A stretch of DNA of 64,000 nucleotides. It comes from Agromyces flavus. GTDB lineage: Bacteria > Actinomycetota > Actinomycetes > Actinomycetales > Microbacteriaceae. The DNA is taken from positions 682,001 through 746,000 of the forward strand of contig NZ_LT629755.1 in NCBI RefSeq assembly GCF_900104685.1, read 5' to 3'. Position 1 is the first letter of the stretch; each line of letters starts with the position of its first letter. The position numbers were made by a program, and so were the translations under genes. The notes under the pieces were generated by a model. That model was not told the DNA's origin, searched no databases, and was given only the letters and a program-made list of their open reading frames with translations. Positions 1 through 64,000 of this stretch are shown in pieces.

Positions 1-1
1 G

Positions 2-433
2 TTCTACACCGCCACGGGCGCCGGCACGGCGGTCTCCGACGGGGGGATGCCGCTGCGCTACGCGCCCGACGGGTCGGTCGCGCTCACGAGCGAGCCGAAG
101 GAGATGCGGCCGTTCGACTCGTTCGGCAAGAACCGCGAGTACGTGCTCGAGCGTGCCATCCGCACCGACTACGGCCTCGTGCGCGCCGCGGTCGGCGACC
201 GGCACGGCAACCTGCGGTTCGAGAAGTCGACCCGCAACTTCAACCCGCTCGCCGGCATGGCCGGGCGGGTCACGATCGCCGAGGTCGACGAGCTCGTCGA
301 ACCGGGGGAGCTCGGGCCCGACGACATCCACCTGCCCGGCATCTACGTCGATCGCGTCGTGCAGCTCACGCCCGAGCAGGCCGCCGACCTGCCCATCGAG
401 AAGGTCACCACCCGCCCCAGGAAGGACACCTGA
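2..433 (+). CDS. 3-oxoacid CoA-transferase subunit A (5'-truncated)
   Basis: The C-terminal 143 residues of the A subunit of a 3-oxoacid (succinyl-CoA:3-ketoacid or 3-oxoadipate) CoA-transferase; the start lies before the window. The family-typical stretches FYTATGAGT, then ARNFNPL-type (here TRNFNPLAG) and [15 protein letters not shown] followed by [11 protein letters not shown] are all visible. The stop codon TGA shares one base with the ATG of the B subunit at 433, so the two are co-translated. The pair would transfer CoA onto a beta-keto acid at the end of an aromatic pathway, either acetoacetate or 3-oxoadipate. The substrate cannot be told from the sequence. Confidence 0.9.
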
Positions 434-1083
434 TGCCGCTGACCCGCGACGAGATGGCCGCGCGCGCGGCCCGCGAGCTCGAGGACGGCACGTACGTCAA
501 CCTCGGCATCGGCCTGCCGACGCTCATCCCGAACCACCTGCCCGAGGGCGTCGAGGTCGTGCTGCACTCCGAGAACGGGATCCTCGGCGTCGGCCCCTAC
601 CCGTGGGAGGGCGAGGAGGACCCCAAGCTCATCAACGCCGGCAAGGAGACCGTCACCGTCCTGCCCGGTGCGGCGTACTTCGACTCGTCGGCGAGCTTCG
701 GGATGATCCGGGGCGGCCGCATCACGACCGCGGTGCTGGGGGCGATGCAGGTCTCGGCGCACGGCGACATCGCCAACTGGGCGGTGCCCGGAAAGATGGT
801 CAAGGGCATGGGCGGCGCCATGGACCTCGTCAACGGCGCCGAGCGCGTGATCGTCGTCATGGAGCACGTCGCGAAGGACGGCTCGGCGAAGCTCGTCCAG
901 GAGTGCACGCTGCCGCTCACCGGGCGCCGGTGCGTCGACCGGATCATCACCGACCTCGCCGTGTTCGACGTGACCGACGACGGCTTCGTGCTCGTCGAGC
1001 TCTCGCCCGGCGTCACGGTCGAGCACGTGACGGATGCCACGGGCGCGCCGTTCACGGTCGCCGACTCCATCCCCTCGCCCTGA
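433..1083 (+). CDS. 3-oxoacid CoA-transferase subunit B
   Basis: 216 residues, the usual length for the B subunit. The catalytic glutamate that forms the enzyme-CoA thioester sits in SENGILG (Glu47). The glycine-rich segment [13 protein letters not shown] and a later CTLPLTG are family hallmarks. It is translated directly after subunit A with a one-base overlap, so the two form one heteromeric enzyme. By context it activates the keto-acid product of the neighbouring aromatic degradation genes. It could be ScoB (acetoacetate) or PcaJ (3-oxoadipate), and I cannot decide which. It is convergent with the cupin gene that follows, with 24 bases between them. Confidence 0.92.
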
Positions 1084-1107
1084 CGTCGGCGAACCCGGCA
1101 CAGCGGG

Positions 1108-1455
1108 TCAGCGTGCGCGCTCGGGCCCCCGGGTGGGCTCGATGCTGGTCACGGTCGTGAGCAGGAACACCGAGTCCTCGAGCGCGAGCACCGAGTGCCG
1201 GTCGTGGGTCAGCACGTCGAGCCGGCCCTGGTCGATCTCGGCCATGTCCTGCCCGGTCACGCGGACACGCCCCTCCAGGACCTGGATGCTCGCGGCAGCG
1301 GGCGCATTGTGCTCGCCGAGCTCCACGCCGTCGCGCAGCGCGATGATGGTCTGGCGCATGGGCCCGTCGCGGAGGATCAGCTCAGCGCTGCGCCCGTGCT
1401 CGTCGGCGAGCGCGACATCCAGGTGCTTCCGAGCGAGGGCGACGAGGTCGGCCAT
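1108..1455 (-). CDS. small cupin-domain protein
   Basis: 115 residues forming a single small cupin barrel. The start ATG at 1455 is chosen because GGAGGACT lies just upstream; a longer reading frame exists but lacks cupin similarity in front. The middle carries the cupin core (GEHNAP, then VLEGRVRVTG and LTHDRHSVLALED), but the histidine set of metal-dependent cupin dioxygenases is incomplete, so it may be a binding or accessory protein and not a ring-cleaving enzyme. It lies 58 bases downstream of the SDR gene on the same strand and is probably co-transcribed with it. Confidence 0.75.
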   Translation of the reverse strand: MADLVALARKHLDVALADEHGRSAELILRDGPMRQTIIALRDGVELGEHNAPAAASIQVLEGRVRVTGQDMAEIDQGRLDVLTHDRHSVLALEDSVFLLTTVTSIEPTRGPERAR

Positions 1456-1513
1456 GGGAGTCCTCCGTCCGAACGGCGTGCGTCCAGTATGCCAACGCGG
1501 CGTCGGTGCCGCC

Positions 1514-2314
1514 TCAGTCCGCCACGAGCGTGCCGCCGTCGATGACGATGTTCTGGCCGGTGACGAATGCGCCGGCGGATGACGCGAGCCAGACGACCGC
1601 GCCGGCGACCTCGTCGACGCGACCGAACCGTCCCAGCGGGGTGCGTTCTCGACGCTCCGTGGCGACACCGGGATCCTCCGTGATCGGCCGGGCGAAGTCG
1701 GTCGCGATCACGCCGGGCGAGATGGCGTTGGCGCGGACGCCTGCGTGTCCCCACTGGACTGCGAGGTTCCGGACGAGCTGCGCGTTGGCGGCCTTCGTGA
1801 TGCCGTACCCCGAGAGGACCCGGTTGCCGCGCAGGCCCGCGAGGCTCGACATGACGAGGAACGCGCCGCCGCCGCCGTCGGCGATGACCGGCACGGCCGC
1901 GTTCGCGAGCTCGGCGATCGACCGCACGTGCAGCGCGTACATGCGGTCCAGCGCATCGAGGTCGATCGGGCCGTGCGCGTCGAGGGCGGCCCCCGCGTTC
2001 GCCACGACGGTGTCGAGGCGTCCCCACCGGTCGACCGCGGCGTCGACGACGACCTGCGCCGAACCGGGGGCGGCGAGGTCGGTCTCGAGACCCACGACCT
2101 CGAGCCCGCGTTCGCGCAGGGCGGCGCCGACGCTCTCCGGATCGGATTCGGGCAGACCGGCGATCAGCACCCGCGCGCCCGCCGCGGCGAGCGCTTCGGC
2201 GGCCGCTCGTCCGATTCCCGACGACCCGCCGGTCACGATCGCGACCTGCCCGTGGCACGAGAACAGCCGGGCGGGGTCGAGCGGCGACCGCGGGTCGTCG
2301 TCGGGTCCGGTCAT
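1514..2314 (-). CDS. SDR family oxidoreductase
   Basis: A 266-residue classical short-chain dehydrogenase. The NAD(P)-binding motif TGGSSGIG is at residues 28-35, NAG follows in the middle, and the catalytic pair is Tyr170-x3-Lys174 (YGITK) with a Ser in VMSSLAG ahead of it. The C-terminus GQNIVIDGG is typical of the FabG-like group. The ATG at 2314 is preferred over upstream starts because AGGAGG precedes it. It is divergent from a second SDR and forms an operon with the cupin gene. Its likely role is oxidation or reduction of a hydroxyl or keto intermediate in the aromatic pathway; the substrate is unknown. Confidence 0.9.
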   Translation of the reverse strand: MTGPDDDPRSPLDPARLFSCHGQVAIVTGGSSGIGRAAAEALAAAGARVLIAGLPESDPESVGAALRERGLEVVGLETDLAAPGSAQVVVDAAVDRWGRLDTVVANAGAALDAHGPIDLDALDRMYALHVRSIAELANAAVPVIADGGGGAFLVMSSLAGLRGNRVLSGYGITKAANAQLVRNLAVQWGHAGVRANAISPGVIATDFARPITEDPGVATERRERTPLGRFGRVDEVAGAVVWLASSAGAFVTGQNIVIDGGTLVAD

Positions 2315-2379
2315 GCGTTCCTGCCTCCTGCCTGCACACAGCGTACGGATGGCGCACGCCGACGCGTCATCGCGATCCG

Positions 2380-2394
2380 TGATGGGACGCATCA
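2380..2394. promoter_or_regulatory. candidate operator TGATG-N5-CATCA (copy 1)
   Basis: An inverted repeat, TGATGGGACGCATCA, in the gap between the two divergent SDR genes. The same arms and spacing recur in the longer palindrome at 4795-4813, in front of the FAH-hydrolase operon. A second overlapping palindrome, CGCAT-C-ATGCG, covers 2388-2398. The binding protein is unknown; the LysR regulator at 10181 is the only regulator gene in this region. Confidence 0.4.
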
Positions 2395-2451
2395 TGCGGT
2401 CGCGTGCACGAGACGATGGAACCTCGGACGTTCGCAGGGAAGGGGCCGCCG

Positions 2452-3210
2452 ATGGGTTCGCACGAGGACCGGACGTACGTGGTCACGGGCGCGGCATCCG
2501 GGATCGGCGCGGCGACCGCCGCCGCACTCGCCGACGCGGGCGCGCGCGTGATCGCCGCCGACCTTGCCTGGGATGGCGCGCCGTCGCCCGGCGACGTCGA
2601 GCGGGTCCGTCTCGACGTGAGTCAGCCGGGCGAATGGGTCGTCCTGGCCGAGCAGCTCAGGCCGGCGGGCGGCGAGCCGTCCATCGACGGACTCGTCAAC
2701 GCCGCCGGGATCACCCGACGTGCCCGGTTGCACGACGCCACGGCCGACGACTTCGCCGCGGCGTTCGCCGTGAACGCGACCGGTCCGGCACTCGGCATCC
2801 AGGCACTCGCGCCCCTCATGCGCGACGGCGCCTCCATCGTGAACGTCGGCTCGGCCGCCGGCACGATGGCGCACTACGGCATCGCCTACGGCGCGAGCAA
2901 ATGGGCGCTGCGCGGCATCACCAAGACCGCTGCGATGGAACTCGGGCCGCGCGGCATCCGGGTCAACCTCGTCAGCCCCGGCTTCATCGAGACGCCGATG
3001 ACCGCGAGCGCACCGGTCGCGTTCCGCGACGCGAACCTCGTGGCGACGCCGCTCGCCCGCACCGGCACGCCCGCCCAGGTCGCGGCGGTGATCGTGCACC
3101 TGCTCTCACCGGATGCCGCGTTCGTGACCGCGACGGAGATCGCCGTCGACGGCGGGCTGACCGGACACGGCGGCGGGCTGCCGATCGCGCGCGCGCTCAC
3201 GGGCGACTGA
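2452..3210 (+). CDS. SDR family oxidoreductase
   Basis: 252 residues from the ATG at 2452, chosen because GGGAAGGGG lies just upstream; GTG 2404 and ATG 2416 are in frame but have no ribosome binding site. The cofactor motif VTGAASGIG is at about residues 11-19, NAAG is present, and the catalytic Tyr146-x3-Lys150 lies in YGASK. The C-terminal segment ending in AVDGGLTG is typical of 3-oxoacyl/2-deoxygluconate-type SDRs. It is divergent from the SDR at 1514-2314 and followed by the exporter gene. It probably acts on a hydroxy acid in the same pathway; the substrate cannot be assigned. Confidence 0.88.
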   Translation: MGSHEDRTYVVTGAASGIGAATAAALADAGARVIAADLAWDGAPSPGDVERVRLDVSQPGEWVVLAEQLRPAGGEPSIDGLVNAAGITRRARLHDATADDFAAAFAVNATGPALGIQALAPLMRDGASIVNVGSAAGTMAHYGIAYGASKWALRGITKTAAMELGPRGIRVNLVSPGFIETPMTASAPVAFRDANLVATPLARTGTPAQVAAVIVHLLSPDAAFVTATEIAVDGGLTGHGGGLPIARALTGD

Positions 3211-3219
3211 CCAAAGTCA
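3208..3219. promoter_or_regulatory. short inverted repeat shared with 14028-14039
   Basis: TGACCAAAGTCA (TGAC-N4-GTCA) overlaps the SDR stop codon and sits 35 bases before the MFS start. The 12-mer GACCAAAGTCAC recurs in the ROK-Gfo/Idh intergenic region at 14028-14039. It may be a regulator site or a coincidence. Confidence 0.2.
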
Positions 3220-3254
3220 CTTCACAGGGCTGCATCCCGTGCTAGCAAGCCTGC

Positions 3255-4781
3255 ATGGGGGATTCGACGAGCGACACGACCACGGCGGCAACGAAGCGGT
3301 ACGCGCAGGGCGCACTCATCGCGACCTCGGTCTCGGCGTTGGTGGTGAACGCGAACACGTCGGCGGTGTCGATCCTGATCCCGGCGATCTCCGAGGACAC
3401 GGGCACGCCGACCGACACCCTCCAGTGGGCGGTCACGGGCTACTCGCTCGTCGGCGCCGCGGTGATCGTGACCTCCGGGGCGCTCGGCGACGTGTTCGGA
3501 CGGCGGAAGATCTTCCTCGGCGGCCTGTTCCTGTTCATCGCGTCGTGCGTGCTCATCGCGCTGTCCCAGGAGGGCATCGGCGTGATCGCGGGCCGGTGCA
3601 TCCAGGGCGCGTCGGGCGCGACGATCCTCGCCTGCGGCATGAGCCTCCTGTCGGCGTCGAACACCGGCAAGGCGCAGTTGCGAGCCGTGACGCTGTGGGG
3701 TGCGGCATCCGCGATCGGCGCGGCGGCCGGGCCGCTCGTCGGCGGTCTGCTCGCCTCGACGCTCGGATGGCAGGGCTTGTTCTGGATCGACGCGGCGATC
3801 GCCGCCGCCTGCGTGCCGCTGACCTTCGTGGCCGTGCAGGAGTCGAGCGACCCGAACCGGTCGCGTTCGATCGACTGGACGGGGACCGTGCTCATCGCCG
3901 CGATCCTGGCGCCGCTGATCTTCGGACTCACCAACGGCAGCGCGTGGGGCTGGGCATCGCTGCCCACGTTGTCGTGCTTCGCGATCACGATCCTCGCCGC
4001 CGTCGGATTCGTGCTGGTGGAGCGGCGGGTGAAGGCGCCGCTGCTCGACCTCAGCCTGCTCCGCAACAAGATCCTCGTCGGGGCGACGCTGTCGATCCTG
4101 CTCGGCTCGGGGACGGTGAACGCCATCATGTACGTCGTCAGCCTCTACTTCCAGGACCCGGCGACGCTCGACATGGATGCGTTCCAGGCGGGCCTCGCGA
4201 CACTGCCGGTGGCGGCGGCCGCGGTCGTCATCGCTCCGCTCATCACGCCGATCGTGGGCAGGATCGGCGCGCGCACGACGATCGCCGTGGGCTTCGTCAT
4301 CATGACGGTGTCATTCATCGCCCTCGCGTTCGTCCAGGCGAGCTGGACCTACGCGCTGTTCGTGCTCCCGCTCATCGGCGTGGCGGCCGGGATGAGCCTG
4401 CAGAACGGCCCGTGCTCGTCGCTCTCGACGGCATGCGTCGAACCGGGCGAGGTGGGCGCCGCCTCGGGCATCTCCAACATGGCGCGGTACGTGGGCGCGG
4501 CGGTGATGACCGCCATCGTCGCATCGGTCTACAGCGGCGTGACCGCGCGTCGGGTCGACGCCGGCGAATCCGACGCGGAGGCGCTCGCGGAGGCGTTCTC
4601 GTGGTCGTCGATCGCGATGGGCATCTGGTGCGCGCTCGGCATCGCGCTCGCGTTGCTCGTGGCGCGCCACGTGACCCGTCGGCCGACGGAGTTCGAGGCC
4701 GCAGCGGCCGCGGCATCGACCTCGCACACGCTCACGCCGCCCGACGCGGTCGAAGCGGGAGCGGGCGCCGCCCCGCGCTGA
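3255..4781 (+). CDS. MFS transporter, DHA2 (EmrB/QacA-like) type
   Basis: 508 residues, the size of a 14-helix drug/proton antiporter. The loop between helices 2 and 3 carries the major-facilitator signature GALGDVFGRRK, and motif C appears as GPLVGGLLA near residue 160. Alternating hydrophobic segments continue to about residue 475, and the tail is rich in Ala and Thr. It sits between the SDR and the FAH-hydrolase operon, so it is more likely to move the aromatic substrate or a toxic intermediate of this pathway than to be a general drug pump. Import or export cannot be told from the sequence. Confidence 0.88.
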   Translation: MGDSTSDTTTAATKRYAQGALIATSVSALVVNANTSAVSILIPAISEDTGTPTDTLQWAVTGYSLVGAAVIVTSGALGDVFGRRKIFLGGLFLFIASCVLIALSQEGIGVIAGRCIQGASGATILACGMSLLSASNTGKAQLRAVTLWGAASAIGAAAGPLVGGLLASTLGWQGLFWIDAAIAAACVPLTFVAVQESSDPNRSRSIDWTGTVLIAAILAPLIFGLTNGSAWGWASLPTLSCFAITILAAVGFVLVERRVKAPLLDLSLLRNKILVGATLSILLGSGTVNAIMYVVSLYFQDPATLDMDAFQAGLATLPVAAAAVVIAPLITPIVGRIGARTTIAVGFVIMTVSFIALAFVQASWTYALFVLPLIGVAAGMSLQNGPCSSLSTACVEPGEVGAASGISNMARYVGAAVMTAIVASVYSGVTARRVDAGESDAEALAEAFSWSSIAMGIWCALGIALALLVARHVTRRPTEFEAAAAAASTSHTLTPPDAVEAGAGAAPR

Positions 4782-4794
4782 GCTCATCAGCGGT

Positions 4795-4813
4795 GATGAT
4801 GGACTCCATCATC
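4795..4813. promoter_or_regulatory. 19-bp palindromic operator candidate (copy 2)
   Basis: GATGATGGACTCCATCATC is a palindrome with 9-base arms around a single central C. It lies between the exporter stop (4781) and the first FAH-hydrolase start (4897). There is no T-run, so it is not a terminator. The inner TGATG-N5-CATCA matches the site at 2380-2394. This is the expected position for the operator of the 4897-10170 operon. Confidence 0.5.
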
Positions 4814-4896
4814 GATCGCCCCTTCACTGATACCGGTCGACGCGTTTGACTGGATCCACGCCGCCCATCGCTGCGCGCGTGATTGGAGACCCACCC

Positions 4897-5895
4897 GTGA
4901 CATCGTCGTCCGCCGGCCTGACCGCCCCCTTCGCGATCGTCCGCTTCCGTCCCGACGGGTCGGCGGTCGAGTCGGAGCCCCGGCTCGGGCTCGTCGCGGG
5001 GGAGCGCGTGCGCGAGATCGGGCCCGATGAGCTCGGCGCCGGCGACCTCAACGCGTTCCTCGCCGAGGCGCCCGAGTCGTGGGGGCGACTGCGCCGCATC
5101 GCCGAGCAGGCGGACGGCACGTGGCATCCGCTCGCCGACGTCACGCTCACGGCGCCCGTCACGCCGCGCCAGGTGCTGCAGACCGGCGCGAACTACCGCA
5201 CGCACGTCATCGACCTCGTCGCGGCCGGCCGTGCGAAGAACGACCCGCGCCCGATCGAGGAACTGCGCGAGTGGGCGGCCGAGATGATGGACCGCCGCGC
5301 GCGAGAGGGCACCCCGTACTTCTTCATCGGCCTGCCCGCGGCCGTGGTCGGCGACGACGTCGACCTCGTGCTGCCGGGCTACAGCGACCAGCACGACTGG
5401 GAGCTCGAGCTCGCCGTCGTCATCGGCAAGGCCGCCTACCGCGTCGACCGCGACCACGCCCTCGAGCACGTCGCCGGCTACACCATCGTCAACGACATCA
5501 CGACGCGCGACCTCGTGTTCCGCGAGGACATGAAGGAGATCGGCACCGACTGGTACCGCGGCAAGAACGCCCCGGGCTTCCTCCCGACGGGCCCGTTCCT
5601 CGTGCCGGCCGAGTTCGTCGCGAACCCCGGCGAACTGCACCTCGAGCTCAAACTCAACGGCGACACGATGCAGGATGCCACGACCTCCGACCTGCTCTTC
5701 GACCTGCCGGCGCTCATCGCCGGGGCCTCGCAGAACATGCCGCTGCTGCCCGGCGACCTGCTGCTCACGGGCAGCCCGGCGGGCAACGGCATCGTGCACG
5801 GCCGGATGCTGCGCGACGGCGACGTCATGGTCGGCGCCATCGAGGGACTCGGCGCGCAGACGGTGCGCGCGGTCGCCGAGGCGGGGTCGCGATGA
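4897..5895 (+). CDS. fumarylacetoacetate hydrolase family protein
   Basis: 332 residues from the GTG at 4897, which has GGAG eight bases upstream; a TTG at 4846 is in frame but has no ribosome binding site. This is the FAH fold (acylpyruvate hydrolase, fumarylacetoacetase or hydratase-decarboxylase). Metal ligands of the family are visible as Glu169-x-Glu171 in WELELAV and Asp200 in VNDITTRD. Such enzymes hydrolyse a C-C bond of a diketo acid or hydrate a dienoate late in ring-cleavage pathways. It is the first gene of a tightly spaced operon and overlaps the next gene by four bases. A second FAH-fold gene lies at 9187. Confidence 0.88.
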   Translation: MTSSSAGLTAPFAIVRFRPDGSAVESEPRLGLVAGERVREIGPDELGAGDLNAFLAEAPESWGRLRRIAEQADGTWHPLADVTLTAPVTPRQVLQTGANYRTHVIDLVAAGRAKNDPRPIEELREWAAEMMDRRAREGTPYFFIGLPAAVVGDDVDLVLPGYSDQHDWELELAVVIGKAAYRVDRDHALEHVAGYTIVNDITTRDLVFREDMKEIGTDWYRGKNAPGFLPTGPFLVPAEFVANPGELHLELKLNGDTMQDATTSDLLFDLPALIAGASQNMPLLPGDLLLTGSPAGNGIVHGRMLRDGDVMVGAIEGLGAQTVRAVAEAGSR

Positions 5896-6959
5896 GCACC
5901 CCGGACGCGAGGGTCGAGGAGGCGCCCCGGCGCCGTCTCGAAACCCGTACCACGCCCACCGAGGATCCGGCGCGGCTCGATCGCACGGACCCCGCCCGCC
6001 ACGTCGCAGAGGCCGCCGAGGCGTACCGCAACTGGGGTCGCTGGGGCGAGGACGACCGCCTCGGCACGCTCAACTTCATCGGCGACGCCGAGCGCGCACG
6101 TGCCGCCGGCCTCGTGCGGCGCGGCGCGAGCTTCTCGCTCTCGCAGCCGTTCGACATGAACGGCCCGCAGCAGGGCTGGCGCCGGCGCACGAACCCGGTG
6201 CACACCATGCTCGACACCGGCACCGACGCGGCGGCCGGCACGCAGGGCTTCCCGCACGGCCTCGGCGGCGCCGACGACGTCATCGCCATGCCCCTCCAGT
6301 GCTCCACGCAGTGGGACGGGCTCGGGCACATCTTCGACCACGGCGTCGCGTGGAACGGCCGGCCTGCGGGGCAGGTGGTCACGAGCGACGGCGACCTCGT
6401 CACGGGCATCGAGCACGCGGCATCCGCCCTCGTCGGACGCGGGGTCCTGCTCGACGTCGGCCGGTACCTGCGGCCCGAGGCCTCAGAGGACGGCCCCGCG
6501 GGCGAACTGCCCGAGGGGTACGCGATCACGACCGCCGACCTCGAGGCGTGCATCGCCGCTCAGGGCGCGACGAGCGCCGTCGGTCGCGGCGATCTCGTGC
6601 TCGTCCGCACGGGCCGCTACGCCCGCGCCCTCCGCGACGGCTGGAACGGCTACGCCGGCGGTCCGAGCGCAGGGCTCTCGTTCACCACAGCCGGATGGCT
6701 CCACCGCACCGAGATCGCGGCGATCGCGACCGACACGTGGGGCTTCGAGGTACGGCCGAACGAGTTCGACGACGCGTTCCAGCCCCTGCACCAGGTCGTG
6801 ATCCCGAACATGGGGCTCACGATCGGCGAGATGTGGGACCTCGAGGCGCTCGCCGCCGACTGCGCCGAGGACGGCGTGTACGAGTTCCTGCTCGTCGCCC
6901 CGCCGCTGCCGATCACCGGCGCGGTCGGCTCGCCCGTCAACCCCATCGCCCTGAAGTAA
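5892..6959 (+). CDS. cyclase-family (PF04199) metal hydrolase
   Basis: 355 residues. The core resembles the bacterial kynurenine formamidase / isatin hydrolase ('cyclase') family, long version. The signature region reads CSTQWDGLGHIFDHG at about residue 140. The canonical HxGTHxDxPxH metal motif is replaced by the TQWDGLGH variant seen in a subgroup of this family. These are metal-dependent hydrolases of amides, lactams or lactones. The first 45 residues are charged and probably disordered. The ATGA overlap with the upstream FAH gene shows translational coupling. It may open a ring-derived lactone or amide in the pathway; the substrate is not known. Confidence 0.8.
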   Translation: MSTPDARVEEAPRRRLETRTTPTEDPARLDRTDPARHVAEAAEAYRNWGRWGEDDRLGTLNFIGDAERARAAGLVRRGASFSLSQPFDMNGPQQGWRRRTNPVHTMLDTGTDAAAGTQGFPHGLGGADDVIAMPLQCSTQWDGLGHIFDHGVAWNGRPAGQVVTSDGDLVTGIEHAASALVGRGVLLDVGRYLRPEASEDGPAGELPEGYAITTADLEACIAAQGATSAVGRGDLVLVRTGRYARALRDGWNGYAGGPSAGLSFTTAGWLHRTEIAAIATDTWGFEVRPNEFDDAFQPLHQVVIPNMGLTIGEMWDLEALAADCAEDGVYEFLLVAPPLPITGAVGSPVNPIALK

Positions 6960-6989
6960 GCCCTGAGAACCCAACGGAGGGATCCCCTG

Positions 6990-8123
6990 ATGTCCGCTGT
7001 CTCCCGCGTCGCGATCGTCGGTTCCGGCGTCGCCGGCACCGCCGCCGCCATCCTGCTCGCCGAAGGAGGCGTCGAGGTCGACGTCTTCGAGAAGAAGCCC
7101 GACCTGTCGGCCCTCGGCTCGGGCATCACGCTGCAGGGAAACGCGCTGCGCGTGTTCGACCGGCTCGGCGTCTGGGACGAGGTCGAGCGAGCCGGCTACA
7201 GCTTCGACCAGACCGGCCTGCGCGCCCCCGGCCCCGACGCGCCCTTCATCGCGCAGATCCCCGACGCTCGGACGGGCGGCCCCGAGTATCCGGCGGTCGC
7301 CGGGATGTACCGCCCCGACCTCGCTCGCATCCTCGCCGACCGCGCGACCGAGCTGGGCGCCCGCATCCACTACGGCGCGACCGTGACGAGCTTCACGCAG
7401 GACGACGACGGCGTCGACGTGACCGTCTCGGACGGATCGACGGGCCGCTACGACCTGCTCATCGGCGCCGACGGCCTCAATTCCGACATCCGCAAGCAGC
7501 TCGGCATCGAGGTCGAGCCCGAGCGCACCGGCATGGGCATCTGGCGCGCCTTCGTGCCGCGCCCGAAGGACGTCACGCAGACCGACCTGTATTACGGCGG
7601 CCCCGTCTACATCGCGGGGTACACCCCGACGAGCGACGAGATGATGTACGCCTTCCTCGTCGAGCCCGCACAGGACCGGCACCTGTCGTCGCCCGAGGAG
7701 GGCGTCGAGGTGATGAAGGGCCTGTCGCAGGCGTACGGCGGGCCGTGGAACGAGATCCGCGAGTCGCTCGACGATGCGTCGCGCGTGAACTACACGTGGT
7801 TCACGAAGCACGTCGTGCCCGACGCGTGGAACCGCGGTCGTGCGGTCATCATCGGCGAGGCGGCGCACAGCTGCCCGCCCACGATTGCGCAGGGCGCGGC
7901 GCAGGCGGCCGAGGATGCGCTCGTGCTCTCCGAGCTGCTGCTCGAGCGCGACGAGGTCGACCAGTCCCTGTGGGACGAGTTCCACGCCCGGCGCCTGCCG
8001 CGTGCGACGGAGGTCGTCGAGGCGTCCGTGCAGCTCGGTCAGTGGCAGATCGACCACGTGCAGGATGCCGATGTGCCCGGCCTGATGCGGCGCGTCGCGA
8101 TGCTCGTGAGCCAGCCGGCATGA
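6990..8123 (+). CDS. FAD-dependent aromatic hydroxylase (group A monooxygenase)
   Basis: 377 residues with GGAGGG before the ATG. The N-terminal dinucleotide fold has Gly11-x-Gly13-x2-Gly16 (VGSGVAG) and an acidic end of strand 2 (VDVFEKK). The DG motif appears as GADGLNSDIR, and the second FAD motif as GEAAHSCPP near residue 290. This is the architecture of single-component NAD(P)H hydroxylases such as salicylate or 6-hydroxynicotinate 3-monooxygenase. It would add a ring hydroxyl, possibly with decarboxylation, before ring opening. No ring-cleavage dioxygenase is visible beside it. It overlaps the following amidohydrolase by four bases. Confidence 0.9.
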   Translation: MSAVSRVAIVGSGVAGTAAAILLAEGGVEVDVFEKKPDLSALGSGITLQGNALRVFDRLGVWDEVERAGYSFDQTGLRAPGPDAPFIAQIPDARTGGPEYPAVAGMYRPDLARILADRATELGARIHYGATVTSFTQDDDGVDVTVSDGSTGRYDLLIGADGLNSDIRKQLGIEVEPERTGMGIWRAFVPRPKDVTQTDLYYGGPVYIAGYTPTSDEMMYAFLVEPAQDRHLSSPEEGVEVMKGLSQAYGGPWNEIRESLDDASRVNYTWFTKHVVPDAWNRGRAVIIGEAAHSCPPTIAQGAAQAAEDALVLSELLLERDEVDQSLWDEFHARRLPRATEVVEASVQLGQWQIDHVQDADVPGLMRRVAMLVSQPA

Positions 8124-9190
8124 GCGGCGCCCCGACCCAGCGCGTCGAACCGGTCGTCGACGTGCACGCGCACCTCCTACTGCCCGCGCTGCAGCAGGCT
8201 GTCGCCGAGCGCGACCCCGAGGGCTTCGCCGCGGCGCAGGCCCTCGAGGCACGGCGCAACGGTCCGGAGAGCCTCGCGGCCTCAGGGCGAATGATCGGCG
8301 AGCGGATGCCGCTGCTCACCTCGCTCGACGCGCGCCTCGCCGAGATGGACCGTCAGGGCGTCGACGTGCAGGTCGTGTCGCCGTCGCCGTCGCACTACTA
8401 CCCCTGGGCGAGCGAGGAGCTCGCGACCTGGGCGGCGCGGGAGGCGAATCGTGCCATCGCCGAGCACGTCGCGGGCGCGCCCGACCGCCTGGTCGGCCTC
8501 GGCCTCGTGCCGTTGCAGCACCCGGACCTGCTCATCGCCGCCCTCGAGGACGCCGTCGTCGGCCATGGGCTCGCCGGCGTCGAGCTCTCGTCGTTCGCGG
8601 GCGAGGTCGAGCTCTCCGACGAGCGCCTCGAGCCGTTCTGGGCGCGGGCCGTCGAGCTGGACGCGATCGTGTTCCTCCACCCCTTCGGCTGCAGCCTCGA
8701 CGAACGCCTCGACCGGTTCTACCTCTCGAACACCGTCGGCCAGCCCGTCGAGAACGCCGTCGCGCTCTCGCACCTCATCTTCTCGGGCGTAATGGACCGG
8801 CATCCGGGCCTCAAGCTCGTCGCGGCGCATGGCGGCGGCTACCTGCCGACGTTCCTCGGCCGCTCCGACCACGCGTGGCAGGTGCGGCCCGAGGCCCACG
8901 GATGCCGCGACCTCCCGTCGTCGTACCTCCGGCGCCTGCGCTTCGACTCGCTCGTGCACACGCCGGGTGCGCTGCGCGCGCTCGTCGAGGCCGCCGGCGC
9001 CGACCGCGTGCTCGTCGGCACCGACTACCCGTTCGACATGGGCGTCGACGATCCCGTCGATCGCGTGCGCGAGGCCGCGCTCGACGCGTCGGCCGAGCGT
9101 GCGGTGCTGTCCGGCAACGCCGTCGAGCTTCTGGGCTCGCGGCTGCCGACGGGCCGTGTCCGCGCCGTCGCGGCCGGGGGAGTCGCATGA
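8120..9190 (+). CDS. amidohydrolase 2 (ACMSD/resorcylate decarboxylase-like)
   Basis: 356 residues of the PF04909 metal-dependent TIM-barrel family. Metal and catalytic positions are visible as His16-x-His18 (DVHAHLL), His187 (FLHPFGC), His237 (AAHGGGYLP) and Asp302 (GTDYPFD). Relatives are aminocarboxymuconate-semialdehyde decarboxylase, gamma-resorcylate decarboxylase and some hydrolases, so non-oxidative decarboxylation or hydrolysis of a ring or semialdehyde intermediate is expected. It overlaps the monooxygenase and the second FAH gene by four bases each, inside one operon. Confidence 0.88.
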   Translation: MSGAPTQRVEPVVDVHAHLLLPALQQAVAERDPEGFAAAQALEARRNGPESLAASGRMIGERMPLLTSLDARLAEMDRQGVDVQVVSPSPSHYYPWASEELATWAAREANRAIAEHVAGAPDRLVGLGLVPLQHPDLLIAALEDAVVGHGLAGVELSSFAGEVELSDERLEPFWARAVELDAIVFLHPFGCSLDERLDRFYLSNTVGQPVENAVALSHLIFSGVMDRHPGLKLVAAHGGGYLPTFLGRSDHAWQVRPEAHGCRDLPSSYLRRLRFDSLVHTPGALRALVEAAGADRVLVGTDYPFDMGVDDPVDRVREAALDASAERAVLSGNAVELLGSRLPTGRVRAVAAGGVA

Positions 9191-10170
9191 GGATCGCGCG
9201 GTGGACGCACGCTGGCGGGATCGGCGAGGGCTTCGTGATCGGCGACGGCGTCGTCGCCTTCCCGCGAGGGCTGACGGTGGCCGACGTGCTCGCGGCCGGG
9301 CTCGCCGAGCTGCCGGCGCTGGCCGCCGAGGTCGAGGCCGACCCCGCGGCATCCGCCCTGCCGCTCATTGAGGTCGAGCTGCTCGCGCCGCTCGTGCCCG
9401 CGAGCGTGCGCGACTTCGTCGCCTTCGAGGAGCACGTCGAGGGGGTCACCGCATCGGTCGACGGCGCGAGCCACGTCGCCGACGAGTGGTACACGTACCC
9501 GACGTTCTACTTCACGAACCCGCACTCGATCATTGCCACGGGCGAGGAGGTGCGGCCGCCCGCGACCGAGCGGCTCGACTTCGAGCTCGAGGTCGGCGCC
9601 GTGATCGGCGGCATCGAGGGATCCGACGGGCGGGACCTCACGCCGGCGGAGGGCGCGGCGCACATCTTCGGCTACACGATCTTCAACGACTGGTCGGCAC
9701 GCGACGTGCAGGGCCGTGAGATGAAGGTGCGGCTCGGCCCCGCCAAGGGCAAGGACTTCGCGACGACGCTCGGGCCCTGGATCACGACCGCCGACGAGTT
9801 CGGCGGCCTGGTCGACGACGAGGGGTTCCTCGCCATCCGGGTCGAGGTGTTCGTCAACGGCGAGCGCGTCGGCCACGACCTGCTGTCGAACATGGGGTGG
9901 CCGTTCGGCGAGCTCGTCGCCTACGCGTCGCGCGACTCGCGGGTCGTGCCGGGCGACGTCCTCGGGTCCGGAACGGCCGGCAACGGCGGATGCCTCGCCG
10001 AGCTATGGGGACGCGCGGGCGAGCTGACTCCGCCGCCGCTGGCCGCCGGCGACGAGGTCGTCATGCGCGTCGAGGGGATCGGCGAGATCCGGAACACGGT
10101 CGGACGGGCGCGACCGGTGCCTGGGATCCCGCCGGCCCGCACCCGGTCGCGCGCCCGCGAACGCCTTTGA
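9187..10170 (+). CDS. fumarylacetoacetate hydrolase family protein, second copy
   Basis: 327 residues, FAH fold. Metal ligands of the family are seen as Glu133-x-Glu135 (FELEVGAVIGG) and Asp168 (IFNDWSARDVQ). It continues with KGKDFATTLGPWI and ends with GSGTAGNGGCL and VEGIGEIRNTV, the usual C-terminal lid and product-site segments. It is more like the fumarylacetoacetase/acylpyruvase subgroup than the gene at 4897, so the two are probably not redundant; one may be a hydratase and the other a hydrolase. It is the last gene of the operon and convergent with the LysR gene, with only ten bases between stop codons. Confidence 0.88.
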   Translation: MRIARWTHAGGIGEGFVIGDGVVAFPRGLTVADVLAAGLAELPALAAEVEADPAASALPLIEVELLAPLVPASVRDFVAFEEHVEGVTASVDGASHVADEWYTYPTFYFTNPHSIIATGEEVRPPATERLDFELEVGAVIGGIEGSDGRDLTPAEGAAHIFGYTIFNDWSARDVQGREMKVRLGPAKGKDFATTLGPWITTADEFGGLVDDEGFLAIRVEVFVNGERVGHDLLSNMGWPFGELVAYASRDSRVVPGDVLGSGTAGNGGCLAELWGRAGELTPPPLAAGDEVVMRVEGIGEIRNTVGRARPVPGIPPARTRSRARERL

Positions 10171-10180
10171 CGAGCGGACC

Positions 10181-11113
10181 TCAGGCCGCCTCGCCCAGAT
10201 CTGCCGACGCCTCGACGAACAAGCCTCGCAGCCATTCGTGCTCGGGGTCGCGTCGGTGCACCGGATGCCACCACATCGCGTTGTGGATCGGCGTCGCGTC
10301 GAACGGCGGCTCGAAGACGCGCACACCGCCTGCGTCGCGCGCGTAGTCGGCGAGGCTCGCCTGGATCAGGGCGAGCCGATCGGTGCCGGCGACGAACATC
10401 GGCAACAGCAGGAAGCTCTCGACGACGGCCTCGACGCGTGGCTCGATGCCAAGCTGCTGGATCTGCCGGGTGGCCGAGGTGAACGCCGACCGCGACTGGT
10501 AGGTGAACACCCAAGGAAGGCGCGCGACATTCTCGAGCGTGACCTCGTCGCGGATGGCGTCGTTCGTCTGGGAGGCGAGGACCACCCAGCGGTCCGCCCA
10601 CAGGTCGGTGAACGGGAGGTCGGTGAGGAAGCCGTGGGGCATGAGCAGGGCGTCGGCGCCGCGGAGCCGGTTCACGGCATCCTCGACGATCTGCGGGTTG
10701 TGCATCATGAAGCGGAACCGCACGCCGGGCGCTCGCTCGGCGGCGAGCGCCGCGACGCGCCGGCCGGTGGTCGCAACGCTGTAGTCCGAGCCGTAGATCG
10801 CGAAGTCGCGCGTCGACTGGCTGGGATCCCATTCGGCCGAGCTCTCGAACACGCGGCGCGCGGCATCGAGCGCTGCGGCCGTGTGCTCGGTCAGGCGCGA
10901 CGCGAGCGGGGTCAGCTCATAGGTGTTCCCCGTACGCGCGAGGATCGGGTCGTTGAAGTGCGTGCGAAGTCGCGCGAGGGACGCGCTCAGCGCGGGCTGG
11001 CTGAGATGCAGGCGCTCGGCGGCGCGCGTGACGCTCCGCTCGGTGAGCAGCGCATCGAGCGAGACGAGCAGGTTGAGGTCGAGCCGGGAGAGGGGCGGCT
11101 GGGTGTCGGACAC
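10181..11113 (-). CDS. LysR-family transcriptional regulator
   Basis: 310 residues. The winged helix-turn-helix is at about residues 12-70 (SVTRAAERLHLSQPALSASLARLR), with DPILART and PLASRLTEH marking the linker helix. The rest is a periplasmic-binding-type effector domain (WVVLASQTNDAI, LPWVFTYQSRSAF). NodD/PcpR-like regulators of aromatic catabolism have this outline. It sits convergently at the end of the operon it most likely controls. The palindromes at 2380-2394 and 4795-4813 are candidate targets, but their symmetry is not the classical T-N11-A LysR box, so this link is only a suggestion. Confidence 0.88.
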   Translation of the reverse strand: MSDTQPPLSRLDLNLLVSLDALLTERSVTRAAERLHLSQPALSASLARLRTHFNDPILARTGNTYELTPLASRLTEHTAAALDAARRVFESSAEWDPSQSTRDFAIYGSDYSVATTGRRVAALAAERAPGVRFRFMMHNPQIVEDAVNRLRGADALLMPHGFLTDLPFTDLWADRWVVLASQTNDAIRDEVTLENVARLPWVFTYQSRSAFTSATRQIQQLGIEPRVEAVVESFLLLPMFVAGTDRLALIQASLADYARDAGGVRVFEPPFDATPIHNAMWWHPVHRRDPEHEWLRGLFVEASADLGEAA

Positions 11114-11168
11114 GTCGCTGTGATCCTTCGCTGAGGTCGGACTTCCAGTCTATCCACCGCATCAATCC

Positions 11169-12632
11169 CTACCGTGAGGGCATCGCGACCGGTGATGCGC
11201 GATCGTGACCCCTGCGGCCCGACTCGGCCCCCTCCGCGAGCGCGTTCGCCGCGAGCTCGAGGTGCCCCCGCGTCATCTCCGCAGGGTCGGCGTCGAGCCA
11301 CTCGTGACCGCCCCACTCGCTGCACAGCGTGCCGGCGAAGTCCGAGCCTGAGAGCACGGCGCCGAGGTCGCGAATCGGTCGGGAGACGCGATGCTCGGCG
11401 TCCTCGAGGTCCCAGAACTTGAGGTGGAACGCTCCCACGAGCGGCAGGATGTCGCGCAGCGCCGTCGGCTCGGAACGACCGAATCGCACGAGCATGTCCA
11501 TGAACAGCGCGTGCGCCGAGGGCGGCACTGCACCGGAGCGCAGGGCGGACACGAGCACGTCGACGGTTGCGGGGTCGCGCCATCCGGCCGCGACGCGACC
11601 GACGAGCGAACGCTCCACGCCGGCCGCCTCGAGCGCCGAGACGTACGTCACCGGCAGCTCCGGCATGAGCATGCTGATGTCGACGAGCACGCGCACGTGC
11701 GGGTCGTCGAGCGCCGCGATGACGTCGAGTGCCCGGGCAGTTTCCGGGTCGGCGGGCGTCTGGCGTCCCTGCGCCTCCTCGAAGAGCACGAGGCCGAGCT
11801 CGTGCAGGACGGGGAGGAGCCGAGCGAGCAGGGCCGGTCCGGCCTGGCCGATGGGCAGGCGCACTCCGATCGCCCCGAGGCGATGCGCCGCGTGCAGCTG
11901 CGGCAGCACGAACGCGAGACGCTCGTCCTCGTTCCGTCGCCGCCCGTCCGGCGCCCAGTCGTCGAGGCTCCCTCCCGCGATGCTCACCGTGCCGCCGGCC
12001 GCGCCGAGGTCGGCACGGAATGCGTCGATCTCGGAGTCCACCGGCTCGGGGAAGCTGCGCCACAGCTGGCCGGGCTCGATCTCGATGACGGAGGCGACGC
12101 CGTCGCGCACGATCCCAGCGGTGATCTCGGCGGCTGGCAGCTCGGCGCGTACGACGTCAGGGGTCCAGTTGAAGCCGCTCGCGGCCAGAGTCCACGAGGT
12201 GGGGAGGTCTCGGGGGGATTGCGGGTCTCGAGACGCGCTGCGCGTTCCTCGACCAGCGGATCGAGACGCGCTGCGCGCTGCTCGACCGTCAGCGGAAGAC
12301 GCCACCAGCGTGCGCTCGGCATGGAACGGGAGCGTCAGTGGCGCGTCGGGTCCGGCCGGCAGGTAGGGGATCACCAGGCGGAACGACACCGCCACTTCGT
12401 GCTCGCCCTCTTCGAGGGGATCACCGGCCTCGACGAGGAGCCGATCCTGGAGGAACCACCATTCGCCGTCGGGCCGAGCGCGGAGGTCCTCGACCGCCGT
12501 GCCGTCGATCGACACCCGGAGTTCGGAGAGGCTCGACACCGGCAGCGACCGGATCCACGGCAGGCTGAGGCGCAGTGCGAACCCGTCGGCGGTCCGCTCC
12601 AGCGCGTCGTCGAGCAGGATGGGCAGGCTCAT
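11169..12632 (-). CDS. fused beta-domain/TIM-barrel deglycosidase-like protein, degenerate
   Basis: 487 residues from ATG 12632; a GTG at 12644 abuts the GGAGGA site and is less likely. Residues 1-110 match the C-glycoside deglycosidase beta domain (LSLPWIRSLPVSSL, later VSFRLVIPYLP). Residues 150-470 are a sugar-isomerase-like TIM barrel. The linker at residues 113-136 is encoded by two copies of a 33-base repeat. The metal-ligand pattern is partly kept: Glu285/Glu286, Asp in VLVDIS, His in AFHLKF and Glu in CSEWGG. The histidine two residues after the first ligand Glu in the paralogues is missing here (EEAQ). It may be inactive or act on another substrate. It lies downstream of the ROK gene. 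Confidence 0.75.
   Translation of the reverse strand: MSLPILLDDALERTADGFALRLSLPWIRSLPVSSLSELRVSIDGTAVEDLRARPDGEWWFLQDRLLVEAGDPLEEGEHEVAVSFRLVIPYLPAGPDAPLTLPFHAERTLVASSADGRAARSASRSAGRGTRSASRDPQSPRDLPTSWTLAASGFNWTPDVVRAELPAAEITAGIVRDGVASVIEIEPGQLWRSFPEPVDSEIDAFRADLGAAGGTVSIAGGSLDDWAPDGRRRNEDERLAFVLPQLHAAHRLGAIGVRLPIGQAGPALLARLLPVLHELGLVLFEEAQGRQTPADPETARALDVIAALDDPHVRVLVDISMLMPELPVTYVSALEAAGVERSLVGRVAAGWRDPATVDVLVSALRSGAVPPSAHALFMDMLVRFGRSEPTALRDILPLVGAFHLKFWDLEDAEHRVSRPIRDLGAVLSGSDFAGTLCSEWGGHEWLDADPAEMTRGHLELAANALAEGAESGRRGHDRASPVAMPSR
12225..12295. repeat. two tandem copies of a 33-bp repeat inside a gene
   Basis: The core TCGAGACGCGCTGCGCG starts at 12228 and again at 12261, each followed by a CTCGACC and an AGCGG segment, with a period of 33 bases (11 codons). 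It lies exactly between the beta domain and the TIM barrel of the 11169-12632 gene and keeps the frame, adding Arg/Ser/Ala-rich residues. From memory, such strings recur between genes in many Microbacteriaceae genomes. Confidence 0.75.
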
Positions 12633-12705
12633 GTGCGGGCGCACTCCTCCGCGTCGTCGGTAAGCCAGAAAGATACGCTCTTATGTCGGAAAAAGGAAGA
12701 AGTGG

Positions 12706-13974
12706 TCAGGATGCCACGGGCATGACCTCGCGGATCAGCGGTCGCCCCGCGGCGAACCAGCGAGGGAACGTAGCCTCGAAGAGCTGTTCACGCACCATCT
12801 CGGCGCCGCCGCGGAGCGGCTCCTTCTCGTCGCCGAGCGAGCGCACGATGCTGAGGTCGCGCGTGGCGAGCGGGAGCGAGAGCTCGTAGACGCGCTGCCG
12901 CACCTCGGCGAGGAACACCTCGCCCGCCGACGACACCGCCCCGCCGACGACGATCACGGCCGGGTTGAACATGTTGACGAGGGCGGCGATCGACTCGCCG
13001 ACGAGGCGTGCCGACCGCTGGATGAGCGAGATCGCGAGGGCGTCGCCGTTCATCGCCGCCAGGGCGATGAGTTCCGGCGTGATCGCGGTTCCCTGCTCGG
13101 CGTGCCGCGCCAGCGCCCCGGTGGCACCCCCCTCGATGGCGCGCTGCGCGTCCCGGACCAGCGCCCAGCCTCCCGCCTCCGCCTCGAGGCACCCCACCTT
13201 GCCGCAACGACACGGCGTGTCGGAGTCGCGCACGCGCACGTGGCCGACGTCGCCCGCGGCGCCATTCGCCCCTCGGTGGATGCGGCCGTGGGAGAGCAGC
13301 CCGGCGCCGATGCCCGTGCCCACCTTGAAGAAGATGAGATCGAGTCGCTCGTCGGGGCGTCGCGAGCGTTCGCTGAACGCGAGCAGGTTGGTGTCGTTGT
13401 CGACCCAGACCGGGGCGTCGAAGCGTTCCTCGAAGCGCCGCCGCAGGTCGAAGTCGTTCCACCCCGGCATGATCGGGGGAGCGACGGGCCGGCCGCTGTC
13501 GAAGTCGACCGGCCCGGGGATGCCGACGGCGACACCCCAGACGGGGATGTCGTCGTGTGCGGACAGGATCTCGTCGAGCATCTCGAGGGCTCGATCGATG
13601 GTCTCGGCGGGCCCGCGCGCGATGTCCCACGCGGCGTGGCGGTCGTCGATGACGTCGCCGTCGAGCGAGGCGATGCCGACGCGGAGGTGCAGCGCGCCGA
13701 ACGCGCACACGATGATGCGCCCCTGCTCCGAGCAGAACCGCAGGGTGCGCGGCGCTCGGCCGCCCGACGACGGCGCGAACTCGCCGTCGGCGAGGAAGCC
13801 CATCTCGATCGCCTGGTCGACGCGCTGCGTCACGACGCCGCGCCCCAGTCCGGTGAGGCGGCCGATCTCGGGCCGCGTCGTGGCTTCACCGGTGCGAACC
13901 ATGTTCACGATGCGAAGCAGGCTCGTGACCTCGTCGGTCTGGGCGCCGAACCGCAGCGTGGACTCGCGTGTCAT
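12706..13974 (-). CDS. ROK-family transcriptional regulator
   Basis: 422 residues. The N-terminal winged helix-turn-helix is at about residues 20-75 (TRPEIGRLTGLGRGVVTQRV). The sugar-kinase-like ROK domain follows with GVAVGIPGPVD, VWVDNDTNLLA, FFKVGTGIGAGLL and the zinc motif CRCGKVGCLEAE. Proteins of this kind (NagC/XylR/Mlc type) repress sugar-use genes until a sugar or sugar derivative binds. The gene is divergent from the Gfo/Idh gene across 124 bases. The flanking catabolic genes make it the best candidate regulator of the glycoside locus. The start used is the ATG at 13974, which has only a weak upstream ribosome binding site. Confidence 0.9.
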   Translation of the reverse strand: MTRESTLRFGAQTDEVTSLLRIVNMVRTGEATTRPEIGRLTGLGRGVVTQRVDQAIEMGFLADGEFAPSSGGRAPRTLRFCSEQGRIIVCAFGALHLRVGIASLDGDVIDDRHAAWDIARGPAETIDRALEMLDEILSAHDDIPVWGVAVGIPGPVDFDSGRPVAPPIMPGWNDFDLRRRFEERFDAPVWVDNDTNLLAFSERSRRPDERLDLIFFKVGTGIGAGLLSHGRIHRGANGAAGDVGHVRVRDSDTPCRCGKVGCLEAEAGGWALVRDAQRAIEGGATGALARHAEQGTAITPELIALAAMNGDALAISLIQRSARLVGESIAALVNMFNPAVIVVGGAVSSAGEVFLAEVRQRVYELSLPLATRDLSIVRSLGDEKEPLRGGAEMVREQLFEATFPRWFAAGRPLIREVMPVAS

Positions 13975-14025
13975 GCACTGAATTCTGACACAACGGAGGC
14001 GCTTGGACACGATTCCGCAGCGCGA

Positions 14026-14071
14026 TAGACCAAAGTCACGCGAACTTTTGTATAGTCGAGGCCAAAGTGGC
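14026..14071 (+). promoter_or_regulatory. candidate promoter/operator of the Gfo/Idh gene
   Basis: A -10-like TATAGT lies at 14051-14056, with a poor -35-like TAGACC at 14026-14031 (19-base spacer). GACCAAAGTCAC (14028-14039), ACTTTTG (14044-14050) and the inverted repeat GCC-AAAGT-GGC (14061-14071) surround it. The clustering of ACTTTG/CAAAGT words around one promoter suggests a regulator site, plausibly for the divergent ROK protein. Confidence 0.35.
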
Positions 14072-14098
14072 GACGATGCACGGGAACGGGGATGCGGC

Positions 14099-15139
14099 AT
14101 GGCGTGGGGTGTCGGCGTGATCGGCGCAGGGCCGGGGGTCTCGGCGCTGCACCTGCCGACCCTCGACCGGCTCGCCGATCGGTTCGCGGTCGTGCACGTC
14201 GCCGACTCGGGCTCTGGCCGCGCGGCCGAGCTCGCGGCCCGCAACGGTGCCGCCGCCTCGAGCGGCACCGACGAGTTGCTCGCCGATCCCGCGGTCGAGG
14301 TCGTGGCGATCTGCAGCCCGCCCTCCGAGCATGCGCGGCACGTGCAGGAGAGCCTGGAGGCCGGCGTTCGCGCCATCCTGTGCGAGAAGCCGCTCGCGAC
14401 GAATGCCGACGACGCGCGTGCCATCGTCGAGGCGTGCCGCACTGCGCGCGTTCCGCTCGTCGTCGCGACGAACCACCTGTACGACCCCGCGTGGAGCCGC
14501 GCCAAGCACCACCTCGTCTCGCTGCGGTCCGAAGTCCGTGCGATCTCGGCCACGGTCGCCCTGCCACCGAACGGGCGATTCCATTCCGCCGTGACCGAGC
14601 TCTCGCCGGCCGGGGCGCCCGGGCGCGGCGCACCCGACCTCGCCGATCCCGACCTCGCAGCCGGCGTCATCCGGCAGTTGGTGCTCGGGCTCGCGGTGCA
14701 CGACCTGCCGGTCGTCCGCGACCTGGCTCCCGACCTCGAGGGCGTCGACTTCGCCGTGCCGGTCCCGCCGATCGGGTACGCGATCGGGTTCAGGGCGAGC
14801 GGCATTCCCGTCCTCCTGGTGGCCGTGATGGTGCCGGACGGCCCCGATCCCGTGTGGCGGATCGCCATCGACACGTCGACCGACCGCCTCGACGTGGAGT
14901 TCCCTCCGGCATTCGTGCACACCGGGAGCGCCGAGGTGCGCGTGCGCACCGGCGAGCTCCGCATGACGTCCTATCCGCGCAGTCCGGAGGACGGCTATCT
15001 CCGCGAGTGGGGCGCTCTCGCCGAACTGCTCGACGGTGCCGCGACGATGGAGTACCACGAGATCCTCGACGACGCGCTGTTCGCGATCGAGCTCGCTGAG
15101 GCGGCGGCGGCCGCGGTGCGACGAGGAACCGGGGCATGA
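14099..15139 (+). CDS. Gfo/Idh/MocA-family oxidoreductase
   Basis: 346 residues. The N-terminal Rossmann fold starts with GVIGAGPGVSALH, and the family motif CEKPLATN is at about residue 100. The C-terminal half is the beta-sheet substrate domain, less conserved than usual. Members oxidise or reduce sugar hydroxyls with tightly held NAD(P)(H); in DgpA-type C-glycoside pathways one of them forms the 3-keto sugar. It overlaps the next gene by four bases and is divergent from the ROK regulator. It could be a keto-sugar reductase for this locus. Confidence 0.85.
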   Translation: MAWGVGVIGAGPGVSALHLPTLDRLADRFAVVHVADSGSGRAAELAARNGAAASSGTDELLADPAVEVVAICSPPSEHARHVQESLEAGVRAILCEKPLATNADDARAIVEACRTARVPLVVATNHLYDPAWSRAKHHLVSLRSEVRAISATVALPPNGRFHSAVTELSPAGAPGRGAPDLADPDLAAGVIRQLVLGLAVHDLPVVRDLAPDLEGVDFAVPVPPIGYAIGFRASGIPVLLVAVMVPDGPDPVWRIAIDTSTDRLDVEFPPAFVHTGSAEVRVRTGELRMTSYPRSPEDGYLREWGALAELLDGAATMEYHEILDDALFAIELAEAAAAAVRRGTGA

Positions 15140-15897
15140 CCACTCGCGTCCACCTCGCCGGGTCGCTGCCCGAGTTCCGCGTCGCCGTGGCCGCGCTTCC
15201 GCACCGCGTCGATTCGACAGGCGAACCGCGCAATGCGGTCGTCGTCGTCGACGGCGCGGCCGAATGGTGGGACGTCGCTGCTGACTCGGTCGACGGCGGT
15301 GCGCGCGCGGTGCTCGTGGCGGATCCGGTGCGCGTGCCCGTCGAGGCGATCGACATCCTGGCCGCCCGTACCGACGTCCCGGTGCTCATCCACCGGCCTC
15401 GGCTTCGACACGACCTCGTGGCGCAGGCGATCGCGGCCCGGGACGGCGAGACACCGCGCGTGGTCGTCGCCGAGTGCCGCGCCGAACCGTCCCACCTCCC
15501 CGCACTGGTGCGCGATGCGATCGGGTGGCTGCGCGTCTTCGGCGGGGGGCCGATGGTGGTCGCCGCACGCGGAGGCGCCGCGCTCCTGCGCCGCAGCGAC
15601 GGAGGTCACCCGGCCGGGTCGTTGATCGCGACCGCGTCGACCGCCGGCGGCCCGGTGCTGCGGATACGGGCCCTCGGCGAGACCACGACCGAACTCGAGA
15701 TCGACGCGCCGATCGGGCGCTGCGGTCTCTCGACCGGCACCGCGCGCGGGGTCGCGATTTCGCCGGCGCTCCACGAGTCCGCGTCCAGGGCTGCGCTGCG
15801 TCGCGCCATCGACGTCGTCGCCGACGGCGCCTCCGTGAAGGACCTGGGCGAGCTGCGCCATGACGCGATGGCGGCCGACGCCCTCGTCTCGACCTGA
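15136..15897 (+). CDS. unrecognised protein coupled to a Gfo/Idh gene
   Basis: 253 residues that I do not recognise as a family. There is no signal peptide or membrane segment. The sequence is rich in Ala, Val and Arg. It has beta-alpha-like hydrophobic segments (VVVVDGAAEWW, ARAVLVADP, VVVAECRAE) and a C-terminal half resembling an oxidoreductase substrate sheet (VLRIRALGETTTELEID). The ATGA overlap with the upstream Gfo/Idh gene suggests a partner subunit. One reading is a degenerate dehydrogenase whose dinucleotide motif has been lost; this is only a guess. Confidence 0.6.
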   Translation: MTTRVHLAGSLPEFRVAVAALPHRVDSTGEPRNAVVVVDGAAEWWDVAADSVDGGARAVLVADPVRVPVEAIDILAARTDVPVLIHRPRLRHDLVAQAIAARDGETPRVVVAECRAEPSHLPALVRDAIGWLRVFGGGPMVVAARGGAALLRRSDGGHPAGSLIATASTAGGPVLRIRALGETTTELEIDAPIGRCGLSTGTARGVAISPALHESASRAALRRAIDVVADGASVKDLGELRHDAMAADALVST

Positions 15898-15905
15898 GCT
15901 GGGGT

Positions 15906-15928
15906 CTTTAGTTGATTTCCAACGAAAG
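15906..15928. promoter_or_regulatory. operator-like palindrome overlapping the -35 box
   Basis: The arms CTTTAGTTG (15906-15914) and CAACGAAAG (15920-15928) pair in 8 of 9 positions around ATTTC. The right end of the left arm and the centre overlap the -35 hexamer of the promoter at 15912-15940, the classic place for a repressor. The AT-rich bases stand out from the surrounding GC-rich DNA. Confidence 0.5.
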
Positions 15929-15940
15929 ATAGCCTAGAAT
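15912..15940 (+). promoter_or_regulatory. sigma70-type promoter of the glycoside operon
   Basis: TTGATT (15912-15917), a 17-base spacer and TAGAAT (15935-15940). Transcription would start near 15947, which excludes the ATG at 15945 and supports translation from the ATG at 16044 with a leader of about 97 bases. It would drive the operon 16044-24568. Confidence 0.6.
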
Positions 15941-16043
15941 CGACATGACGTCGGGATCCAGTCGGATCCGATCCTCGCCGCGAGGTCGCGAGCGAGGGCA
16001 CATCCGGTCGCGTCGACGGCTCGATCGTTCGGGCAATCCACGT

Positions 16044-17540
16044 ATGTCGCTCTCTCCGCTCCGGCTCCGCCTCCTCGTCGCCTCCCTCCTCACCGTCGCC
16101 TTCCTCGGCGCCCTCGACCACACGATCGTCGCGACCTCGCTCGCCACCGTCGCGGGCGAGCTCGGCGCACTCGAGCAGATGAGCTGGGTCGTGGTCGGCT
16201 ACACCCTTGCGGGCACGGCCCTGTTCCCCGTGCTCGGCAAGCTCGGCGACCTCGTCGGGCCGCGCCTCGTATTCCTCACCTCGGTCGCCGTCTTCCTGGT
16301 CGCCTCGCTCGCGTGCGGCTTCGCCCAGGACATGACGCAGCTCGTCATCGCCCGCGTCGCGCAGGGCATGAGCTCCGCGGGCGTGCAGCTGATGTCGCAG
16401 ACGATCGTCGCGTACGTCACCACCCCGCGACAGCGCCCGCGCTACATGAGCATCATCGGCGCCGCCTTCCCCATCGCCATCCTCGTCGGCCCCGTCCTGG
16501 GCGGCGTCATCACCGACTACTGGGGCTGGCCGTGGGTGTTCTGGATCAACCTCCCGTTCGGCCTCGCGGCGCTCGTGCTCGCCGCCTTCGCCGTGCCGCA
16601 CGTCGAGACCGGTGCTCCCCGGCGCTTCGACTACGGCGGCGCCGTGACGTTCACGGTCGCACTCGTCGCGCTCGTGCTCGGCGTCACGTGGATCGGCCAC
16701 CCGGGGTCGGCGCTCGCCGCGATCGTGGCATTCGCCGTCGCCGGCATCGGACTCGCGGCCTTCTTCGCGATCGAGATGCGCGCACGCGAGCCCATCGTGC
16801 CCCTCGGGTTCTTCGCCGACCGGACCGTCGCCGCAGGCGTCGCCCTGTCGGCCATCATCGGCATCGGCCTGTTCTCGGTCACCGCCTACCTGCCCACGTA
16901 CTTCCAGATGGCGTATCGCACCAGCGCGACGGTGTCCGGGCTCGTGCCGATCGCGACGGTGTTCGGCATGCTGGTGGCGAACCTCGGCACCGGATGGCTC
17001 GCCAGCCGCACCGGCCGCTACCGCGGGTACACGATCTTCGGCACGACCCTCGCGTCGTCCGGCCTGCTCGTCATGGCGCTGCTGCCCGTCGGCACGCCGC
17101 TGTGGGTGCCGATGATCGTGATGTTCGCCGTCGGCATCGGCACCGGAGCGTTCATGAGCCTCGTCATCGCCGTCGTCCAGGGCGCCGTGCCGCGGAACGA
17201 GACCGGCACGATCACCGCGACGACGAACCTCGTCCGGCAGATGGGCTCGACGCTCGGCACCGCGGTCATCGGCGGCGTCATCGGCGCCGGCGTCGCCGCG
17301 CAGCTGCCCGCGTCGCTCGATGCCTCCTCGCTCACCCCCACCCTCGTGCACGGCTCAGCGCCCGCCGTGCAGGCCGAGGTCGCGCAGATCTATGGCGACG
17401 TCTTCGTGCCCGTGTTCGCCGCGCTCGCGATCACCTACGCGATCGGAATCGTGGCGGCGATCCTGCTCCCGCCGGGCCGGCTGTCCGACGAGCCGGCGCC
17501 GTCCGCCACCGAATCCGTCACCGAACCCGCCGCCGCGTGA
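16044..17540 (+). CDS. MFS transporter, DHA2 type
   Basis: 498 residues from ATG 16044; the longer frame from 15945 begins at or before the predicted transcription start and adds only Arg-rich residues. This is a 14-helix DHA2 antiporter: helix 1 contains ALDHTIVATSL, the 2-3 loop has GKLGDLVGPR, and motif C appears as GPVLGGVI. The C-terminal tail is short and acidic. It leads an operon with the GMC oxidase 20 bases downstream. It probably exports a toxic aglycone or imports the glycoside; the direction is not deducible. Confidence 0.88.
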   Translation: MSLSPLRLRLLVASLLTVAFLGALDHTIVATSLATVAGELGALEQMSWVVVGYTLAGTALFPVLGKLGDLVGPRLVFLTSVAVFLVASLACGFAQDMTQLVIARVAQGMSSAGVQLMSQTIVAYVTTPRQRPRYMSIIGAAFPIAILVGPVLGGVITDYWGWPWVFWINLPFGLAALVLAAFAVPHVETGAPRRFDYGGAVTFTVALVALVLGVTWIGHPGSALAAIVAFAVAGIGLAAFFAIEMRAREPIVPLGFFADRTVAAGVALSAIIGIGLFSVTAYLPTYFQMAYRTSATVSGLVPIATVFGMLVANLGTGWLASRTGRYRGYTIFGTTLASSGLLVMALLPVGTPLWVPMIVMFAVGIGTGAFMSLVIAVVQGAVPRNETGTITATTNLVRQMGSTLGTAVIGGVIGAGVAAQLPASLDASSLTPTLVHGSAPAVQAEVAQIYGDVFVPVFAALAITYAIGIVAAILLPPGRLSDEPAPSATESVTEPAAA

Positions 17541-17560
17541 GACTCGAAGAGGAGACGCAC

Positions 17561-19156
17561 ATGTCGCACCACCCCACCATCGCCGTCGTCGGCAGCGGAC
17601 CGATCGGCTCGGCGTACGCACGCCTCCTGCTCGAAGGACTGCCCGATGCCCGCGTCGTGATGTTCGAGGCCGGCCCCCAGCTGACCGACCGCCCCGGTGA
17701 GAGCGTCCGCAACATCGCCGACCCCGACGAGAAGGCCCGCGCCCGCGAGATGTCGCAGGGCCCGCAGGCCGGCGAGCACCGAGAGTCGCTCGGCATCCCG
17801 GCCGCGACCGCGGTCGAGGGCATGTTCACGGCGCGCCAGGGCACGCACCTGTTCGACTTCGGCGGCGAAGGTTCGGCGCACGCGCGGACCTTCCCCGCTG
17901 CTGCCGGGTCCACGAACGTCGGCGGACAGGGCGCGCACTGGACCTGCGCCATCCCGCGTCCGGCATTCAGCGAGAAGGTCGACTTCATCCCCGACGACGA
18001 GTGGGAGGACCTCATCGTCGAAGCGGAGCGCCTCCTGCACAAGCAGAATGCGGCGTTCGCCGACTCCGCCGTCGGACGCGGCATCCGCTCGCTGCTCTCG
18101 GAGGAGTTCGACGGCGAGCTGCCCGAGGGCTACGGTCCCAGCACGCTGCCCGTCGCGGGCGACCCGCAGCCCGACGGCAGCATGCGCTGGGCAGGCGCCG
18201 ACGCGGTGCTCGGCCCGCTCATCGAGCCGGGGAGCCCGCTCGCCGAGCGGTTCGAACTGCGCGACCTGTCGCTCGTGCGCCGCATCGAGCGCGACGGCGA
18301 CCGCGTCACCGGCGTCACGGTGGAGGACCTGCGCACGAAGCAGACGGCGTTCGTGCCGGCCGACCTGGTCGTCGTCGCCGCCGACGCCTTCCGCTCCCCC
18401 CAACTGCTCTGGGCGTCCGGCATCCGTCCGAAGGCGCTCGGGCACTACCTCACCGAGCACCCCGTCGTCATCTCGACCGTCGCACTCGACGGCGAGCGGA
18501 TGGGCCGTTACGCGACCGAGGACGAGCTCGACGCCGAGCTCGCCCGTCGCTCCGCGAACGCGGCCGACCCGGTCGCGGCCGTGAACCGCATCCCGTTCTC
18601 GGAGCCCGGGCACCCGTACGCGCTGCAGGTCATGTACTCCGAGACCACTCCGTTCCCGATGGACCCGGGGCACCCCCTCGCGAACAACCGCTGGGGCTAC
18701 GTCAACATGGGGTACGGCATGCGCAAGTTCCCCCGCTACGAGGACGCCGTCACCTTCGACGACGACGAGCTCGACTACCGCGGCTTCCCGAACATGACCG
18801 TCCAGTACGAGCTCACCGAGCGCGAGCTCACCGAGATCGAGGCGGCGACCGAGCGCCTCCGTCGCGCGGGGGACGCGCTCGGCACCTTCGTCGCCGAACC
18901 GCGGCTCCTGCCGAACGGCTCGAGCCTGCACTACCAGGGCACGATGCGCATGGGAGCGACCGACGACGGCACGTCGGTCGCCGATCCGTGGTCGCGCGTC
19001 TGGGGCGTCGACGGACTCGTGGTGGGCGGCAACGCCCTGATCCCGACCGCGACGGCCATGAACCCGACGCTCATGAGCGTCGCGATCGCGGTGCGCGGGG
19101 CGCGGAAGGCCGTCGAGGAGCTCTCGGCCGACACCGCGGCATCCGTCACCGCCTGA
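17561..19156 (+). CDS. GMC-type FAD sugar 3-oxidase, CarA-like
   Basis: 531 residues preceded by AAGAGGAG. The ADP-binding motif VVGSGPIGSAYARLL is near residues 8-22. NVGGQGAHWT at about residue 125 is the flavin-contact segment of the pyranose oxidase / GMC group. The active-site pair is His457 in SLHYQGTMRMG and Asn501 in TATAMNPT. Related enzymes (pyranose 2-oxidase, FAD-dependent C-glycoside 3-oxidase CarA) oxidise a ring hydroxyl of sugars or C-glycosides. The two deglycosidase-like genes directly downstream make a glycoside 3-oxidase the best reading. A divergent second copy is at 37051. Confidence 0.85.
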   Translation: MSHHPTIAVVGSGPIGSAYARLLLEGLPDARVVMFEAGPQLTDRPGESVRNIADPDEKARAREMSQGPQAGEHRESLGIPAATAVEGMFTARQGTHLFDFGGEGSAHARTFPAAAGSTNVGGQGAHWTCAIPRPAFSEKVDFIPDDEWEDLIVEAERLLHKQNAAFADSAVGRGIRSLLSEEFDGELPEGYGPSTLPVAGDPQPDGSMRWAGADAVLGPLIEPGSPLAERFELRDLSLVRRIERDGDRVTGVTVEDLRTKQTAFVPADLVVVAADAFRSPQLLWASGIRPKALGHYLTEHPVVISTVALDGERMGRYATEDELDAELARRSANAADPVAAVNRIPFSEPGHPYALQVMYSETTPFPMDPGHPLANNRWGYVNMGYGMRKFPRYEDAVTFDDDELDYRGFPNMTVQYELTERELTEIEAATERLRRAGDALGTFVAEPRLLPNGSSLHYQGTMRMGATDDGTSVADPWSRVWGVDGLVVGGNALIPTATAMNPTLMSVAIAVRGARKAVEELSADTAASVTA

Positions 19157-19200
19157 ATCCACCCGAAATCCACCCGAACCGACCACGAGAGAGAGCGACG

Positions 19201-20502
19201 ATGCTGCTCGAACGAGACCTCATCCAGTCCACCGGCTTCCGGAACGTCCGCGAGGGCGACCGGGTCACCGGCTTCCAGATCCGCGTGCGGATGCCGTCGT
19301 ACCGAGGCATGGCGGCGTCGCTCATCGACGGCATCGCGGTGCGCGTCGGCGACCTCGCGGACGTCGCGGCGGACGTGCCGCGCTGGACCTTCGGTGGGCG
19401 CACGTACACGCTCGGCGAGTTGTGGGACTCCGATGGCGTGCGGTGGCCGCTCGAGGAGGCCGCCGTCGTGACCGTGCCGCTCGAGGGCGGGCTCCCGCAG
19501 GGCACGCACGAGGTGTCGATCGAGCTGCGCCTGCGGATGTCGTACATCCCGGAGGAACACCAGCCGAGCACGTATCGGGTGAGCAGGCACATCACGCTCT
19601 CGCCGGATGGCGACGGCGGGCCGTTCAAGTACGGCGTCTCGCTGTACAGCTACATGACCGACTACGGCACGGTGCTCGACCTCGAAACCGCGCTCGCGCA
19701 CGTCGCCGACGTCGGCGCGACGGGCGTCGAGATCCTCGGCGAGGGCCACGTCGCCGGGTACCCGGAGCCGACGACCGACTGGATCGACCGGTGGTTCGCG
19801 TTGCTCGAACGCTACGGCCTCGAGCCGACGAACTACGGTTCGTGGATCGACACGCGCCTGCACTCGAGCGGACCGAACGCGCGCCGGCTCACGGCCGAGG
19901 AGGGGGCCGGGATGCTGCAGCGCGACCTGCGGCTCGCGAAGCGCCTCGGCTTCCGGTTCGTGCGGCCGAAGATCGGTGTGGTGTCGAGCGACCTCGTGCC
20001 CGACCCGATCTGGACCGAGTCGGTCGAGCGCTCGCTCGACCTGGCCGCCGAGCTCGACGTCGTGATCTGCCCCGAGATCCACTCGCCGACGCCGATCAAG
20101 CACCCGGTCGTCGACGACTACATCGACCTCATCGAGCGCACCGGCACGACGCACTTCGGCCTGCTGCTCGACACCGGCATCTTCCAGGACCGCCCCATCC
20201 CGCTGCGGCCCGGCGAGCTGCCCGGGCAGCGCCCCGCGTTCCTCGACGGCATCGGCGTCGACCCCGCCGACATCGCCGACATCGCGAAGTACGTCGTCTT
20301 CATCCAGGCGAAGTTCCACGACATCGACGAGCACCAGCAGGACCAGCAGATCCCGTGGGAGCCGGTGCTCCGCTCCCTCAAGGACGCCGGGTACACCGGC
20401 TACCTCTCGAGCGAGTACGAGGGCGAGCGCGAGCCGTGGCGCGCGATCGAGCAGGTGCGACGCCAGCACTCGCTCATCCGCCGCATCGCCGCGGGGCTCT
20501 GA
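19201..20502 (+). CDS. fused beta-alpha C-glycoside deglycosidase-like protein 1
   Basis: 433 residues. Residues 1-140 resemble the C-glycoside deglycosidase beta domain (IRVRMPSYRGMAASL, then IELRLRMSYIPEEHQPS). Residues 143-430 form a sugar-isomerase-like TIM barrel (KYGVSLYSYM onward). The two subunits are separate in the characterised CarBC, DgpBC and DfgAB enzymes. Likely metal ligands are Glu292 with His294 (CPEIHSP), Asp324 (LLLDTG) and Glu405 (SSEYEGE); the expected His is Gln369 (IQAKF). The reaction would be elimination of the aglycone from a 3-keto glycoside. The Gln change may alter metal binding or substrate. It follows the oxidase by 44 bases. Confidence 0.8.
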   Translation: MLLERDLIQSTGFRNVREGDRVTGFQIRVRMPSYRGMAASLIDGIAVRVGDLADVAADVPRWTFGGRTYTLGELWDSDGVRWPLEEAAVVTVPLEGGLPQGTHEVSIELRLRMSYIPEEHQPSTYRVSRHITLSPDGDGGPFKYGVSLYSYMTDYGTVLDLETALAHVADVGATGVEILGEGHVAGYPEPTTDWIDRWFALLERYGLEPTNYGSWIDTRLHSSGPNARRLTAEEGAGMLQRDLRLAKRLGFRFVRPKIGVVSSDLVPDPIWTESVERSLDLAAELDVVICPEIHSPTPIKHPVVDDYIDLIERTGTTHFGLLLDTGIFQDRPIPLRPGELPGQRPAFLDGIGVDPADIADIAKYVVFIQAKFHDIDEHQQDQQIPWEPVLRSLKDAGYTGYLSSEYEGEREPWRAIEQVRRQHSLIRRIAAGL

Positions 20503-20547
20503 GCCGCGGCATCCGCTTCACGAACCACCCAGGACAGGACATCGACC

Positions 20548-22023
20548 ATGCCGAACGGCCTCATCCAGGCGGACAGCCTGCGAACCCACCCCGAGGGCCT
20601 CGCGCTCTCGCTCACGCTGCCGTGGTACCGCAGCCTTTGGCTCTCGTCGGTCTCGACGCTGCGCCTCACGGTCGACGGTGAGGAGGTCGCCGCCGAGGAT
20701 CTCGCGTTCGAGCTCGGCGGCGTGCGCTACGCGCTCGACGAGCTGCCGCAGCAGAGCGACGTGCTCTGGTACCTGCAGGCGCATCCGCTGCTCATCGCGA
20801 AGCGGGGCCAGCCCGTCGCGCTCGGCGAGACCCACGACGTCGAGGTCTTCGGCGAGCTGCGCCTGCCCTACATGCAGATCGCGCCCGGCGCCGAGGGCGG
20901 GCCGGGCATGTACGTGCCCAACGTGGTGCGCCAGTCGCTCGCCCTCACGGTCACCGACCACGACGCGCGCGTCCCGGCACTGGCGACGGATGTCGCGCCG
21001 CCGCCGACCGCGACGGACGCCGACCCGTTCAAGCTCGGCCTCACGCTCTACTCCGCGAGCGCGGAGTTCCGCGCGGGCTGGTACGACTTCGACGGCCTGC
21101 TCGACCGCGTCGCCGAGCTCGGGATCGGCCCGGGCATCGAGATCGTCGCGTCGCAGGTGCTGCCGACCTACCCGGTCGTCTCCGACGGGTTCGTGCGCAC
21201 CTGGCGCGACGCATTCGACCGGCACGGGTTCGACGCGAGCTCGTTCGGCGCGAACCTCGACATGGGGCGCCGCCGCGACCGCGACATGACGCCCGACGAG
21301 GAGTTCGCGTTCAGCGAGACGCTGTTCCGCGGTGCGGCGAAGCTGGGCTTCCCGCTCGTGCGCATCCAGTCTGCCAAGCCCGAGCTGCTGCGTCGGCTGC
21401 TGCCCGTGGCCGAGGAACTGAACCTCAAGCTGGGCTACGAGATCCACGCGCCGCTCGGCCCGAACGCCGACCCCATCCTGAAGGTCCGCGAGACCTACGC
21501 CGAGCTCGACTCGCCGCTGCTCGGCTTCGTCGCCGACTTCTCATCGACCATGCACGCGATGTCGCCCACGCTGCTGCGTGCGGTGCGCCGCGCGGGCCTC
21601 GACGACGAGGCGATCGACCGCCTGCAGGCCATCTGGGCGACCGACGCGCCCATGCGCGAGCGCCAGGAGGAGTTCATCGGCTACCTGCGCGGCCGCGACT
21701 TCGACCCGGGCCGCCTCGGCTCGTTCGCGCACCTCGCGTTCAACATGCACGGCCACGTCGACCCGCGCGAGTGGGCCGACATCATGCCGCAGATCCTGCA
21801 CGTGCACGCGAAGTTCTACGACATCGACGAGCAGGGCCAGGAGCCCGCGATCGACTACCCCGAGCTCGTACGTGTCTTCGTCGAGGGCGGGTATCGCGGC
21901 TACTGGTCGAGCGAGTGGGAGGGCCACGCGTTCGCCGAGCTCGGCGAGGTCGACCCGCTGCTGCTCGTGCGCCGCCAGCACGACCTGATCCGCGCCAGCA
22001 TGCGGGCGGTGCAGCCGGCATGA
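20548..22023 (+). CDS. fused beta-alpha C-glycoside deglycosidase-like protein 2
   Basis: 491 residues. The beta domain is at about 1-135 (LTLPWYRSLWLSSV, LRLPYMQIAPG, GGPGMYVPN) and the TIM barrel at about 150-485. All candidate metal and catalytic positions are present: Glu298 and His300 (YEIHAP), Asp330 (FVADFSST), His420 (HVHAKFYDID) and Glu456 (SSEWEGH). It is a fusion of the two proteins that exist separately as 42035-42451 (beta) and 40179-41243 (TIM barrel) in the same window; the shared string NLDMGRR-(R/K)-DRDMTPDEE shows close kinship. Expected role is cleavage of the glycosidic C-C or C-O bond of a 3-oxo glycoside. Confidence 0.83.
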   Translation: MPNGLIQADSLRTHPEGLALSLTLPWYRSLWLSSVSTLRLTVDGEEVAAEDLAFELGGVRYALDELPQQSDVLWYLQAHPLLIAKRGQPVALGETHDVEVFGELRLPYMQIAPGAEGGPGMYVPNVVRQSLALTVTDHDARVPALATDVAPPPTATDADPFKLGLTLYSASAEFRAGWYDFDGLLDRVAELGIGPGIEIVASQVLPTYPVVSDGFVRTWRDAFDRHGFDASSFGANLDMGRRRDRDMTPDEEFAFSETLFRGAAKLGFPLVRIQSAKPELLRRLLPVAEELNLKLGYEIHAPLGPNADPILKVRETYAELDSPLLGFVADFSSTMHAMSPTLLRAVRRAGLDDEAIDRLQAIWATDAPMRERQEEFIGYLRGRDFDPGRLGSFAHLAFNMHGHVDPREWADIMPQILHVHAKFYDIDEQGQEPAIDYPELVRVFVEGGYRGYWSSEWEGHAFAELGEVDPLLLVRRQHDLIRASMRAVQPA

Positions 22024-22112
22024 GCGACGCGGAACTGCGAGAACGCAATCGAGCCGTCGTGGCGGCATTCCTCGCGGCGGACCTCACCAAGCGCGAGGAA
22101 CGACTCGGATGA
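22020..22112 (+). pseudogene. 30-residue remnant of an NTF2/SnoaL-like gene
   Basis: A frame with a four-base ATGA overlap with the upstream fusion gene encodes 30 residues, then stops. The text ELRERNRAVVAAFLAAD looks like the first helix of SnoaL/PhzA-B-like NTF2-fold proteins, which normally run 130-260 residues. In the second locus a full SnoaL-like gene (41236-42018) sits next to the same deglycosidase genes, so this is most simply the start of a deleted homologue. A true small peptide cannot be excluded. Confidence 0.5.
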
Positions 22113-22124
22113 AGGGAAGCGTCC

Positions 22125-23084
22125 ATGGCTGATCCGGACGCGACGACCGTGCCGGACTTCCGGCGCATGCCGCTCGCGGAGGCCGTGCGCTGGCTCGCCG
22201 AGAACGGCGAGCCCGAGGACCCTCGCCCAGACATCGACACCGCCTCGCTCACGCGCCGCTTCCCGCACCTCGCGTCAGTGGAGACCGCCGACCTCCGCAT
22301 CGACGGCCCGCACGGACGCCTCATTCCGGCCCGGCGGTATCGGGATGCCGCGGCCGAGGCATCCGGTCGCGCCCTGATATGGGTGCATGGCGGCGCCTTC
22401 ATCGGCGGGCACCTCGACATGCCGGAGTCGCACTGGGTCGCCCTCGAGCTGGCGTCGCGCGGCATCCCCGTGCTCGCCCTCGACTACGTCAAGTGCCTCG
22501 GTGAAACCCACTTCCCCGAGCCGTCGGACGACGTGCTCGTGGGATGGCGCCACGCGGTCGCACACGCCGACGAGCTGTTCGGCGTCCCGGCGAGCGCAGT
22601 CCTGCTCGGCGGCGCGAGCGCGGGCGGCAACCTGACGGCAGGGGCGACCGCCAGGCTGCGCGACAGCGGGGAGGGTCTGCCGGCGGGACTCGTGCTCGTC
22701 TACCCCGTCGTGCATCCGAACGGTCCCGAGGCGTCCGCCGAGGTCGATGCGGACTCGCCCCACGGTCAACTGTCCCTGAACTTCGTCGGAAGCATCGAGG
22801 CGCTCGCCGACCCGCACGCGTTCGCGGCACTCGGAGCCGCCGACCGCTTCCCGCCGTCGCTCGTCGTCGTGTGCGAGAAGGACGGGCTGCGACCGTCGGG
22901 TGAGGCGTTCGCGCACCAGCTCGAGGAAGCGGGCGTCGATGTGACGCTGCATCTGGAGGTCGGCGCCGATCATGGCCATATCGACGAGCCCGCCGATCCG
23001 ACGGCGTTGCCGACGCTCGAAGCGATCGCCCGGTGGACGAAGGAGCGCCGTGAACCAGATGTCAGAGGGGAGATCGACCGATGA
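22125..23084 (+). CDS. alpha/beta hydrolase (HSL-type esterase)
   Basis: 319 residues. The oxyanion motif HGGAFIGG is near residue 88 and the nucleophile elbow GGASAGGNL carries the serine near residue 165; an acidic residue and HGHIDEP near residue 285 complete a triad. This is the hormone-sensitive-lipase/acetyl-esterase family. In a glycoside operon it could remove acetyl, malonyl or aromatic acyl groups from sugar hydroxyls before C3 oxidation. It shares HGGAFIGG-DLD/HLD and TRFPHLA segments with the hydrolase at 48304, so the two are paralogues. It overlaps the GH43 gene by four bases. Confidence 0.85.
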   Translation: MADPDATTVPDFRRMPLAEAVRWLAENGEPEDPRPDIDTASLTRRFPHLASVETADLRIDGPHGRLIPARRYRDAAAEASGRALIWVHGGAFIGGHLDMPESHWVALELASRGIPVLALDYVKCLGETHFPEPSDDVLVGWRHAVAHADELFGVPASAVLLGGASAGGNLTAGATARLRDSGEGLPAGLVLVYPVVHPNGPEASAEVDADSPHGQLSLNFVGSIEALADPHAFAALGAADRFPPSLVVVCEKDGLRPSGEAFAHQLEEAGVDVTLHLEVGADHGHIDEPADPTALPTLEAIARWTKERREPDVRGEIDR

Positions 23085-24568
23085 CTGAGACCACCACCTT
23101 CCGCAATCCCGTCCTCGGCGGCGACCGCCCCGACCCCGCCGTCATCAAGGTCGGCGATGAGTACTGGATGACGTACTCCTCGTTCGAATCGGCCCCGGGC
23201 CTGCTCCTCTACCGCTCGCGCGATCTCGTGAACTGGACGTACGCGGGATCTGCCCTCGATGAGCCGATCGGCAGCACGTTCGCCGTCGACATCGCCGAGC
23301 ACGACGGACGCTTCTTCATCTACATCCCCTTCATTCCTGCGCCGTGGTCGACGCTCACGGCGCCGGCGATCTTCGTGATCCACGCCGACTCGATGGAAGG
23401 ACCGTGGTCGGAGCCGATCGACCTCGGCATCCGCCGCGCGATCGACCCGGGCCACGTCGTGGGAGAGGACGGCAAGCGGTACCTCTTCGTCAACGGCATC
23501 CGTCGCATCGGGTTGACCGACGACGGCCTCGCGACCGTCGGGGAGCTCGAGCAGGTGTACGACGGCTGGCGCTACCCCGACGAGTGGATCACCGAGGCGT
23601 ATGCGCTCGAGGGGCCGAAGCTCTTCTGGAACAACGGGTGGCTCTATCTCGTGAGTGCAGTGGGAGGCACGGCGGGCCCCGCGACCGGCCACATGGTCAT
23701 CGCCGCTCGCTCCGGGTCGGTGCACGGCCCGTGGGAGAACAGCCCGCACAACCCGGTGACCCGCACGACGGACGCCGCCGAGAGGTGGTGGTCGCGCGGG
23801 CACGCGACGCTGGTGCGAGGTACAGGCGAGGGCGATTGGTGGATGGTCTCGCACGGATACGAGAACGGCTACCGATCCCTCGGCCGGCAGATCCTCCTCG
23901 AGCCCGTGACGTGGACCGACGACGGGTGGCCCCTCGGCGCGACCGACATCGGCGGCGAGCTCACGGCCCCGATCGGCGCCGCGCCGCAGCGAGCGGCTGC
24001 CCCGTTCCACGACGACTTCCAGACCCTCCGGCTGGGGGAGCGGTGGACGTTCCACGCGCCCTCGCCCGGCGAGGTCGAGCGGCTTCGCGTCGACGGTGAC
24101 GGCCTCGTGCTCGCGGGGAAGGGCACGTCCCCCGGCGACACGTCGCCGCTCGCGGTCATCGCGGATCAGCACGCCTACGAGGTCGAGGTCGACGTGGAAC
24201 TGTCCGACGGCGATGCCGAGGGCGGTCTGCTCCTCTACTTCAACAACAGGCTGTTCTGCGGCATGGGCATGGACGGCGAGCGGATGCTGAGCTACGCAGG
24301 GGGACACGTCACGCACTGGCGGGAGCCCGCCCCCGCGGTCCGCCGGCTGCAGCTGCGGCTGCAGAACGACCGGCACATCGTGACCGCGTGGTACCGGCGG
24401 CCGGGCGGTGAGTGGACGCGACACGCCATCCGCTACGAGACCTCGGGCTACCACGTCAACACGATGGGCGACCTGCAGAGCCTGCGGCCGGCCCTCTACG
24501 CCGCCGCAGAGGGCTCGGTCCGCTTCCGCGACTTCCGGTACCGCCCGCTCAACGCTCCTGAAGGCTGA
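23081..24568 (+). CDS. glycoside hydrolase family 43 protein
   Basis: 495 residues without a signal peptide, so cytoplasmic. The five-bladed propeller domain covers about 1-310, with a beta-sandwich (about 315-495) like that of two-domain xylosidases. The catalytic set of the family is visible: base Asp18 (RPDPAV), pKa-tuning Asp122 (AIDPGH) and acid Glu177 (ALEGPKLF). Beta-xylosidase or alpha-L-arabinofuranosidase activity on imported plant glycosides is likely. It is the last gene of the 16044 operon and its 3' end overlaps the convergent GH39-like gene by 20 bases. Confidence 0.88.
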   Translation: MTETTTFRNPVLGGDRPDPAVIKVGDEYWMTYSSFESAPGLLLYRSRDLVNWTYAGSALDEPIGSTFAVDIAEHDGRFFIYIPFIPAPWSTLTAPAIFVIHADSMEGPWSEPIDLGIRRAIDPGHVVGEDGKRYLFVNGIRRIGLTDDGLATVGELEQVYDGWRYPDEWITEAYALEGPKLFWNNGWLYLVSAVGGTAGPATGHMVIAARSGSVHGPWENSPHNPVTRTTDAAERWWSRGHATLVRGTGEGDWWMVSHGYENGYRSLGRQILLEPVTWTDDGWPLGATDIGGELTAPIGAAPQRAAAPFHDDFQTLRLGERWTFHAPSPGEVERLRVDGDGLVLAGKGTSPGDTSPLAVIADQHAYEVEVDVELSDGDAEGGLLLYFNNRLFCGMGMDGERMLSYAGGHVTHWREPAPAVRRLQLRLQNDRHIVTAWYRRPGGEWTRHAIRYETSGYHVNTMGDLQSLRPALYAAAEGSVRFRDFRYRPLNAPEG

Positions 24569-26000
24569 GCTCGATCAGCAGCACGGATTGCGGCTCGATC
24601 TCGACATCCAGGTCGAGCGATCCGGATTCGGAGACGTGCTCGTGGCGCGCTTCTCCCCGTGGACCATGCAGCGACTGCTCCGTGATCGACACGTCGCAGC
24701 CACTCCACGGAAGGTCGACGAGCGCGATGCGCGCCGACTCGACACCCGTGGACGCGAGCACGTCGCGCTGCGGAGGCAGACGGAGTCCCAGCTCGATCCG
24801 TTCCGAGCCGATCGGGATGCGGAACACGAACTCATCGCTCTCTCTCCGGGCGAGGGCGGACTCCGGCGCCTCGAAGTTCGAGACGAGGATGCGAACCACG
24901 TCGCCGTCACGGCCGGCGAGGGCGGCGAAGCCCGTCTGGTCTCCGCCCGACACCCCGAGCCGCTCACCGGTCATGGCGCGGCCGATCAGCGAGAAGGCCA
25001 CGGCGCGCTCGTCAGGCGACCCATCTCGTCCGTGGACGCCCGCCGGATCGACGAAGCCGTAGTGAGGATCCTTTCCGCTGTCGGCGCGGAAGAAGATGGC
25101 ATAGTCGACGGGCGCGTCCTGCAGGTAGATCATGGATGCCGCTTGGAACGCCGCCTTTTCGGCCGCAGGAGCGTCGTTGGCGGGGATCCCCAGATAGTTC
25201 CAGTAGGACAGCATCAGCTTGGTGTCCGGGAAGCCGGAGGCATCCAGCAGCGCACGCAACTCCGTCGCGAGGAACCGGAAGTCCATGGGGTCGCGTGTGG
25301 CATCGGTGAACCACAGGAACGAGAAGAAATCCAGCGGCAGCTCTCGCTCGTGCACGAACGAGAGAAACCCCTCGCGGTAGTCCGCGTCGGCGTTGAGGGG
25401 GAACGCGAGCGAAGGACCCCCGACGATCAGAGTGTCATCGACCCGCTTGACCGCCGCGCAGAACTCCGCATACATGTCGAAGAACTCCTCGGGTCGCCCG
25501 ACGAAGTGCAGTGGCCCCAGATCGGGTTGGTCCCCGAACTCGAACATGCGGATCGTCTTGACAGGACCGTCCGCCCAGCCTTCGGCGTAGTGGCGCACGA
25601 CGTGTTCGACGACGATGCCGTACTTCGCCAGGTCCAACGCGGGAAGCTTGTTCTGCGGGATGGAGCTCGCGAAGGTGAAGAGGACGTCGGCGCCGACCGA
25701 ATGCACGGCCTCCACCCACGCGTCCGTCGCCGCGAAGTTGTAGCTGGCCGGATCGGCAGGGTCGGCATCCCAGTCGGGGAAGAGGCTCGCGGGATTGTTG
25801 CGGGTGTCGAGTCGAGACACCCAGTCATACGAGCGCACCAGCGTCACGCCGGCATCACGCCACAGCGGCGTCATGTCGGGGTATCCCGGGTGCCCGGGCG
25901 CGGATCCGGGGATTCCGGCCGCGCCCTTGTGCGACTTCCACGCGCGCACATCGCTCGCGTCGACCTCCAGTACGCGCATCTCCTGCTTCGACTTCTGCAT
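24549..26000 (-). CDS. GH39-like TIM-barrel protein lacking both catalytic Glu
   Basis: 483 residues, no signal peptide. The outline resembles GH39 beta-xylosidases: a TIM barrel to about residue 370 and a C-terminal beta-sandwich. The two catalytic positions are changed when aligned by eye. The acid/base motif W-N-E-P appears as GDQPDL (Gln for Glu) and the nucleophile motif T-E-(W/F)-N appears as LSYWNY (Tyr for Glu). A retaining hydrolase mechanism is therefore not expected; it may bind sugar only or use other chemistry. It is the last gene of the minus-strand glycoside operon, nine bases after the flavin monooxygenase. Confidence 0.7.
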   Translation of the reverse strand: MQKSKQEMRVLEVDASDVRAWKSHKGAAGIPGSAPGHPGYPDMTPLWRDAGVTLVRSYDWVSRLDTRNNPASLFPDWDADPADPASYNFAATDAWVEAVHSVGADVLFTFASSIPQNKLPALDLAKYGIVVEHVVRHYAEGWADGPVKTIRMFEFGDQPDLGPLHFVGRPEEFFDMYAEFCAAVKRVDDTLIVGGPSLAFPLNADADYREGFLSFVHERELPLDFFSFLWFTDATRDPMDFRFLATELRALLDASGFPDTKLMLSYWNYLGIPANDAPAAEKAAFQAASMIYLQDAPVDYAIFFRADSGKDPHYGFVDPAGVHGRDGSPDERAVAFSLIGRAMTGERLGVSGGDQTGFAALAGRDGDVVRILVSNFEAPESALARRESDEFVFRIPIGSERIELGLRLPPQRDVLASTGVESARIALVDLPWSGCDVSITEQSLHGPRGEARHEHVSESGSLDLDVEIEPQSVLLIELSLQER

Positions 26001-26009
26001 TCCGACTCC

Positions 26010-27173
26010 TCAGTAGGGCTGCGCCAGCAGCCGATTGGCGTACTCGTTCGCGAGGGGCTCTTCGGTCCTCAGGAACTCCAGGCGCCGTTGCAAGGCTTCC
26101 GGCGACACGGAATCGAACTCCTGGTACATCGTCTCCTGCGACCGCTCGTGCACGGCCCGCACTCGGGGCAGACGTCGTGCCATGAATGACAGCTGCGCAT
26201 CCACGAGCGATTGGTCCTTCGCGAGCTCGTGTGCGAGGACGATGCCGTCCTCGATGCTCATCGCCGCACCCGAGCCCAGATACGGCGTCATGGCGTGTGT
26301 CGCGTCGCCCATGATCATGATGCGCCCGCGGAACCAGGGGTAGGGCACCCAGGTGATCGAGTAGGGCGTGTAGGCGACGGAGGTCGACTCCCGGAGGTGC
26401 TCGAGCGAGTCGGCCATGAAGTCCGAATGGCCCATGAGCGCGCGAGCCCGCTCGTACATGATCTGCCCCATTTTCGACGGGTCGTGACGCGGACGCCCTT
26501 CCTCGGCGACGGTCAGCACCGCGTACATGATCTCGCTGGACAGCGGAGTGAGGACGAGCTTTCCCCCGGCACCCTGGATGAATATGTTGCCCGTCATGCC
26601 CGGCGCGATCGGAAGAGCAGAGCGCCACGCGACGCCGCCCACGGGGGTCGGGTCGTACTGCGCACCGAAGTACTCCCGGCGGATCTGGGAGTTGATCCCG
26701 TCGAATCCGATGACGAGGTCGTACTCCTCTGTCTCGGCGCTGCTCAAGGTGACGGTGACGCGGTCGGCGTCCTGCTGCATGGCGGCGACCGTCGTCCCCA
26801 TGCGGATGACGCAGCCGACCTCGAGCGCCCGAGCTGTCGCGGCATCGAGGAAGTCGAGTCGGGGCATGCTCAGGACTCCGGGCAGGCCCTCCTCGAAGAT
26901 GCCGTACTTCAGGGTGCAGAGATGCCGGCCCTGCGGGTCCACATAGTTCACCCCTGTGGACTCGCTGCCGAACTGCATGCACGCCTCGAGCAGACCGACT
27001 TCGCGTACGGCGCGCAGGCCGTTCCCTCTCAGGCCGAATCCGACACCGGGGACGCTGTTGTCCTCCTTGATCTCGACGACGTCGACTTTCGCTCCGATCT
27101 GCGCGAGCGCGATCGCGGCGACCAACCCGCCGAGTCCGGCTCCCACCACGAGGATCTTGAGTGGCTTTTCCAT
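26010..27173 (-). CDS. FAD-dependent monooxygenase
   Basis: 387 residues from the ATG at 27173, which has GGAAGGGAG upstream; the longer frame is not supported. FAD motifs are Gly11-x-Gly13-x2-Gly16 (VGAGLGGLVAA), GFDGINSQIR and GDATHAMTPYLGSGA. It belongs to the same broad class as the hydroxylase at 6990 but is not closely similar. Its place between glycosidase genes suggests hydroxylation of a phenolic or flavonoid aglycone released by the locus. An FAD enzyme acting on the sugar itself is less likely because there is no GMC or pyranose oxidase signature. Confidence 0.85.
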   Translation of the reverse strand: MEKPLKILVVGAGLGGLVAAIALAQIGAKVDVVEIKEDNSVPGVGFGLRGNGLRAVREVGLLEACMQFGSESTGVNYVDPQGRHLCTLKYGIFEEGLPGVLSMPRLDFLDAATARALEVGCVIRMGTTVAAMQQDADRVTVTLSSAETEEYDLVIGFDGINSQIRREYFGAQYDPTPVGGVAWRSALPIAPGMTGNIFIQGAGGKLVLTPLSSEIMYAVLTVAEEGRPRHDPSKMGQIMYERARALMGHSDFMADSLEHLRESTSVAYTPYSITWVPYPWFRGRIMIMGDATHAMTPYLGSGAAMSIEDGIVLAHELAKDQSLVDAQLSFMARRLPRVRAVHERSQETMYQEFDSVSPEALQRRLEFLRTEEPLANEYANRLLAQPY

Positions 27174-27213
27174 CACTGCTCCCTTCCGAACAAGAATTGC
27201 GTTGAATCGCCGG

Positions 27214-29382
27214 TCATCGGACCCAGAGGTCGACGGGCTGTGTCGCGGCCAAGGTCGCTCCGATATGGAGCCGGAAGCGTCCTGGTTCGACCGCGAACGC
27301 CGGCTGCGCGGCATCCGTCGCCCAGAACCCGAGCTGATCGACGCCGATGTCGAACGAGAAGGTCGCCATCTCTCCCGGCGCGAGCGTGCGGCGCTCGAAC
27401 GCCACGAGTCGGCGGACCGGCGGTGCGACGGTGGCCACGAGGTCTTCGACGTACACCTGCACTACCTCGTCTCCCGTGCGCACCGACGTGTTCGTCACCT
27501 GGACGGACAACGTCGCGGTGTCACCGGCATGCAGGTCGGCGAGCGCGACCTGCTCGGCCGACACGGTCGGCGCGTCATGTGCGAACGCCGCGTAACTCGC
27601 GCCGTGACCGAACGAGAACTGGGGTCCCAGGTCGAGGTCGAGGTACTTCGACGTGTACTTGTCCTGCAGGTTGTCGGGCCCGTGGAGTCCCACGTCGGCC
27701 TCGTCGACGGTGAGGGTGCCGCCCGTCGTAGCCGGGCGTCCCGTGTTCTCGTGGGCGTAGTGGATGGGGATCTCCCCTACCGATCGCGGCCACGACATCG
27801 GCAGACGCCCCGCGGGGTCTTCGTCGCCGAGCAGCACGTCGACGATCCCGGCGGGCGCCTCGGTCCCACCGTGCCACGCGGCGAGCACCGCAGGCGCGTG
27901 GTCGATCCAGTCCGCCACGACGAGAGGACGGCCCGACTCGAGCACGACGACGAACGGCGTGCCGGTGCCGGCAACGGCCCGGATGAGCTCCTCCTGCCGG
28001 CCCGGCAGGCGGAGATCACTGCGCGACGCCGCCTCGCCGGAGAGCGCACTCGGCTCGCCCGCGCAGATCACCACGACGTCGGCTGATCGGGCGGCGCCGA
28101 TGACGGCGGAGATGCCAGACGCGTCGTCGGAGAGGAAGTCCACGCCGGGGACGACCTCGAGCACGGCATCGGGCAGGCGCACGCGCAGCTCATCGGCGAT
28201 CGTGCCCGCTCGGGCGCCGAAGTGCTGCGTCCACGCGCCGAGGTGGTCGGTGGAGTCGGCGTAGGGACCGGTCAGGAGCACGCGCCGCGGGGAGGCGAGG
28301 GGGAGCGTCCCGTCGTTGCGCAGCAGGACGCACGCGCGCGCGGCGGAGCGGCGCACGAGCCGCCGACCGTCTGCGGTCGGCTCGGTGATCTCGGCGTCTT
28401 CGTCGACGTAGGGATCGTCGAACAGTCCGAGACGCTCCTTGAGTGACAGGACTCGGGTGACAGCGTCGTCGAGCCGGGCGCCGTCGATCAGGGAGAGTTC
28501 TGCGTCGGAGAGGTCTGCGGGCGCGCCGCCCATCTCGACGTCGAGGCCCGCCTCGTAGGCGAGTCGCACGGCGTCAGCCTCGTCCGCGGCGACGCGATGC
28601 GGAATGAGGTTGCGCACTCCTTCGGCATCGCCCACGACGACGCCGTGGAAGCCCCATTCCTCCTTGAGCACACCCGTCAGCAGGCGCCGATTGACGTGCA
28701 TCGGGACGCCGGCAACCGTGTTGAAGGCCGCCATGACGGCGGCGGCTCCCTCGTCGACGACGGCGCGGAAGGGCTCGAGATAGACGTTGCGCATTCGGTG
28801 CTCGGACACGTCCACGGTGTTGTAGTCCCGACCCCCCTCGGGCTGGCCGTAGGCGACGAAGTGCTTCGCCGTCGCGGCGATCGCGTCCGGAGCGGAGAGG
28901 TCGGTTCCCTGATAGCCGCGCACCATCGCACGCCCCATGACCGACGTCAGGTGCACGTCCTCGCCGAAGCCTTCGACGACTCGTCCCCAGCGAGGATCCC
29001 GCGATACGTCGAGCATGGGGGAGAAGGTCCAGTTCACGCCGCCCGATCGGGCCTCTGCGGCGGCGAGCCGAGCGAGGTCCCCGACGAGCTCGGGGTCGAA
29101 GCTCCCCGCCTGGGCCAACGGCACCGGTCCGATCGTGCGCTGCCCGTGGATGACGTCGAGACCGACCAGCAGGGGGATGCCGAGCCGGGTTTCCTCGACG
29201 GCGACGCGCTGCAGGGCGTTCGTCGCGGCGGCCGACCGTGGCCAGAACACCGAGCCGACGCCGTCGCGGACCAGTCGTGCCGCGTCCTCGAGCGCCGGCC
29301 GGAAGACGATCTGAAGTTGGCCGAGTTTCTCGGCCGAGGTCAGCTCGTCGAGCAGGGCACGGACCCGGTCGCTCGGCTGCAT
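27214..29382 (-). CDS. glycoside hydrolase family 3 beta-glucosidase-like
   Basis: 722 residues without a signal peptide. Order: TIM barrel, alpha/beta sandwich, then a fibronectin-III-like C-terminal domain (about 590-715, GDEVVQVYVEDL). The nucleophile is Asp252 in GVVVGDAEGV; KHF and GEDVH are also typical. BglX-like enzymes remove terminal beta-glucosyl or beta-xylosyl residues. It probably trims O-glucosides from imported glycosides in the cytoplasm. It lies between the solute-binding-protein gene and the monooxygenase in one minus-strand operon. Confidence 0.92.
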   Translation of the reverse strand: MQPSDRVRALLDELTSAEKLGQLQIVFRPALEDAARLVRDGVGSVFWPRSAAATNALQRVAVEETRLGIPLLVGLDVIHGQRTIGPVPLAQAGSFDPELVGDLARLAAAEARSGGVNWTFSPMLDVSRDPRWGRVVEGFGEDVHLTSVMGRAMVRGYQGTDLSAPDAIAATAKHFVAYGQPEGGRDYNTVDVSEHRMRNVYLEPFRAVVDEGAAAVMAAFNTVAGVPMHVNRRLLTGVLKEEWGFHGVVVGDAEGVRNLIPHRVAADEADAVRLAYEAGLDVEMGGAPADLSDAELSLIDGARLDDAVTRVLSLKERLGLFDDPYVDEDAEITEPTADGRRLVRRSAARACVLLRNDGTLPLASPRRVLLTGPYADSTDHLGAWTQHFGARAGTIADELRVRLPDAVLEVVPGVDFLSDDASGISAVIGAARSADVVVICAGEPSALSGEAASRSDLRLPGRQEELIRAVAGTGTPFVVVLESGRPLVVADWIDHAPAVLAAWHGGTEAPAGIVDVLLGDEDPAGRLPMSWPRSVGEIPIHYAHENTGRPATTGGTLTVDEADVGLHGPDNLQDKYTSKYLDLDLGPQFSFGHGASYAAFAHDAPTVSAEQVALADLHAGDTATLSVQVTNTSVRTGDEVVQVYVEDLVATVAPPVRRLVAFERRTLAPGEMATFSFDIGVDQLGFWATDAAQPAFAVEPGRFRLHIGATLAATQPVDLWVR

Positions 29383-29412
29383 CGGAACTCCTTCATGGAT
29401 CAGGGCGGAACG

Positions 29413-29453
29413 CGGATCGCCGTCCGGGGTGCGAAGCCCCGGACGGCGATCCG
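29413..29453 (-). other. perfect 17-bp intergenic hairpin after the binding-protein gene
   Basis: The arms 29413-29429 and 29437-29453 are perfectly complementary, with a 7-base loop and very GC-rich stem. It lies between the solute-binding-protein stop (29500) and the GH3 start (29382) on the minus strand. No T-run follows. Hairpins at this place in sugar ABC operons protect the binding-protein part of the mRNA or cause partial termination, giving more binding protein than enzyme. Confidence 0.6.
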
Positions 29454-29499
29454 GTCGGTGCGATCAGGCGTGGTGATCAGGAGGCAGTACGACGCCGGA

Positions 29500-30810
29500 T
29501 CAACCCCAGGCGGCGTCCATCTCCTCGAGCACCTGGTCGACGGTCTTCTGGCCGGTCAGGAGGCCCTGGACGCCGACGCCGAGGGCGTCGTACACGGCCG
29601 GGTTCGGCCACTCGGCGTTCGGAAGGCCCGCGTAGGCGCCCGACTCGAGCAGCTCGGCGATCGGCTGGTAGACGGGGAGCAGCGTGTCGGCACTGATGCC
29701 GGAGATGGGCACGGCGCCGAAGAGGTCCGCGAAGGTCTTCGCCTGCTCGGGCTCGGCGGCCCAGTCGAGGAACTGCTGCACCGCGGCCTTGGCGCCGTCC
29801 TCGGCGGCCGCGTTGATGCCCCACGCGTAGTTCGCCGAGGCGAGCGCGAAGGCGTCCTGTCCGTCAGCGGGCGGGAAGGCCTGGACGTCGGTCTCGAGGC
29901 CCGCGCCCGCGTTGATCGACGTCGCCGCCGAGCCCGGAACCGGTGCGCTGAGCGCCGAACCGCCACCGAGGCCGTTGGTGATGGAGTCGAACGTTCCACC
30001 CGCGGCGCCGTCCTGGTAGCAGCCCTCCTCGTTCATCGTGATGATGTCCTCGAGCGTCTGCTTCCAACCGTCGCTGTCCGCGAACGTCACGTCGCCGTCG
30101 GCGCGCTGCTGGTTCCAGTCGGGCGTCTCGGCGTAGACGCGCGTCGCCGAGACGATCTGGGCGAGGAGGCCCGTGTTGAACGGCACGCCACCCGCGATCA
30201 CGGCGAAGGACTTGCCGCCGTCCCGGGCCGTCTTGCAGGCCTCGAGCAGGTCGTCGAACGACGACGGGAACTCGTCCACGCCGACCTCCTCGCCCGCAGC
30301 CGGGTTGTAGACGAAGCCGGAGACCGAGAGCGAGGTCGGCTGCGCGTAGATCTTGCCGTCCACCTCGTACATCGACTCGGTGCCCTCGGGGATGACGTCG
30401 GCGGAGGTCTCGTCGACCGGCTCGAGGAAGCCCGCCTCGGCGAGCGAGATGACCGAGATGGGCTGGCCGGTGCCCGGCGCCAGGATCATGGCGTCGGCCG
30501 CGTTGCCGGCCTGGAGCTGCGTCGTGAGCTGCGTGTTGTACGCCTCCGACGGGTAGGGGATCACCTCGACGTCGACGCCGGTCTCCTCGGAGTACTGCGT
30601 GATGAGCTCCTGGTACGCCACGTCCTGGTCGTTGGCTTGGGCGACCATGACCGAGAAGCTGTCGGCCGCCGCGGAGTCGCCTCCTGAGTCGCCGCCGTCA
30701 TCGCCACCGCCGGCGGCGCAGCCGGAGAGGATCAGGGCGCCGGCGACCGGCGCCACGAGGAGCGACCATCGCAGTGGCATGGTCGCGGGGTGCTGTGCGT
30801 GCTGAGGCAT
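29500..30810 (-). CDS. ABC sugar-transporter solute-binding lipoprotein
   Basis: 436 residues from the ATG at 30810 with AGGAAAGGG upstream. The signal peptide is followed by the lipobox LSGC, with Cys31 as lipidation site, then a Gly/Asp/Ser-rich linker. The remainder is an extracellular solute-binding protein of the carbohydrate type (YSEETGVDVEVIPYPSEAY, later MNEEGCY). It would capture an oligosaccharide or glycoside outside the cell for the permeases at 34352 and 35320, which lie across the GH106 gene on the other strand. No ATPase gene is present; actinobacterial sugar ABC systems usually share one (MsiK). Confidence 0.9.
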   Translation of the reverse strand: MPQHAQHPATMPLRWSLLVAPVAGALILSGCAAGGGDDGGDSGGDSAAADSFSVMVAQANDQDVAYQELITQYSEETGVDVEVIPYPSEAYNTQLTTQLQAGNAADAMILAPGTGQPISVISLAEAGFLEPVDETSADVIPEGTESMYEVDGKIYAQPTSLSVSGFVYNPAAGEEVGVDEFPSSFDDLLEACKTARDGGKSFAVIAGGVPFNTGLLAQIVSATRVYAETPDWNQQRADGDVTFADSDGWKQTLEDIITMNEEGCYQDGAAGGTFDSITNGLGGGSALSAPVPGSAATSINAGAGLETDVQAFPPADGQDAFALASANYAWGINAAAEDGAKAAVQQFLDWAAEPEQAKTFADLFGAVPISGISADTLLPVYQPIAELLESGAYAGLPNAEWPNPAVYDALGVGVQGLLTGQKTVDQVLEEMDAAWG

Positions 30811-30941
30811 TTCGGCCCTTTCCTGACGTCGTTGTCGCCAGCCTGGGTGCTGGCGCGGCTCTGCGGCCGCAGGTTCAGCCTGACACACATCCGCCCGATT
30901 CTGACATTAGTAGTGGTTATGCGGCACAATAGTCCCGCTGA
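30811..30941 (-). promoter_or_regulatory. upstream region of the binding-protein gene
   Basis: 131 bases between the GH106 stop and the lipoprotein start. An AT-rich patch at about 30897-30926 includes ATTCTGACATTAG (30896-30908). This resembles ATTCAGACATTAG in the promoter at 38591-38619, and ATTCTGACA occurs again just upstream of the ROK gene (13982-13990). A promoter is expected here but I cannot place its boxes with confidence. Confidence 0.3.
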
Positions 30942-33900
30942 TCACGCGATCCGCTCGATCGGAACGGCGGCGTGGGCGATCAGCGTCACCGGCCCGCCGA
31001 GCCCGGCTGGAAGCGGCGAAGCGGTCGGCTCGAAGACGCGCGTCAGCGGTTCGAGCAGGTCGCCGCTCGGCGCACCAGCTTCCCCTATGAGCCGGTTGCG
31101 CCAGGGCGTCGCCACCTCGACCTCGATGGTGTTCCGGCCGGGCCGCAGCGCCGCGGTCACGTCGACGTGGAACGGGGCCGTCCACGCGATGCCGCACTCC
31201 ACGTCGTTCAGCGTCACGCGGGCGATGTCGTGCACCGACCCGAGGTCGAGCTCGACTCGGTGCGCATCCAGTTGCGCGGGTTCGAGCTCGACGTCGAGGC
31301 GGTAGGTGCCGATTCCCGAGAAAGCGCGCGCGTGATCGTCGAGTTCGGTCCACCGCCGCGGCCGGGGCGAGACCGAGGCCTCGAAGCCGTCCGGCAGGCT
31401 GAGCGTCCACGTCCCCTCGAGCGGCATCCTCACGATGCGCTCCGCTCCAGGCGCCCGAGGCGGCGTGTCCGACTCGAGCACGAAGATCGACCCGAACGGA
31501 GGAAGGGACACCGTGTACGCCATGCGGCCCTCCGGCGTGTGGGTCGCGACAGCCGGCTCCAGCGCCAGCGTCCGCACGGCGACCGGATCCCACGCCACGA
31601 GCGGAGGAGCGTTGCGATCGGTCGTCAGGCGCAGCTCGACCGATGCCTCGGCCGGGTTCGCGAGGAACGTCACCCGACGACCGTCGATGATCCGCCCGAT
31701 CCGCCGCACCGGCGGGCCGTCCACCGACAGCGCCGGCCGCAGGCCGAGTCCCGTGAGGGCCGCGGCGAGGTTCGGGGTGGCGACGACGCGTCCTCGCGCC
31801 CGGCCCGCGCTCCAGACCCGGTCGCAGGCGGCTCGGAAGGCATCCGCGTCGTCGGCGAGGGACGGCGACGCCACGGGGCGGTTCCCGATGAGCGTGGCGC
31901 CGGCGTCGAGCATGCGCTCGATGGCGAGCAGCGTCGGCAGCGTCATGCGCTCGCTCGACCCGCCGAGGTACAGGGCGCGGTACGTCGCGCCGTCGGCTTC
32001 GATCGACCCGTCGACCACCCGGAGCACGTCGCGCACGGCGCCGGCGCCGACGTAGTCGAAGTCGAACCCCGAGGGCACCGCCGTGTCGAGGGCATGCTCG
32101 AAGAGGCCCGTGACCGGCGCCTCCTCGCCGACGAACACGGCGACGTCGACGTCGGCCCGGCCCATCGCAAGGAGCGCCGAGCATCGCGCCAGGTAGTCGA
32201 TCCACGGACCGGCCATCGACGCCCACGTCTCGTTCACGGTGAACGCCTGTCCGAGGAAGGGTGCCAGGGCGATGCCCGGCGGAGGTGCCGCGAGCGGCTG
32301 GTGCGGCGAGGTGTGGATGCAGAAGCGCGTCACGCCGAGCGAGAGCTGCAGGTCGGCGACGTGCTTGAGGTTCTGCGGCGTCCACGACCAGGGCTGGTCG
32401 AACGAGCTGAACGCTTCGGCGCCGACGTGTTTCCGGCCGTGCACATGCGCGACCGAGGCAGCGCCCTTGACGTCGGCGACATAGGTCGGACGCGGCCCGT
32501 CGGCCGGATCGAAGGTCCACATCGCGCCCATCGGCACGTCGGCGTGCGCGCGCATCGCGAGATCGTCGCCGAGCTGGGGTCTCCCGTCCTCGAGGGCCTC
32601 GGCGTAGTAGGCCATGCCTCGGCGATGCGCCTCCTCAGCCAGCGTCCCGTAGTACTCGCCGGCGAGCAGTTCGGCGAGGGTTCGGCGGTAGTCGTACAGG
32701 AACCGATCCGACCCCTCAGCGCTCCCGACGAGGTAGCCGGCCAGCGTCGGCAGGAACGCGGTCGGGTCGTAGCCGCGCAGGCGCGCGACGTGCTCGTGGA
32801 TGCGCTCGGTCCAGTTCTGCGGGCCGGCCTCGATGCTGTCGCTGAGCAGCGCCGTGAAGCCCGGCGAGGCGGATGGCGCTCCCGCACCCTCGACCCCGAA
32901 GCGCCGCAGGTGCGTGGCGAGGTACCGGCGCACGCGCTCGCCGTCGAGCTTGTCGACCTCCAGTCCGGTCGAGTCCGCGGGCGCGGGCCCGTTGGTCTGT
33001 CCCGTGAGCGAGGCGCCCAGCCGCAGGATCGTCCAGCGCCCGGGCGGCGCATCCCACCGGAGGACGCTTTCGTGCACGTGTCCGGTGACGTCGACGACCG
33101 TGGCGGGATCCACGACGCCCGAGTCTGGGCCCGCATCGGCGGGCGTGGGCACCGCGAAGTAGTCCGCCACGACACCGAATCCGGCCTTGGCCTCCCCGAC
33201 GTGCACGCGCCCGCCGGTGTGGAGCGCGAACTCCGAGATCGCGAACGCATCGGATTTCCGGAGCACGGGCGGCATCCGCACGCCATCCGCCAGAGGCGGA
33301 AGCGCATCCGCGGCGCTCGCCGCGGAGAGCACCAGGCGGAAGCGCCGTGCGGTCACCGCCGGGAAGCTCGCGGTGCGTGCGGGGATCGCCGACGCCGGAA
33401 GCTCTGCGACATCCCGGTACGCCGCGCCGTCGTCGCTCGCCTGCAGCACCGCCGTAGGCGGCGGTGCCGCCCCGAACCCGCGCGGACCCGGCAGCCCGAC
33501 CGCGACGGAGCGCACTGTCACCGGCTGGTCGAACTCGTGCTCGATCCATGCCGACGACCAGCCGTCCGGGTCGCGCGGCAGCGTGAGCGACGGACCGAAC
33601 AGGCCGTCGGTCAGCGACGTGACGTCGCCGACAGGCGCCGAGGCGTGGACCCGTGTCGGAGCGAGGGGCTCGTGCCCCGCGTTCGCCGGAAAAGCGAGCA
33701 CCCGCCAGTCCGTCGCCCAGCGCGAGTCGGATGCCGCGCCCCACCGGGGGCTGTCCTGGTACGGCCCTGCGACCGCCGGCAGGTCCGGCAGCTCGACGAC
33801 GACCGGTTCCGTCCCCGAGCCGGTGACCGCGACCTCGGCCCACACGACCTTCTTCATCGCGTCGTCGGGCTCGACCCACGGTCCACCCGAGGCGCTCCAT

Positions 33901-34196
33901 CCCGACGACGTCGCGACGGCCAGTTCCATGCCGAGCTCCGCCGCGACGCGCTCGGCGGTGTCGACCGCTTCCAGCCACTCCGGGCTGCCCGGCCGAACGG
34001 GCTGGGGCATCACGAGCGGTCCGCCCATCCCGCCGTCGAAGAGTTGCGCGCCGCGCACGCCCACCGCGTGCAGCCAGCGGAGGTCGCGCTCGACGCCGAC
34101 CGGGTCGACGTTCCCGTCCATCCAGTGCCACCACGCGCGGGGCCGTGACTCGTCGGGCGGGTCGACGAAGGCGTTCCACAGGCGGTCGGAGCTCAT
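30942..34196 (-). CDS. glycoside hydrolase family 106-like alpha-L-rhamnosidase
   Basis: 1084 residues from the ATG at 34196 with GGAAGGA upstream. The N-terminus RPRAWWHWMDGNV and the following GVRGAQLFDGGMGG are the usual opening of GH106 proteins. A carbohydrate-binding-like sandwich is inserted at about 200-330, the catalytic TIM barrel includes AYYAEALEDGRPQLG and SLGVTRFCIHTSPHQP, and a C-terminal beta-sandwich ends the protein (about 930-1080). No signal peptide is seen, so it is cytoplasmic. Flavonoid rhamnosides are common substrates of the family. It is divergent from the ABC permease operon. Confidence 0.85.
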   Translation of the reverse strand: MSSDRLWNAFVDPPDESRPRAWWHWMDGNVDPVGVERDLRWLHAVGVRGAQLFDGGMGGPLVMPQPVRPGSPEWLEAVDTAERVAAELGMELAVATSSGWSASGGPWVEPDDAMKKVVWAEVAVTGSGTEPVVVELPDLPAVAGPYQDSPRWGAASDSRWATDWRVLAFPANAGHEPLAPTRVHASAPVGDVTSLTDGLFGPSLTLPRDPDGWSSAWIEHEFDQPVTVRSVAVGLPGPRGFGAAPPPTAVLQASDDGAAYRDVAELPASAIPARTASFPAVTARRFRLVLSAASAADALPPLADGVRMPPVLRKSDAFAISEFALHTGGRVHVGEAKAGFGVVADYFAVPTPADAGPDSGVVDPATVVDVTGHVHESVLRWDAPPGRWTILRLGASLTGQTNGPAPADSTGLEVDKLDGERVRRYLATHLRRFGVEGAGAPSASPGFTALLSDSIEAGPQNWTERIHEHVARLRGYDPTAFLPTLAGYLVGSAEGSDRFLYDYRRTLAELLAGEYYGTLAEEAHRRGMAYYAEALEDGRPQLGDDLAMRAHADVPMGAMWTFDPADGPRPTYVADVKGAASVAHVHGRKHVGAEAFSSFDQPWSWTPQNLKHVADLQLSLGVTRFCIHTSPHQPLAAPPPGIALAPFLGQAFTVNETWASMAGPWIDYLARCSALLAMGRADVDVAVFVGEEAPVTGLFEHALDTAVPSGFDFDYVGAGAVRDVLRVVDGSIEADGATYRALYLGGSSERMTLPTLLAIERMLDAGATLIGNRPVASPSLADDADAFRAACDRVWSAGRARGRVVATPNLAAALTGLGLRPALSVDGPPVRRIGRIIDGRRVTFLANPAEASVELRLTTDRNAPPLVAWDPVAVRTLALEPAVATHTPEGRMAYTVSLPPFGSIFVLESDTPPRAPGAERIVRMPLEGTWTLSLPDGFEASVSPRPRRWTELDDHARAFSGIGTYRLDVELEPAQLDAHRVELDLGSVHDIARVTLNDVECGIAWTAPFHVDVTAALRPGRNTIEVEVATPWRNRLIGEAGAPSGDLLEPLTRVFEPTASPLPAGLGGPVTLIAHAAVPIERIA

Positions 34197-34242
34197 GGCT
34201 CTGAATCCTTCCATCCGCCCCGCTCGGCCGGTCGCGTCGCGC

Positions 34243-34273
34243 ACTTATATGCCATATCGCGATAACTAATGTG
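34243..34273. promoter_or_regulatory. divergent promoter region with TATCGCGATA palindrome
   Basis: An AT-rich island in the 155-base gap between GH106 (minus) and the permease operon (plus). It holds the perfect palindrome TATCGCGATA (34255-34264). TATAAG on the minus strand (34248-34243) could be the -10 of GH106, and TAACTA or TAATGT on the plus strand (34263-34273) the -10 of the permeases. A central CG palindrome fits a LacI- or ROK-type site. Confidence 0.4.
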
Positions 34274-34351
34274 TGTTTCCGACGCAAGCGTGGGAGCATT
34301 TTTCCTGAGCGTTCGATGCCCGAAGCGCTTGACGACGACGTCAGGAAGCAG

Positions 34352-35314
34352 ATGACCGTGACGATCCAACAGGACAGCACTCGCACCATCACCGTGCCGC
34401 CCTCCGCGCGGAACACGCCGCCGCCCCGGGTGCGCGGCCGGAGGCCGCTTCTCCAGTTCGGACACTGGTGGTGGGCACTGCCCGCTGTGCTCGTCGTGAT
34501 CGGCGTCCACTACGTCGCGACCCTCACCGGCGGCTTCTTCGCCTTCACGAACTGGACCGGCCTCGGCGACTGGGACTTCATCGGCCTCGACAACTTCGAG
34601 CGCATCTTCAACGACCCGCAGCTGCTCGGCTCGGTGTGGAACACGCTGTTCCTCGCGTTCGGTTCGGTCATCCTCACGAACGTCCTCGGCCTGCTCTATG
34701 CGCTCGCGATCAATCGCATGCTGAAGACCCGGTACCTGCTCCGCACCCTGCTGTTCATGCCGGTGGTGCTCAGCCCGCTGGCCGTCGCATACGTGTGGAA
34801 GTTCATCTTCCAGTTCGACGGGCCGCTCAACGGATTCCTCGGCCTGCTCGGGCTCGAGGAGTTCCAGAAGGTCTGGCTCGCCGACCCGACCTGGTCGATC
34901 TGGGCCATCCTCATCACGGTCGTCTGGCAGCAGACCGGCTTCGTCATGGTCATCTACCTCGCAGGCCTCGCAAGCGTTCCCGTCGAGATCGAGGAGGCCG
35001 CGGCGCTGGACGGCGCAGGCATCTGGGGCCGGTTCTGGCACGTGGTGGTGCCCGCCATCCGCCCCTCGATCGCCATCGCGACGACCCTCGGCATCATCCA
35101 GGGCCTGCGTATCTTCGACCAGATCCTCGCCCTGACCGGCGGCGGACCCGCCGGCGCGACCGAGACGCTCGCGACGCAGGTCTACAAGCAGGCGTTCTCG
35201 CTCGGCCAGTTCGGCTTCGGCTCGGCGCTCGCCCTGGTGCTCACGCTCATCATCCTCGTGTTCGCCATCTTCCAGCAGTACATCACCCGCGACCGCTCGG
35301 TCGGGAAGGCCTGA
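34352..35314 (+). CDS. sugar ABC transporter permease (MalF/UgpA type)
   Basis: 320 residues from the ATG at 34352 (AGGAAGC upstream); an in-frame ATG at 34316 has no ribosome binding site. Six predicted membrane helices follow a 40-residue cytoplasmic N-terminus. The EAA loop that docks the ATPase is seen as EIEEAAALDGAGIWGRFWHV at about residue 220. Together with the permease at 35320 and the lipoprotein at 29500 it would form an importer for a glycoside or oligosaccharide. It opens the plus-strand operon that runs to the second oxidase. Confidence 0.92.
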   Translation: MTVTIQQDSTRTITVPPSARNTPPPRVRGRRPLLQFGHWWWALPAVLVVIGVHYVATLTGGFFAFTNWTGLGDWDFIGLDNFERIFNDPQLLGSVWNTLFLAFGSVILTNVLGLLYALAINRMLKTRYLLRTLLFMPVVLSPLAVAYVWKFIFQFDGPLNGFLGLLGLEEFQKVWLADPTWSIWAILITVVWQQTGFVMVIYLAGLASVPVEIEEAAALDGAGIWGRFWHVVVPAIRPSIAIATTLGIIQGLRIFDQILALTGGGPAGATETLATQVYKQAFSLGQFGFGSALALVLTLIILVFAIFQQYITRDRSVGKA

Positions 35315-35319
35315 CGTCC

Positions 35320-36156
35320 ATGTTCCGCTACACCAAGCTCACCGCGTTCCGCGAGCTGCTCGTCTGGCTGGTCACGCTCGTCGGCCTGCTGCCGTTCTAC
35401 CTGCTCATCGTCACTGCGCTGAAGGACGACCAGGAGGTGCTGACGACCAGCGCGATGGCGCCGCCCTCGTCGATCGACTTCGGAGCGTTCGTCGAGGTGC
35501 TGACCACCGGTGGACGCAACAGCATCCCGATGAGCATCCTGAACAGCGTGATCATCACGGTCGGAGCGATCGCGGGCCTCGTGCTCCTCGGCTCGATCAC
35601 GGCCTACGTGATCGCCCGGCGCACGCAGGCGTGGAGCAACCTCACCTATTACCTCGTGCTGATCGCGATCATCCTGCCGGCGCAGCTCGGCACCGTTCCG
35701 CTGTACATCGGTGCGCGCTCGGTCGGGCTGACGGGCAACGCGCTGGGCATGATCCTGCTCTGGATCGGCATCCTGCTGCCGCTGTCGATCTTCCTCTACG
35801 CGAGCTTCTTCCGCGGCCTCACGACGGAGTACGAGGAGGCGGCCGTCATCGACGGCGCGTCGCCGACGCAGGCGTTCTTCCGGGTGGTGCTCCCGCTGAT
35901 GGCGCCGGCCACCGGCACGGTCGCCATCCTCGCCGGACTCATCGTCTGGAACGACTTCTTCAACTCGCTGATCTTCCTCGGCGGATCGGCGACCCAGACC
36001 CTTCCCGTCGCGATGTACACGTACGTGGGTGGCCTGGTCTCGGCGTGGAACAAGATCTTCGCGGTCGTGATCATCTCGATGATCCCGATCCTGCTCTTCT
36101 ACATGTTCGCGCAGAAGCGCTTCATCCAGGGCTTCGCCGGCGGCCTGAAGGGCTGA
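35320..36156 (+). CDS. sugar ABC transporter permease (MalG/UgpE type)
   Basis: 278 residues starting at ATG 35320, five bases after the stop of its partner. Six membrane segments are visible, and the EAA loop reads EYEEAAVIDGASPTQAFFRV at about residue 170. The C-terminus ends in a typical QKRFIQGFAGGLKG. It pairs with the upstream permease as the second half of the membrane channel. The ATPase partner is missing from this window. Confidence 0.92.
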   Translation: MFRYTKLTAFRELLVWLVTLVGLLPFYLLIVTALKDDQEVLTTSAMAPPSSIDFGAFVEVLTTGGRNSIPMSILNSVIITVGAIAGLVLLGSITAYVIARRTQAWSNLTYYLVLIAIILPAQLGTVPLYIGARSVGLTGNALGMILLWIGILLPLSIFLYASFFRGLTTEYEEAAVIDGASPTQAFFRVVLPLMAPATGTVAILAGLIVWNDFFNSLIFLGGSATQTLPVAMYTYVGGLVSAWNKIFAVVIISMIPILLFYMFAQKRFIQGFAGGLKG

Positions 36157-36259
36157 CGTCGCGGCACCGATTCGGGGGCGGCCGGATCGTCGAGCGGAAG
36201 CGGGGTGACCCGCGCCGCACGTCGCCCATCACATCCGAACACACCCATCAGGAGCACCC

Positions 36260-37050
<791 letters not shown>

Positions 37051-37054
<4 letters not shown>

Positions 37055-38604
37055 CTCGTCCTGAGCGAGCGCAGCGAGACGAAGCGGCTCGCTACCCCGA
37101 ATCGGTCGACGTCGCCATCGTGGGGAGCGGCCCGACGGGCGCCGCCTACGCACGCATCCTGAGCGAGCAGACGCCGGATGCCTCGATCGCGATGTTCGAG
37201 GTCGGCCCGACGGTGTCCGACCCGCCGGGCGCCCACGTGAAGAACATCGAGGACCAGGCGAAGCGCGAGGAGGCGCAGCGGCGTTCGCAGGGCCCGGCGG
37301 CCGACGAGGCCACCACGCGCGGTCCGGGCTCGGTGACCGATGGAATGCGTCGCGCACGTCCGGGCACCTACCTGCTTCCCACCGGCTATCGACTCGACGG
37401 GGAGGATGGCCTTCCGGTGGCCGCCTTCTCGAGCAACGTCGGCGGCATGGCAGCCCACTGGACAGGTGCGTGCCCGCGCCCGGGCGGGAGCGAGCGCATC
37501 GCCTTCCTTCCCGACCTCGACGAGCTGCTCGGCGAGGCGGATCGCCTGCTCGGAGTGACGATGGATGCCTTCGACGGTGCGCCCTTCACCGCGCTCGTCC
37601 GAGAGCGGCTCGCCGCGGCGGTCGACGAGGGCCGCGAGGAGTGGGCGCGGGTGCAGCGCATGCCCCTGGCCGTGCACCGCCGGGCCGACGGGCGGCTGGT
37701 CTGGTCGGGATCCGACATCGTGCTCGGCGACGTCACGCGCCAGAACCCGAACTTCACGCTCTTCGACGAGTCGCTGGTCACGACAGTGCTCGTGGAAGAG
37801 GGTCGCGCCGTCGGCGTGACGGTGCGCGACCTGCGCTCCGGCGAGGAGCACGCCGTGCGCGCACGGTTCGTGGTGGTCGCCGCAGACGCGCTGCGGACTC
37901 CGCAGCTGCTGTGGGTTTCCGGCATTCGGCCCGCCGCGCTCGGACACACGCTCAACGACCAGGCGCAGGTGGTCTACGCCGCTCGACTGCGCGATGTGGA
38001 GGCTCCCGCGGCCGAGCAGGTCGCGGCATCCGGAGCGCTCAGCGAGCAGAGCGGCGTGAGCTGGGTGCCGTTCACCGACGACATGCCGTTCCACGGACAG
38101 ATCATGCAGTTGGATGCTTCGCCCGTGCCACTCGCGGACGACGACCCCGTCGTGCCGGGCTCGATCGTCGGCCTCGGACTCTTCTGCGCGAAGGATCTGC
38201 AGTGGGACGACCGAGTCGAGTTCTCGGCCGACAGGGTCGACAGCTACGGCATGCCGGCGATGACGATCCACTACCGCCTCACCGACCGCGACCACGCCGT
38301 GCTCGACCGAGCGCGAGAGGAGATCGTCGCGCTCGCGAACGCGGTCGGAGAGCCGATCGGCGACCAGCCGTTCACGATGCCGCTGGGCGCGTCGCTGCAC
38401 TACCAGGGCACGACCCGCATGGGCGAGACCGACGACGGAAGGTCGGTGTGCAGCCCCGACAGCGAGGTGTGGGGAATCCCGGGCCTCTTCGTCGCGGGCA
38501 ACGGCGTGATTCCCACGGCCACCGCGTGCAACCCGACCGTCACCTCGGTGGCGCTCGCCGTCCGCGGAGCCCGCAGAATCACCCGAGAGCTTGCTTCTGT
38601 CTGA
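37051..38604 (+). CDS. GMC-type FAD sugar 3-oxidase, CarA-like, second copy
   Basis: 517 residues. The dinucleotide motif IVGSGPTGAAYARIL is at about residues 23-37. SSNVGGMAAHWTG follows near residue 130, and the active-site pair is His450 in SLHYQGTTRMG and Asn494 in TATACNPT. The layout is that of the copy at 17561, but the sequences differ widely outside the motifs, so substrates may differ. Codons 2-11 come from an embedded repeat (37056-37084), giving RPERAQRDEA. Oxidation of a glycoside at C3 is the expected role, feeding the deglycosidase genes just downstream. It overlaps the isomerase gene by four bases. Confidence 0.85.
37056..37084. repeat. short dispersed repeat inside the oxidase N-terminus
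   Basis: TCGTCCTGAGCGAGCG followed by CAGCGAGACGAAG lies right after the start codon of the second oxidase. I recall this string as a common dispersed repeat in Microbacteriaceae. It keeps the frame and adds a basic N-terminal tag absent from the copy at 17561. Confidence 0.65.
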
Positions 38605-38619
38605 TTCAGACATTAGAGT
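38591..38619 (+). promoter_or_regulatory. promoter of the split deglycosidase operon, with palindromic operator
   Basis: TTGCTT (38591-38596), a 17-base spacer and TAGAGT (38614-38619). The spacer is almost filled by the perfect palindrome TGTCTGA-T-TCAGACA (38598-38612). A protein bound there would block RNA polymerase. The promoter overlaps the end of the oxidase gene, so the deglycosidase genes can be made without the importer genes. The half-site resembles bases upstream of the binding-protein and ROK genes. Confidence 0.55.
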
Positions 38620-38653
38620 GTAGAAACATAGACAAAGTAGTCAGGAGAATCAC

Positions 38654-39058
38654 GTGATCCCCGATCGCATCATCGAGCAGGGCACGCTCACGACCGATGG
38701 GACACGTGCCTCGGTCGAGGTCCGCCTGCCCTGGTACCGGGCGCTCCCGGCGTCGTGCATCGCCGGCGCGAAGCTCAGCGTCGACGGCGTCGAGGCGCCC
38801 GCAGAGTCGCTCCGGTGGGAGATGAACGGCAGGACGTTCACGTTCGCCGAGCTCGTGCCGAACACCGAGGAGTGGTGGTTCCCCACCGATTCGGCGGTGC
38901 TGTCCGGCGATGTCCCGGTGGCAGAGGATGGCGAGCACAAGGTCGCCGTCGAGCTGGTCCTCTACATCCCGTACATCGTGATCGGCGCCGACGAGGTGCT
39001 GCACATCGAAGAGAAGGACTCCAAGACCATGAGGGCCAAGAAGGCGGTGGCGGCATGA
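38654..39058 (+). CDS. C-glycoside deglycosidase beta-subunit-like protein
   Basis: 134 residues from a GTG with AGGAGA upstream. Single beta-sandwich domain of the C-glycoside deglycosidase beta-subunit type (DUF6379/CGDB): VRLPWYRALPASCI near residue 23 and VELVLYIPYIVIG near residue 100. In the characterised CarBC, DgpBC and DfgAB enzymes this subunit binds the TIM-barrel subunit and completes the active site. Its partner is the next gene, which overlaps it by four bases. The C-terminal tail is Lys-rich. Confidence 0.85.
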   Translation: MIPDRIIEQGTLTTDGTRASVEVRLPWYRALPASCIAGAKLSVDGVEAPAESLRWEMNGRTFTFAELVPNTEEWWFPTDSAVLSGDVPVAEDGEHKVAVELVLYIPYIVIGADEVLHIEEKDSKTMRAKKAVAA

Positions 39059-40182
39059 ACCTTCGACAGGCTCAGGGACCGGAACTCGGCACGCCCATCC
39101 AAGGCGTGACGCTCTACAGCTTCACGCGCGCCTTCCACGGCCGCGAGTACGACCTCGAGGGCCTCATCCGCAAGGCAGCGGCCGAGGGCTTCGGCCCGGG
39201 CCTGGAGATCATCGGGTTCTCGAGCTTCCGCGGCTTCCCCGAGATCGACGACAACTACGCCGGCTGGTTCAAGGACCTCATCGCCGAGACGGGGCTGGTC
39301 ACGACCTCGCTCGCGGTCAACGCCGACATCGGCATCCATCGCGATCGCCTGCTCACGCAGGACGAACTGCTGGAGTACATGCGCCGCCAGATCGCCGCCG
39401 CGGCGAAGCTCGGCTTCCCGATCGCGCGTGTGCAGATCTCGATCACGCCCGACTCGATGGAGGCGCTCGCCCCCATCGCCGAGGAGTACGGCGTCACGCT
39501 CGCGCTCGAAGTGCACGCCGACCAGTACGCCTCGCACCCGCGCATCTTGGCGCTGCGCGACCGCTATGAGAAGGTCGGCTCGCCCTTCCTCGGCTTCACG
39601 ATGGACTGGGGTGCGACGGTCTCGGGTTTCGCGCCCTCGCTCATCGAGGCGTACCGCCGCCGCGGCGCCTCGGAAGAGTTGCTGAACGCCGTCACCGGGT
39701 TGTGGGACGAGTTCTTCCAGCAGGGCCCCCCGGCCGACCAAGCCGAGCACGGTCAGCGCTTCGGTCGCTTCATCGGCCTCGCCGCCCAGCACGGGCGACC
39801 CGACCTCGGGATCGACATGGGCATCAACGCGACCGGCCTGTTCGGCCCGGCCCGCGTGGACGACTGGCTCGAGATCTTCCCGTGGATCAAGCACGTGCAC
39901 GGCAAGTTCTTCGGCATCGACGACCAGCACGAGGAGCCGTCGGTCCCGGTGCGCGACCTCATTCGCCTGCTCGTGCAGAACGGCTACAACGGCGCGATCT
40001 CGAGCGAGTACGAGGGCTGGCACTGGAACTCCTGGCAGAGCCCGTTCGACATCATCCGCGACGAGCAGGCCGTGCAGCGTTCTGCCGCCGCCGACGCCGG
40101 CTCGCGCATGACGACCGACCTCGCCGAGGCGCGGGCCCAGCTCGCCGCCTGGCTGCCCACCACCCAAGGAGCATCCGCATGA
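39055..40182 (+). CDS. C-glycoside deglycosidase alpha-subunit-like TIM barrel
   Basis: 375 residues, a sugar-phosphate-isomerase-like TIM barrel. Candidate metal ligands and base are Glu152 and His154 (LEVHADQ), Asp184 (TMDWGA), His282 (HVHGKFFGID) and Glu318 (SSEYEGW), matching the fused and split paralogues. With the upstream beta domain it should form the bond-cleaving enzyme acting on the 3-keto glycoside made by the oxidase. Residues 3-9 (LRQAQGP) come from an embedded repeat. A longer C-terminal tail (about 345-375) is predicted to be helical. It overlaps the next TIM-barrel gene by four bases. Confidence 0.83.
   Translation: MNLRQAQGPELGTPIQGVTLYSFTRAFHGREYDLEGLIRKAAAEGFGPGLEIIGFSSFRGFPEIDDNYAGWFKDLIAETGLVTTSLAVNADIGIHRDRLLTQDELLEYMRRQIAAAAKLGFPIARVQISITPDSMEALAPIAEEYGVTLALEVHADQYASHPRILALRDRYEKVGSPFLGFTMDWGATVSGFAPSLIEAYRRRGASEELLNAVTGLWDEFFQQGPPADQAEHGQRFGRFIGLAAQHGRPDLGIDMGINATGLFGPARVDDWLEIFPWIKHVHGKFFGIDDQHEEPSVPVRDLIRLLVQNGYNGAISSEYEGWHWNSWQSPFDIIRDEQAVQRSAAADAGSRMTTDLAEARAQLAAWLPTTQGASA
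39061..39080. repeat. short dispersed repeat CTTCGACAGGCTCAGGGACC
   Basis: A 20-base string right after the start of the 39055 gene. A near-identical string lies at 40187-40206 at the start of the next gene. Both are read in the same frame as LRQAQ. From memory this is a common dispersed repeat of actinobacterial genomes. Confidence 0.7.
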
Positions 40183-41243
40183 CCGCCCTTCGACAGGCTC
40201 AGGAACGGGACGGCATCGCCGGCACCGGCATCAAGCTCGGCACCACCCTCTACTCGATGACGAGCGAGTTCGCCGCCGGCCTCTACACGCCCGAGACGCT
40301 CATCGCCGCCGTGCATCAGGAGGGCATCGGCCCCGGAGTCGAGTTCAACATCGCCCAGCTCCTGCGCACGTACCCCGACGTCGACGACGAGTTCGTGAAG
40401 CTGTGGTTCGACTCCCTCGAGAAGTACGGCCTCGAGGCGAGTGCGGTCGGCACGAATCTGGACATGGGTCGCCGCAAGGACCGCGACATGACGCCAGACG
40501 AGGAGCACGATTTCCTCGCCCGCCAGCTGAAGACGGCGAACACGCTCGGCTTCCGCAGGATCGTCATCCGTTCCGCGGGGAGGGAACTGCTGCGCAGCCT
40601 GCTCCCGCTCGCGGAGGAGTACGACCAGTACCTGGGCTACGAGATCCACGCGCCGGAAGGGCCCAACAGCCCCAAGGTCGTCCAGATCCGCGAGCTGTAC
40701 GACGAGCTGGGCAGCGAGCGCCTGGGCTTCACCGCGGACTTCTCATCGACGATGCACAGCCTCTCGCCGACCCTGCTGCGGACCCTTGGCAAGATGGGGA
40801 TGGACGAGAAGTACTTCCCGATCATGGACGAGATCTGGCACAAGCCGTTGCCGATGCACGTGCGCAACCAGGAGTTCGAGGACGTCCTCACTGCCGACGG
40901 CGTCGACTTCCTGCGTTTCGGCCCCTTCACGCGACTCGCCTTCAACATGCACGGGCTCGTGCCGCCCGAGGAGTGGCTCGACATCATGCCGCAGATCTTC
41001 CACGTGCACGCCAAGTTCTACGCCATCGACGACAACGGAAACGAGCCCGCGATGGACATCCCGCGGATCGTCCGCCAATTCGTCGAAGGCGGCTACACCG
41101 GCTACCTCTCGAGCGAGTGGGAAGGTCACGCCTTCGCCGACCTCGGCGAGGACGACCCCATCGACCTCGTGAAGAAGCAACATGCCCTCATGCGCAGGGC
41201 CATCGAAGAAACCGTCGCTGCCAAGGAGGCCGCACGTGTCTGA
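40179..41243 (+). CDS. deglycosidase-like TIM barrel, second alpha subunit
   Basis: 354 residues. Candidate ligands and base: Glu155 and His157 (YEIHAPEGPN), Asp187 (TADFSST), His277 (HVHAKFYAID) and Glu313 (SSEWEGH). It is clearly the unfused counterpart of residues 150-490 of the fusion at 20548, sharing NLDMGRR-DRDMTPDEE and MPQI-HVHAKFY. Its beta partner is probably 42035-42451, two genes downstream. Two alpha subunits in one operon suggest two substrates or a heteromeric complex. The N-terminus (LRQAQERDG) includes a dispersed repeat. Confidence 0.83.
   Translation: MTALRQAQERDGIAGTGIKLGTTLYSMTSEFAAGLYTPETLIAAVHQEGIGPGVEFNIAQLLRTYPDVDDEFVKLWFDSLEKYGLEASAVGTNLDMGRRKDRDMTPDEEHDFLARQLKTANTLGFRRIVIRSAGRELLRSLLPLAEEYDQYLGYEIHAPEGPNSPKVVQIRELYDELGSERLGFTADFSSTMHSLSPTLLRTLGKMGMDEKYFPIMDEIWHKPLPMHVRNQEFEDVLTADGVDFLRFGPFTRLAFNMHGLVPPEEWLDIMPQIFHVHAKFYAIDDNGNEPAMDIPRIVRQFVEGGYTGYLSSEWEGHAFADLGEDDPIDLVKKQHALMRRAIEETVAAKEAARV
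40187..40206. repeat. short dispersed repeat CCTTCGACAGGCTCAGGAAC
   Basis: Same repeat family as 39061-39080, again in the first codons of a deglycosidase-like gene and again read as LRQAQ. Two adjacent genes carrying it at the same place suggests duplication of one repeat-bearing ancestor or repeated insertion. Confidence 0.7.
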
Positions 41244-42018
41244 CACCATCGCCCCCGCCACGCTCGCCGAGCTCCAGTCGGAACTGGCCGCCCTGCGCGA
41301 GGAGGTCGCCGCCGCGCGCGCCCTCGCGCAGCGCGCGGAGGACCGTGGACAGGTGGAGAACCTGTTCAACCGCTACATGTACCTGCACAACGCCTTCGAG
41401 GACGAGCAGATCATCCCGATGTGGGTGAAGGAGGGCACCGAGGGCATCCGCGCGCGCTACACCAACGCGGGGCAGTACACCACCTGGAAGAGCGTGACCG
41501 ACTACCACCGTGGTCGCCCGCATCCCGTCGGAAAGCTCATCCTGCACGCCACCACCACCCCGGTCATCGAGGTCGCGGCCGACGGCAGGACCGCCAAGGG
41601 CGTGTGGATCATGGCGGGCACCGAGTCGGGCCTTACCGACCCGAAGGTCGCCGAGGCGTTCCCCGACATGTACTCGCCTGAGGAGGTGCTCGGCAAGAAG
41701 GTCTGGGCGCACTGGGTGTGGTGCAAGTACGCGATCGACTTCCTCAAGCAGGACGGCGAGTGGAAGTTCTGGAAGTTCCGCTGCTACGAGCTCGCCCGGG
41801 CCCCCTTCGAGGAGAACTGGGTCAGCTTCGGCCTGAAGAACCAGGGCGCGTTCGACCTCGACCTGATGTACTTCGGCGACGACGGCAAGCCCGTCTTCAT
41901 GCCGCCGGCCGACGAGCCGGTGCCCTCCACCAACCACCCGTACAGCCCCGAGACGGTGCAGAGGCTCGAGCCGGAGCCGCCCGTTCCGCACGGGACCTTC
42001 ACCGACACGTACGTCTGA
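41236..42018 (+). CDS. SnoaL-like (NTF2-fold) protein
   Basis: 260 residues from a GTG (AAGGAGG upstream), overlapping the previous gene by eight bases. Residues 7-40 form a coiled coil (ELQSELAALREEVAAARALA); residues 40-190 form the NTF2/SnoaL_4 domain (VENLFNRYMYLHNAFED, later WKFRCYELARAPFEENW); and the C-terminal 60 residues are Pro-rich. SnoaL-fold proteins include dehydratases, isomerases and hydroxylases. Placed between an alpha subunit and its likely beta subunit, it may be part of the complex or act on the released enol or keto sugar. The specific reaction is unknown. Confidence 0.8.
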   Translation: MSDTIAPATLAELQSELAALREEVAAARALAQRAEDRGQVENLFNRYMYLHNAFEDEQIIPMWVKEGTEGIRARYTNAGQYTTWKSVTDYHRGRPHPVGKLILHATTTPVIEVAADGRTAKGVWIMAGTESGLTDPKVAEAFPDMYSPEEVLGKKVWAHWVWCKYAIDFLKQDGEWKFWKFRCYELARAPFEENWVSFGLKNQGAFDLDLMYFGDDGKPVFMPPADEPVPSTNHPYSPETVQRLEPEPPVPHGTFTDTYV

Positions 42019-42034
42019 CCTGCTCGGAGGAGCC

Positions 42035-42451
42035 ATGGCCACCCACGATTCCCTGTTCGCCGACGACGACGTGCGCCGCACCGATTCCGGCCTCGCCGTC
42101 TCCGTGCAGCTTCCCTGGTACCGCAGCCTCTGGCTTTCCGCGGTCGACGGGGTCGCGGCATCCGTCAACGGCGAGCCGATCGCCACCGAGAAGCTCCGCT
42201 TCGTGCTCAACGGTCGCGAGTACCGCATCGAGGAGCTCCCCGAGCAATGGGACACCCTGTGGTTCGTGGCGGACCGCCCGGAGATCCTGATCGATCTCGG
42301 ACGCGCTCCGTCGGCGGGCGAGAAGGTCACCGTCGAGGTCGCACTCACCATGCGTCTGCTCTACATGCAGATCATGCCGGGCGTCGACGGCGGCCCCGGG
42401 CGCTACGTGACCAACCGGGTTCCCGTTCAGCGCGAGCTGGTGTTGACATGA
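42035..42451 (+). CDS. C-glycoside deglycosidase beta-subunit-like protein, second
   Basis: 138 residues with GGAGG upstream. The beta domain has LPWYRSLWLSAVDG at about residue 25, LYMQIMPG near residue 110 and GGPGRYVTN following. It is the free counterpart of the N-terminal domain of the fusion at 20548 (same LPWYRSLWLS and YMQI-PG-GGPG-YV-N pattern). It is expected to pair with the TIM barrel at 40179-41243. It overlaps the Gfo/Idh gene by four bases. Confidence 0.85.
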   Translation: MATHDSLFADDDVRRTDSGLAVSVQLPWYRSLWLSAVDGVAASVNGEPIATEKLRFVLNGREYRIEELPEQWDTLWFVADRPEILIDLGRAPSAGEKVTVEVALTMRLLYMQIMPGVDGGPGRYVTNRVPVQRELVLT

Positions 42452-43641
42452 GCGAGACCCGGCCCCTGCGGGTCGCGATGATCGGGTACGGGTTCATGGG
42501 GGCTGCGCATTCGGTGGGGTGGCGTCAGGCACCCAGGGTGTTCGAGCTGCCCGCGGCGGTGGAGATGGCCGTCGTGACTGGGCGCAATGCAGAGGCGGTG
42601 GCGGATGCTGCGGCGCACTGGGGCTGGCAGGAGTCGGCGACCGACTGGCGCGCGGTGATCGCGCGCGACGACATCGACATCGTCGACATCGTGACGCCAG
42701 GCGACTCGCACGCCGAGATCGCGATCGCGGCATTGGAGGCGGGCAAGCACGTGCTCTGCGAGAAGCCGCTGGCGAACACCGTGGCGGAAGCGGAGGCGAT
42801 GGCGGATGCTGCTTCCCGCGCGGCTGCCCACGGCGTCCGGTCGATGGTCGGCTTCACGTACCGCCGCGTGCCTGCGGTGACGTTCCTTCGCGACCTCATC
42901 GCTCAGGGAGCCGTCGGAAGGATCGCGCAGGTTCGTGCGGCATATCGCCAGGACTGGCTCGTCGACCCCGAGATGCCGCTGGCGTGGCGCCTGCAGAAGG
43001 AGCACGCCGGCTCGGGTGCGCTCGGAGACATCGGCGCGCACATCATCGACATGACGCAGTTCGTGACGGGTCTGGACGTGACCGCCGTGTCGGGTGTGCT
43101 CGACACGATCGTCAGGGAGCGGCCGTTGCAGGGTTCCGGCTCGGGCCTGTCGGGGACGGCGGCCGAGGGGTACGGCGAAGTGACGGTCGACGATGTCGCG
43201 ATCTTCACCGGTCGCCTGTCGACCGGCGCGCTCGTCTCGTTCGAGGCGACCCGGTTCGCGACGGGGCGCAAGAACGCCCTGACGTTGGAGGTGTCCGGCG
43301 ACAAGGGCGCCCTCCGGTTCGAGCTCGAGGACCTCAACACGCTGTGGTTCTACGACCGCACCGCCCCGGCCGAGACGCAGGGTTTCACCCGGATCCTCGT
43401 CACCGAGGCGCAGCATCCCTATGTCGCAGCGTGGTGGCCCGCGGGTCACATGCTCGGCTACGAGCACGGGTTCAGCCACCAGGTGGTCGACCTCATCACC
43501 GCCATCGCCGAGGGCACTGACCCGCACCCCTCCTTCGCGGAGGGCCTCTCGGTGCAGCGGGTGCTCGATGCGGTGGAGCAGAGCTCCGAGCGCGGCTCCG
43601 CATGGGTCCCGGTCGGCGCCTCGGTCCCCGCCTCTCGATGA
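42448..43641 (+). CDS. Gfo/Idh/MocA-family oxidoreductase
   Basis: 397 residues. The Rossmann motif [13 protein letters not shown] is at about residues 13-25, Glu105 lies in CEKPLANT, and the C-terminal sheet domain contains [14 protein letters not shown] with the likely catalytic Asp/His. It resembles inositol- or 1,5-anhydro-sugar-type dehydrogenases. In the gut DgpA system a family member oxidises the C-glycoside; here the GMC oxidases could do that, so this protein more probably reduces or rearranges the keto-sugar product. It is coupled to the upstream beta-subunit gene. Confidence 0.88.
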
Positions 43642-43673
43642 ATTCGAACCGACGACAGAGCAAAGGAGCTGGG

Positions 43674-44678
43674 ATGCCTCGTCCGATCACGCTGTTCACC
43701 GGCCAGTGGGCCGACCTCCCGTTCGAGGAGGTGGCGCGGCTCGCAGGGGGGTGGGGCTACGACGGCCTCGAGATCGCCTGCTGGGGTGACCACCTCGACG
43801 TATCGCGTTGGGACGACGACGCATACGTGCAGTCCCGGCTGGACATTCTGGAGCGCAATGGGCTGAAGGTGTGGGCGATCTCCAACCACCTCACCGGCCA
43901 GGCGGTCTGCGACGACCCGATCGATCAGCGCCACCGCGACATCCTGTCCGACCGCGTCTGGGGCGACGGGGATCCCGAGGGTGTGCGGCAGCGCGCCGCG
44001 GAGGACATGAAGGACACCGCCCGGATCGCGGCGAAGCTGGGCGTGAGGACCGTCAACGGGTTCACCGGGTCGTCGATCTGGAAGGCGGTGGCGATGTTCC
44101 CGCCCGCGTCGGACGAGTGGATCGCGGCGGGCTACCAGGACTTCGCCGACCGGTGGAACCCGATCCTCGACGTGTTCGAGGAGGTGGGGGTCCGGTTCGG
44201 GCTCGAGGTGCACCCCAGCGAGATCGCGTACGACTACTGGACCGCCAAGGCGGCGCTCGAGGCGATCGGTCACCGCGAGAGCTTCGGGCTGAACTTCGAC
44301 CCGTCGCACTTCATGTGGCAGCAGCTGGACCCGGTCGCGTTCGTGCTCGATTTCGCCGACCACATCTTCCATGTGCACGTGAAGGAATCGATCACCAACC
44401 TCGACGGACGCAACGGCGTGCTCGGCTCGCACCTGCCATGGGCGAACCCCCGCCGCGGGTGGACGTTCGTGTCCACCGCACACGGCCAGGTGCCGTGGGA
44501 GCCGCTGTTCCGGGCGCTGAACGCGATCGGCTACGACGGGCCGACGAGCGTCGAGTGGGAGGACGCCGGGATGGACCGGCTGGTCGGCGCGCCCGAAGCC
44601 CTCGCTTTCGTGCGGAAGCTCGCTGAGATCACGCCCCCGCACGCGTCCTTCGACGCGGCATTCGCGACGAGGGCGTGA
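43674..44678 (+). CDS. sugar phosphate isomerase/epimerase-like TIM barrel
   Basis: 334 residues with AAAGGAG upstream. Xylose-isomerase-like barrel with likely ligands in [29 protein letters not shown] and VEWEDAG. This is the group often found with Gfo/Idh enzymes in inositol and rare-sugar clusters. It is the first of three consecutive barrels with separate ligand sets, so they probably catalyse successive or parallel isomerisations or eliminations. I cannot assign the substrate; a keto-sugar from the deglycosidase reaction is a reasonable inference. Confidence 0.85.
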
Positions 44679-44686
44679 GGTCGGCC

Positions 44687-45631
44687 ATGAAGTGGAGCTA
44701 CATGGACCACTGGCGCAGCCAGTCGCCGCACGGCCCGATCGATCAGTGGGAATCGCACGACACGATGGACCGCTTCCTGAAGCAGGTCGCGGCGGTCGGA
44801 TACGACGCGATCGACACCTTCGACTTCCGCTACTACCAGATCATGGGGATGTACGGGTCGGTGGCGAACTACCAGGAGTTCGTGCGCGAGCGTGGGCTCG
44901 AACGCATCGTGAACATCTTCCACGCGGCCGACTACGACACTCGGAACTATGCGCCGCACCTGCCCGAGACGCACGAGAACATCCTCGAGGACTTCCGCAT
45001 CACGATGGACCGCTGGTCGGGCATCGAGCTCGACAACATCATCGTGATGCCGGCCACGCTCTATTACGACATGGAGCCGGTCACCGAGGATAAGATCAAG
45101 ATCACGGCCGACCTCTGGAACAAGGTGGGCGAGATCACGGGTGACGCCGGTGTGAAACTGACATGTCACCACGAGTTCTTCTGCGGCATCCAGTCGAAGG
45201 AGGAGCTCGACACGTTCTACGCGAACACCGACCCCCGGTTCGTGAACCTCTTCGTCGACACCGCCCAGCACTGCATCGCATCGGTGGATCCCGTGGAGTT
45301 CTACGAGCAGTACGCGGACCGTGTGACCGGGTTCCACTTCAAGGACACCCGCCACCGCGACCTCATCGGCGACTACCGCCGCCGACCCGACTCGGAGATC
45401 ATGGCCGAGACGACCCCGCGCTGGTTCTACGAGATGGGCGACGAGGGCGGCCTCGTCGACTTCGAGGCCTTCATGCGCGCCGTCGTGCGCAACGGCTACG
45501 ACCGATGGCTCACGGTCGAGCACGACAAGGCGAACAAGCTCGGCGGGGACCACGCCGAGAGCACCGCGATCGCCCGCTGGTACGCGAAGAACGTCCTCGA
45601 GCGCGTTGCGGCAGAGGAGTCGGGACGATGA
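44687..45631 (+). CDS. sugar phosphate isomerase/epimerase-like TIM barrel
   Basis: 314 residues from the ATG at 44687; GAGG lies six bases before it, and an in-frame GTG at 44675 is less likely. Ligand segments are LTCHHEFFCG, LFVDTAQHC, GFHFKDTRH and TVEHDKA. It shares PRWF-E-G-GLVDF and NGYDRWL-VEHD with the following gene, so the two are paralogues. Expected function is isomerisation or dehydration of a sugar derivative in the same pathway. It overlaps its paralogue by four bases. Confidence 0.82.
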   Translation: MKWSYMDHWRSQSPHGPIDQWESHDTMDRFLKQVAAVGYDAIDTFDFRYYQIMGMYGSVANYQEFVRERGLERIVNIFHAADYDTRNYAPHLPETHENILEDFRITMDRWSGIELDNIIVMPATLYYDMEPVTEDKIKITADLWNKVGEITGDAGVKLTCHHEFFCGIQSKEELDTFYANTDPRFVNLFVDTAQHCIASVDPVEFYEQYADRVTGFHFKDTRHRDLIGDYRRRPDSEIMAETTPRWFYEMGDEGGLVDFEAFMRAVVRNGYDRWLTVEHDKANKLGGDHAESTAIARWYAKNVLERVAAEESGR

Positions 45632-46638
45632 TCCGATGGTCGTACGGAATCAACCAGTTCAAGCCGCAGTTCGACGATTTCACCCGGCGCCGCGAACATG
45701 AGCGGGCGCTCCGGGTCATCTCGATCTCCGGATTCACCGGCGTCGAGCTGAGCGCCGGCAGCGGGCGTTGGGAGCCGCTGGGGAATCCGACGCAGATCGC
45801 TGCCAACTTCGGCTCGGTGGCGGGCTTTCGTGAATTCGTCGAGGATGCCGCGCTCGACTCCGTGAGCAGCTGGGTATGGGATCCGACCGCGCCGTTCCAG
45901 GAGGATCTCTCCCACGGAACGGATCCGCTCGACCCCGAGGCGCGGCCCCTGCTCGTCGAACATGCTCGGTGGCTCGCGAAGGCGCTCGAAGAGCTCGGCG
46001 GGAGTGTCCTGGTCGCTCGCCCGTGCGCCGGTGCGGGTCGCACGGGACCGCTCGACGACGCCGCCATCGAACGCCTCGCATCCACCTGGCAGCTCGTCGG
46101 CGAGGCGATCGCCGAGTACGGCGTAAGGCTCGGGCTCCATTTCGATTTCCTGTCCGGGCTCCGGGCGGATGGCGGGTTGGAGCGGTTCGTCGCGGCAAGC
46201 GACCCCGATGTGGTGGGCCTCACCCTCGACACGGCCGAGTTGACCATCGCCGGCATCGACCCCGTCCGCTTCCTCGAGCGCCACGCCGATCGAGTCGTCC
46301 ACGTCCAGCTCAAGAACGCCGCCGTCGTGGACGATCTCGAGGAGTACCGGCAGCCGGCGGCGGAGTACGGGGTGCTGAGGGCGGGCGGATCCCGGGCGGT
46401 GCCGCGCTGGTTCCTCGAGCTGGGAGCTTCGGACGGGTTGGTCGACTCGACGAAGTTCGTGCGCGCCCTCCGGGAGTGCGACTACGACGGCTGGATCGTC
46501 GTGGAGAGCGACTTCACGCCGCACCCTGCCACGAGCGTCATGTTGAACGGGTGGGAGATGCAGCACGTCCTCGCTCCCATCCTCCAAGGACCGTCCACCA
46601 CGACGTCGGACACGCGAAATGAGAGAGCCCTCACATGA
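45628..46638 (+). CDS. sugar phosphate isomerase/epimerase-like TIM barrel
   Basis: 336 residues. Ligand segments are LGLHFDFLSG, LTLDTAEL, HVQLKNA and VVESDF. A paralogue of the preceding gene, less conserved in the middle. The last 30 residues after VVESD (ending in a Thr/Ser-rich tail) are extra. It overlaps the ThuA-like gene by four bases, ending the series of three barrels. Confidence 0.82.
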   Translation: MIRWSYGINQFKPQFDDFTRRREHERALRVISISGFTGVELSAGSGRWEPLGNPTQIAANFGSVAGFREFVEDAALDSVSSWVWDPTAPFQEDLSHGTDPLDPEARPLLVEHARWLAKALEELGGSVLVARPCAGAGRTGPLDDAAIERLASTWQLVGEAIAEYGVRLGLHFDFLSGLRADGGLERFVAASDPDVVGLTLDTAELTIAGIDPVRFLERHADRVVHVQLKNAAVVDDLEEYRQPAAEYGVLRAGGSRAVPRWFLELGASDGLVDSTKFVRALRECDYDGWIVVESDFTPHPATSVMLNGWEMQHVLAPILQGPSTTTSDTRNERALT

Positions 46639-47507
46639 CCGAACTGCTGAACGTGCTCATCCTCTCGGGGCACATGACCCGGGAGCACGACAACGAGTTC
46701 CGCAGCTTCCGGCTGCACAACCAGTGGATCACCACCCTCCTGGAGGACACCGGGCGTTTCAGGGTGCGCGTCGTCGAAGACCCGCGCGGCCTCGGTGCCG
46801 AGATCATCGACAAGTACGACGTGCTGATCGTCGTGTTCGAGGGTCGCGACGGGTTCTTCGAGAAGGCCGTCGGATTCGGAGCGGAAACGGATGCCGCGAT
46901 CCTGAAGTTCGTCCACGACGACGGTAAGGGCATCGTGTGGTTCCACGGCTCCGCCGCGCAGGAGGACCGCTGGGGCTACCCCGAGGAGTACAACGTCATG
47001 CGGGGTGCGAAGCTGAGCGCGTATGAGACCGGCCTTCGTCCCCGGCCGTGGGGCGAGGCGCAGCTCGACACCGTCGAGCCGCGGCATCCGATCACGGACG
47101 GGATCAGCGCCCGCTGGACGGTCACCGGCGACGACATCCTCACGGGCGTGAACCTGTACGAGGGTGCTCAGGTGCTGCTGACGACCTTCGACGACCTGGA
47201 GGCCTACGAGAAGGCGCCCGTCTGGCCGATGTCGCACTATCCGGTCGAGATCCCCGAAGGCGGCATCGCCGAGTTGAACGGCATGAACACCGACCAGCCC
47301 ATCGCGTGGATCAACGAGTACGGCACGGGCCGGTCGTTCACGATCACGATCGGCCACGACATCGACACGTTCCGTCGGATCGAGTTCATCCGGATGTTCC
47401 CGCGAGGTGTCGAATGGGCGGCGACGGGGGAGGTCACGCTCGAGGGGCCGGATCGGCGGGGCGAACGGCGGTTCCTTCCGTGGCCGTACTACAACGACGA
47501 GGGCTGA
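46635..47507 (+). CDS. ThuA-like (class I amidotransferase-fold) protein
   Basis: 290 residues of the ThuA family (trehalose-utilisation protein fold), starting LNVLILSGHMTREHD, with GIVWFHGSAAQED near residue 100 and YEGAQVLLTTF near residue 175. ThuA and ThuB take part in metabolism of 3-keto-trehalose in rhizobia, and ThuA-fold proteins are common beside Gfo/Idh genes in keto-sugar clusters. This is the last gene of the operon and fits a role in handling 3-keto sugars. No catalytic Cys-His-Glu triad of true amidotransferases is apparent. Confidence 0.85.
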   Translation: MTELLNVLILSGHMTREHDNEFRSFRLHNQWITTLLEDTGRFRVRVVEDPRGLGAEIIDKYDVLIVVFEGRDGFFEKAVGFGAETDAAILKFVHDDGKGIVWFHGSAAQEDRWGYPEEYNVMRGAKLSAYETGLRPRPWGEAQLDTVEPRHPITDGISARWTVTGDDILTGVNLYEGAQVLLTTFDDLEAYEKAPVWPMSHYPVEIPEGGIAELNGMNTDQPIAWINEYGTGRSFTITIGHDIDTFRRIEFIRMFPRGVEWAATGEVTLEGPDRRGERRFLPWPYYNDEG

Positions 47508-47514
47508 GGAAGTC

Positions 47515-47982
47515 CTACCCGGCGTCCGTGAGCGGCGAGATGCGCTGCAGGATGGCGCTGAGCCGGGCGTGCAGGTCGACGAGCTCGTCCATTCCGATGC
47601 CCAGGGCATCGACCACCTTCTCCGGCACCGCCCTGGCCTCGCGGCGAAGTGCGTCCCCGGTCGGGGTCAGGCGGAGGGCGAGCTGACGCTCGTCGTCTGC
47701 CGATCGCTCCCGGGACACATAGCCGGCGGCCTCGAGCCGCTTGACGAGGGGTGAGAGGGTTGCCGGTTCGAGCCGGAGCACGGTCGAGATCTCCTTGAGG
47801 GACCGGGGCTCTCGTTCCCAGAGCGTCAGCATGACGAGGTACTGCGGATGCGTCAGGCCGAGCGGCTCGAGGATCGGCCTGTAGGCGGCGATCACGGACC
47901 GCGACGTCACGGCCAACGCGAAGCACAACTGCCGTTCGAGCAGGAGGAGGTCGTCCGACTCGGTGTCGACGAGGCTGGTCAT
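47515..47982 (-). CDS. MarR-family regulator, OhrR-like
   Basis: 155 residues. The winged helix at about residues 55-110 includes SLKEISTVLRLEPATLSPLVKR and the wing DDERQLALRLT. Cys20 in RQLCFALAVTSR corresponds to the peroxide-sensing cysteine of OhrR proteins, and LGLTHPQYLVML is typical of that group. It probably represses the divergent small gene and itself and responds to organic peroxide or a phenolic. No ohr gene is visible nearby. The start codon is only six bases beyond the -10 box of its promoter, so the mRNA is probably leaderless. Confidence 0.88.
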   Translation of the reverse strand: MTSLVDTESDDLLLLERQLCFALAVTSRSVIAAYRPILEPLGLTHPQYLVMLTLWEREPRSLKEISTVLRLEPATLSPLVKRLEAAGYVSRERSADDERQLALRLTPTGDALRREARAVPEKVVDALGIGMDELVDLHARLSAILQRISPLTDAG

Positions 47983-47986
47983 TCGT

Positions 47987-47998
47987 TTAGTATACTAA
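47987..47998. promoter_or_regulatory. symmetric bidirectional promoter/operator
   Basis: TTAGTATACTAA is a perfect palindrome in the 21-base gap between two divergent start codons. TATACT appears on both strands and lies six to seven bases from each ATG (47982 and 48004), so both transcripts would start at or next to the start codon. It is also a plausible MarR binding site. -35 elements would lie inside the opposite genes and are weak. Confidence 0.6.
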
Positions 47999-48003
47999 TC
48001 ATC

Positions 48004-48279
48004 ATGGCACGAAGGAATCCCGACAGTGACGGCGTCCTGGCGAACCCGTTCGCAGGCAGGCGCGGGTTCTTCAACCGGCTGAACCGCTTCGTCTACACCT
48101 TCACGGGACCGGCTCAGGTGGGAATCGGGCGTCCCGAGGCACCGTACGAGCCGCCGGCCGACCCTCGATGCCCGATCTGCGGCGCCCCGATGGCCGAGCA
48201 TCGCGTCGACCGGTCGGGCGAACGCACCCAGCTGTACTGCCCGGCACCGGCCGGCGTGGGGGCCGGCGCCGGCGCCTGA
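48004..48279 (+). CDS. small zinc-ribbon-type protein
   Basis: 91 residues. The N-terminal half is basic and aromatic (NPFAGRRGFFNRLNRF). The C-terminal half has CPICGAP and a further LYCP, which could form a zinc knuckle with a missing or variant fourth ligand. The Gly/Ala tail looks disordered. I do not recognise the family; similar small proteins with CP-C motifs occur throughout actinobacteria. It is divergent from the OhrR-like gene and apparently under its control. Confidence 0.7.
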   Translation: MARRNPDSDGVLANPFAGRRGFFNRLNRFVYTFTGPAQVGIGRPEAPYEPPADPRCPICGAPMAEHRVDRSGERTQLYCPAPAGVGAGAGA

Positions 48280-48303
48280 TCGAGTCGAGCGAGCCGGGTG
48301 GGT

Positions 48304-49419
48304 TCACGCCGCCCGCGGTGACCACCGACCGAGCAGGTGCTCGGCGACGGCGTCGAGCGTGACCTGTGCCGTCGGCTCGGCGGGCCGGCTCATCGAGCTG
48401 TGCGCCGCGCCGGGCGTCATGCGCACGACTGCGGGCACGTCGGCAGCGCGCAGGCGTTCCGCGAAGTCCTCCCCCGAGGTGCGGATCGTGTCGATCTCCT
48501 CGGTGATCACGAGCGTGGGCGGGAGGCCGGTGAGGTCGCCGTTGGCGGGGAACGCGTAGGGGTCGTCGAGCACGCTCCGACGTCCCGCGTAGTTCCAGGC
48601 CATGTGCGTGAGGTCCTCGGGTGAGACCACGGCGTTGGTGGTCGCGGCCCGCATGCGCTCGAGCATCCCGGTGGGCCACGGGGCTCCGAAGGGGTGCAGG
48701 AACGGGGTGACGAGCACGAGTCCGGCGGGAATCGTGTCGGTCCCTGGGCGGGAGTCGCGGAGTCGCTTCGCGACGCCCGCGGCAAGGTTGCCTCCGATGC
48801 TGGAGCCGCCGAGATGGAGCGCGCCGGGCGCCACGCCGAGTTCCCGCGCGTGCGACGCGGCCCAGCGCCATCCGGCCAGTACGTCGTCGGATGGCACGGG
48901 ATAGTGCACGCCCCGGACCGCATGCCGATAGTCGAGCGACACGACCCTGATACCTCGGTGCGCGAACTCGAGAGATGGCCAGTGGGCATCGGCGCGATCG
49001 AGGTCGCCGCCGATGAAGGCGCCGCCGTGCACCCAGACGAGCCCGATGCCGTTGGGATGCGGCGGGCGGTACGTGCGGGCGCGCACCGGGCCGTGCGGTC
49101 CAGGAACGACGACATCCTCGAACGTCACCTCGGCGAGGTGGGGGAAGCGCGTCAGGAGCGCGGCGGGCGTGGACGACGGGTCGGTCGCGGGTAGGTTGCC
49201 GGAGAGCTCGGCGATGCGCAGGAGGTCGACGAACGGCGGGATGCCCGCCTCGGTGGTCCGCCCCGCGATCCGGATCAGCAGGTTGGGCGCGATGCGGCCG
49301 AGCACTGCCGCGAGGAGGCCGCTCGCCGTCGCCCTCCCGGAGGGCCGCGGGAGAGGGAGGCGTTCGCCGGGCGAGCTCGGCGGACGCGGGGGTTCGGTGG
49401 TTCGAGCCTCCTGAGACAC
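48304..49419 (-). CDS. alpha/beta hydrolase (HSL-type esterase)
   Basis: 371 residues from the GTG at 49419, which has GGAGGT upstream; a longer frame to 49467 is not supported. Motifs: HGGAFIGGDLD near residue 133, nucleophile elbow GGSSIGGNL near residue 208, and AAHSSMSRP at the end for the catalytic His. The first 40 residues are Pro-rich and probably disordered. It is paralogous to the esterase at 22125. It lies outside the glycoside operons, so its substrate is open. Confidence 0.88.
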   Translation of the reverse strand: MSQEARTTEPPRPPSSPGERLPLPRPSGRATASGLLAAVLGRIAPNLLIRIAGRTTEAGIPPFVDLLRIAELSGNLPATDPSSTPAALLTRFPHLAEVTFEDVVVPGPHGPVRARTYRPPHPNGIGLVWVHGGAFIGGDLDRADAHWPSLEFAHRGIRVVSLDYRHAVRGVHYPVPSDDVLAGWRWAASHARELGVAPGALHLGGSSIGGNLAAGVAKRLRDSRPGTDTIPAGLVLVTPFLHPFGAPWPTGMLERMRAATTNAVVSPEDLTHMAWNYAGRRSVLDDPYAFPANGDLTGLPPTLVITEEIDTIRTSGEDFAERLRAADVPAVVRMTPGAAHSSMSRPAEPTAQVTLDAVAEHLLGRWSPRAA

Positions 49420-49524
49420 TCCGCCACCTCCCGGGTCTTCTCCTCGCCCGGCGGCGGGATCCGGCACGTCGGGCGTCAGCGGCGCGATCTCGTGGCTGCA
49501 GGGACGAGATCGCCTGTCTGGATG

Positions 49525-50045
49525 CTACGCGCTCATCCCGGATTCGGCGCCCCCGCCGTCGCCGTCGTCGCGCCAGGCGACCTCGAATCGCTCGAAGACG
49601 ATCTCGTGCGCTTCGGTCCACTCGAAGCCGAGCGGGGTGCGACGCGCTGCCAATAGCGACGGTGGTTCTCTCGCCACGAGGCGAGCGTGCGGTCGTCCTC
49701 GCCTTCGTCGTGAGCGAACTCCTCGTCAGCGTCGGCGAACGTGCCGATCCGCAACTCGGTGCTGCGCAGGATGGCGCGGGGGCGGCCGGTCGAATCGCAC
49801 GCGATCCAGTGGCTGCCGATCCGGGGGAGCGCCTGCGACTCCGCGGCGAACTCCGCGACGAGCGACGCGGTCGCCCGCTTGGCGCCGTCGAGCACCAGCC
49901 CGAGCAGTTCATCGGTGAGCGCGGGATGGTCCCCGAACTGCTCGACCGAGGGCAGCTCGGTATCGGTCGCACGATCCGGGTGGGCGGCTCGGTAGTGGTC
50001 CCAGAGCGCGTGCGCGGCGGCGATGTCGACGGGAGCGTTCGGCAT
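49525..50045 (-). pseudogene. ASCH-domain protein with a frameshift near the C-terminus
   Basis: An ASCH-domain (PUA-like fold, RNA-binding or nucleotide-pool) protein. The start ATG at 50045 is followed by IAAAHALWDHYRAAHPDR and a conserved middle (ELLGLVLDGAKRATASL, SHWIACDSTGRPRAIL, ENHRRYWQR). After WQR (about 49634-49650) the family C-terminus is found in another frame (TPLGFEWTEAHEIVFERFEV) and ends at 49525; the original frame instead runs into 49533 with Ser/Arg-rich text. Either a one-base loss in the genome or a sequencing error explains this. Confidence 0.7.
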
Positions 50046-50158
50046 GCGGACAGTGTGGCAGAGGAGGTCGGCGGTGGCAGGACGGGGTGTTGGAATCTCG
50101 CCCTCGTCAGGTGTTCCTGCGTCGTTCGGATGTCGGTGGGTGTTGGTTGACTGTTCGT

Positions 50159-51649
50159 ATGACGCCGCCCTCGACACCGCTGCTCGAGTGGATGGGCGGT
50201 GCCGGCGAGGGCGACTTGATCGATGAGGCGTTCGTCGGTGACGGATGGCTCGAGGAGGCGTTCGCCCGACCGTCGGCCGGGGCGCAGACGCCCTCGGTCG
50301 ACCGCACCGCGACCGAGGACGTGGCGCTGGCGGAGGAGTTGGCGCGGGTCGTGTCGTTGGAGCGCACTATGCGGTGGGCGCAGGCCGAGCAGTTCCGCCT
50401 GGTCGAGTCCGCCAGGGTGCGACACGCCCGCCTCGAGGGTGTCGGTGAGGTGTCCACGGCGGCGCAGCGGGAGTTCGCGACCCGCTCGTTCGTGGCCGAG
50501 CTGGCGACCACCCTGGTGGTGCCCGAGGCGACCGCGGGCCGGCTGGTCGCCGACGCGACCCGACTGGCCGGGCCACGCGCCGCGACCCTCGCCGCACTGG
50601 CCGCCGGAGAGCTCAGCGGCGCCCATGTCCGGTCGCTGCTCGAGGTCACCTCGACCCTGCCCGGCGAGGCCGCCGACGAGGTCGAACGGGTCGCGCTCAT
50701 GGACGCCGGGTCCCGGACCAGTGCGGCGTTCCGCCGTCGGCTGCACCGGCTCCGGGAACGCCTCCATCCGGAATCGTTGTCCGACCGGCACGCCCGCGCC
50801 GCGTTGAATCGTCGGGTGGCGTTGGATCCGGCGCCGGACGGGATGGCGTGGCTCAGCCTGTTCCTCCAGGCCGACCGGGCCGTGGCGATCATGGCCCGCC
50901 TCGACGCTCTCGCCGATGCCGGCGACCCCAAGCGGCCCGACCCGCGCACTACCGCGCAACGCGCTGCCGATGTGGCGGCGGACCTGCTGCTCTCCGGCAC
51001 CCTCGACCACCCCGACCGGCTCCTGGCCGCGGCCACCGGACGGGTCGCGGGCAAGATCGTGGTCACCGTGCCCGTGCTCACCCTCCTCGGTGTCAGCGAC
51101 GAACCCGCCGAGCTGGACGGGTACGGTCCGATCGACGCCGATACTGCGCGCCGCCTGGCCGGGCACGCGCCGTCGCTGCACCGCCTGCTGGTGCATCCTG
51201 AGAGCGGCGCCGCTCTCTCTTACGGGCGCACGACCTATCGGGCGGGGGCCGACCTCGCCGGGTATGTCCGGGTCCGTGACGGCGGCTGCCGGTTCCCCGG
51301 CTGCGCCCGCCGGGCCACGACCACTGACCTCGACCACACCGCCGCGTGGGCGCACGGCGGCCGCACTGACGCCGACAACCTCGCCCACCTCTGCCGCGCC
51401 CACCACCGCCTGAAACACCACACCGGCTGGCGAATGGTCCACGAACCCGGCGGCACCATCCGGTGGACCTCACCCGCCGGACACCACCTCACCACCCACC
51501 CCGAACGACCCTTCACCCCCGTCGGTCGACCCGGCACTCCGCTGCCAGCGCCGCCCGCGCCGCCCCCGACGGAGACCGATCTTCACGAGCCCGTCGAAGA
51601 CAACGACCCACCATGGCTGCACGCGCGTGCTGCGTCCCTGGCGGCCTGA
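50159..51649 (+). CDS. DUF222 / HNH-endonuclease-signature protein
   Basis: 496 residues. The N-terminal DUF222 (13E12-repeat) domain covers about 50-350. The HNH motif near residues 385-425 has RFPGCAR, DLDHTAAWAHGG and DNLAHLCRAHHRLKH, with the metal-coordinating Asp-His and His residues present. The Pro/Thr-rich tail is typical. Members of this family occur in many copies per genome in actinobacteria and are of unknown role; single-copy mobility is not established. The start used is the ATG at 50159; no good ribosome binding site is visible. Confidence 0.88.
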   Translation: MTPPSTPLLEWMGGAGEGDLIDEAFVGDGWLEEAFARPSAGAQTPSVDRTATEDVALAEELARVVSLERTMRWAQAEQFRLVESARVRHARLEGVGEVSTAAQREFATRSFVAELATTLVVPEATAGRLVADATRLAGPRAATLAALAAGELSGAHVRSLLEVTSTLPGEAADEVERVALMDAGSRTSAAFRRRLHRLRERLHPESLSDRHARAALNRRVALDPAPDGMAWLSLFLQADRAVAIMARLDALADAGDPKRPDPRTTAQRAADVAADLLLSGTLDHPDRLLAAATGRVAGKIVVTVPVLTLLGVSDEPAELDGYGPIDADTARRLAGHAPSLHRLLVHPESGAALSYGRTTYRAGADLAGYVRVRDGGCRFPGCARRATTTDLDHTAAWAHGGRTDADNLAHLCRAHHRLKHHTGWRMVHEPGGTIRWTSPAGHHLTTHPERPFTPVGRPGTPLPAPPAPPPTETDLHEPVEDNDPPWLHARAASLAA

Positions 51650-51732
51650 TTCGTACCTGCACGCCCGCTGTCGCCACGCACACCGTCCCCACCTCCTTGT
51701 GCTCCCGCCGTCGGGCGTCGCAGACTTCCGAC

Positions 51733-52077
51733 ATGACGACGGGACCTGACGAACAGCAGGCGATGGAGCATGTGGCCGCGCGGCTCATGGAGCAGTACCC
51801 CGACGCGACGCGCGAGCGCGTCGATGAGGTCGTCGACGAGGAGCACCAGCGCTACGACGGCCGGCCGGTGCGCGACTTCGTCCCGGTCCTCGTCGAGCGG
51901 GCCGCCAAGGATCGTCTGGGAAAGGAGACCACCGCCGCGCCCCGCGGCCGCGGCGCGGACGCGACCGCGGAGCAGGACCGCAGCGAACCACAGGAGATCG
52001 ACCCGATGGAGCGCGAGCGGCAGAAGGAACGCCACTCGGGATTCTTGTTCGGCGACCTCGGCGGCGGTCCGTCGTAG
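51733..52077 (+). CDS. small three-helix-bundle protein
   Basis: 114 residues. Residues 8-62 (HVAARLMEQYPDATRERVDE and VRDFVPVLVERAAKDRL) match the short three-helix dimerisation domain common in actinobacteria and of unknown function. The C-terminal half is charged and disordered. The start is the ATG at 51733. It has no operon partner and lies 15 bases before the tRNA gene on the opposite strand. Confidence 0.75.
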   Translation: MTTGPDEQQAMEHVAARLMEQYPDATRERVDEVVDEEHQRYDGRPVRDFVPVLVERAAKDRLGKETTAAPRGRGADATAEQDRSEPQEIDPMERERQKERHSGFLFGDLGGGPS

Positions 52078-52092
52078 GCGTCAGGACGAGCG

Positions 52093-52174
52093 TGCGGAAG
52101 GTGGGACTCGAACCCACACGCCCGAAGGCACAGGAACCTAAATCCTGCGTGTCTACCGGTTTCACCACTCCCGC
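52093..52174 (-). tRNA. tRNA-Leu (anticodon UAG)
   Basis: 82 bases. The acceptor stem pairs GCGGGAG with CTTCCGC (one G-U), the anticodon stem CAGGA/TCCTG encloses TTTAGGT with anticodon TAG, a class-II variable arm (GTGCCTTCGGGCGT) follows, and the T arm has GGGTTCGAGTCCC. CCA is not encoded. The discriminator base is A, as expected for Leu. It reads CUA-type codons. Confidence 0.95.
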
Positions 52175-52189
52175 GAGTGCTCGCCCAGT

Positions 52190-52843
52190 CTAGGCGGCGG
52201 GAGACGGTCCCGAGCCGAGCTGCGTGAACAGACGGAGCTTGCGCTCGATCGCCTGCGAATCGCTCGGCAGGTCCCAGAGGTGCACGTCCTCATCGGGGGC
52301 ATAGCGGATGGTGCGCGACGACGTCACCACCTCGATCTCGTCGTGCTCCACGCCGAAGAGGTCGGCGCCGCGGCGAGGGGTCGAGCGGATGATGGTCCCC
52401 AGCGATTCGCCCGTGGGTGTCGCGATCACGCGACCCGCGTGCTGGGGCCGCAGTCCGCGTGCCGTGATCCGCTTGAGCGGCCGCGGTTCGGTGCCGCTCA
52501 GGTTCGGCCAGCACACCTTGCAGCCGCGCATGCCCGAGATCGCGCCCGCGCGCTCCCGCGTGAGCAGTGCCGGCAGCGGGATGCGGTACGTGTCGTCGGC
52601 GGCGAGCCGCCGGCGATGCTCGTCGGTCCAGCGAGCACGCCGGTCGAGGTGCGGCTCGACGGAGGGGCACTCGAGGCGGTGGAGCGTCTCGTCACGACGG
52701 CCCGCGCGGGTGATCGCGAACTCGGCTCCCTCGCCGAACGCACGTCGCAGGGCCTCGAGTTCCTCCGCGACGATGCGGTCGACCAGCTCGACCACATCCG
52801 CCGTGTCGTGCTCCTGCGGTTCCGCCGATTCGGATGTCAGCAT
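52190..52843 (-). CDS. conserved actinobacterial protein of unknown function
   Basis: 217 residues from the ATG at 52843 with GGAGG upstream. An N-terminal acidic helix (ADVVELVDRIVAEELEALRR) precedes a region with CP and CKVCWPN, which could bind zinc, and a C-terminal beta-rich part (TIIRSTPRRGADLFGVEHDE). I do not recognise a family. No membrane segment or signal peptide. It is divergent from the histidine kinase gene. Confidence 0.7.
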   Translation of the reverse strand: MLTSESAEPQEHDTADVVELVDRIVAEELEALRRAFGEGAEFAITRAGRRDETLHRLECPSVEPHLDRRARWTDEHRRRLAADDTYRIPLPALLTRERAGAISGMRGCKVCWPNLSGTEPRPLKRITARGLRPQHAGRVIATPTGESLGTIIRSTPRRGADLFGVEHDEIEVVTSSRTIRYAPDEDVHLWDLPSDSQAIERKLRLFTQLGSGPSPAA

Positions 52844-53064
52844 CCGTCCTCCGTTCCTCGTCGTCCCCCGGGAGCACCGTCGCTCGAGGCCGAATGTACT
52901 CGACGCCGACGCCGCTCCGGCGCAACCGCGCCATCCGGATCACCGTGTCCGGCGTCGGCGAGGGGCGCGCGCCCCGGACGGGTGATGGCCCGGCGCCGCT
53001 CGGCGGGGTTAACCTGACCTTCAAGGACCGACCGGATCGCAAGGACGCGGCGAGGAGGGACTGG

Positions 53065-55344
53065 ATGGCCGACCGAGGGCTGATCCTCGTGGTGTCCGAC
53101 GACGATGCCGGCGCAGTGGAGGAGCTGCGCCACATCCTCGACGGCGGGCGGTACGACCTGCTCACGGCGCGGGGCGACGAGACGCCGACGCGAACCGCGC
53201 TCGCGCACGAGCCCGACCTGATCATCGTCGACACGGCGCTCGAGCACGTCGACCCGTTCGACTTCGTCGACGACCTTCATCGGCATGGACAGGGTCGGGA
53301 CCTGCCCGTCGTCTTCGTGGCCGACGACGATGACACCGAGAAGCGCGTCCGCGCCCTCGAGTCGGGCGACGACCTCATCTCGACTCCGTTCGACGCGAGG
53401 GAGGTCCTCGCGCGCATCGAGCGGCAGGTCACCGTCTCGCGAGCACGGCTCGCGCTCCGGAAGTCCGATGCGAACTTCCGCTCGGTCATGGAGTCGTCCA
53501 CCGACGCCATCGTGTCCGCCGACGCGGACGGCGTGATCCGCAGCTGGAACAGTGCCGCGACCACGCTGTTCGGGCACACCGAAGCCGAGGCCGTCGGCCA
53601 GAAGCTCGAGCTCATCATCCCTGAACGGTTCCGCGACCGGCACCGCACCGCCATCCACCGCGTGAGCAGCGGCGGCCCCACGCACGTCATCGGCTCGACC
53701 GTCGAGCTCGCGGCACTCCGCAACGACGGCACGGAGTTCCCGATCGAGCTCTCGCTCACGACGTGGTTCCTCGACTCCGACCGCTACTACACGGGCATCA
53801 TCCGCGACATCAGCGAGCGCGCACAGGCCGAGGAGCGGTTCCGCTCGGTCATCGAGTCGGCGATCGACGCGATCATCTCGATCGACCACACCGGCCGCAT
53901 CCTCTCGTGGAACTCGGCGGCCACCCGCATGCTCGGACACACGGAGGCGGAGGCGATCGGGCGGCAGCTCGAGCTCGTCATCATCCCCGAGCGCTACCGC
54001 GAGCTCCACCGCGCCGGACTGACGCACTTCACGCAGACGGGGGAGGCGCACCTGATCGGCCGCACCGTCGAACTGTCGGCGCTCACGAAAGCCGGCGACG
54101 AGATCCCGGTCGAGCTGTCGCTGTCGACCTGGACGGTCCGCGGCGACCGCTACTACACAGGCATCCTCCGCGACCTCGGCGACCGAAAGGCAGCCGAGGA
54201 GGCGCTGCGCCGCAGCGAGGAGGAGTTCCGCGCCAAGGAGGAGGAGTTCCGCAGCCGCAACGCCGAGCTCGAGGAGTCGTTGCAGCAGATCGGCACGATG
54301 CAGGACCAGCTCATCCTGCAGGAGAAGATGGCCTCGCTCGGCAAGCTCAGCGCCGGGATGGCGCACGAGATGAACAATCCCGCTTCGGCGGCCCAGAGAG
54401 GGGCCGATCAGGCCGTCGTCGTCTTCGCTCGGCTGCAGGAGGTGGGGATGCAGGTCGGCCGCCTGGGCCTCGACCACCCCCAGTTCGACCGGCTTGCGGA
54501 GCTCGATGCGCTCGCATCCGAGCGCGCGTACCAGCCGATGCGCTTCGCCGCGGTGGAACGCAGCGATCGGGAGGCCGAGCTTGAGGACTGGCTCGAGGCG
54601 CGCGACGTTCCATCCGGGTTCGAGATCGCCCCATCGCTCGTGAGCCTCGGCGTCTCGCGCGACGACCTCGAGGAGCTCTGCGACGTCTTCAGCGCCGACG
54701 AACTGCCGGTGGTCGTGGAGTGGCTCGGGCTGAAGGCGGCGATCTACTCGCTGCTGTCCGAGATCGTGGTCGGCACGAATCGCATCGTCGACCTCGTGCG
54801 GGCGATGAAGACCTACACCTACATGGACCAGACCCCCGTGCAGGACGTCGACGTGCGATCGGGCCTCGACAACACGCTCGTCATTCTCCAGAACAAGCTC
54901 AAGCGAGGTGTGCTCGTGGTGCGGGAGTACGACCGCGACCTGCCGACCATCCAGGCGTACGCGAGCGAGCTCAACCAGGTGTGGACGAACCTCATCGACA
55001 ACGCCACCGACGCCATGGAGGGCGTGGGCACGCTCACGATCCGGGCGCGCCGCGAGGGTCCCTGGGTCGAGGTGCAGATCGAGGACGACGGGCCCGGCGT
55101 GCCCGCCGACATCCGCTCGAAACTCTTCGACCCCTTCTTCACGACGAAGCCGCCCGGCCAGGGCACGGGGCTCGGCCTGGCGATCTCGCGGAGCATCGTC
55201 GTCAAGAAGCATCACGGGCAGTTCGACCTCGAGTCGCGGCCCGGATGCACGCGGTTCACCGTGCGCCTGCCGATCGACTTCGCGCCGGACGACGAAGACC
55301 GCGACCCCCGGCACGACCCCTCACCCCAGCCCGAGGAGGTGTGA
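53065..55344 (+). CDS. PAS-containing sensor histidine kinase
   Basis: 759 residues from ATG 53065 (GAGGAGGGA upstream). Order: a receiver-like domain (about 1-125; the conserved Lys is missing, reading ISTPF, so it is probably degenerate), PAS 1 (about 135-255), PAS 2 (about 260-380), a coiled coil (about 380-420, [20 protein letters not shown]), the DHp helix with phospho-acceptor His434 (GMAHEMNNP), then the HATPase domain with [16 protein letters not shown] and GTGLGLAIS. There are no membrane segments, so it is a cytoplasmic sensor, probably of redox or oxygen through the PAS domains. The next gene is its likely partner. Confidence 0.9.
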
Positions 55345-55348
55345 TCCG

Positions 55349-57010
55349 ATGGTCAAACCCGTGATCATGACCGTCGACGACGAACCGCAGGTGCTCAACG
55401 CGGTGGCCCGCGACCTGGCGGCCCGCTACGGCACCGAGTACCGCATCGTGAAGGCCGGCTCGGGCAAGGAGGCCCTCGAGGCGGTCGAGGAGTTCGAACG
55501 CCGCAACACCCCCATCGCGCTGTTCGTCGTCGACCAGCGCATGCCGGGCATGACGGGCACCGAGTTCCTCACCCAGGCGATCGAGCACTTCCCCGATGCC
55601 AAGCGCGTGCTGCTGACCGCGTACGCCGACACGGATGCCGCCATCACGAGCATCAACGCGATCGACCTCGACTACTACCTGCTCAAGCCGTGGGATCCGC
55701 CCGACGAGCGCTTCTACCCCGTGCTCAACGACCTGCTCGACGAGTGGCACGCCAACACCCCACCGGTCTACGAGGGCATCCGCGTGGCCGGCACGCTGTG
55801 GTCGCCGACCACGCACGCCGTCAAGGACTTCCTCGCCCGCAGCCAGATCCCGTACCAGTGGCTCGACATCGACCGGAACGAGGCGGCCCGCGCACTCGTC
55901 GAGGCGACGCGCGACGGCAAGTCGAAGCTGCCGGTGGTGTTCCTGCCCGACGGCACGGTGCTCGCGTGCCCCGACCTGCACACGCTCGCCGAGCGCATCG
56001 GCCTGCGCGCGCCCGCGCAGGCGCCGTTCTACGACCTCATCGTGATCGGGGCTGGTCCGGCGGGCCTGGCTGCCGCGGTGTACGGCGCGTCCGAGGGGCT
56101 TCGCACGGCGGTCGTCGAGCGCGAGGTGCCCGGCGGGCAGGCGGGAACCAGTTCGCGCATCGAGAACTACCTCGGCTTCCCCCACGGCATCAGCGGGGCC
56201 GACCTCGCGCGTCGCGCGGTGACGCAGGCCAAGCGCCTCGGCGCCGAGATCCTGAGCCCGCTCGCGGTCACCGGCATCCGCCTCGAGGAGACCTACAAGA
56301 TCGTCACGCTCGACGACGGCAGCGAGCTGCGTTCGCGCGCGCTCCTGCTCGCAACGGGCGTCGAGGCGCGCACGCTCGGCATCCCCGGCGAGGACCGGCT
56401 GCTCGGGGCATCCGTCTACTACGGCGCGGCGGCCAGCGAGGCGGTGGACTACACCGGATGTCGCGTGGTCGTCGTGGGCGGTGCGAACTCGGCGGGGCAG
56501 GGCGCCATGTTCCTGTCGCGCTACGCCGAGCAGGTGACGATCATCGTGCGCGCCGACTCGCTCGCGAAGAGCATGTCCCAGTACCTCATCGACCAGATCG
56601 AGCTGGCGCCGACCATCACGGTGATCCCGCACACCGAGATCAGCTCGCTCACGGGCGAGCAGCGGCTCGAATCGGTGCAGCTGCGCGACCGGACGACCGG
56701 CGAGGAGTCGACTATGCCGGCCGACGCCATGTTCGTCTTCATCGGCGCGGTCCCCGGGTCGGACCTCGTGCGCGACCTCGTCGAGACCGACGACCACGGC
56801 TTCGTGCTGACCGGCCTCGACCTCGTCCGCAACGGGGAGCGTCCGAAGGGCTGGAAGCTGAAGCGCGACCCGCTGCCGCAGGAGACGAGCGTGCCCGGCA
56901 TCTTCGCCGCGGGCGACGTGCGGCATGACGTCATCCGCCGGGTCGCGTCGGCGGTGGGTCAGGGCTCGGTCGCCGTCAGCCTCGTGCACCAGTACCTCGA
57001 GACGGTGTGA
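55349..57010 (+). CDS. response regulator fused to thioredoxin-reductase-like oxidoreductase
   Basis: 553 residues starting four bases after the kinase stop. The receiver domain (about 1-130) has acceptor Asp62 (FVVDQRMPG) and Lys113 (LLKPWD). A glutaredoxin-like segment (about 140-215, RSQIPYQWLDIDRNE) follows. A thioredoxin-reductase-type FAD/NADPH domain (about 225-553) has IGAGPAGLAAAVYG and VVVGGANSAGQGA. The redox CxxC of the reductase is replaced by YGAAAS (residues 358-363), so it cannot reduce thioredoxin in the usual way. It may sense redox or flavin state under kinase control. Confidence 0.88.
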   Translation: MVKPVIMTVDDEPQVLNAVARDLAARYGTEYRIVKAGSGKEALEAVEEFERRNTPIALFVVDQRMPGMTGTEFLTQAIEHFPDAKRVLLTAYADTDAAITSINAIDLDYYLLKPWDPPDERFYPVLNDLLDEWHANTPPVYEGIRVAGTLWSPTTHAVKDFLARSQIPYQWLDIDRNEAARALVEATRDGKSKLPVVFLPDGTVLACPDLHTLAERIGLRAPAQAPFYDLIVIGAGPAGLAAAVYGASEGLRTAVVEREVPGGQAGTSSRIENYLGFPHGISGADLARRAVTQAKRLGAEILSPLAVTGIRLEETYKIVTLDDGSELRSRALLLATGVEARTLGIPGEDRLLGASVYYGAAASEAVDYTGCRVVVVGGANSAGQGAMFLSRYAEQVTIIVRADSLAKSMSQYLIDQIELAPTITVIPHTEISSLTGEQRLESVQLRDRTTGEESTMPADAMFVFIGAVPGSDLVRDLVETDDHGFVLTGLDLVRNGERPKGWKLKRDPLPQETSVPGIFAAGDVRHDVIRRVASAVGQGSVAVSLVHQYLETV

Positions 57011-57039
57011 GGGTGGGGCGGTCGCGCCATGATGGGGTC

Positions 57040-57984
57040 ATGGCGACGACCGATGCGCTCACCGAGGCCGCCGATGCGCTCTACGCGCTCGTGCCAGAGG
57101 AGTTCACGGCTGCGCGGAACGCGCGGGCCGCCGAGGCGAAGCCGGGCGACCCGGCGCTCGCGAAGCGCATCGCCGCGCTCAAGCGGCCCTCGCCGTCGGC
57201 TTGGATCGTGAACCGGCTCGCGCGCGAGCACGCCGACCGGGTGGCCGACCTGGCGGGCCTCGGGGGCGAGCTCGCCGACGCGCAGGCGTCGGGCGACGGT
57301 CGCGCGATGACTGCGCTCGTGGCCGAGCGGCGCGAGATCGTGGGCGACCTGCTGCGCGCCGCGGTCGAAGTGGCGGATGCCGCGGACCGGTCGCCGTCGC
57401 GTGCCGTGCTCGACGAGGTCGAGCGGACGCTCGTGGCCGCGACCGTGTCCGAGGACGCCGGCGTGGTGGTGCGGACGGGGCGGCTCGTGCGGGCCCTCCA
57501 GGCCGTGGGGTCCGACGTCGACCTCGACGGGGCCGTCGCGGGCGAGGCATCCGCTGCACCGCCGCGAGCACGGCCGAAGCGAGCCGGTGCGCCCACGACG
57601 GGCGAGCCGGGGGTCGAGAAGAACGCGGCGAAGGGCACGGCGAAGGGCGACGAGGAGGCCGAGGCGGATGCCGCGGCCGAGCGTCGTGCGGCGCGCGACC
57701 GCGCCGAGGCCGCACTGCGCGAGGCGCGCGAGCACGCCGACGAGACGCGCGGCACGCTCGACGCCGCGACCGAGCGGCTCGAGGCGGCGACCCGCCGGCT
57801 GGAGTCCTTGCGCGAGGAGCGCGACGAGCTCGAGCGGCGCCTGGACGAGTTGCGCGATGAGTTGGGTGACGCCGATCGCGAGGCTCGGACCGCGCGGCGG
57901 GAGCACGAGTCCGCGACCGACGCGAACGACCGCGCCGAGGTCGGCGTCGAGGACGCGGAGGACGAGCTCGCCGAACTGGACTGA
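57040..57984 (+). CDS. coiled-coil protein of unknown function
   Basis: 314 residues from the ATG at 57040. Residues 1-70 have a conserved look (LYALVPEEFTAARNARAAEA, KRPSPSAWIVNRLARE). The middle is Ala/Pro-rich, and residues 215-314 form a long charged coiled coil (RDRAEAALREAREHADETRG, later LREERDELERRLDELRDEL). I do not recognise the family; proteins of this shape occur in Microbacteriaceae. No catalytic motif is seen. Confidence 0.75.
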   Translation: MATTDALTEAADALYALVPEEFTAARNARAAEAKPGDPALAKRIAALKRPSPSAWIVNRLAREHADRVADLAGLGGELADAQASGDGRAMTALVAERREIVGDLLRAAVEVADAADRSPSRAVLDEVERTLVAATVSEDAGVVVRTGRLVRALQAVGSDVDLDGAVAGEASAAPPRARPKRAGAPTTGEPGVEKNAAKGTAKGDEEAEADAAAERRAARDRAEAALREAREHADETRGTLDAATERLEAATRRLESLREERDELERRLDELRDELGDADREARTARREHESATDANDRAEVGVEDAEDELAELD

Positions 57985-58063
57985 GGCCGGGGGAGCTGCG
58001 CCCGCGCTGTCAAGCCCGTCCCCGAGACATCCGGCGCCGCCTAGCGTCGAAGGCGGAGACACC

Positions 58064-58324
58064 ATGACCCGCCCCGAACTGGATCTGCATCGCCGCACCG
58101 ACGGAGAGTGGCCCGATGCCGTGAAGACCGCCGTGCTCGTCCTCGCGGGGCTCTCCGTGGTCCTGTGGGTGACGGGCATCTGGTTCACGGTGCCGGTCTC
58201 GCTTGCGGCTCTCGCGCTCGCCGAGATGGCCGCGCCCGAGCTCGGGCGGGCTCGCATCTGGCTGCTGCTGCTCGGCATCGCGGGCGTGGTGCTCGGCGTG
58301 GGCCGCATCCTTGCCACGATCTAG
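58064..58324 (+). CDS. small two-helix membrane protein
   Basis: 86 residues with GGCGGAG upstream. Three hydrophobic stretches (VKTAVLVLAGLSVVLWV, WFTVPVSLAALALAE and IWLLLLGIAGVVLGVG) give two or three membrane helices. The N-terminus is short and charged. The function is unknown; no signature motif. Confidence 0.7.
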   Translation: MTRPELDLHRRTDGEWPDAVKTAVLVLAGLSVVLWVTGIWFTVPVSLAALALAEMAAPELGRARIWLLLLGIAGVVLGVGRILATI

Positions 58325-58430
58325 CGGATTTCCTCGCGCGCGTCGACCCGCTCACGCCCTAGTGTGTGGGGTGGGGGACGGGCGGCGACGACGCCGCAGC
58401 ATGGCGCACCTCTCCCGCCAGGAGGTGGTC

Positions 58431-59762
58431 ATGACCGACGCTCGGACCGACCAGGCCGAACTTCCCGCGCCCACGCCACGCCAGCTCGCCCTCCTCGCGG
58501 TGCCGGCGCTCATCATCGGCATCATCACCGCGCTCATGCTCTGGGGCCTCGAGGCGATCGCGGGCGTGATCGAGGACTACGTCTGGACCACGCTGCCCGA
58601 GGGGCTCGGCATCGATCCGAGCGGATGGTGGATCGTCGTCGTCCTCACGACGACCGGCTTGCTCGTGGGGCTGGGACTGCAGTTCATCCCGGGCCACGGC
58701 GGGCCCGACTCGGCCACGACCGAGCTCTTCGAACCGCCGGTGAAGCTGCGCGTGCTGCCGAGCATGGCGATCGTCACCGTGCTGGGCCTCGCGGGTGGCG
58801 TCAGCCTCGGCCCCGAGAACCCGATCATCCTGATCAACGTCTCGCTCGCGGTCGCGCTGCTCGCCCGCTTCATGCCGGCGGTGCCGCCGCGCCTGGCCAT
58901 GTTGATGGCCGCGTCGGGCACGATCGGCGCGCTGTTCGGCACGCCCGTCGGTGCGGCGCTGCTGTTCACGGGTGCGCTCGCCGCGGTACGTGGCGGCGGG
59001 GCCCTGTGGGACAAGCTGTTCCTCCCGCTCGGGTCGGCGGCTGCCGGCGCCGCGACCATGCACGTGCTCGGACAGCCGCCGCTCGTGTTCGACGTGCCGC
59101 CGAGCACGGTCGACCCGCTCGACATGCTCGTCGGCATCCTCGTCGCGTGCGTCGCCGTGCTGCTCGGACTCATCGCGGTGGTGGCGCTGCCCATCGTGCA
59201 CCGCGCCTTCCACGCGCTGCGCAGCCCCATCCTGATCGCCACGCTCGGCGGCTTCGTGCTGGGCCTGCTCGGCCTGCTCGGCGGCCCGATCACGCTGTTC
59301 AAGGGGCTCGAGCAGATGGGCGAGATGCTCGAGAACCCTGATGCGTACTCGGCGGGCGATCTCGTGCTCATCACGTTCGTCAAGATCGCCGCGCTCGTCG
59401 TCGCTGCGAGTGCCGCCTTCCGCGGCGGACGCGTCTTCCCGGCGACGTTCATCGGAGTCGCGATCGGGATGTTCGCGGCCGCTGTGATCCCCGGCTTCCC
59501 GCTCGGCCTCGCGGTGGCGTGCGGCCTCATCGGCATGCTGCTCGTCGCGACGCGCGACGGCTGGATCTCGCTGTTCATGGCCGCCGCCGTCTCGGGCGAC
59601 ATCGCCCTGCTGCCGTGGCTGTGCGTGATCATCCTTCCGGCATGGCTGCTCGTGTCGCGCGCTCCGGAGCTTCGGATCGTGCCGAAGAAGCCCGCCCAGG
59701 AGCAGCCCCACGCCGACGCGAGCGCCGCGCCACCGCCGCCGCGCCCGGCCGACGGGGTCTGA
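58431..59762 (+). CDS. ClC/YfeO-like ion-transport protein
   Basis: 443 residues with AGGAGGTGG before the ATG. About ten membrane helices are visible. Three loop motifs match divergent forms of the ClC ion-path segments: GHGGPDS (for GSGIP), GVSLGPENP (for GREGP, with the gating Glu) and GGRVFPATF (for GGIFAP). This is the YfeO-type subgroup. It probably transports chloride or another small anion, perhaps with protons. The C-terminal tail is Pro/Ala-rich. Confidence 0.85.
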   Translation: MTDARTDQAELPAPTPRQLALLAVPALIIGIITALMLWGLEAIAGVIEDYVWTTLPEGLGIDPSGWWIVVVLTTTGLLVGLGLQFIPGHGGPDSATTELFEPPVKLRVLPSMAIVTVLGLAGGVSLGPENPIILINVSLAVALLARFMPAVPPRLAMLMAASGTIGALFGTPVGAALLFTGALAAVRGGGALWDKLFLPLGSAAAGAATMHVLGQPPLVFDVPPSTVDPLDMLVGILVACVAVLLGLIAVVALPIVHRAFHALRSPILIATLGGFVLGLLGLLGGPITLFKGLEQMGEMLENPDAYSAGDLVLITFVKIAALVVAASAAFRGGRVFPATFIGVAIGMFAAAVIPGFPLGLAVACGLIGMLLVATRDGWISLFMAAAVSGDIALLPWLCVIILPAWLLVSRAPELRIVPKKPAQEQPHADASAAPPPPRPADGV

Positions 59763-59789
59763 CCCGGTTCCCAACTCAGGAGGTGCGGC

Positions 59790-60443
59790 GTGGCCGCCTA
59801 TCAGGTCGCGAGGCTCGACGAGATCGAGGAGTTGGAGGACGCCGGGAGCTTCTACCGGCCCATCCGGCACCACCTCGGCATCAGCGCGTTCGGAGCGACC
59901 GCCTGGACCGCCCGCAAGGCGGGCGATACGATCATCAACTTCCACGACGAGGGCGACCCCACCGCCGATGAGGAGCTCTTCCTCGTGCTGCGCGGCCACG
60001 CCGTCTTCGAGCTCGACGGCGAACGGGTCGACGCACCCGCGGGCACCTTCGTCTCCGCGGCGCCCCGCACGCCGCGATCGGCCACCGCCGCGGAGGACGG
60101 GACGACGATCCTCCTCGTGGAGGGCACCCCCGGGAAGGCGTACGACGCCCGCGGGTGGGAGCTCTGGGCTCCGCTCGTGCCGCTGTACGAGGCGGGGGAC
60201 TTCGCGGCGGTCGCCGACCGCCTCGAGGTCGCGGTGGACGCCAGCCCGCAGTATCCGCTGCTGTTCTTCAACCTCGCCTGCTGCGAGGCGCAGACCGGCC
60301 GGCCCGAGGCGGCGCTGCGCCACCTCCGGCAGGCCATCGAGATGTCGGAGGAGTTCCGCGGCCACGCGCAGACCGACTCCGACCTCGATCCCATCCGCGA
60401 CGAGCCGGCATTCACAGAGCTCGTGGGCGATCACTCGCAGTGA
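59790..60443 (+). CDS. cupin and TPR-like repeat protein
   Basis: 217 residues from the GTG at 59790 (CAGGAGG upstream). A cupin-like barrel (about 20-115, DEELFLVLRGHAVFELDGER) lacks most metal-binding histidines, and a TPR-like helical pair (about 130-205, LFFNLACCEAQTGRPEAALR) follows. This two-part architecture occurs in small stress or regulatory proteins. Function unknown. Confidence 0.78.
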   Translation: MAAYQVARLDEIEELEDAGSFYRPIRHHLGISAFGATAWTARKAGDTIINFHDEGDPTADEELFLVLRGHAVFELDGERVDAPAGTFVSAAPRTPRSATAAEDGTTILLVEGTPGKAYDARGWELWAPLVPLYEAGDFAAVADRLEVAVDASPQYPLLFFNLACCEAQTGRPEAALRHLRQAIEMSEEFRGHAQTDSDLDPIRDEPAFTELVGDHSQ

Positions 60444-60494
60444 TGCCCGCCGGGTGTGGATAAGTTCCGACCCTGATCGGCGCGCATCGCCAAG

Positions 60495-61733
60495 ATGGAG
60501 CGCATGTCCGACCCCGTGCGCACCATCGCCGAGCGGGTGCGCGGTCGGGTGCTCCGAGAGGGCGTCGACCTCGCCCGCGACGATGCGCTCGCCGCGCGCT
60601 ACGCCGTCGAGGAGGTCCGTCGCTACTCCGAGCGCGCGCTCGCCGGCGCGCACGCCCCGCTCGGCGACGAGCCCGGCACGACGCGCGAGGTCGTGGCATC
60701 CATCACCGGGTACGGCCCGCTGCAGCCGTTCTTCGACGACCCGACGGTCGAGGAGATCTGGATCAACTCGCCGACGAGGGTCTTCGTCGCGCGCGCCGGC
60801 GTGCCCGAACTGACCACGCTCGTGCTGTCCGACCGCGAGGTGCGCGACCTCGTCGAGCGGATGCTGCAGCACTCGGGCCGCAGGGTCGACCTGTCGTCGC
60901 CGTTCGTCGATGCGTCCCTGCCCGACGGGTCGCGGCTCCATGTCGCCATCCCGGATGTCACGCGGTCGCACTGGGCCGTGAACGTGCGGAAGTTCCAGCA
61001 ACGCATCCGGTCGCTGGGGCAGCTGGTCGACCTGGGGTCGATGAGCCGGCAGGCGTCCGAGTTCCTCCGCATGAGCGTGCTCGCCGGAGCGAACATCCTG
61101 GTCTCAGGGGCGACGCACACGGGCAAGACCACGATGCTGAACGCGCTGATGTCGAGTGCCCGCACGTCCGACCGCGTCGTGACGGTCGAGGAGACGTTCG
61201 AGCTCGACCTCGACGTGCGCGATCTCGTGTCGATGCAATGCCGGCAACCCAACCTCGAGGGCACGGGTGAGATCACCCTGCGGCGCCTGATCAAGGAGGC
61301 GCTCCGGATGCGACCGGATCGGCTCGTCGTCGGCGAGGTGCGCGAGGCCGAGAGTCTCGACCTCCTCATCGCGCTGAACTCGGGAGTGCCCGGAATGTGC
61401 ACGATCCATGCGAACTCGGCACGCGATGCGCTCGCGAAGCTGTGCACCCTCCCGCTGCTCGCGGGTCGCAACATCGACTCGGCGTTCGTGGTGCCTACCG
61501 TGGCGAGCTGCATCGACATCGTCGTGCACCTCGCCATCGACCGTGACGGGCACCGACGCGTCGTCGAGATCGCCGCGCCGACCGGGGAGGTCGTCGGCGG
61601 TGCCGTCACGGTCGACCGACTCTTCGGTTTCGACCGCGGGGAACTCGCGGCGACGGGTTCGCACCCGGCTCGCCTCGAGAAGTTCAACGCCGCGGGCTTG
61701 GACCCGGCGATCGTGCTGGGAGCGGCGGCGTGA
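60495..61733 (+). CDS. tadA: Tad pilus ATPase CpaF/TadA
   Basis: 412 residues from ATG 60495; an ATG at 60504 is an alternative with a nearer but too-close GGAG. It is the secretion ATPase of the type IVc (Tad/Flp) pilus: Walker A GATHTGKTT with Lys211, Walker B-like RPDRLVVGEVR, and the Asp/His boxes in IHANSARDAL. It powers assembly of the Flp pilus through the TadB/TadC membrane proteins encoded next. It overlaps tadB by four bases. Confidence 0.92.
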   Translation: MERMSDPVRTIAERVRGRVLREGVDLARDDALAARYAVEEVRRYSERALAGAHAPLGDEPGTTREVVASITGYGPLQPFFDDPTVEEIWINSPTRVFVARAGVPELTTLVLSDREVRDLVERMLQHSGRRVDLSSPFVDASLPDGSRLHVAIPDVTRSHWAVNVRKFQQRIRSLGQLVDLGSMSRQASEFLRMSVLAGANILVSGATHTGKTTMLNALMSSARTSDRVVTVEETFELDLDVRDLVSMQCRQPNLEGTGEITLRRLIKEALRMRPDRLVVGEVREAESLDLLIALNSGVPGMCTIHANSARDALAKLCTLPLLAGRNIDSAFVVPTVASCIDIVVHLAIDRDGHRRVVEIAAPTGEVVGGAVTVDRLFGFDRGELAATGSHPARLEKFNAAGLDPAIVLGAAA

Positions 61734-62590
61734 GCATACTGCTCGGTGCGACGCTCGGCGTCGGCCTGCTGCTCGTCGGATCGACCTGGATGTGGCCGAG
61801 GCGACCCGGAGAATCGCCGCGACCTCCGCGCCGATCCGTCGTCGCCGACGAGCTCGCCCTCGCCGGCATCCCCGGCGTGCCCCTCACGGCCATCGTCGTC
61901 GTCGCGATCATCCTCGCCGTCGTCGCTGCGGCGCTCGCCCAGGCGATCTTCGCCGTACCGGTGCTCACCGCGGTCGCAGGTGCGCTCGGCGGCCTCGTGG
62001 TCGCATTCGTGATCAGGTCCCGAGCCAACCGTCGAAGGGCGGCCAACCGCGCCATCTGGCCCGACGTCGTCGACCACCTGGTCGCCTCCGTGCGTGCTGG
62101 GATGTCGCTGCCCGACAGCATCGGCGCACTCGCCGAGCTCGGCCCGGCGGCGACGCGGTCGGCGTTCGCCGGCTTCGACGACGAGTTCCGACGCACGGGG
62201 GATTTCGGCTCAGCGGTCGACTCGCTCAAGGCGCGGCTGGCCGACCCGGTCGCCGACCGGATCCTCGAGACGCTCCGCATGGCGCGAGAGGTCGGGGGCA
62301 CGGACGTCACATCGGTGCTGCGAGGCCTCTCGACCTACCTGCGGGAAGATGCCGGCCTGCGCGCCGAGGTGGTCGCCCGGCAGTCGTGGATCCGCAACGC
62401 CGCTCGCCTCGGAGTGGCAGCTCCGTGGCTGCTCCTGCTCGTGCTCGCCAGCCGCCCCGAAACCCTGGCGGCGTACGACTCGTCCGCAGGAACCGTGCTC
62501 ATCCTCGCCGGCGTGGCGGTCACGATCATCGCCTACCGGCTGATGCTGGGCCTCGGACGCCTGCCCGAGGAGCGCCGATGGTTCACCTGA
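61730..62590 (+). CDS. tadB: Tad pilus inner-membrane protein TadB
   Basis: 286 residues from a GTG within a GTGA overlap. Type II secretion F-domain fold, with helices at the N-terminus (about 3-20), about 53-95, and two at the C-terminus. The cytoplasmic helical domain contains RAGMSLPDSIGALAELGP. It anchors the TadA ATPase. It overlaps tadC by 13 bases. Confidence 0.88.
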   Translation: MSILLGATLGVGLLLVGSTWMWPRRPGESPRPPRRSVVADELALAGIPGVPLTAIVVVAIILAVVAAALAQAIFAVPVLTAVAGALGGLVVAFVIRSRANRRRAANRAIWPDVVDHLVASVRAGMSLPDSIGALAELGPAATRSAFAGFDDEFRRTGDFGSAVDSLKARLADPVADRILETLRMAREVGGTDVTSVLRGLSTYLREDAGLRAEVVARQSWIRNAARLGVAAPWLLLLVLASRPETLAAYDSSAGTVLILAGVAVTIIAYRLMLGLGRLPEERRWFT

Positions 62591-63525
62591 GCGCGATCCC
62601 CGCGATCGCCATCGCTCTCGGCGCGGTGCTGGGGCTCGGTGCATGGCTCGTCATCGCCTCCACGCCGCGGCTCGGCCGCGCCCGGCTGGTCGACCGCGTC
62701 GCGCCGTACATCACGGACTTCTCCGCCGAGGCGCGCGCGATGCGGTCGCGCCCCGACGCCGACCCCGGCTCGGTCCTCGGCATGCTGATCATGCCGATGC
62801 TGCGAGGACTCCGCAGCGGGCTCAACGGCCTGCTCGGGGGCAATGAGACGGTCGCACGCCGTCTCCGCCAAGCCGGGGTGGATGCCACGGTCGAGCGGTT
62901 CCGCGGCGAGCAGCTCGCGTGGGCCGGGCTCGCGTTCGCGCTCGGCGCCGCACTCGCGTTGTTCGCGCCATCCTTCGTCGCCATGCCGCCGGTGGTGCGG
63001 GCCGCCGTGCCCGCAGTCGCCGCGGTCGCCGGCGCGGTGACACGCGACTGGCTGCTGCAGCGCTCGGCGCGCCGACGGCTCGCGCGGATCTCATCCGAGC
63101 TTCCGACCATGCTCGAGTTCCTCACCCTGAGCCTGACTGCCGGCGAGGGCATGCTCGAGGCGCTCCGCCGCGTCGCGCGCACCGGTTCCGGGGAACTCCC
63201 CACCGAGTTCGCCCGCGTGGTGGCCGCGGTCGGCGCCGGAGTTCCACTGCCGACCGCGCTCGCCGAGCTGCGCGACGGCCTCGAGCACGCCGCGCTCAGC
63301 AGGGCGCTCGACCAAGTTCTGGGCGCCCTCGATCGTGGTGCACCGCTCGCCGACGTGCTCCGATCGCAGGCGGGCGATGCGCGCGCCGAATCCAAGCGCA
63401 CGATCATCGAGCTCGCCGGTCGCAAGGAGATCGCGATGCTGGTGCCGCTGATCTTCCTCATCCTTCCCGTCACCATCGCGTTCGCACTCTTCCCCGGCTA
63501 CCTCGTACTCCAGGCGGGATTCTGA
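62578..63525 (+). CDS. tadC: Tad pilus inner-membrane protein TadC
   Basis: 315 residues from the ATG at 62578, overlapping tadB. Second F-domain protein: helix 1 at about 8-27, further helices at about 118-150 and two at the C-terminus (ending LIFLILPVTIAFALFPGYL). The cytoplasmic part has SLTAGEGMLEALRRVARTG. It forms the pilus platform with TadB. Confidence 0.88.
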   Translation: MVHLSAIPAIAIALGAVLGLGAWLVIASTPRLGRARLVDRVAPYITDFSAEARAMRSRPDADPGSVLGMLIMPMLRGLRSGLNGLLGGNETVARRLRQAGVDATVERFRGEQLAWAGLAFALGAALALFAPSFVAMPPVVRAAVPAVAAVAGAVTRDWLLQRSARRRLARISSELPTMLEFLTLSLTAGEGMLEALRRVARTGSGELPTEFARVVAAVGAGVPLPTALAELRDGLEHAALSRALDQVLGALDRGAPLADVLRSQAGDARAESKRTIIELAGRKEIAMLVPLIFLILPVTIAFALFPGYLVLQAGF

Positions 63526-63564
63526 TGCGCCCGCGACGACTTCGCCCCATCGAAAGGACCTCAC

Positions 63565-63732
63565 ATGCCGAACCGGATCCTCCGACGCCTCGCCGACGAG
63601 CGAGGGGACGTGCCGGGCTGGGTGCTCATCACGCTCATGACGGCCGGACTCGTCATCGTCATCTGGGGACTCGCGGGTCCGGCGCTGTCCGGAGTGTTCG
63701 ACCAGGCGATCGGCCGCGTGACCGGGTTCTGA
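63565..63732 (+). CDS. Flp pilin-like small membrane protein
   Basis: 55 residues, with GAAAGG upstream. A basic N-terminus (PNRILRRLADERGD) is followed by one hydrophobic helix of about 20 residues (VLITLMTAGLVIVIWGLAG) and a short tail. It could be the Flp pilin or a related minor pilin, lacking the classic GxxxxEY cleavage site of Flp. It lies between tadC and the TadE-like gene. Confidence 0.65.
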   Translation: MPNRILRRLADERGDVPGWVLITLMTAGLVIVIWGLAGPALSGVFDQAIGRVTGF

Positions 63733-64000
63733 CGCGACTCCTCGACGAGACCGGGTCGGCCGTCGCCGAGTTCGTGCTCGTCGGCGTGCTCCTCACGGCG
63801 CTCCTGCTCGCGGTCGTCCAACTCGCGCTGGCGCTTCACGTTCGCAACACGGTGCTCGACGCGGCCGCCGAGGGCGCTCGCTACGCGGCGCTCGCGGGGT
63901 CTTCCGTCGACGCCGGCGTCCAGCGCACCCGCGCACTCATCGGGGCCGCGATCTCCGCCGAGTGCGCCGGTGACGTCAGCGCGTCCACGACGTCGGTCGG
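63729..64000 (+). CDS. TadE-like pilus protein (3'-truncated, CTG start?)
   Basis: 91 codons to the end of the window. The text TRLLDETGSAVAEFVLVGVL is a typical TadE start: short basic segment, GSAVAEF, then a hydrophobic helix. In this frame no ATG, GTG or TTG exists upstream; the first suitable codon is CTG at 63729, which overlaps the previous stop as CTGA. The gene continues beyond the window. Confidence 0.75.
   Translation, partial: MTRLLDETGSAVAEFVLVGVLLTALLLAVVQLALALHVRNTVLDAAAEGARYAALAGSSVDAGVQRTRALIGAAISAECAGDVSASTTSV

Follow-up and report, generated by a model that had tools for sequence, protein, structure and literature searches.

Enzymatic cleavage of the carbon–carbon bond between an aryl group and a sugar is rare. 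The stretch of Agromyces flavus DNA analyzed here (64,000 nucleotides; hereafter the window) carries several genes related to C-glycoside deglycosidases (CGDs), which raises the question of how many of their products may cleave such a bond and what the remaining one, and the genes around it, might do. The reading favored here, at a probability of about 0.6, is that the locus would serve the catabolism of plant C- and O-glycosides with four canonical CGDs, and that a fifth CGD-fold unit, referred to as family C, would have been re-tooled, with enediol chemistry as its likeliest activity.

Profile, PDB-sequence and fold searches identified in the window a catabolic locus with oxidase, CGD, glycosidase, esterase, importer and monooxygenase genes (Table 1). 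A preliminary description, confined to the region 16044–47507 except for one fusion at 11169, had listed two GMC flavin oxidases, GH3, GH43, GH106 and GH39-like proteins, an esterase, an ABC importer and flavin monooxygenases. All of these were recovered with Pfam, the GMC oxidoreductase domains lying at 17561–19156 and approximately 37051–38604 and the flavin monooxygenases at 26010 and 6990; no ATPase for the ABC importer was found by Pfam among the genes scanned. The locus reaches past the region given, with aglycone-type genes at 4897–10170 and family C with a ROK gene at 11169–13974. Each of the five aglycone-type genes (g7–g11) was near family C in 47–54 of 80 loci, these being the best 80 of 89 and picked by C itself; some of the named loci are probably mislabeled contigs and were left in the counts. 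TIM barrels were detected by Pfam at 36260, 39055, 40179, 43674, 44687 and 45628. In a search of the organism's own genome, matches to the CGD β-domain profile (CGDB, PF19906) were confined to this window.

Table 1. Coordinates, strand and assignment of the features of the locus in the window.
Position	Strand	Feature	Basis or recurrence
4897..10170	+	Aglycone-type genes g7–g11: FAA hydrolase, cyclase, FAD monooxygenase, amidohydrolase, FAA hydrolase	Pfam
10181..11113	-	LysR-type regulator	Pfam
11169..12632	-	Family C, CGD-fold β–α fusion; all metal ligands present, H149 to Q, E307 to G, Y39β to I	
12706..13974	-	ROK family protein (inferred start), upstream of C in the same orientation	Pfam
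14099..15139	+	Gfo/Idh/MocA oxidoreductase (Gfo1)	Pfam
15136..15897	+	No Pfam match; fold predicted to be Gfo/Idh/MocA-like	Fold prediction
16044..17540	+	MFS transporter	Pfam
17561..19156	+	GMC oxidase, clade II POx/CGOx substrate loop (SETTPFPMDP)	Pfam; clade motif PMC10807413
19201..20502	+	Type A fused β–α CGD, closely similar to that of M. testaceum (8qrz/8un2), with Gln in place of ligand H269	
20548..22023	+	Type B fused β–α CGD; barrel 55% identical to 40179	
22125..23084	+	Alpha/beta-hydrolase esterase	Pfam
23081..24568	+	GH43 glycosidase	Pfam
24549..26000	-	GH39-like protein	Pfam
26010..27173	-	FAD-dependent monooxygenase	Pfam
27214..29382	-	GH3 glycosidase	Pfam
29500..30810	-	ABC solute-binding protein	Pfam
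30942..34196	-	GH106 alpha-L-rhamnosidase	Pfam
34316..36156	+	Two ABC permeases (34316, 35320)	Pfam
36260..37054	+	Hydroxypyruvate-isomerase-like TIM barrel, under that family's curated cut-off	Pfam
37051..38604	+	Clade IV CarA/PsG3Ox-type glycoside 3-oxidase	Pfam, loop, PDB-sequence match
38654..39058	+	CGD β subunit 1	Pfam
39055..40182	+	CGD α subunit 1	
40179..41243	+	CGD α subunit 2, AgCGD2-type	
41236..42018	+	SnoaL-like protein, between α2 and β2	Pfam; 42/80 loci
42035..42451	+	CGD β subunit 2, AgCGD2-type	
42448..43641	+	Gfo/Idh/MocA oxidoreductase (Gfo2)	
43674..46638	+	Three xylose-isomerase-like TIM barrels (43674, 44687, 45628), weakly IolE-like	
46635..47507	+	ThuA-family protein	Pfam; 50/80 loci

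The fusions of β domain and barrel proposed at 19201 and 20548 were confirmed, each in one reading frame. Specifically, type A combined CGDB (111.6 bits; curated cut-off 27.6) with AP_endonuc_2 (curated cut-off 31.1), and type B combined CGDB (51.8 bits) with a barrel that scored 29.5 with AP_endonuc_2, under the cut-off, and was identified by its match to the α subunit of AgCGD2 (E = 8.1e-130). CGDB was found alone in the genes at 38654–39058 (59.8 bits) and 42035–42451 (51.5 bits); these had been counted with 39055 and 40179 as one split set, and the genes are indeed split but make up two complete α/β pairs, units 1 and 2. The β-like domains of units A, B, 1 and 2 thus all passed the CGDB cut-off and that of C fell just under it, and the AP_endonuc_2 cut-off was passed by the barrels of A, 1 and 2. 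Close sequence matches were those of 19201 to the fused CGD of M. testaceum (E = 3.4e-239) and of 40179 to the AgCGD2 α subunit (E = 3.5e-189).

The His149/Glu307 pair (AgCGD2 numbering) is present in all four of these units, as is the β-domain Tyr, and the metal ligands E147, D179, H269, K271 and E305 are complete in B, 1 and 2. Unit A keeps four of the five, with Gln at H269 in 13/13 rows, of which three are the window's own copies. As the solved M. testaceum CGD likewise has Gln there, an enzyme deposited as a CGD tolerates substitutions at conserved sites, a point that counts against the re-tooling of C. His149 and Glu307 were kept in 120/120 type B homologues (best 120 of 906), and His149 in all readable rows of the fetched loci (A 13, B 11, α1 63, α2 63). 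This residue table took rows of at least 45% identity, one lower row being reported apart, and included the window's own copies (three of A, two of B and one each of α1 and α2); one α2 row was gapped at E147/H149 and one had Ser at D179. Types A, B, 1 and 2 are referred to as the canonical CGDs of the locus, and their homology suggests that they would cleave 3-oxo C-glycosides.

The number of paralogues, earlier called striking, proved ordinary. CGDB was found in 15/199 genomes of the same family, 11 of which have three to five matches (one match being C's own β domain in five of the 11), and several CGDs per CGD-bearing genome is the usual state in this sample. Recent tandem duplication was rejected as an explanation, as the five types formed five groups with 100% ultrafast bootstrap in a tree of 9–11 rows per class, for which the program warns of long branches meeting between the groups, and several of the types co-recur in other genera.

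Among known systems, the α2/β2 pair matches AgCGD2 of Arthrobacter globiformis NBRC 12137, the source of AgCGD1 and AgCGD2 (PMC8563793; AgCGD2 PDB 7dnm/7dnn). The locus of that strain contains orthologues of the isomerase, oxidase, β1, α1, α2, β2, Gfo2 and 43674 barrel in the same order, together with a family C α gene with an inverted β gene; the methods of PMC8563793 name two α homologues only in this strain. In contrast, the fused types A and B and the glycosidase/esterase block belong to the window and were not found in the A. globiformis stretch examined. The M. testaceum fused CGD (8qrz, 8un2) is, like type A, a β domain followed by a barrel in one chain, likewise with Gln at H269, and no difference in architecture from type A was found. 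The Deinococcus aerius CGD (PDB 8qvc, 8umc) belongs to the same CGD families.

The two glycoside oxidases belong to different clades. The 37051 oxidase, searched from 37120, matched PsG3Ox (E = 2.2e-245) and MtCarA (E = 1.4e-233) (PDB 7qf8, 7dve) and combines GMC domains with a substrate loop, LDASPVPLADDD, that equals the clade IV consensus. The 17561 oxidase was assigned to clade II by its loop motif, which is the POx/CGOx consensus quoted in PMC10807413. MPOx of Microbacterium sp. 3H14 (PMC11673046), a clade II POx/CGOx, has NPPFQL at this loop, unlike the 17561 oxidase, and its preference for phlorizin and aspalathin is therefore not transferable to the latter. Both oxidases of the window are predicted to oxidize glycosides at C3.

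Taken together, the locus appears to be a full set of genes for using plant compounds whose sugar is carbon–carbon-linked, a known kind of system, with gene roles suggested by homology to characterized enzymes and conserved synteny. Outer sugars would be trimmed by the GH106, GH43 and GH3 enzymes and the esterase, the glycosides would enter by MFS or ABC transport, and a flavin oxidase of clade II or clade IV would oxidize C3 of the sugar. The four canonical CGDs would then remove the aglycone by metal-assisted β-elimination, the 3-keto sugar would be recycled by Gfo/Idh and TIM-barrel enzymes, and the aglycone would be degraded by the products of the upstream genes. The locus might alternatively be devoted mainly to O-glycosides, through C3 oxidation and elimination, with C-glycosides as minor substrates: according to PMC10628242, PuCGE also cleaves 3-keto O-glycosides, and the GH106, GH43 and GH3 genes would fit. 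We regard this as rather improbable, given that the canonical units keep the β Tyr that matters for C-glycosides, that AgCGD2, the relative of α2/β2, is reported to be active on a C8-glycoside, and that the MPOx loop differs from that of the window's oxidase. The close matches to characterized or solved enzymes and the conserved synteny argue for the catabolism of both C- and O-glycosides, as proposed in the preliminary description, except for the deglycosidase role given there to 11169.

That protein, family C, does have the β-domain/TIM-barrel architecture ascribed to it. It scored 25.7 bits with CGDB, its barrel matched the AgCGD2 α subunit (E = 1.4e-19), and the solved structures nearest to its AlphaFold2 model (mean pLDDT 89.8) were CGDs, the listed matches covering mainly residues 141–477, so that no weight attaches to the lack of other folds among them; a CGD fold, β sandwich plus TIM barrel, is thus predicted. 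The five metal ligands were kept in 120/120 C homologues (best 120 of 646, window copy included; about 8000 candidates were scored to obtain the homologue totals) and in every readable case of the 80 loci (79 or 80). In the same 120 homologues H149 was replaced by Gln in 119 and Gly in one, and E307 by Gly in all; in the loci the corresponding counts were Gln in 80/80 and Gly in 79/79 readable. The position of β Tyr39 (PuCGE numbering) was Ile in 79/79 readable loci and in all 40 rows of alignment A1 (a second alignment, A2, comprised 35 sequences). C therefore shares the fold and metal ligands of CGDs and departs from them in the CGDB cut-off, His149, Glu307 and β Tyr39. An alignment artefact was rejected as the source of the His loss, since the A1 stretch YEEIQGQQTP (consensus) places no His close to the metal Glu however it is shifted, and since the same alignment method shows the His in the canonical paralogues.

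When the His or the Glu of the pair is replaced by alanine, 10.4% or 49.8% of activity, respectively, is left in PuCGD and 1.8% or 1.9% in MiCGD (PMC8563793). According to PMC10628242, changing β Tyr39 abolishes the cleavage of C-glycosides and reduces that of O-glycosides only slightly, and AtOGE, which eliminates O-glycosides, is inactive if the equivalent His is missing. Which residues enable C–C cleavage is still argued, PMC8563793 and PMC10628242 disagreeing in part. As residues reported to matter for this cleavage are gone, C was rejected as a fifth deglycosidase, and the four CGD-like units of the preliminary description become four canonical units plus C.

Loci picked by C cannot give the rate of CGD loci without C, and samples of 199 and 297 genomes were therefore searched. 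Close C (E < 1e-100) was present in nine of the 199 genomes, all among the 15 with CGDB (hypergeometric 4.5e-12), and in each of the nine C had another CGDB match no more than 10 kb away on its contig. In the 297-genome sample C occurred together with a CGD in 3/3 cases, the samples overlapping and the window's genome being in both; a sample of the phylum was queried with C alone. A canonical CGD was absent from the DNA examined in 10/80 C loci, six of them short pieces and four with full flanks. Genome G051, which carries several CGDs and ROK, lacks C, so that C is dispensable in some genomes. C formed one clade (support 100/99; 99/98 with its most distant member, in a tree of about five rows per class) that extends into another family of the phylum, and its β partner, adjoining in 80/80 loci, occurs fused, separate or inverted in place. 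The four β domains near the distant C-like protein of genome G645 all keep Tyr, so that the Tyr change is shown for the clade's core and no further. An operator-like motif, GACATAAG, was found upstream of C in 28/80 loci vs 21/1600 random windows, its copies in the window being no more than expected by chance.

Because the bond-cutting residues are swapped out and the metal site is kept, C probably catalyzes a reaction not yet described; we think that it is a metalloenzyme acting on 3-keto glycosides without cutting them by β-elimination. As a re-tooled CGD that has retained the β domain and five-ligand site, C would most likely perform metal-dependent enediol chemistry, epimerizing or tautomerizing next to the 3-keto group of a glycoside still bearing its aglycone, and would turn non-standard sugars into forms that the canonical CGDs can cut. 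The idea of such an epimerase derives from the fold, the lost residues and the kept β domain. In its full form, with C rearranging the sugar so that the true deglycosidases receive substrates that were stalled or not of the gluco type, the proposal is tentative and well short of an even chance.

The mildness of Glu loss alone in PuCGD counts against re-tooling and would suit a C that is still a β-eliminase on another substrate class, its base being a different residue (e.g. Glu285 beside Glu286) or a metal hydroxide. The conserved metal ligands and β domain are consistent with this, and Glu285 is invariant in the 40 A1 rows. Such an eliminase is nevertheless unlikely, as the base His has an important role in CGDs (PMC8563793) and is essential in the sequence-unrelated AtOGE (PMC10628242), C has none within several residues of its metal Glu, and Glu307 and β Tyr are missing too. 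An equally doubtful role for C would be that of a pseudoenzyme or a sensor of ligands, binding a 3-keto glycoside and controlling the locus with the ROK protein. ROK was found upstream of C in 76/77 readable loci (76/80 overall), always on the strand of C and at a distance of up to 300 bp from the C unit in 63/76, but a ThuA-like gene separates the two in seven loci, and conservation of all five metal ligands across a deeply diverged clade favors catalysis by C.

Family C may thus be regarded as a natural experiment, in which the fold, metal site and β domain of a CGD are the same while the catalytic positions have been replaced and kept so across a deep clade. A step still missing from the way soil actinobacteria metabolize C-glycosides could come to light through it, and these bacteria include the source strain of AgCGD1 and AgCGD2.

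All four matches to CGDB (PF19906, the C-glycoside deglycosidase (CGD) beta subunit) in the single-contig 3.69 Mb host genome were above the profile cut-off and lay within the window (682001-746000 of that contig), where genes were called by codon usage and every gene class named in the preliminary description was borne out by Pfam. Types A and B were each encoded by one reading frame with CGDB followed by the barrel, and the split genes formed two pairs, alpha1/beta1 and alpha2/beta2, with alpha2 and beta2 matching the AgCGD2 alpha and beta subunits at 3.5e-189 and 7.6e-52, respectively. Type A matched PDB 8qrz, titled as a Microbacterium testaceum C-glucosyl deglycosidase, at 3.4e-239, so that a fused CGD already has a solved structure. 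Active-site positions were assigned by comparison with AgCGD2 and carry the residue numbers of PMC8563793, which gives E147, D179, H269, K271 and E305 as metal ligands alongside the base His149 and Glu307. All of these were present in types B, 1 and 2; in type A, Gln replaced H269 in 13/13 rows (three from the window itself), as it does in the M. testaceum enzyme.

Main features of the locus and its surroundings (window positions)
Feature	Start	End	Strand	Content
Aglycone genes	47	10170		CoA-transferase subunits, two SDRs, MFS protein, two FAA hydrolases, cyclase, FAD monooxygenase, amidohydrolase; part 4897-10170 also found beside many C loci
Family C	11169	12632	-	fused beta-alpha CGD-fold protein
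GACATAAG motif	12680	12688		upstream of C
ROK	12706	13974	-	
Gfo1	14099			
15136 protein	15136	15897		253 aa, directly after Gfo1
Clade II oxidase	17561			GMC oxidase
Type A	19201			fused CGD
Type B	20548			fused CGD
Clade IV oxidase	37051			GMC oxidase
Unit 1	39055/38654			split CGD
Unit 2	40179/42035			split CGD
Gfo2	42448			
Histidine kinase and fusion	52894	57010		PAS histidine kinase, then response-regulator/thioredoxin-reductase-like fusion; outside locus

The two oxidases shared 41% aa identity and their substrate loops belong to two separate groups within the pyranose oxidase/C-glycoside oxidase space, SETTPFPMDP in the 17561 protein being the clade II loop and LDASPVPLADDD in the 37051 protein lying inside the clade IV consensus, as given in the available part of PMC10807413. 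In a PDB-sequence search the latter matched PsG3Ox at 2.2e-245 and MtCarA at 1.4e-233; because the PsG3Ox match starts at chain residue 15, the start at 37051 in the preliminary description is preferable to the automatic 37120.

By sequence, family C has conserved the metal site and beta domain and lost the base (H149 to Gln), the helper Glu (E307 to Gly) and the beta Tyr (Tyr39 to Ile). Distant C-like proteins from G014 (~36% identity) and G645, a genome from a different family of the phylum, showed the same Gln/Gly/Phe set as C with all metal ligands kept; the G645 protein was closest to type B (~32% identity). In the trees, a branch supported at 100/99 set the C group, including the G014 protein, apart from the rest, and support was 99/98 once the G645 protein was added; the tree program warns of long branches meeting at this point. 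Tyr occupied the motif position in 4/4 of the beta domains examined near the G645 protein, so the replacement in the beta domain is established only within the core of the C clade. CarA-, CGD- and fused-CGD-type parts and their clustering in soil actinobacteria are already known from the accessible sections of PMC8563793 and PMC10646112 (related papers: PMC11673046, PMC12724307, PMC12141560). The literature searched contained no description of the altered C family, which is weak evidence as subscription papers were mostly outside its scope.

Replacement of His or Glu by Ala left PuCGD with 10.4% or 49.8% of its activity and MiCGD with 1.8% or 1.9% (PMC8563793, accessible sections), and AtOGE, a sequence-unrelated O-glycoside eliminase, was inactive without its His (PMC10628242, accessible sections). 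Taken with the residues lost in C, these data make beta-elimination via the known route unlikely; a cryptic eliminase, for which the kept metal site could speak, is also doubtful. The fold list for the C model placed D-tagatose 3-epimerase-type enzymes after the CGDs, along with YcjR, a 3-keto-D-glucoside 4-epimerase. The metal-bound glutamates kept in C are similar to the two catalytic glutamates of these D-tagatose 3-epimerase-type enzymes. C might thus rearrange the sugar of a 3-keto glycoside rather than cut off the aglycone, and the aglycone-binding-type domain kept in C suggests that the substrate still carries its aglycone. We put the probability of a sugar-rearranging enzyme with an aglycone-bearing substrate at about 0.3.

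That C is instead a sensor tied to ROK appears improbable, to much the same degree as the cryptic eliminase. In the 80 named loci that were selected through their C genes (best 80 of 89), a same-strand ROK gene preceded C in 76 (three of the other four start at a contig edge, L061 does not), within 300 bp of the C unit in 63/76 and with a ThuA-like gene between them in 7. G051 has four CGDB matches and ROK, and a genome search found no C there, which speaks against a strict need for C. A C-type beta adjoined C in 80/80 loci, fused in 28, separate and co-directional in 37 and separate and inverted in 15 (L037-L040, L042, L044-L046, L048, L052-L056, L079). The inverted gene was placed between ROK and alpha, so that the alpha and beta components of what is presumably a single enzyme have divergent transcription; the same site in the remaining loci has beta fused or co-directional. 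Records titled Arthrobacter accounted for 10/15 of the inverted loci, including A. globiformis NBRC 12137 (L038), the source of AgCGD1 and AgCGD2. The GACATAAG motif preceded C in 28/80 loci vs 21/1600 random windows and in some loci was part of an inverted repeat, GACATAAGTNTGTC, a possible operator.

C (E<1e-100) occurred in 9 genomes of the 199-genome family sample and in 3/297 of the order sample, all within the 15 and 13 genomes, respectively, with CGDB. Four full-flank C loci showed no canonical CGD in the 10 kb flanks covered, a further point against a strict need. Counted at >=45% identity, neighbours in the 80 loci were alpha2 (64), beta2 (65), alpha1 (61), beta1 (57), Gfo2 (63), the 43674-type barrel (62), ThuA (50), clade IV (49) and clade II (22) oxidases and the aglycone-type genes of 4897-10170 (47-54 each), all lower bounds because flanks extend no further than 10 kb and ten loci are truncated. 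The genes at 47-10170 resemble a pathway that would break down aglycone rings; the histidine kinase and the fusion after it seem unrelated to the locus. The 15136 protein gave no Pfam match at E<=1, and 52 reading frames across the 80 loci shared 31-50% identity with it. The predicted structure (pLDDT 95.9) matches Gfo/Idh/MocA oxidoreductases, most of which are longer; this protein could therefore be a partner of Gfo1 that has degenerated from a full subunit. The Microbacterium-like CGD loci recorded under Planococcus sp. APC 4015 (L015) and Stenotrophomonas maltophilia P13 (L028) are probably mislabelled or contaminating contigs.

Among the matches listed, the nearest named homologues and best syntenic loci were from Agromyces and other Microbacteriaceae, pointing to an actinobacterium similar to Agromyces as the probable source. 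CGDB was found in 15/199 same-family genomes and absent from three further same-genus genomes of that sample. The number of paralogues, previously called striking, is typical for such loci, as 11 of the 15 carry 3-5 matches (the beta domain of C included in 5 of the 11), on one contig within 35 kb in 10/11 and spread in G051. The order B-A-oxidase-MFS-15136-Gfo1-ROK-C was kept in five Agromyces loci (L005, L007, L010, L031, L032), in three of which a weak ThuA-like hit separates ROK from C. Together, the family-wide counts and the conserved neighbours and order identify the locus as a conserved catabolic island.
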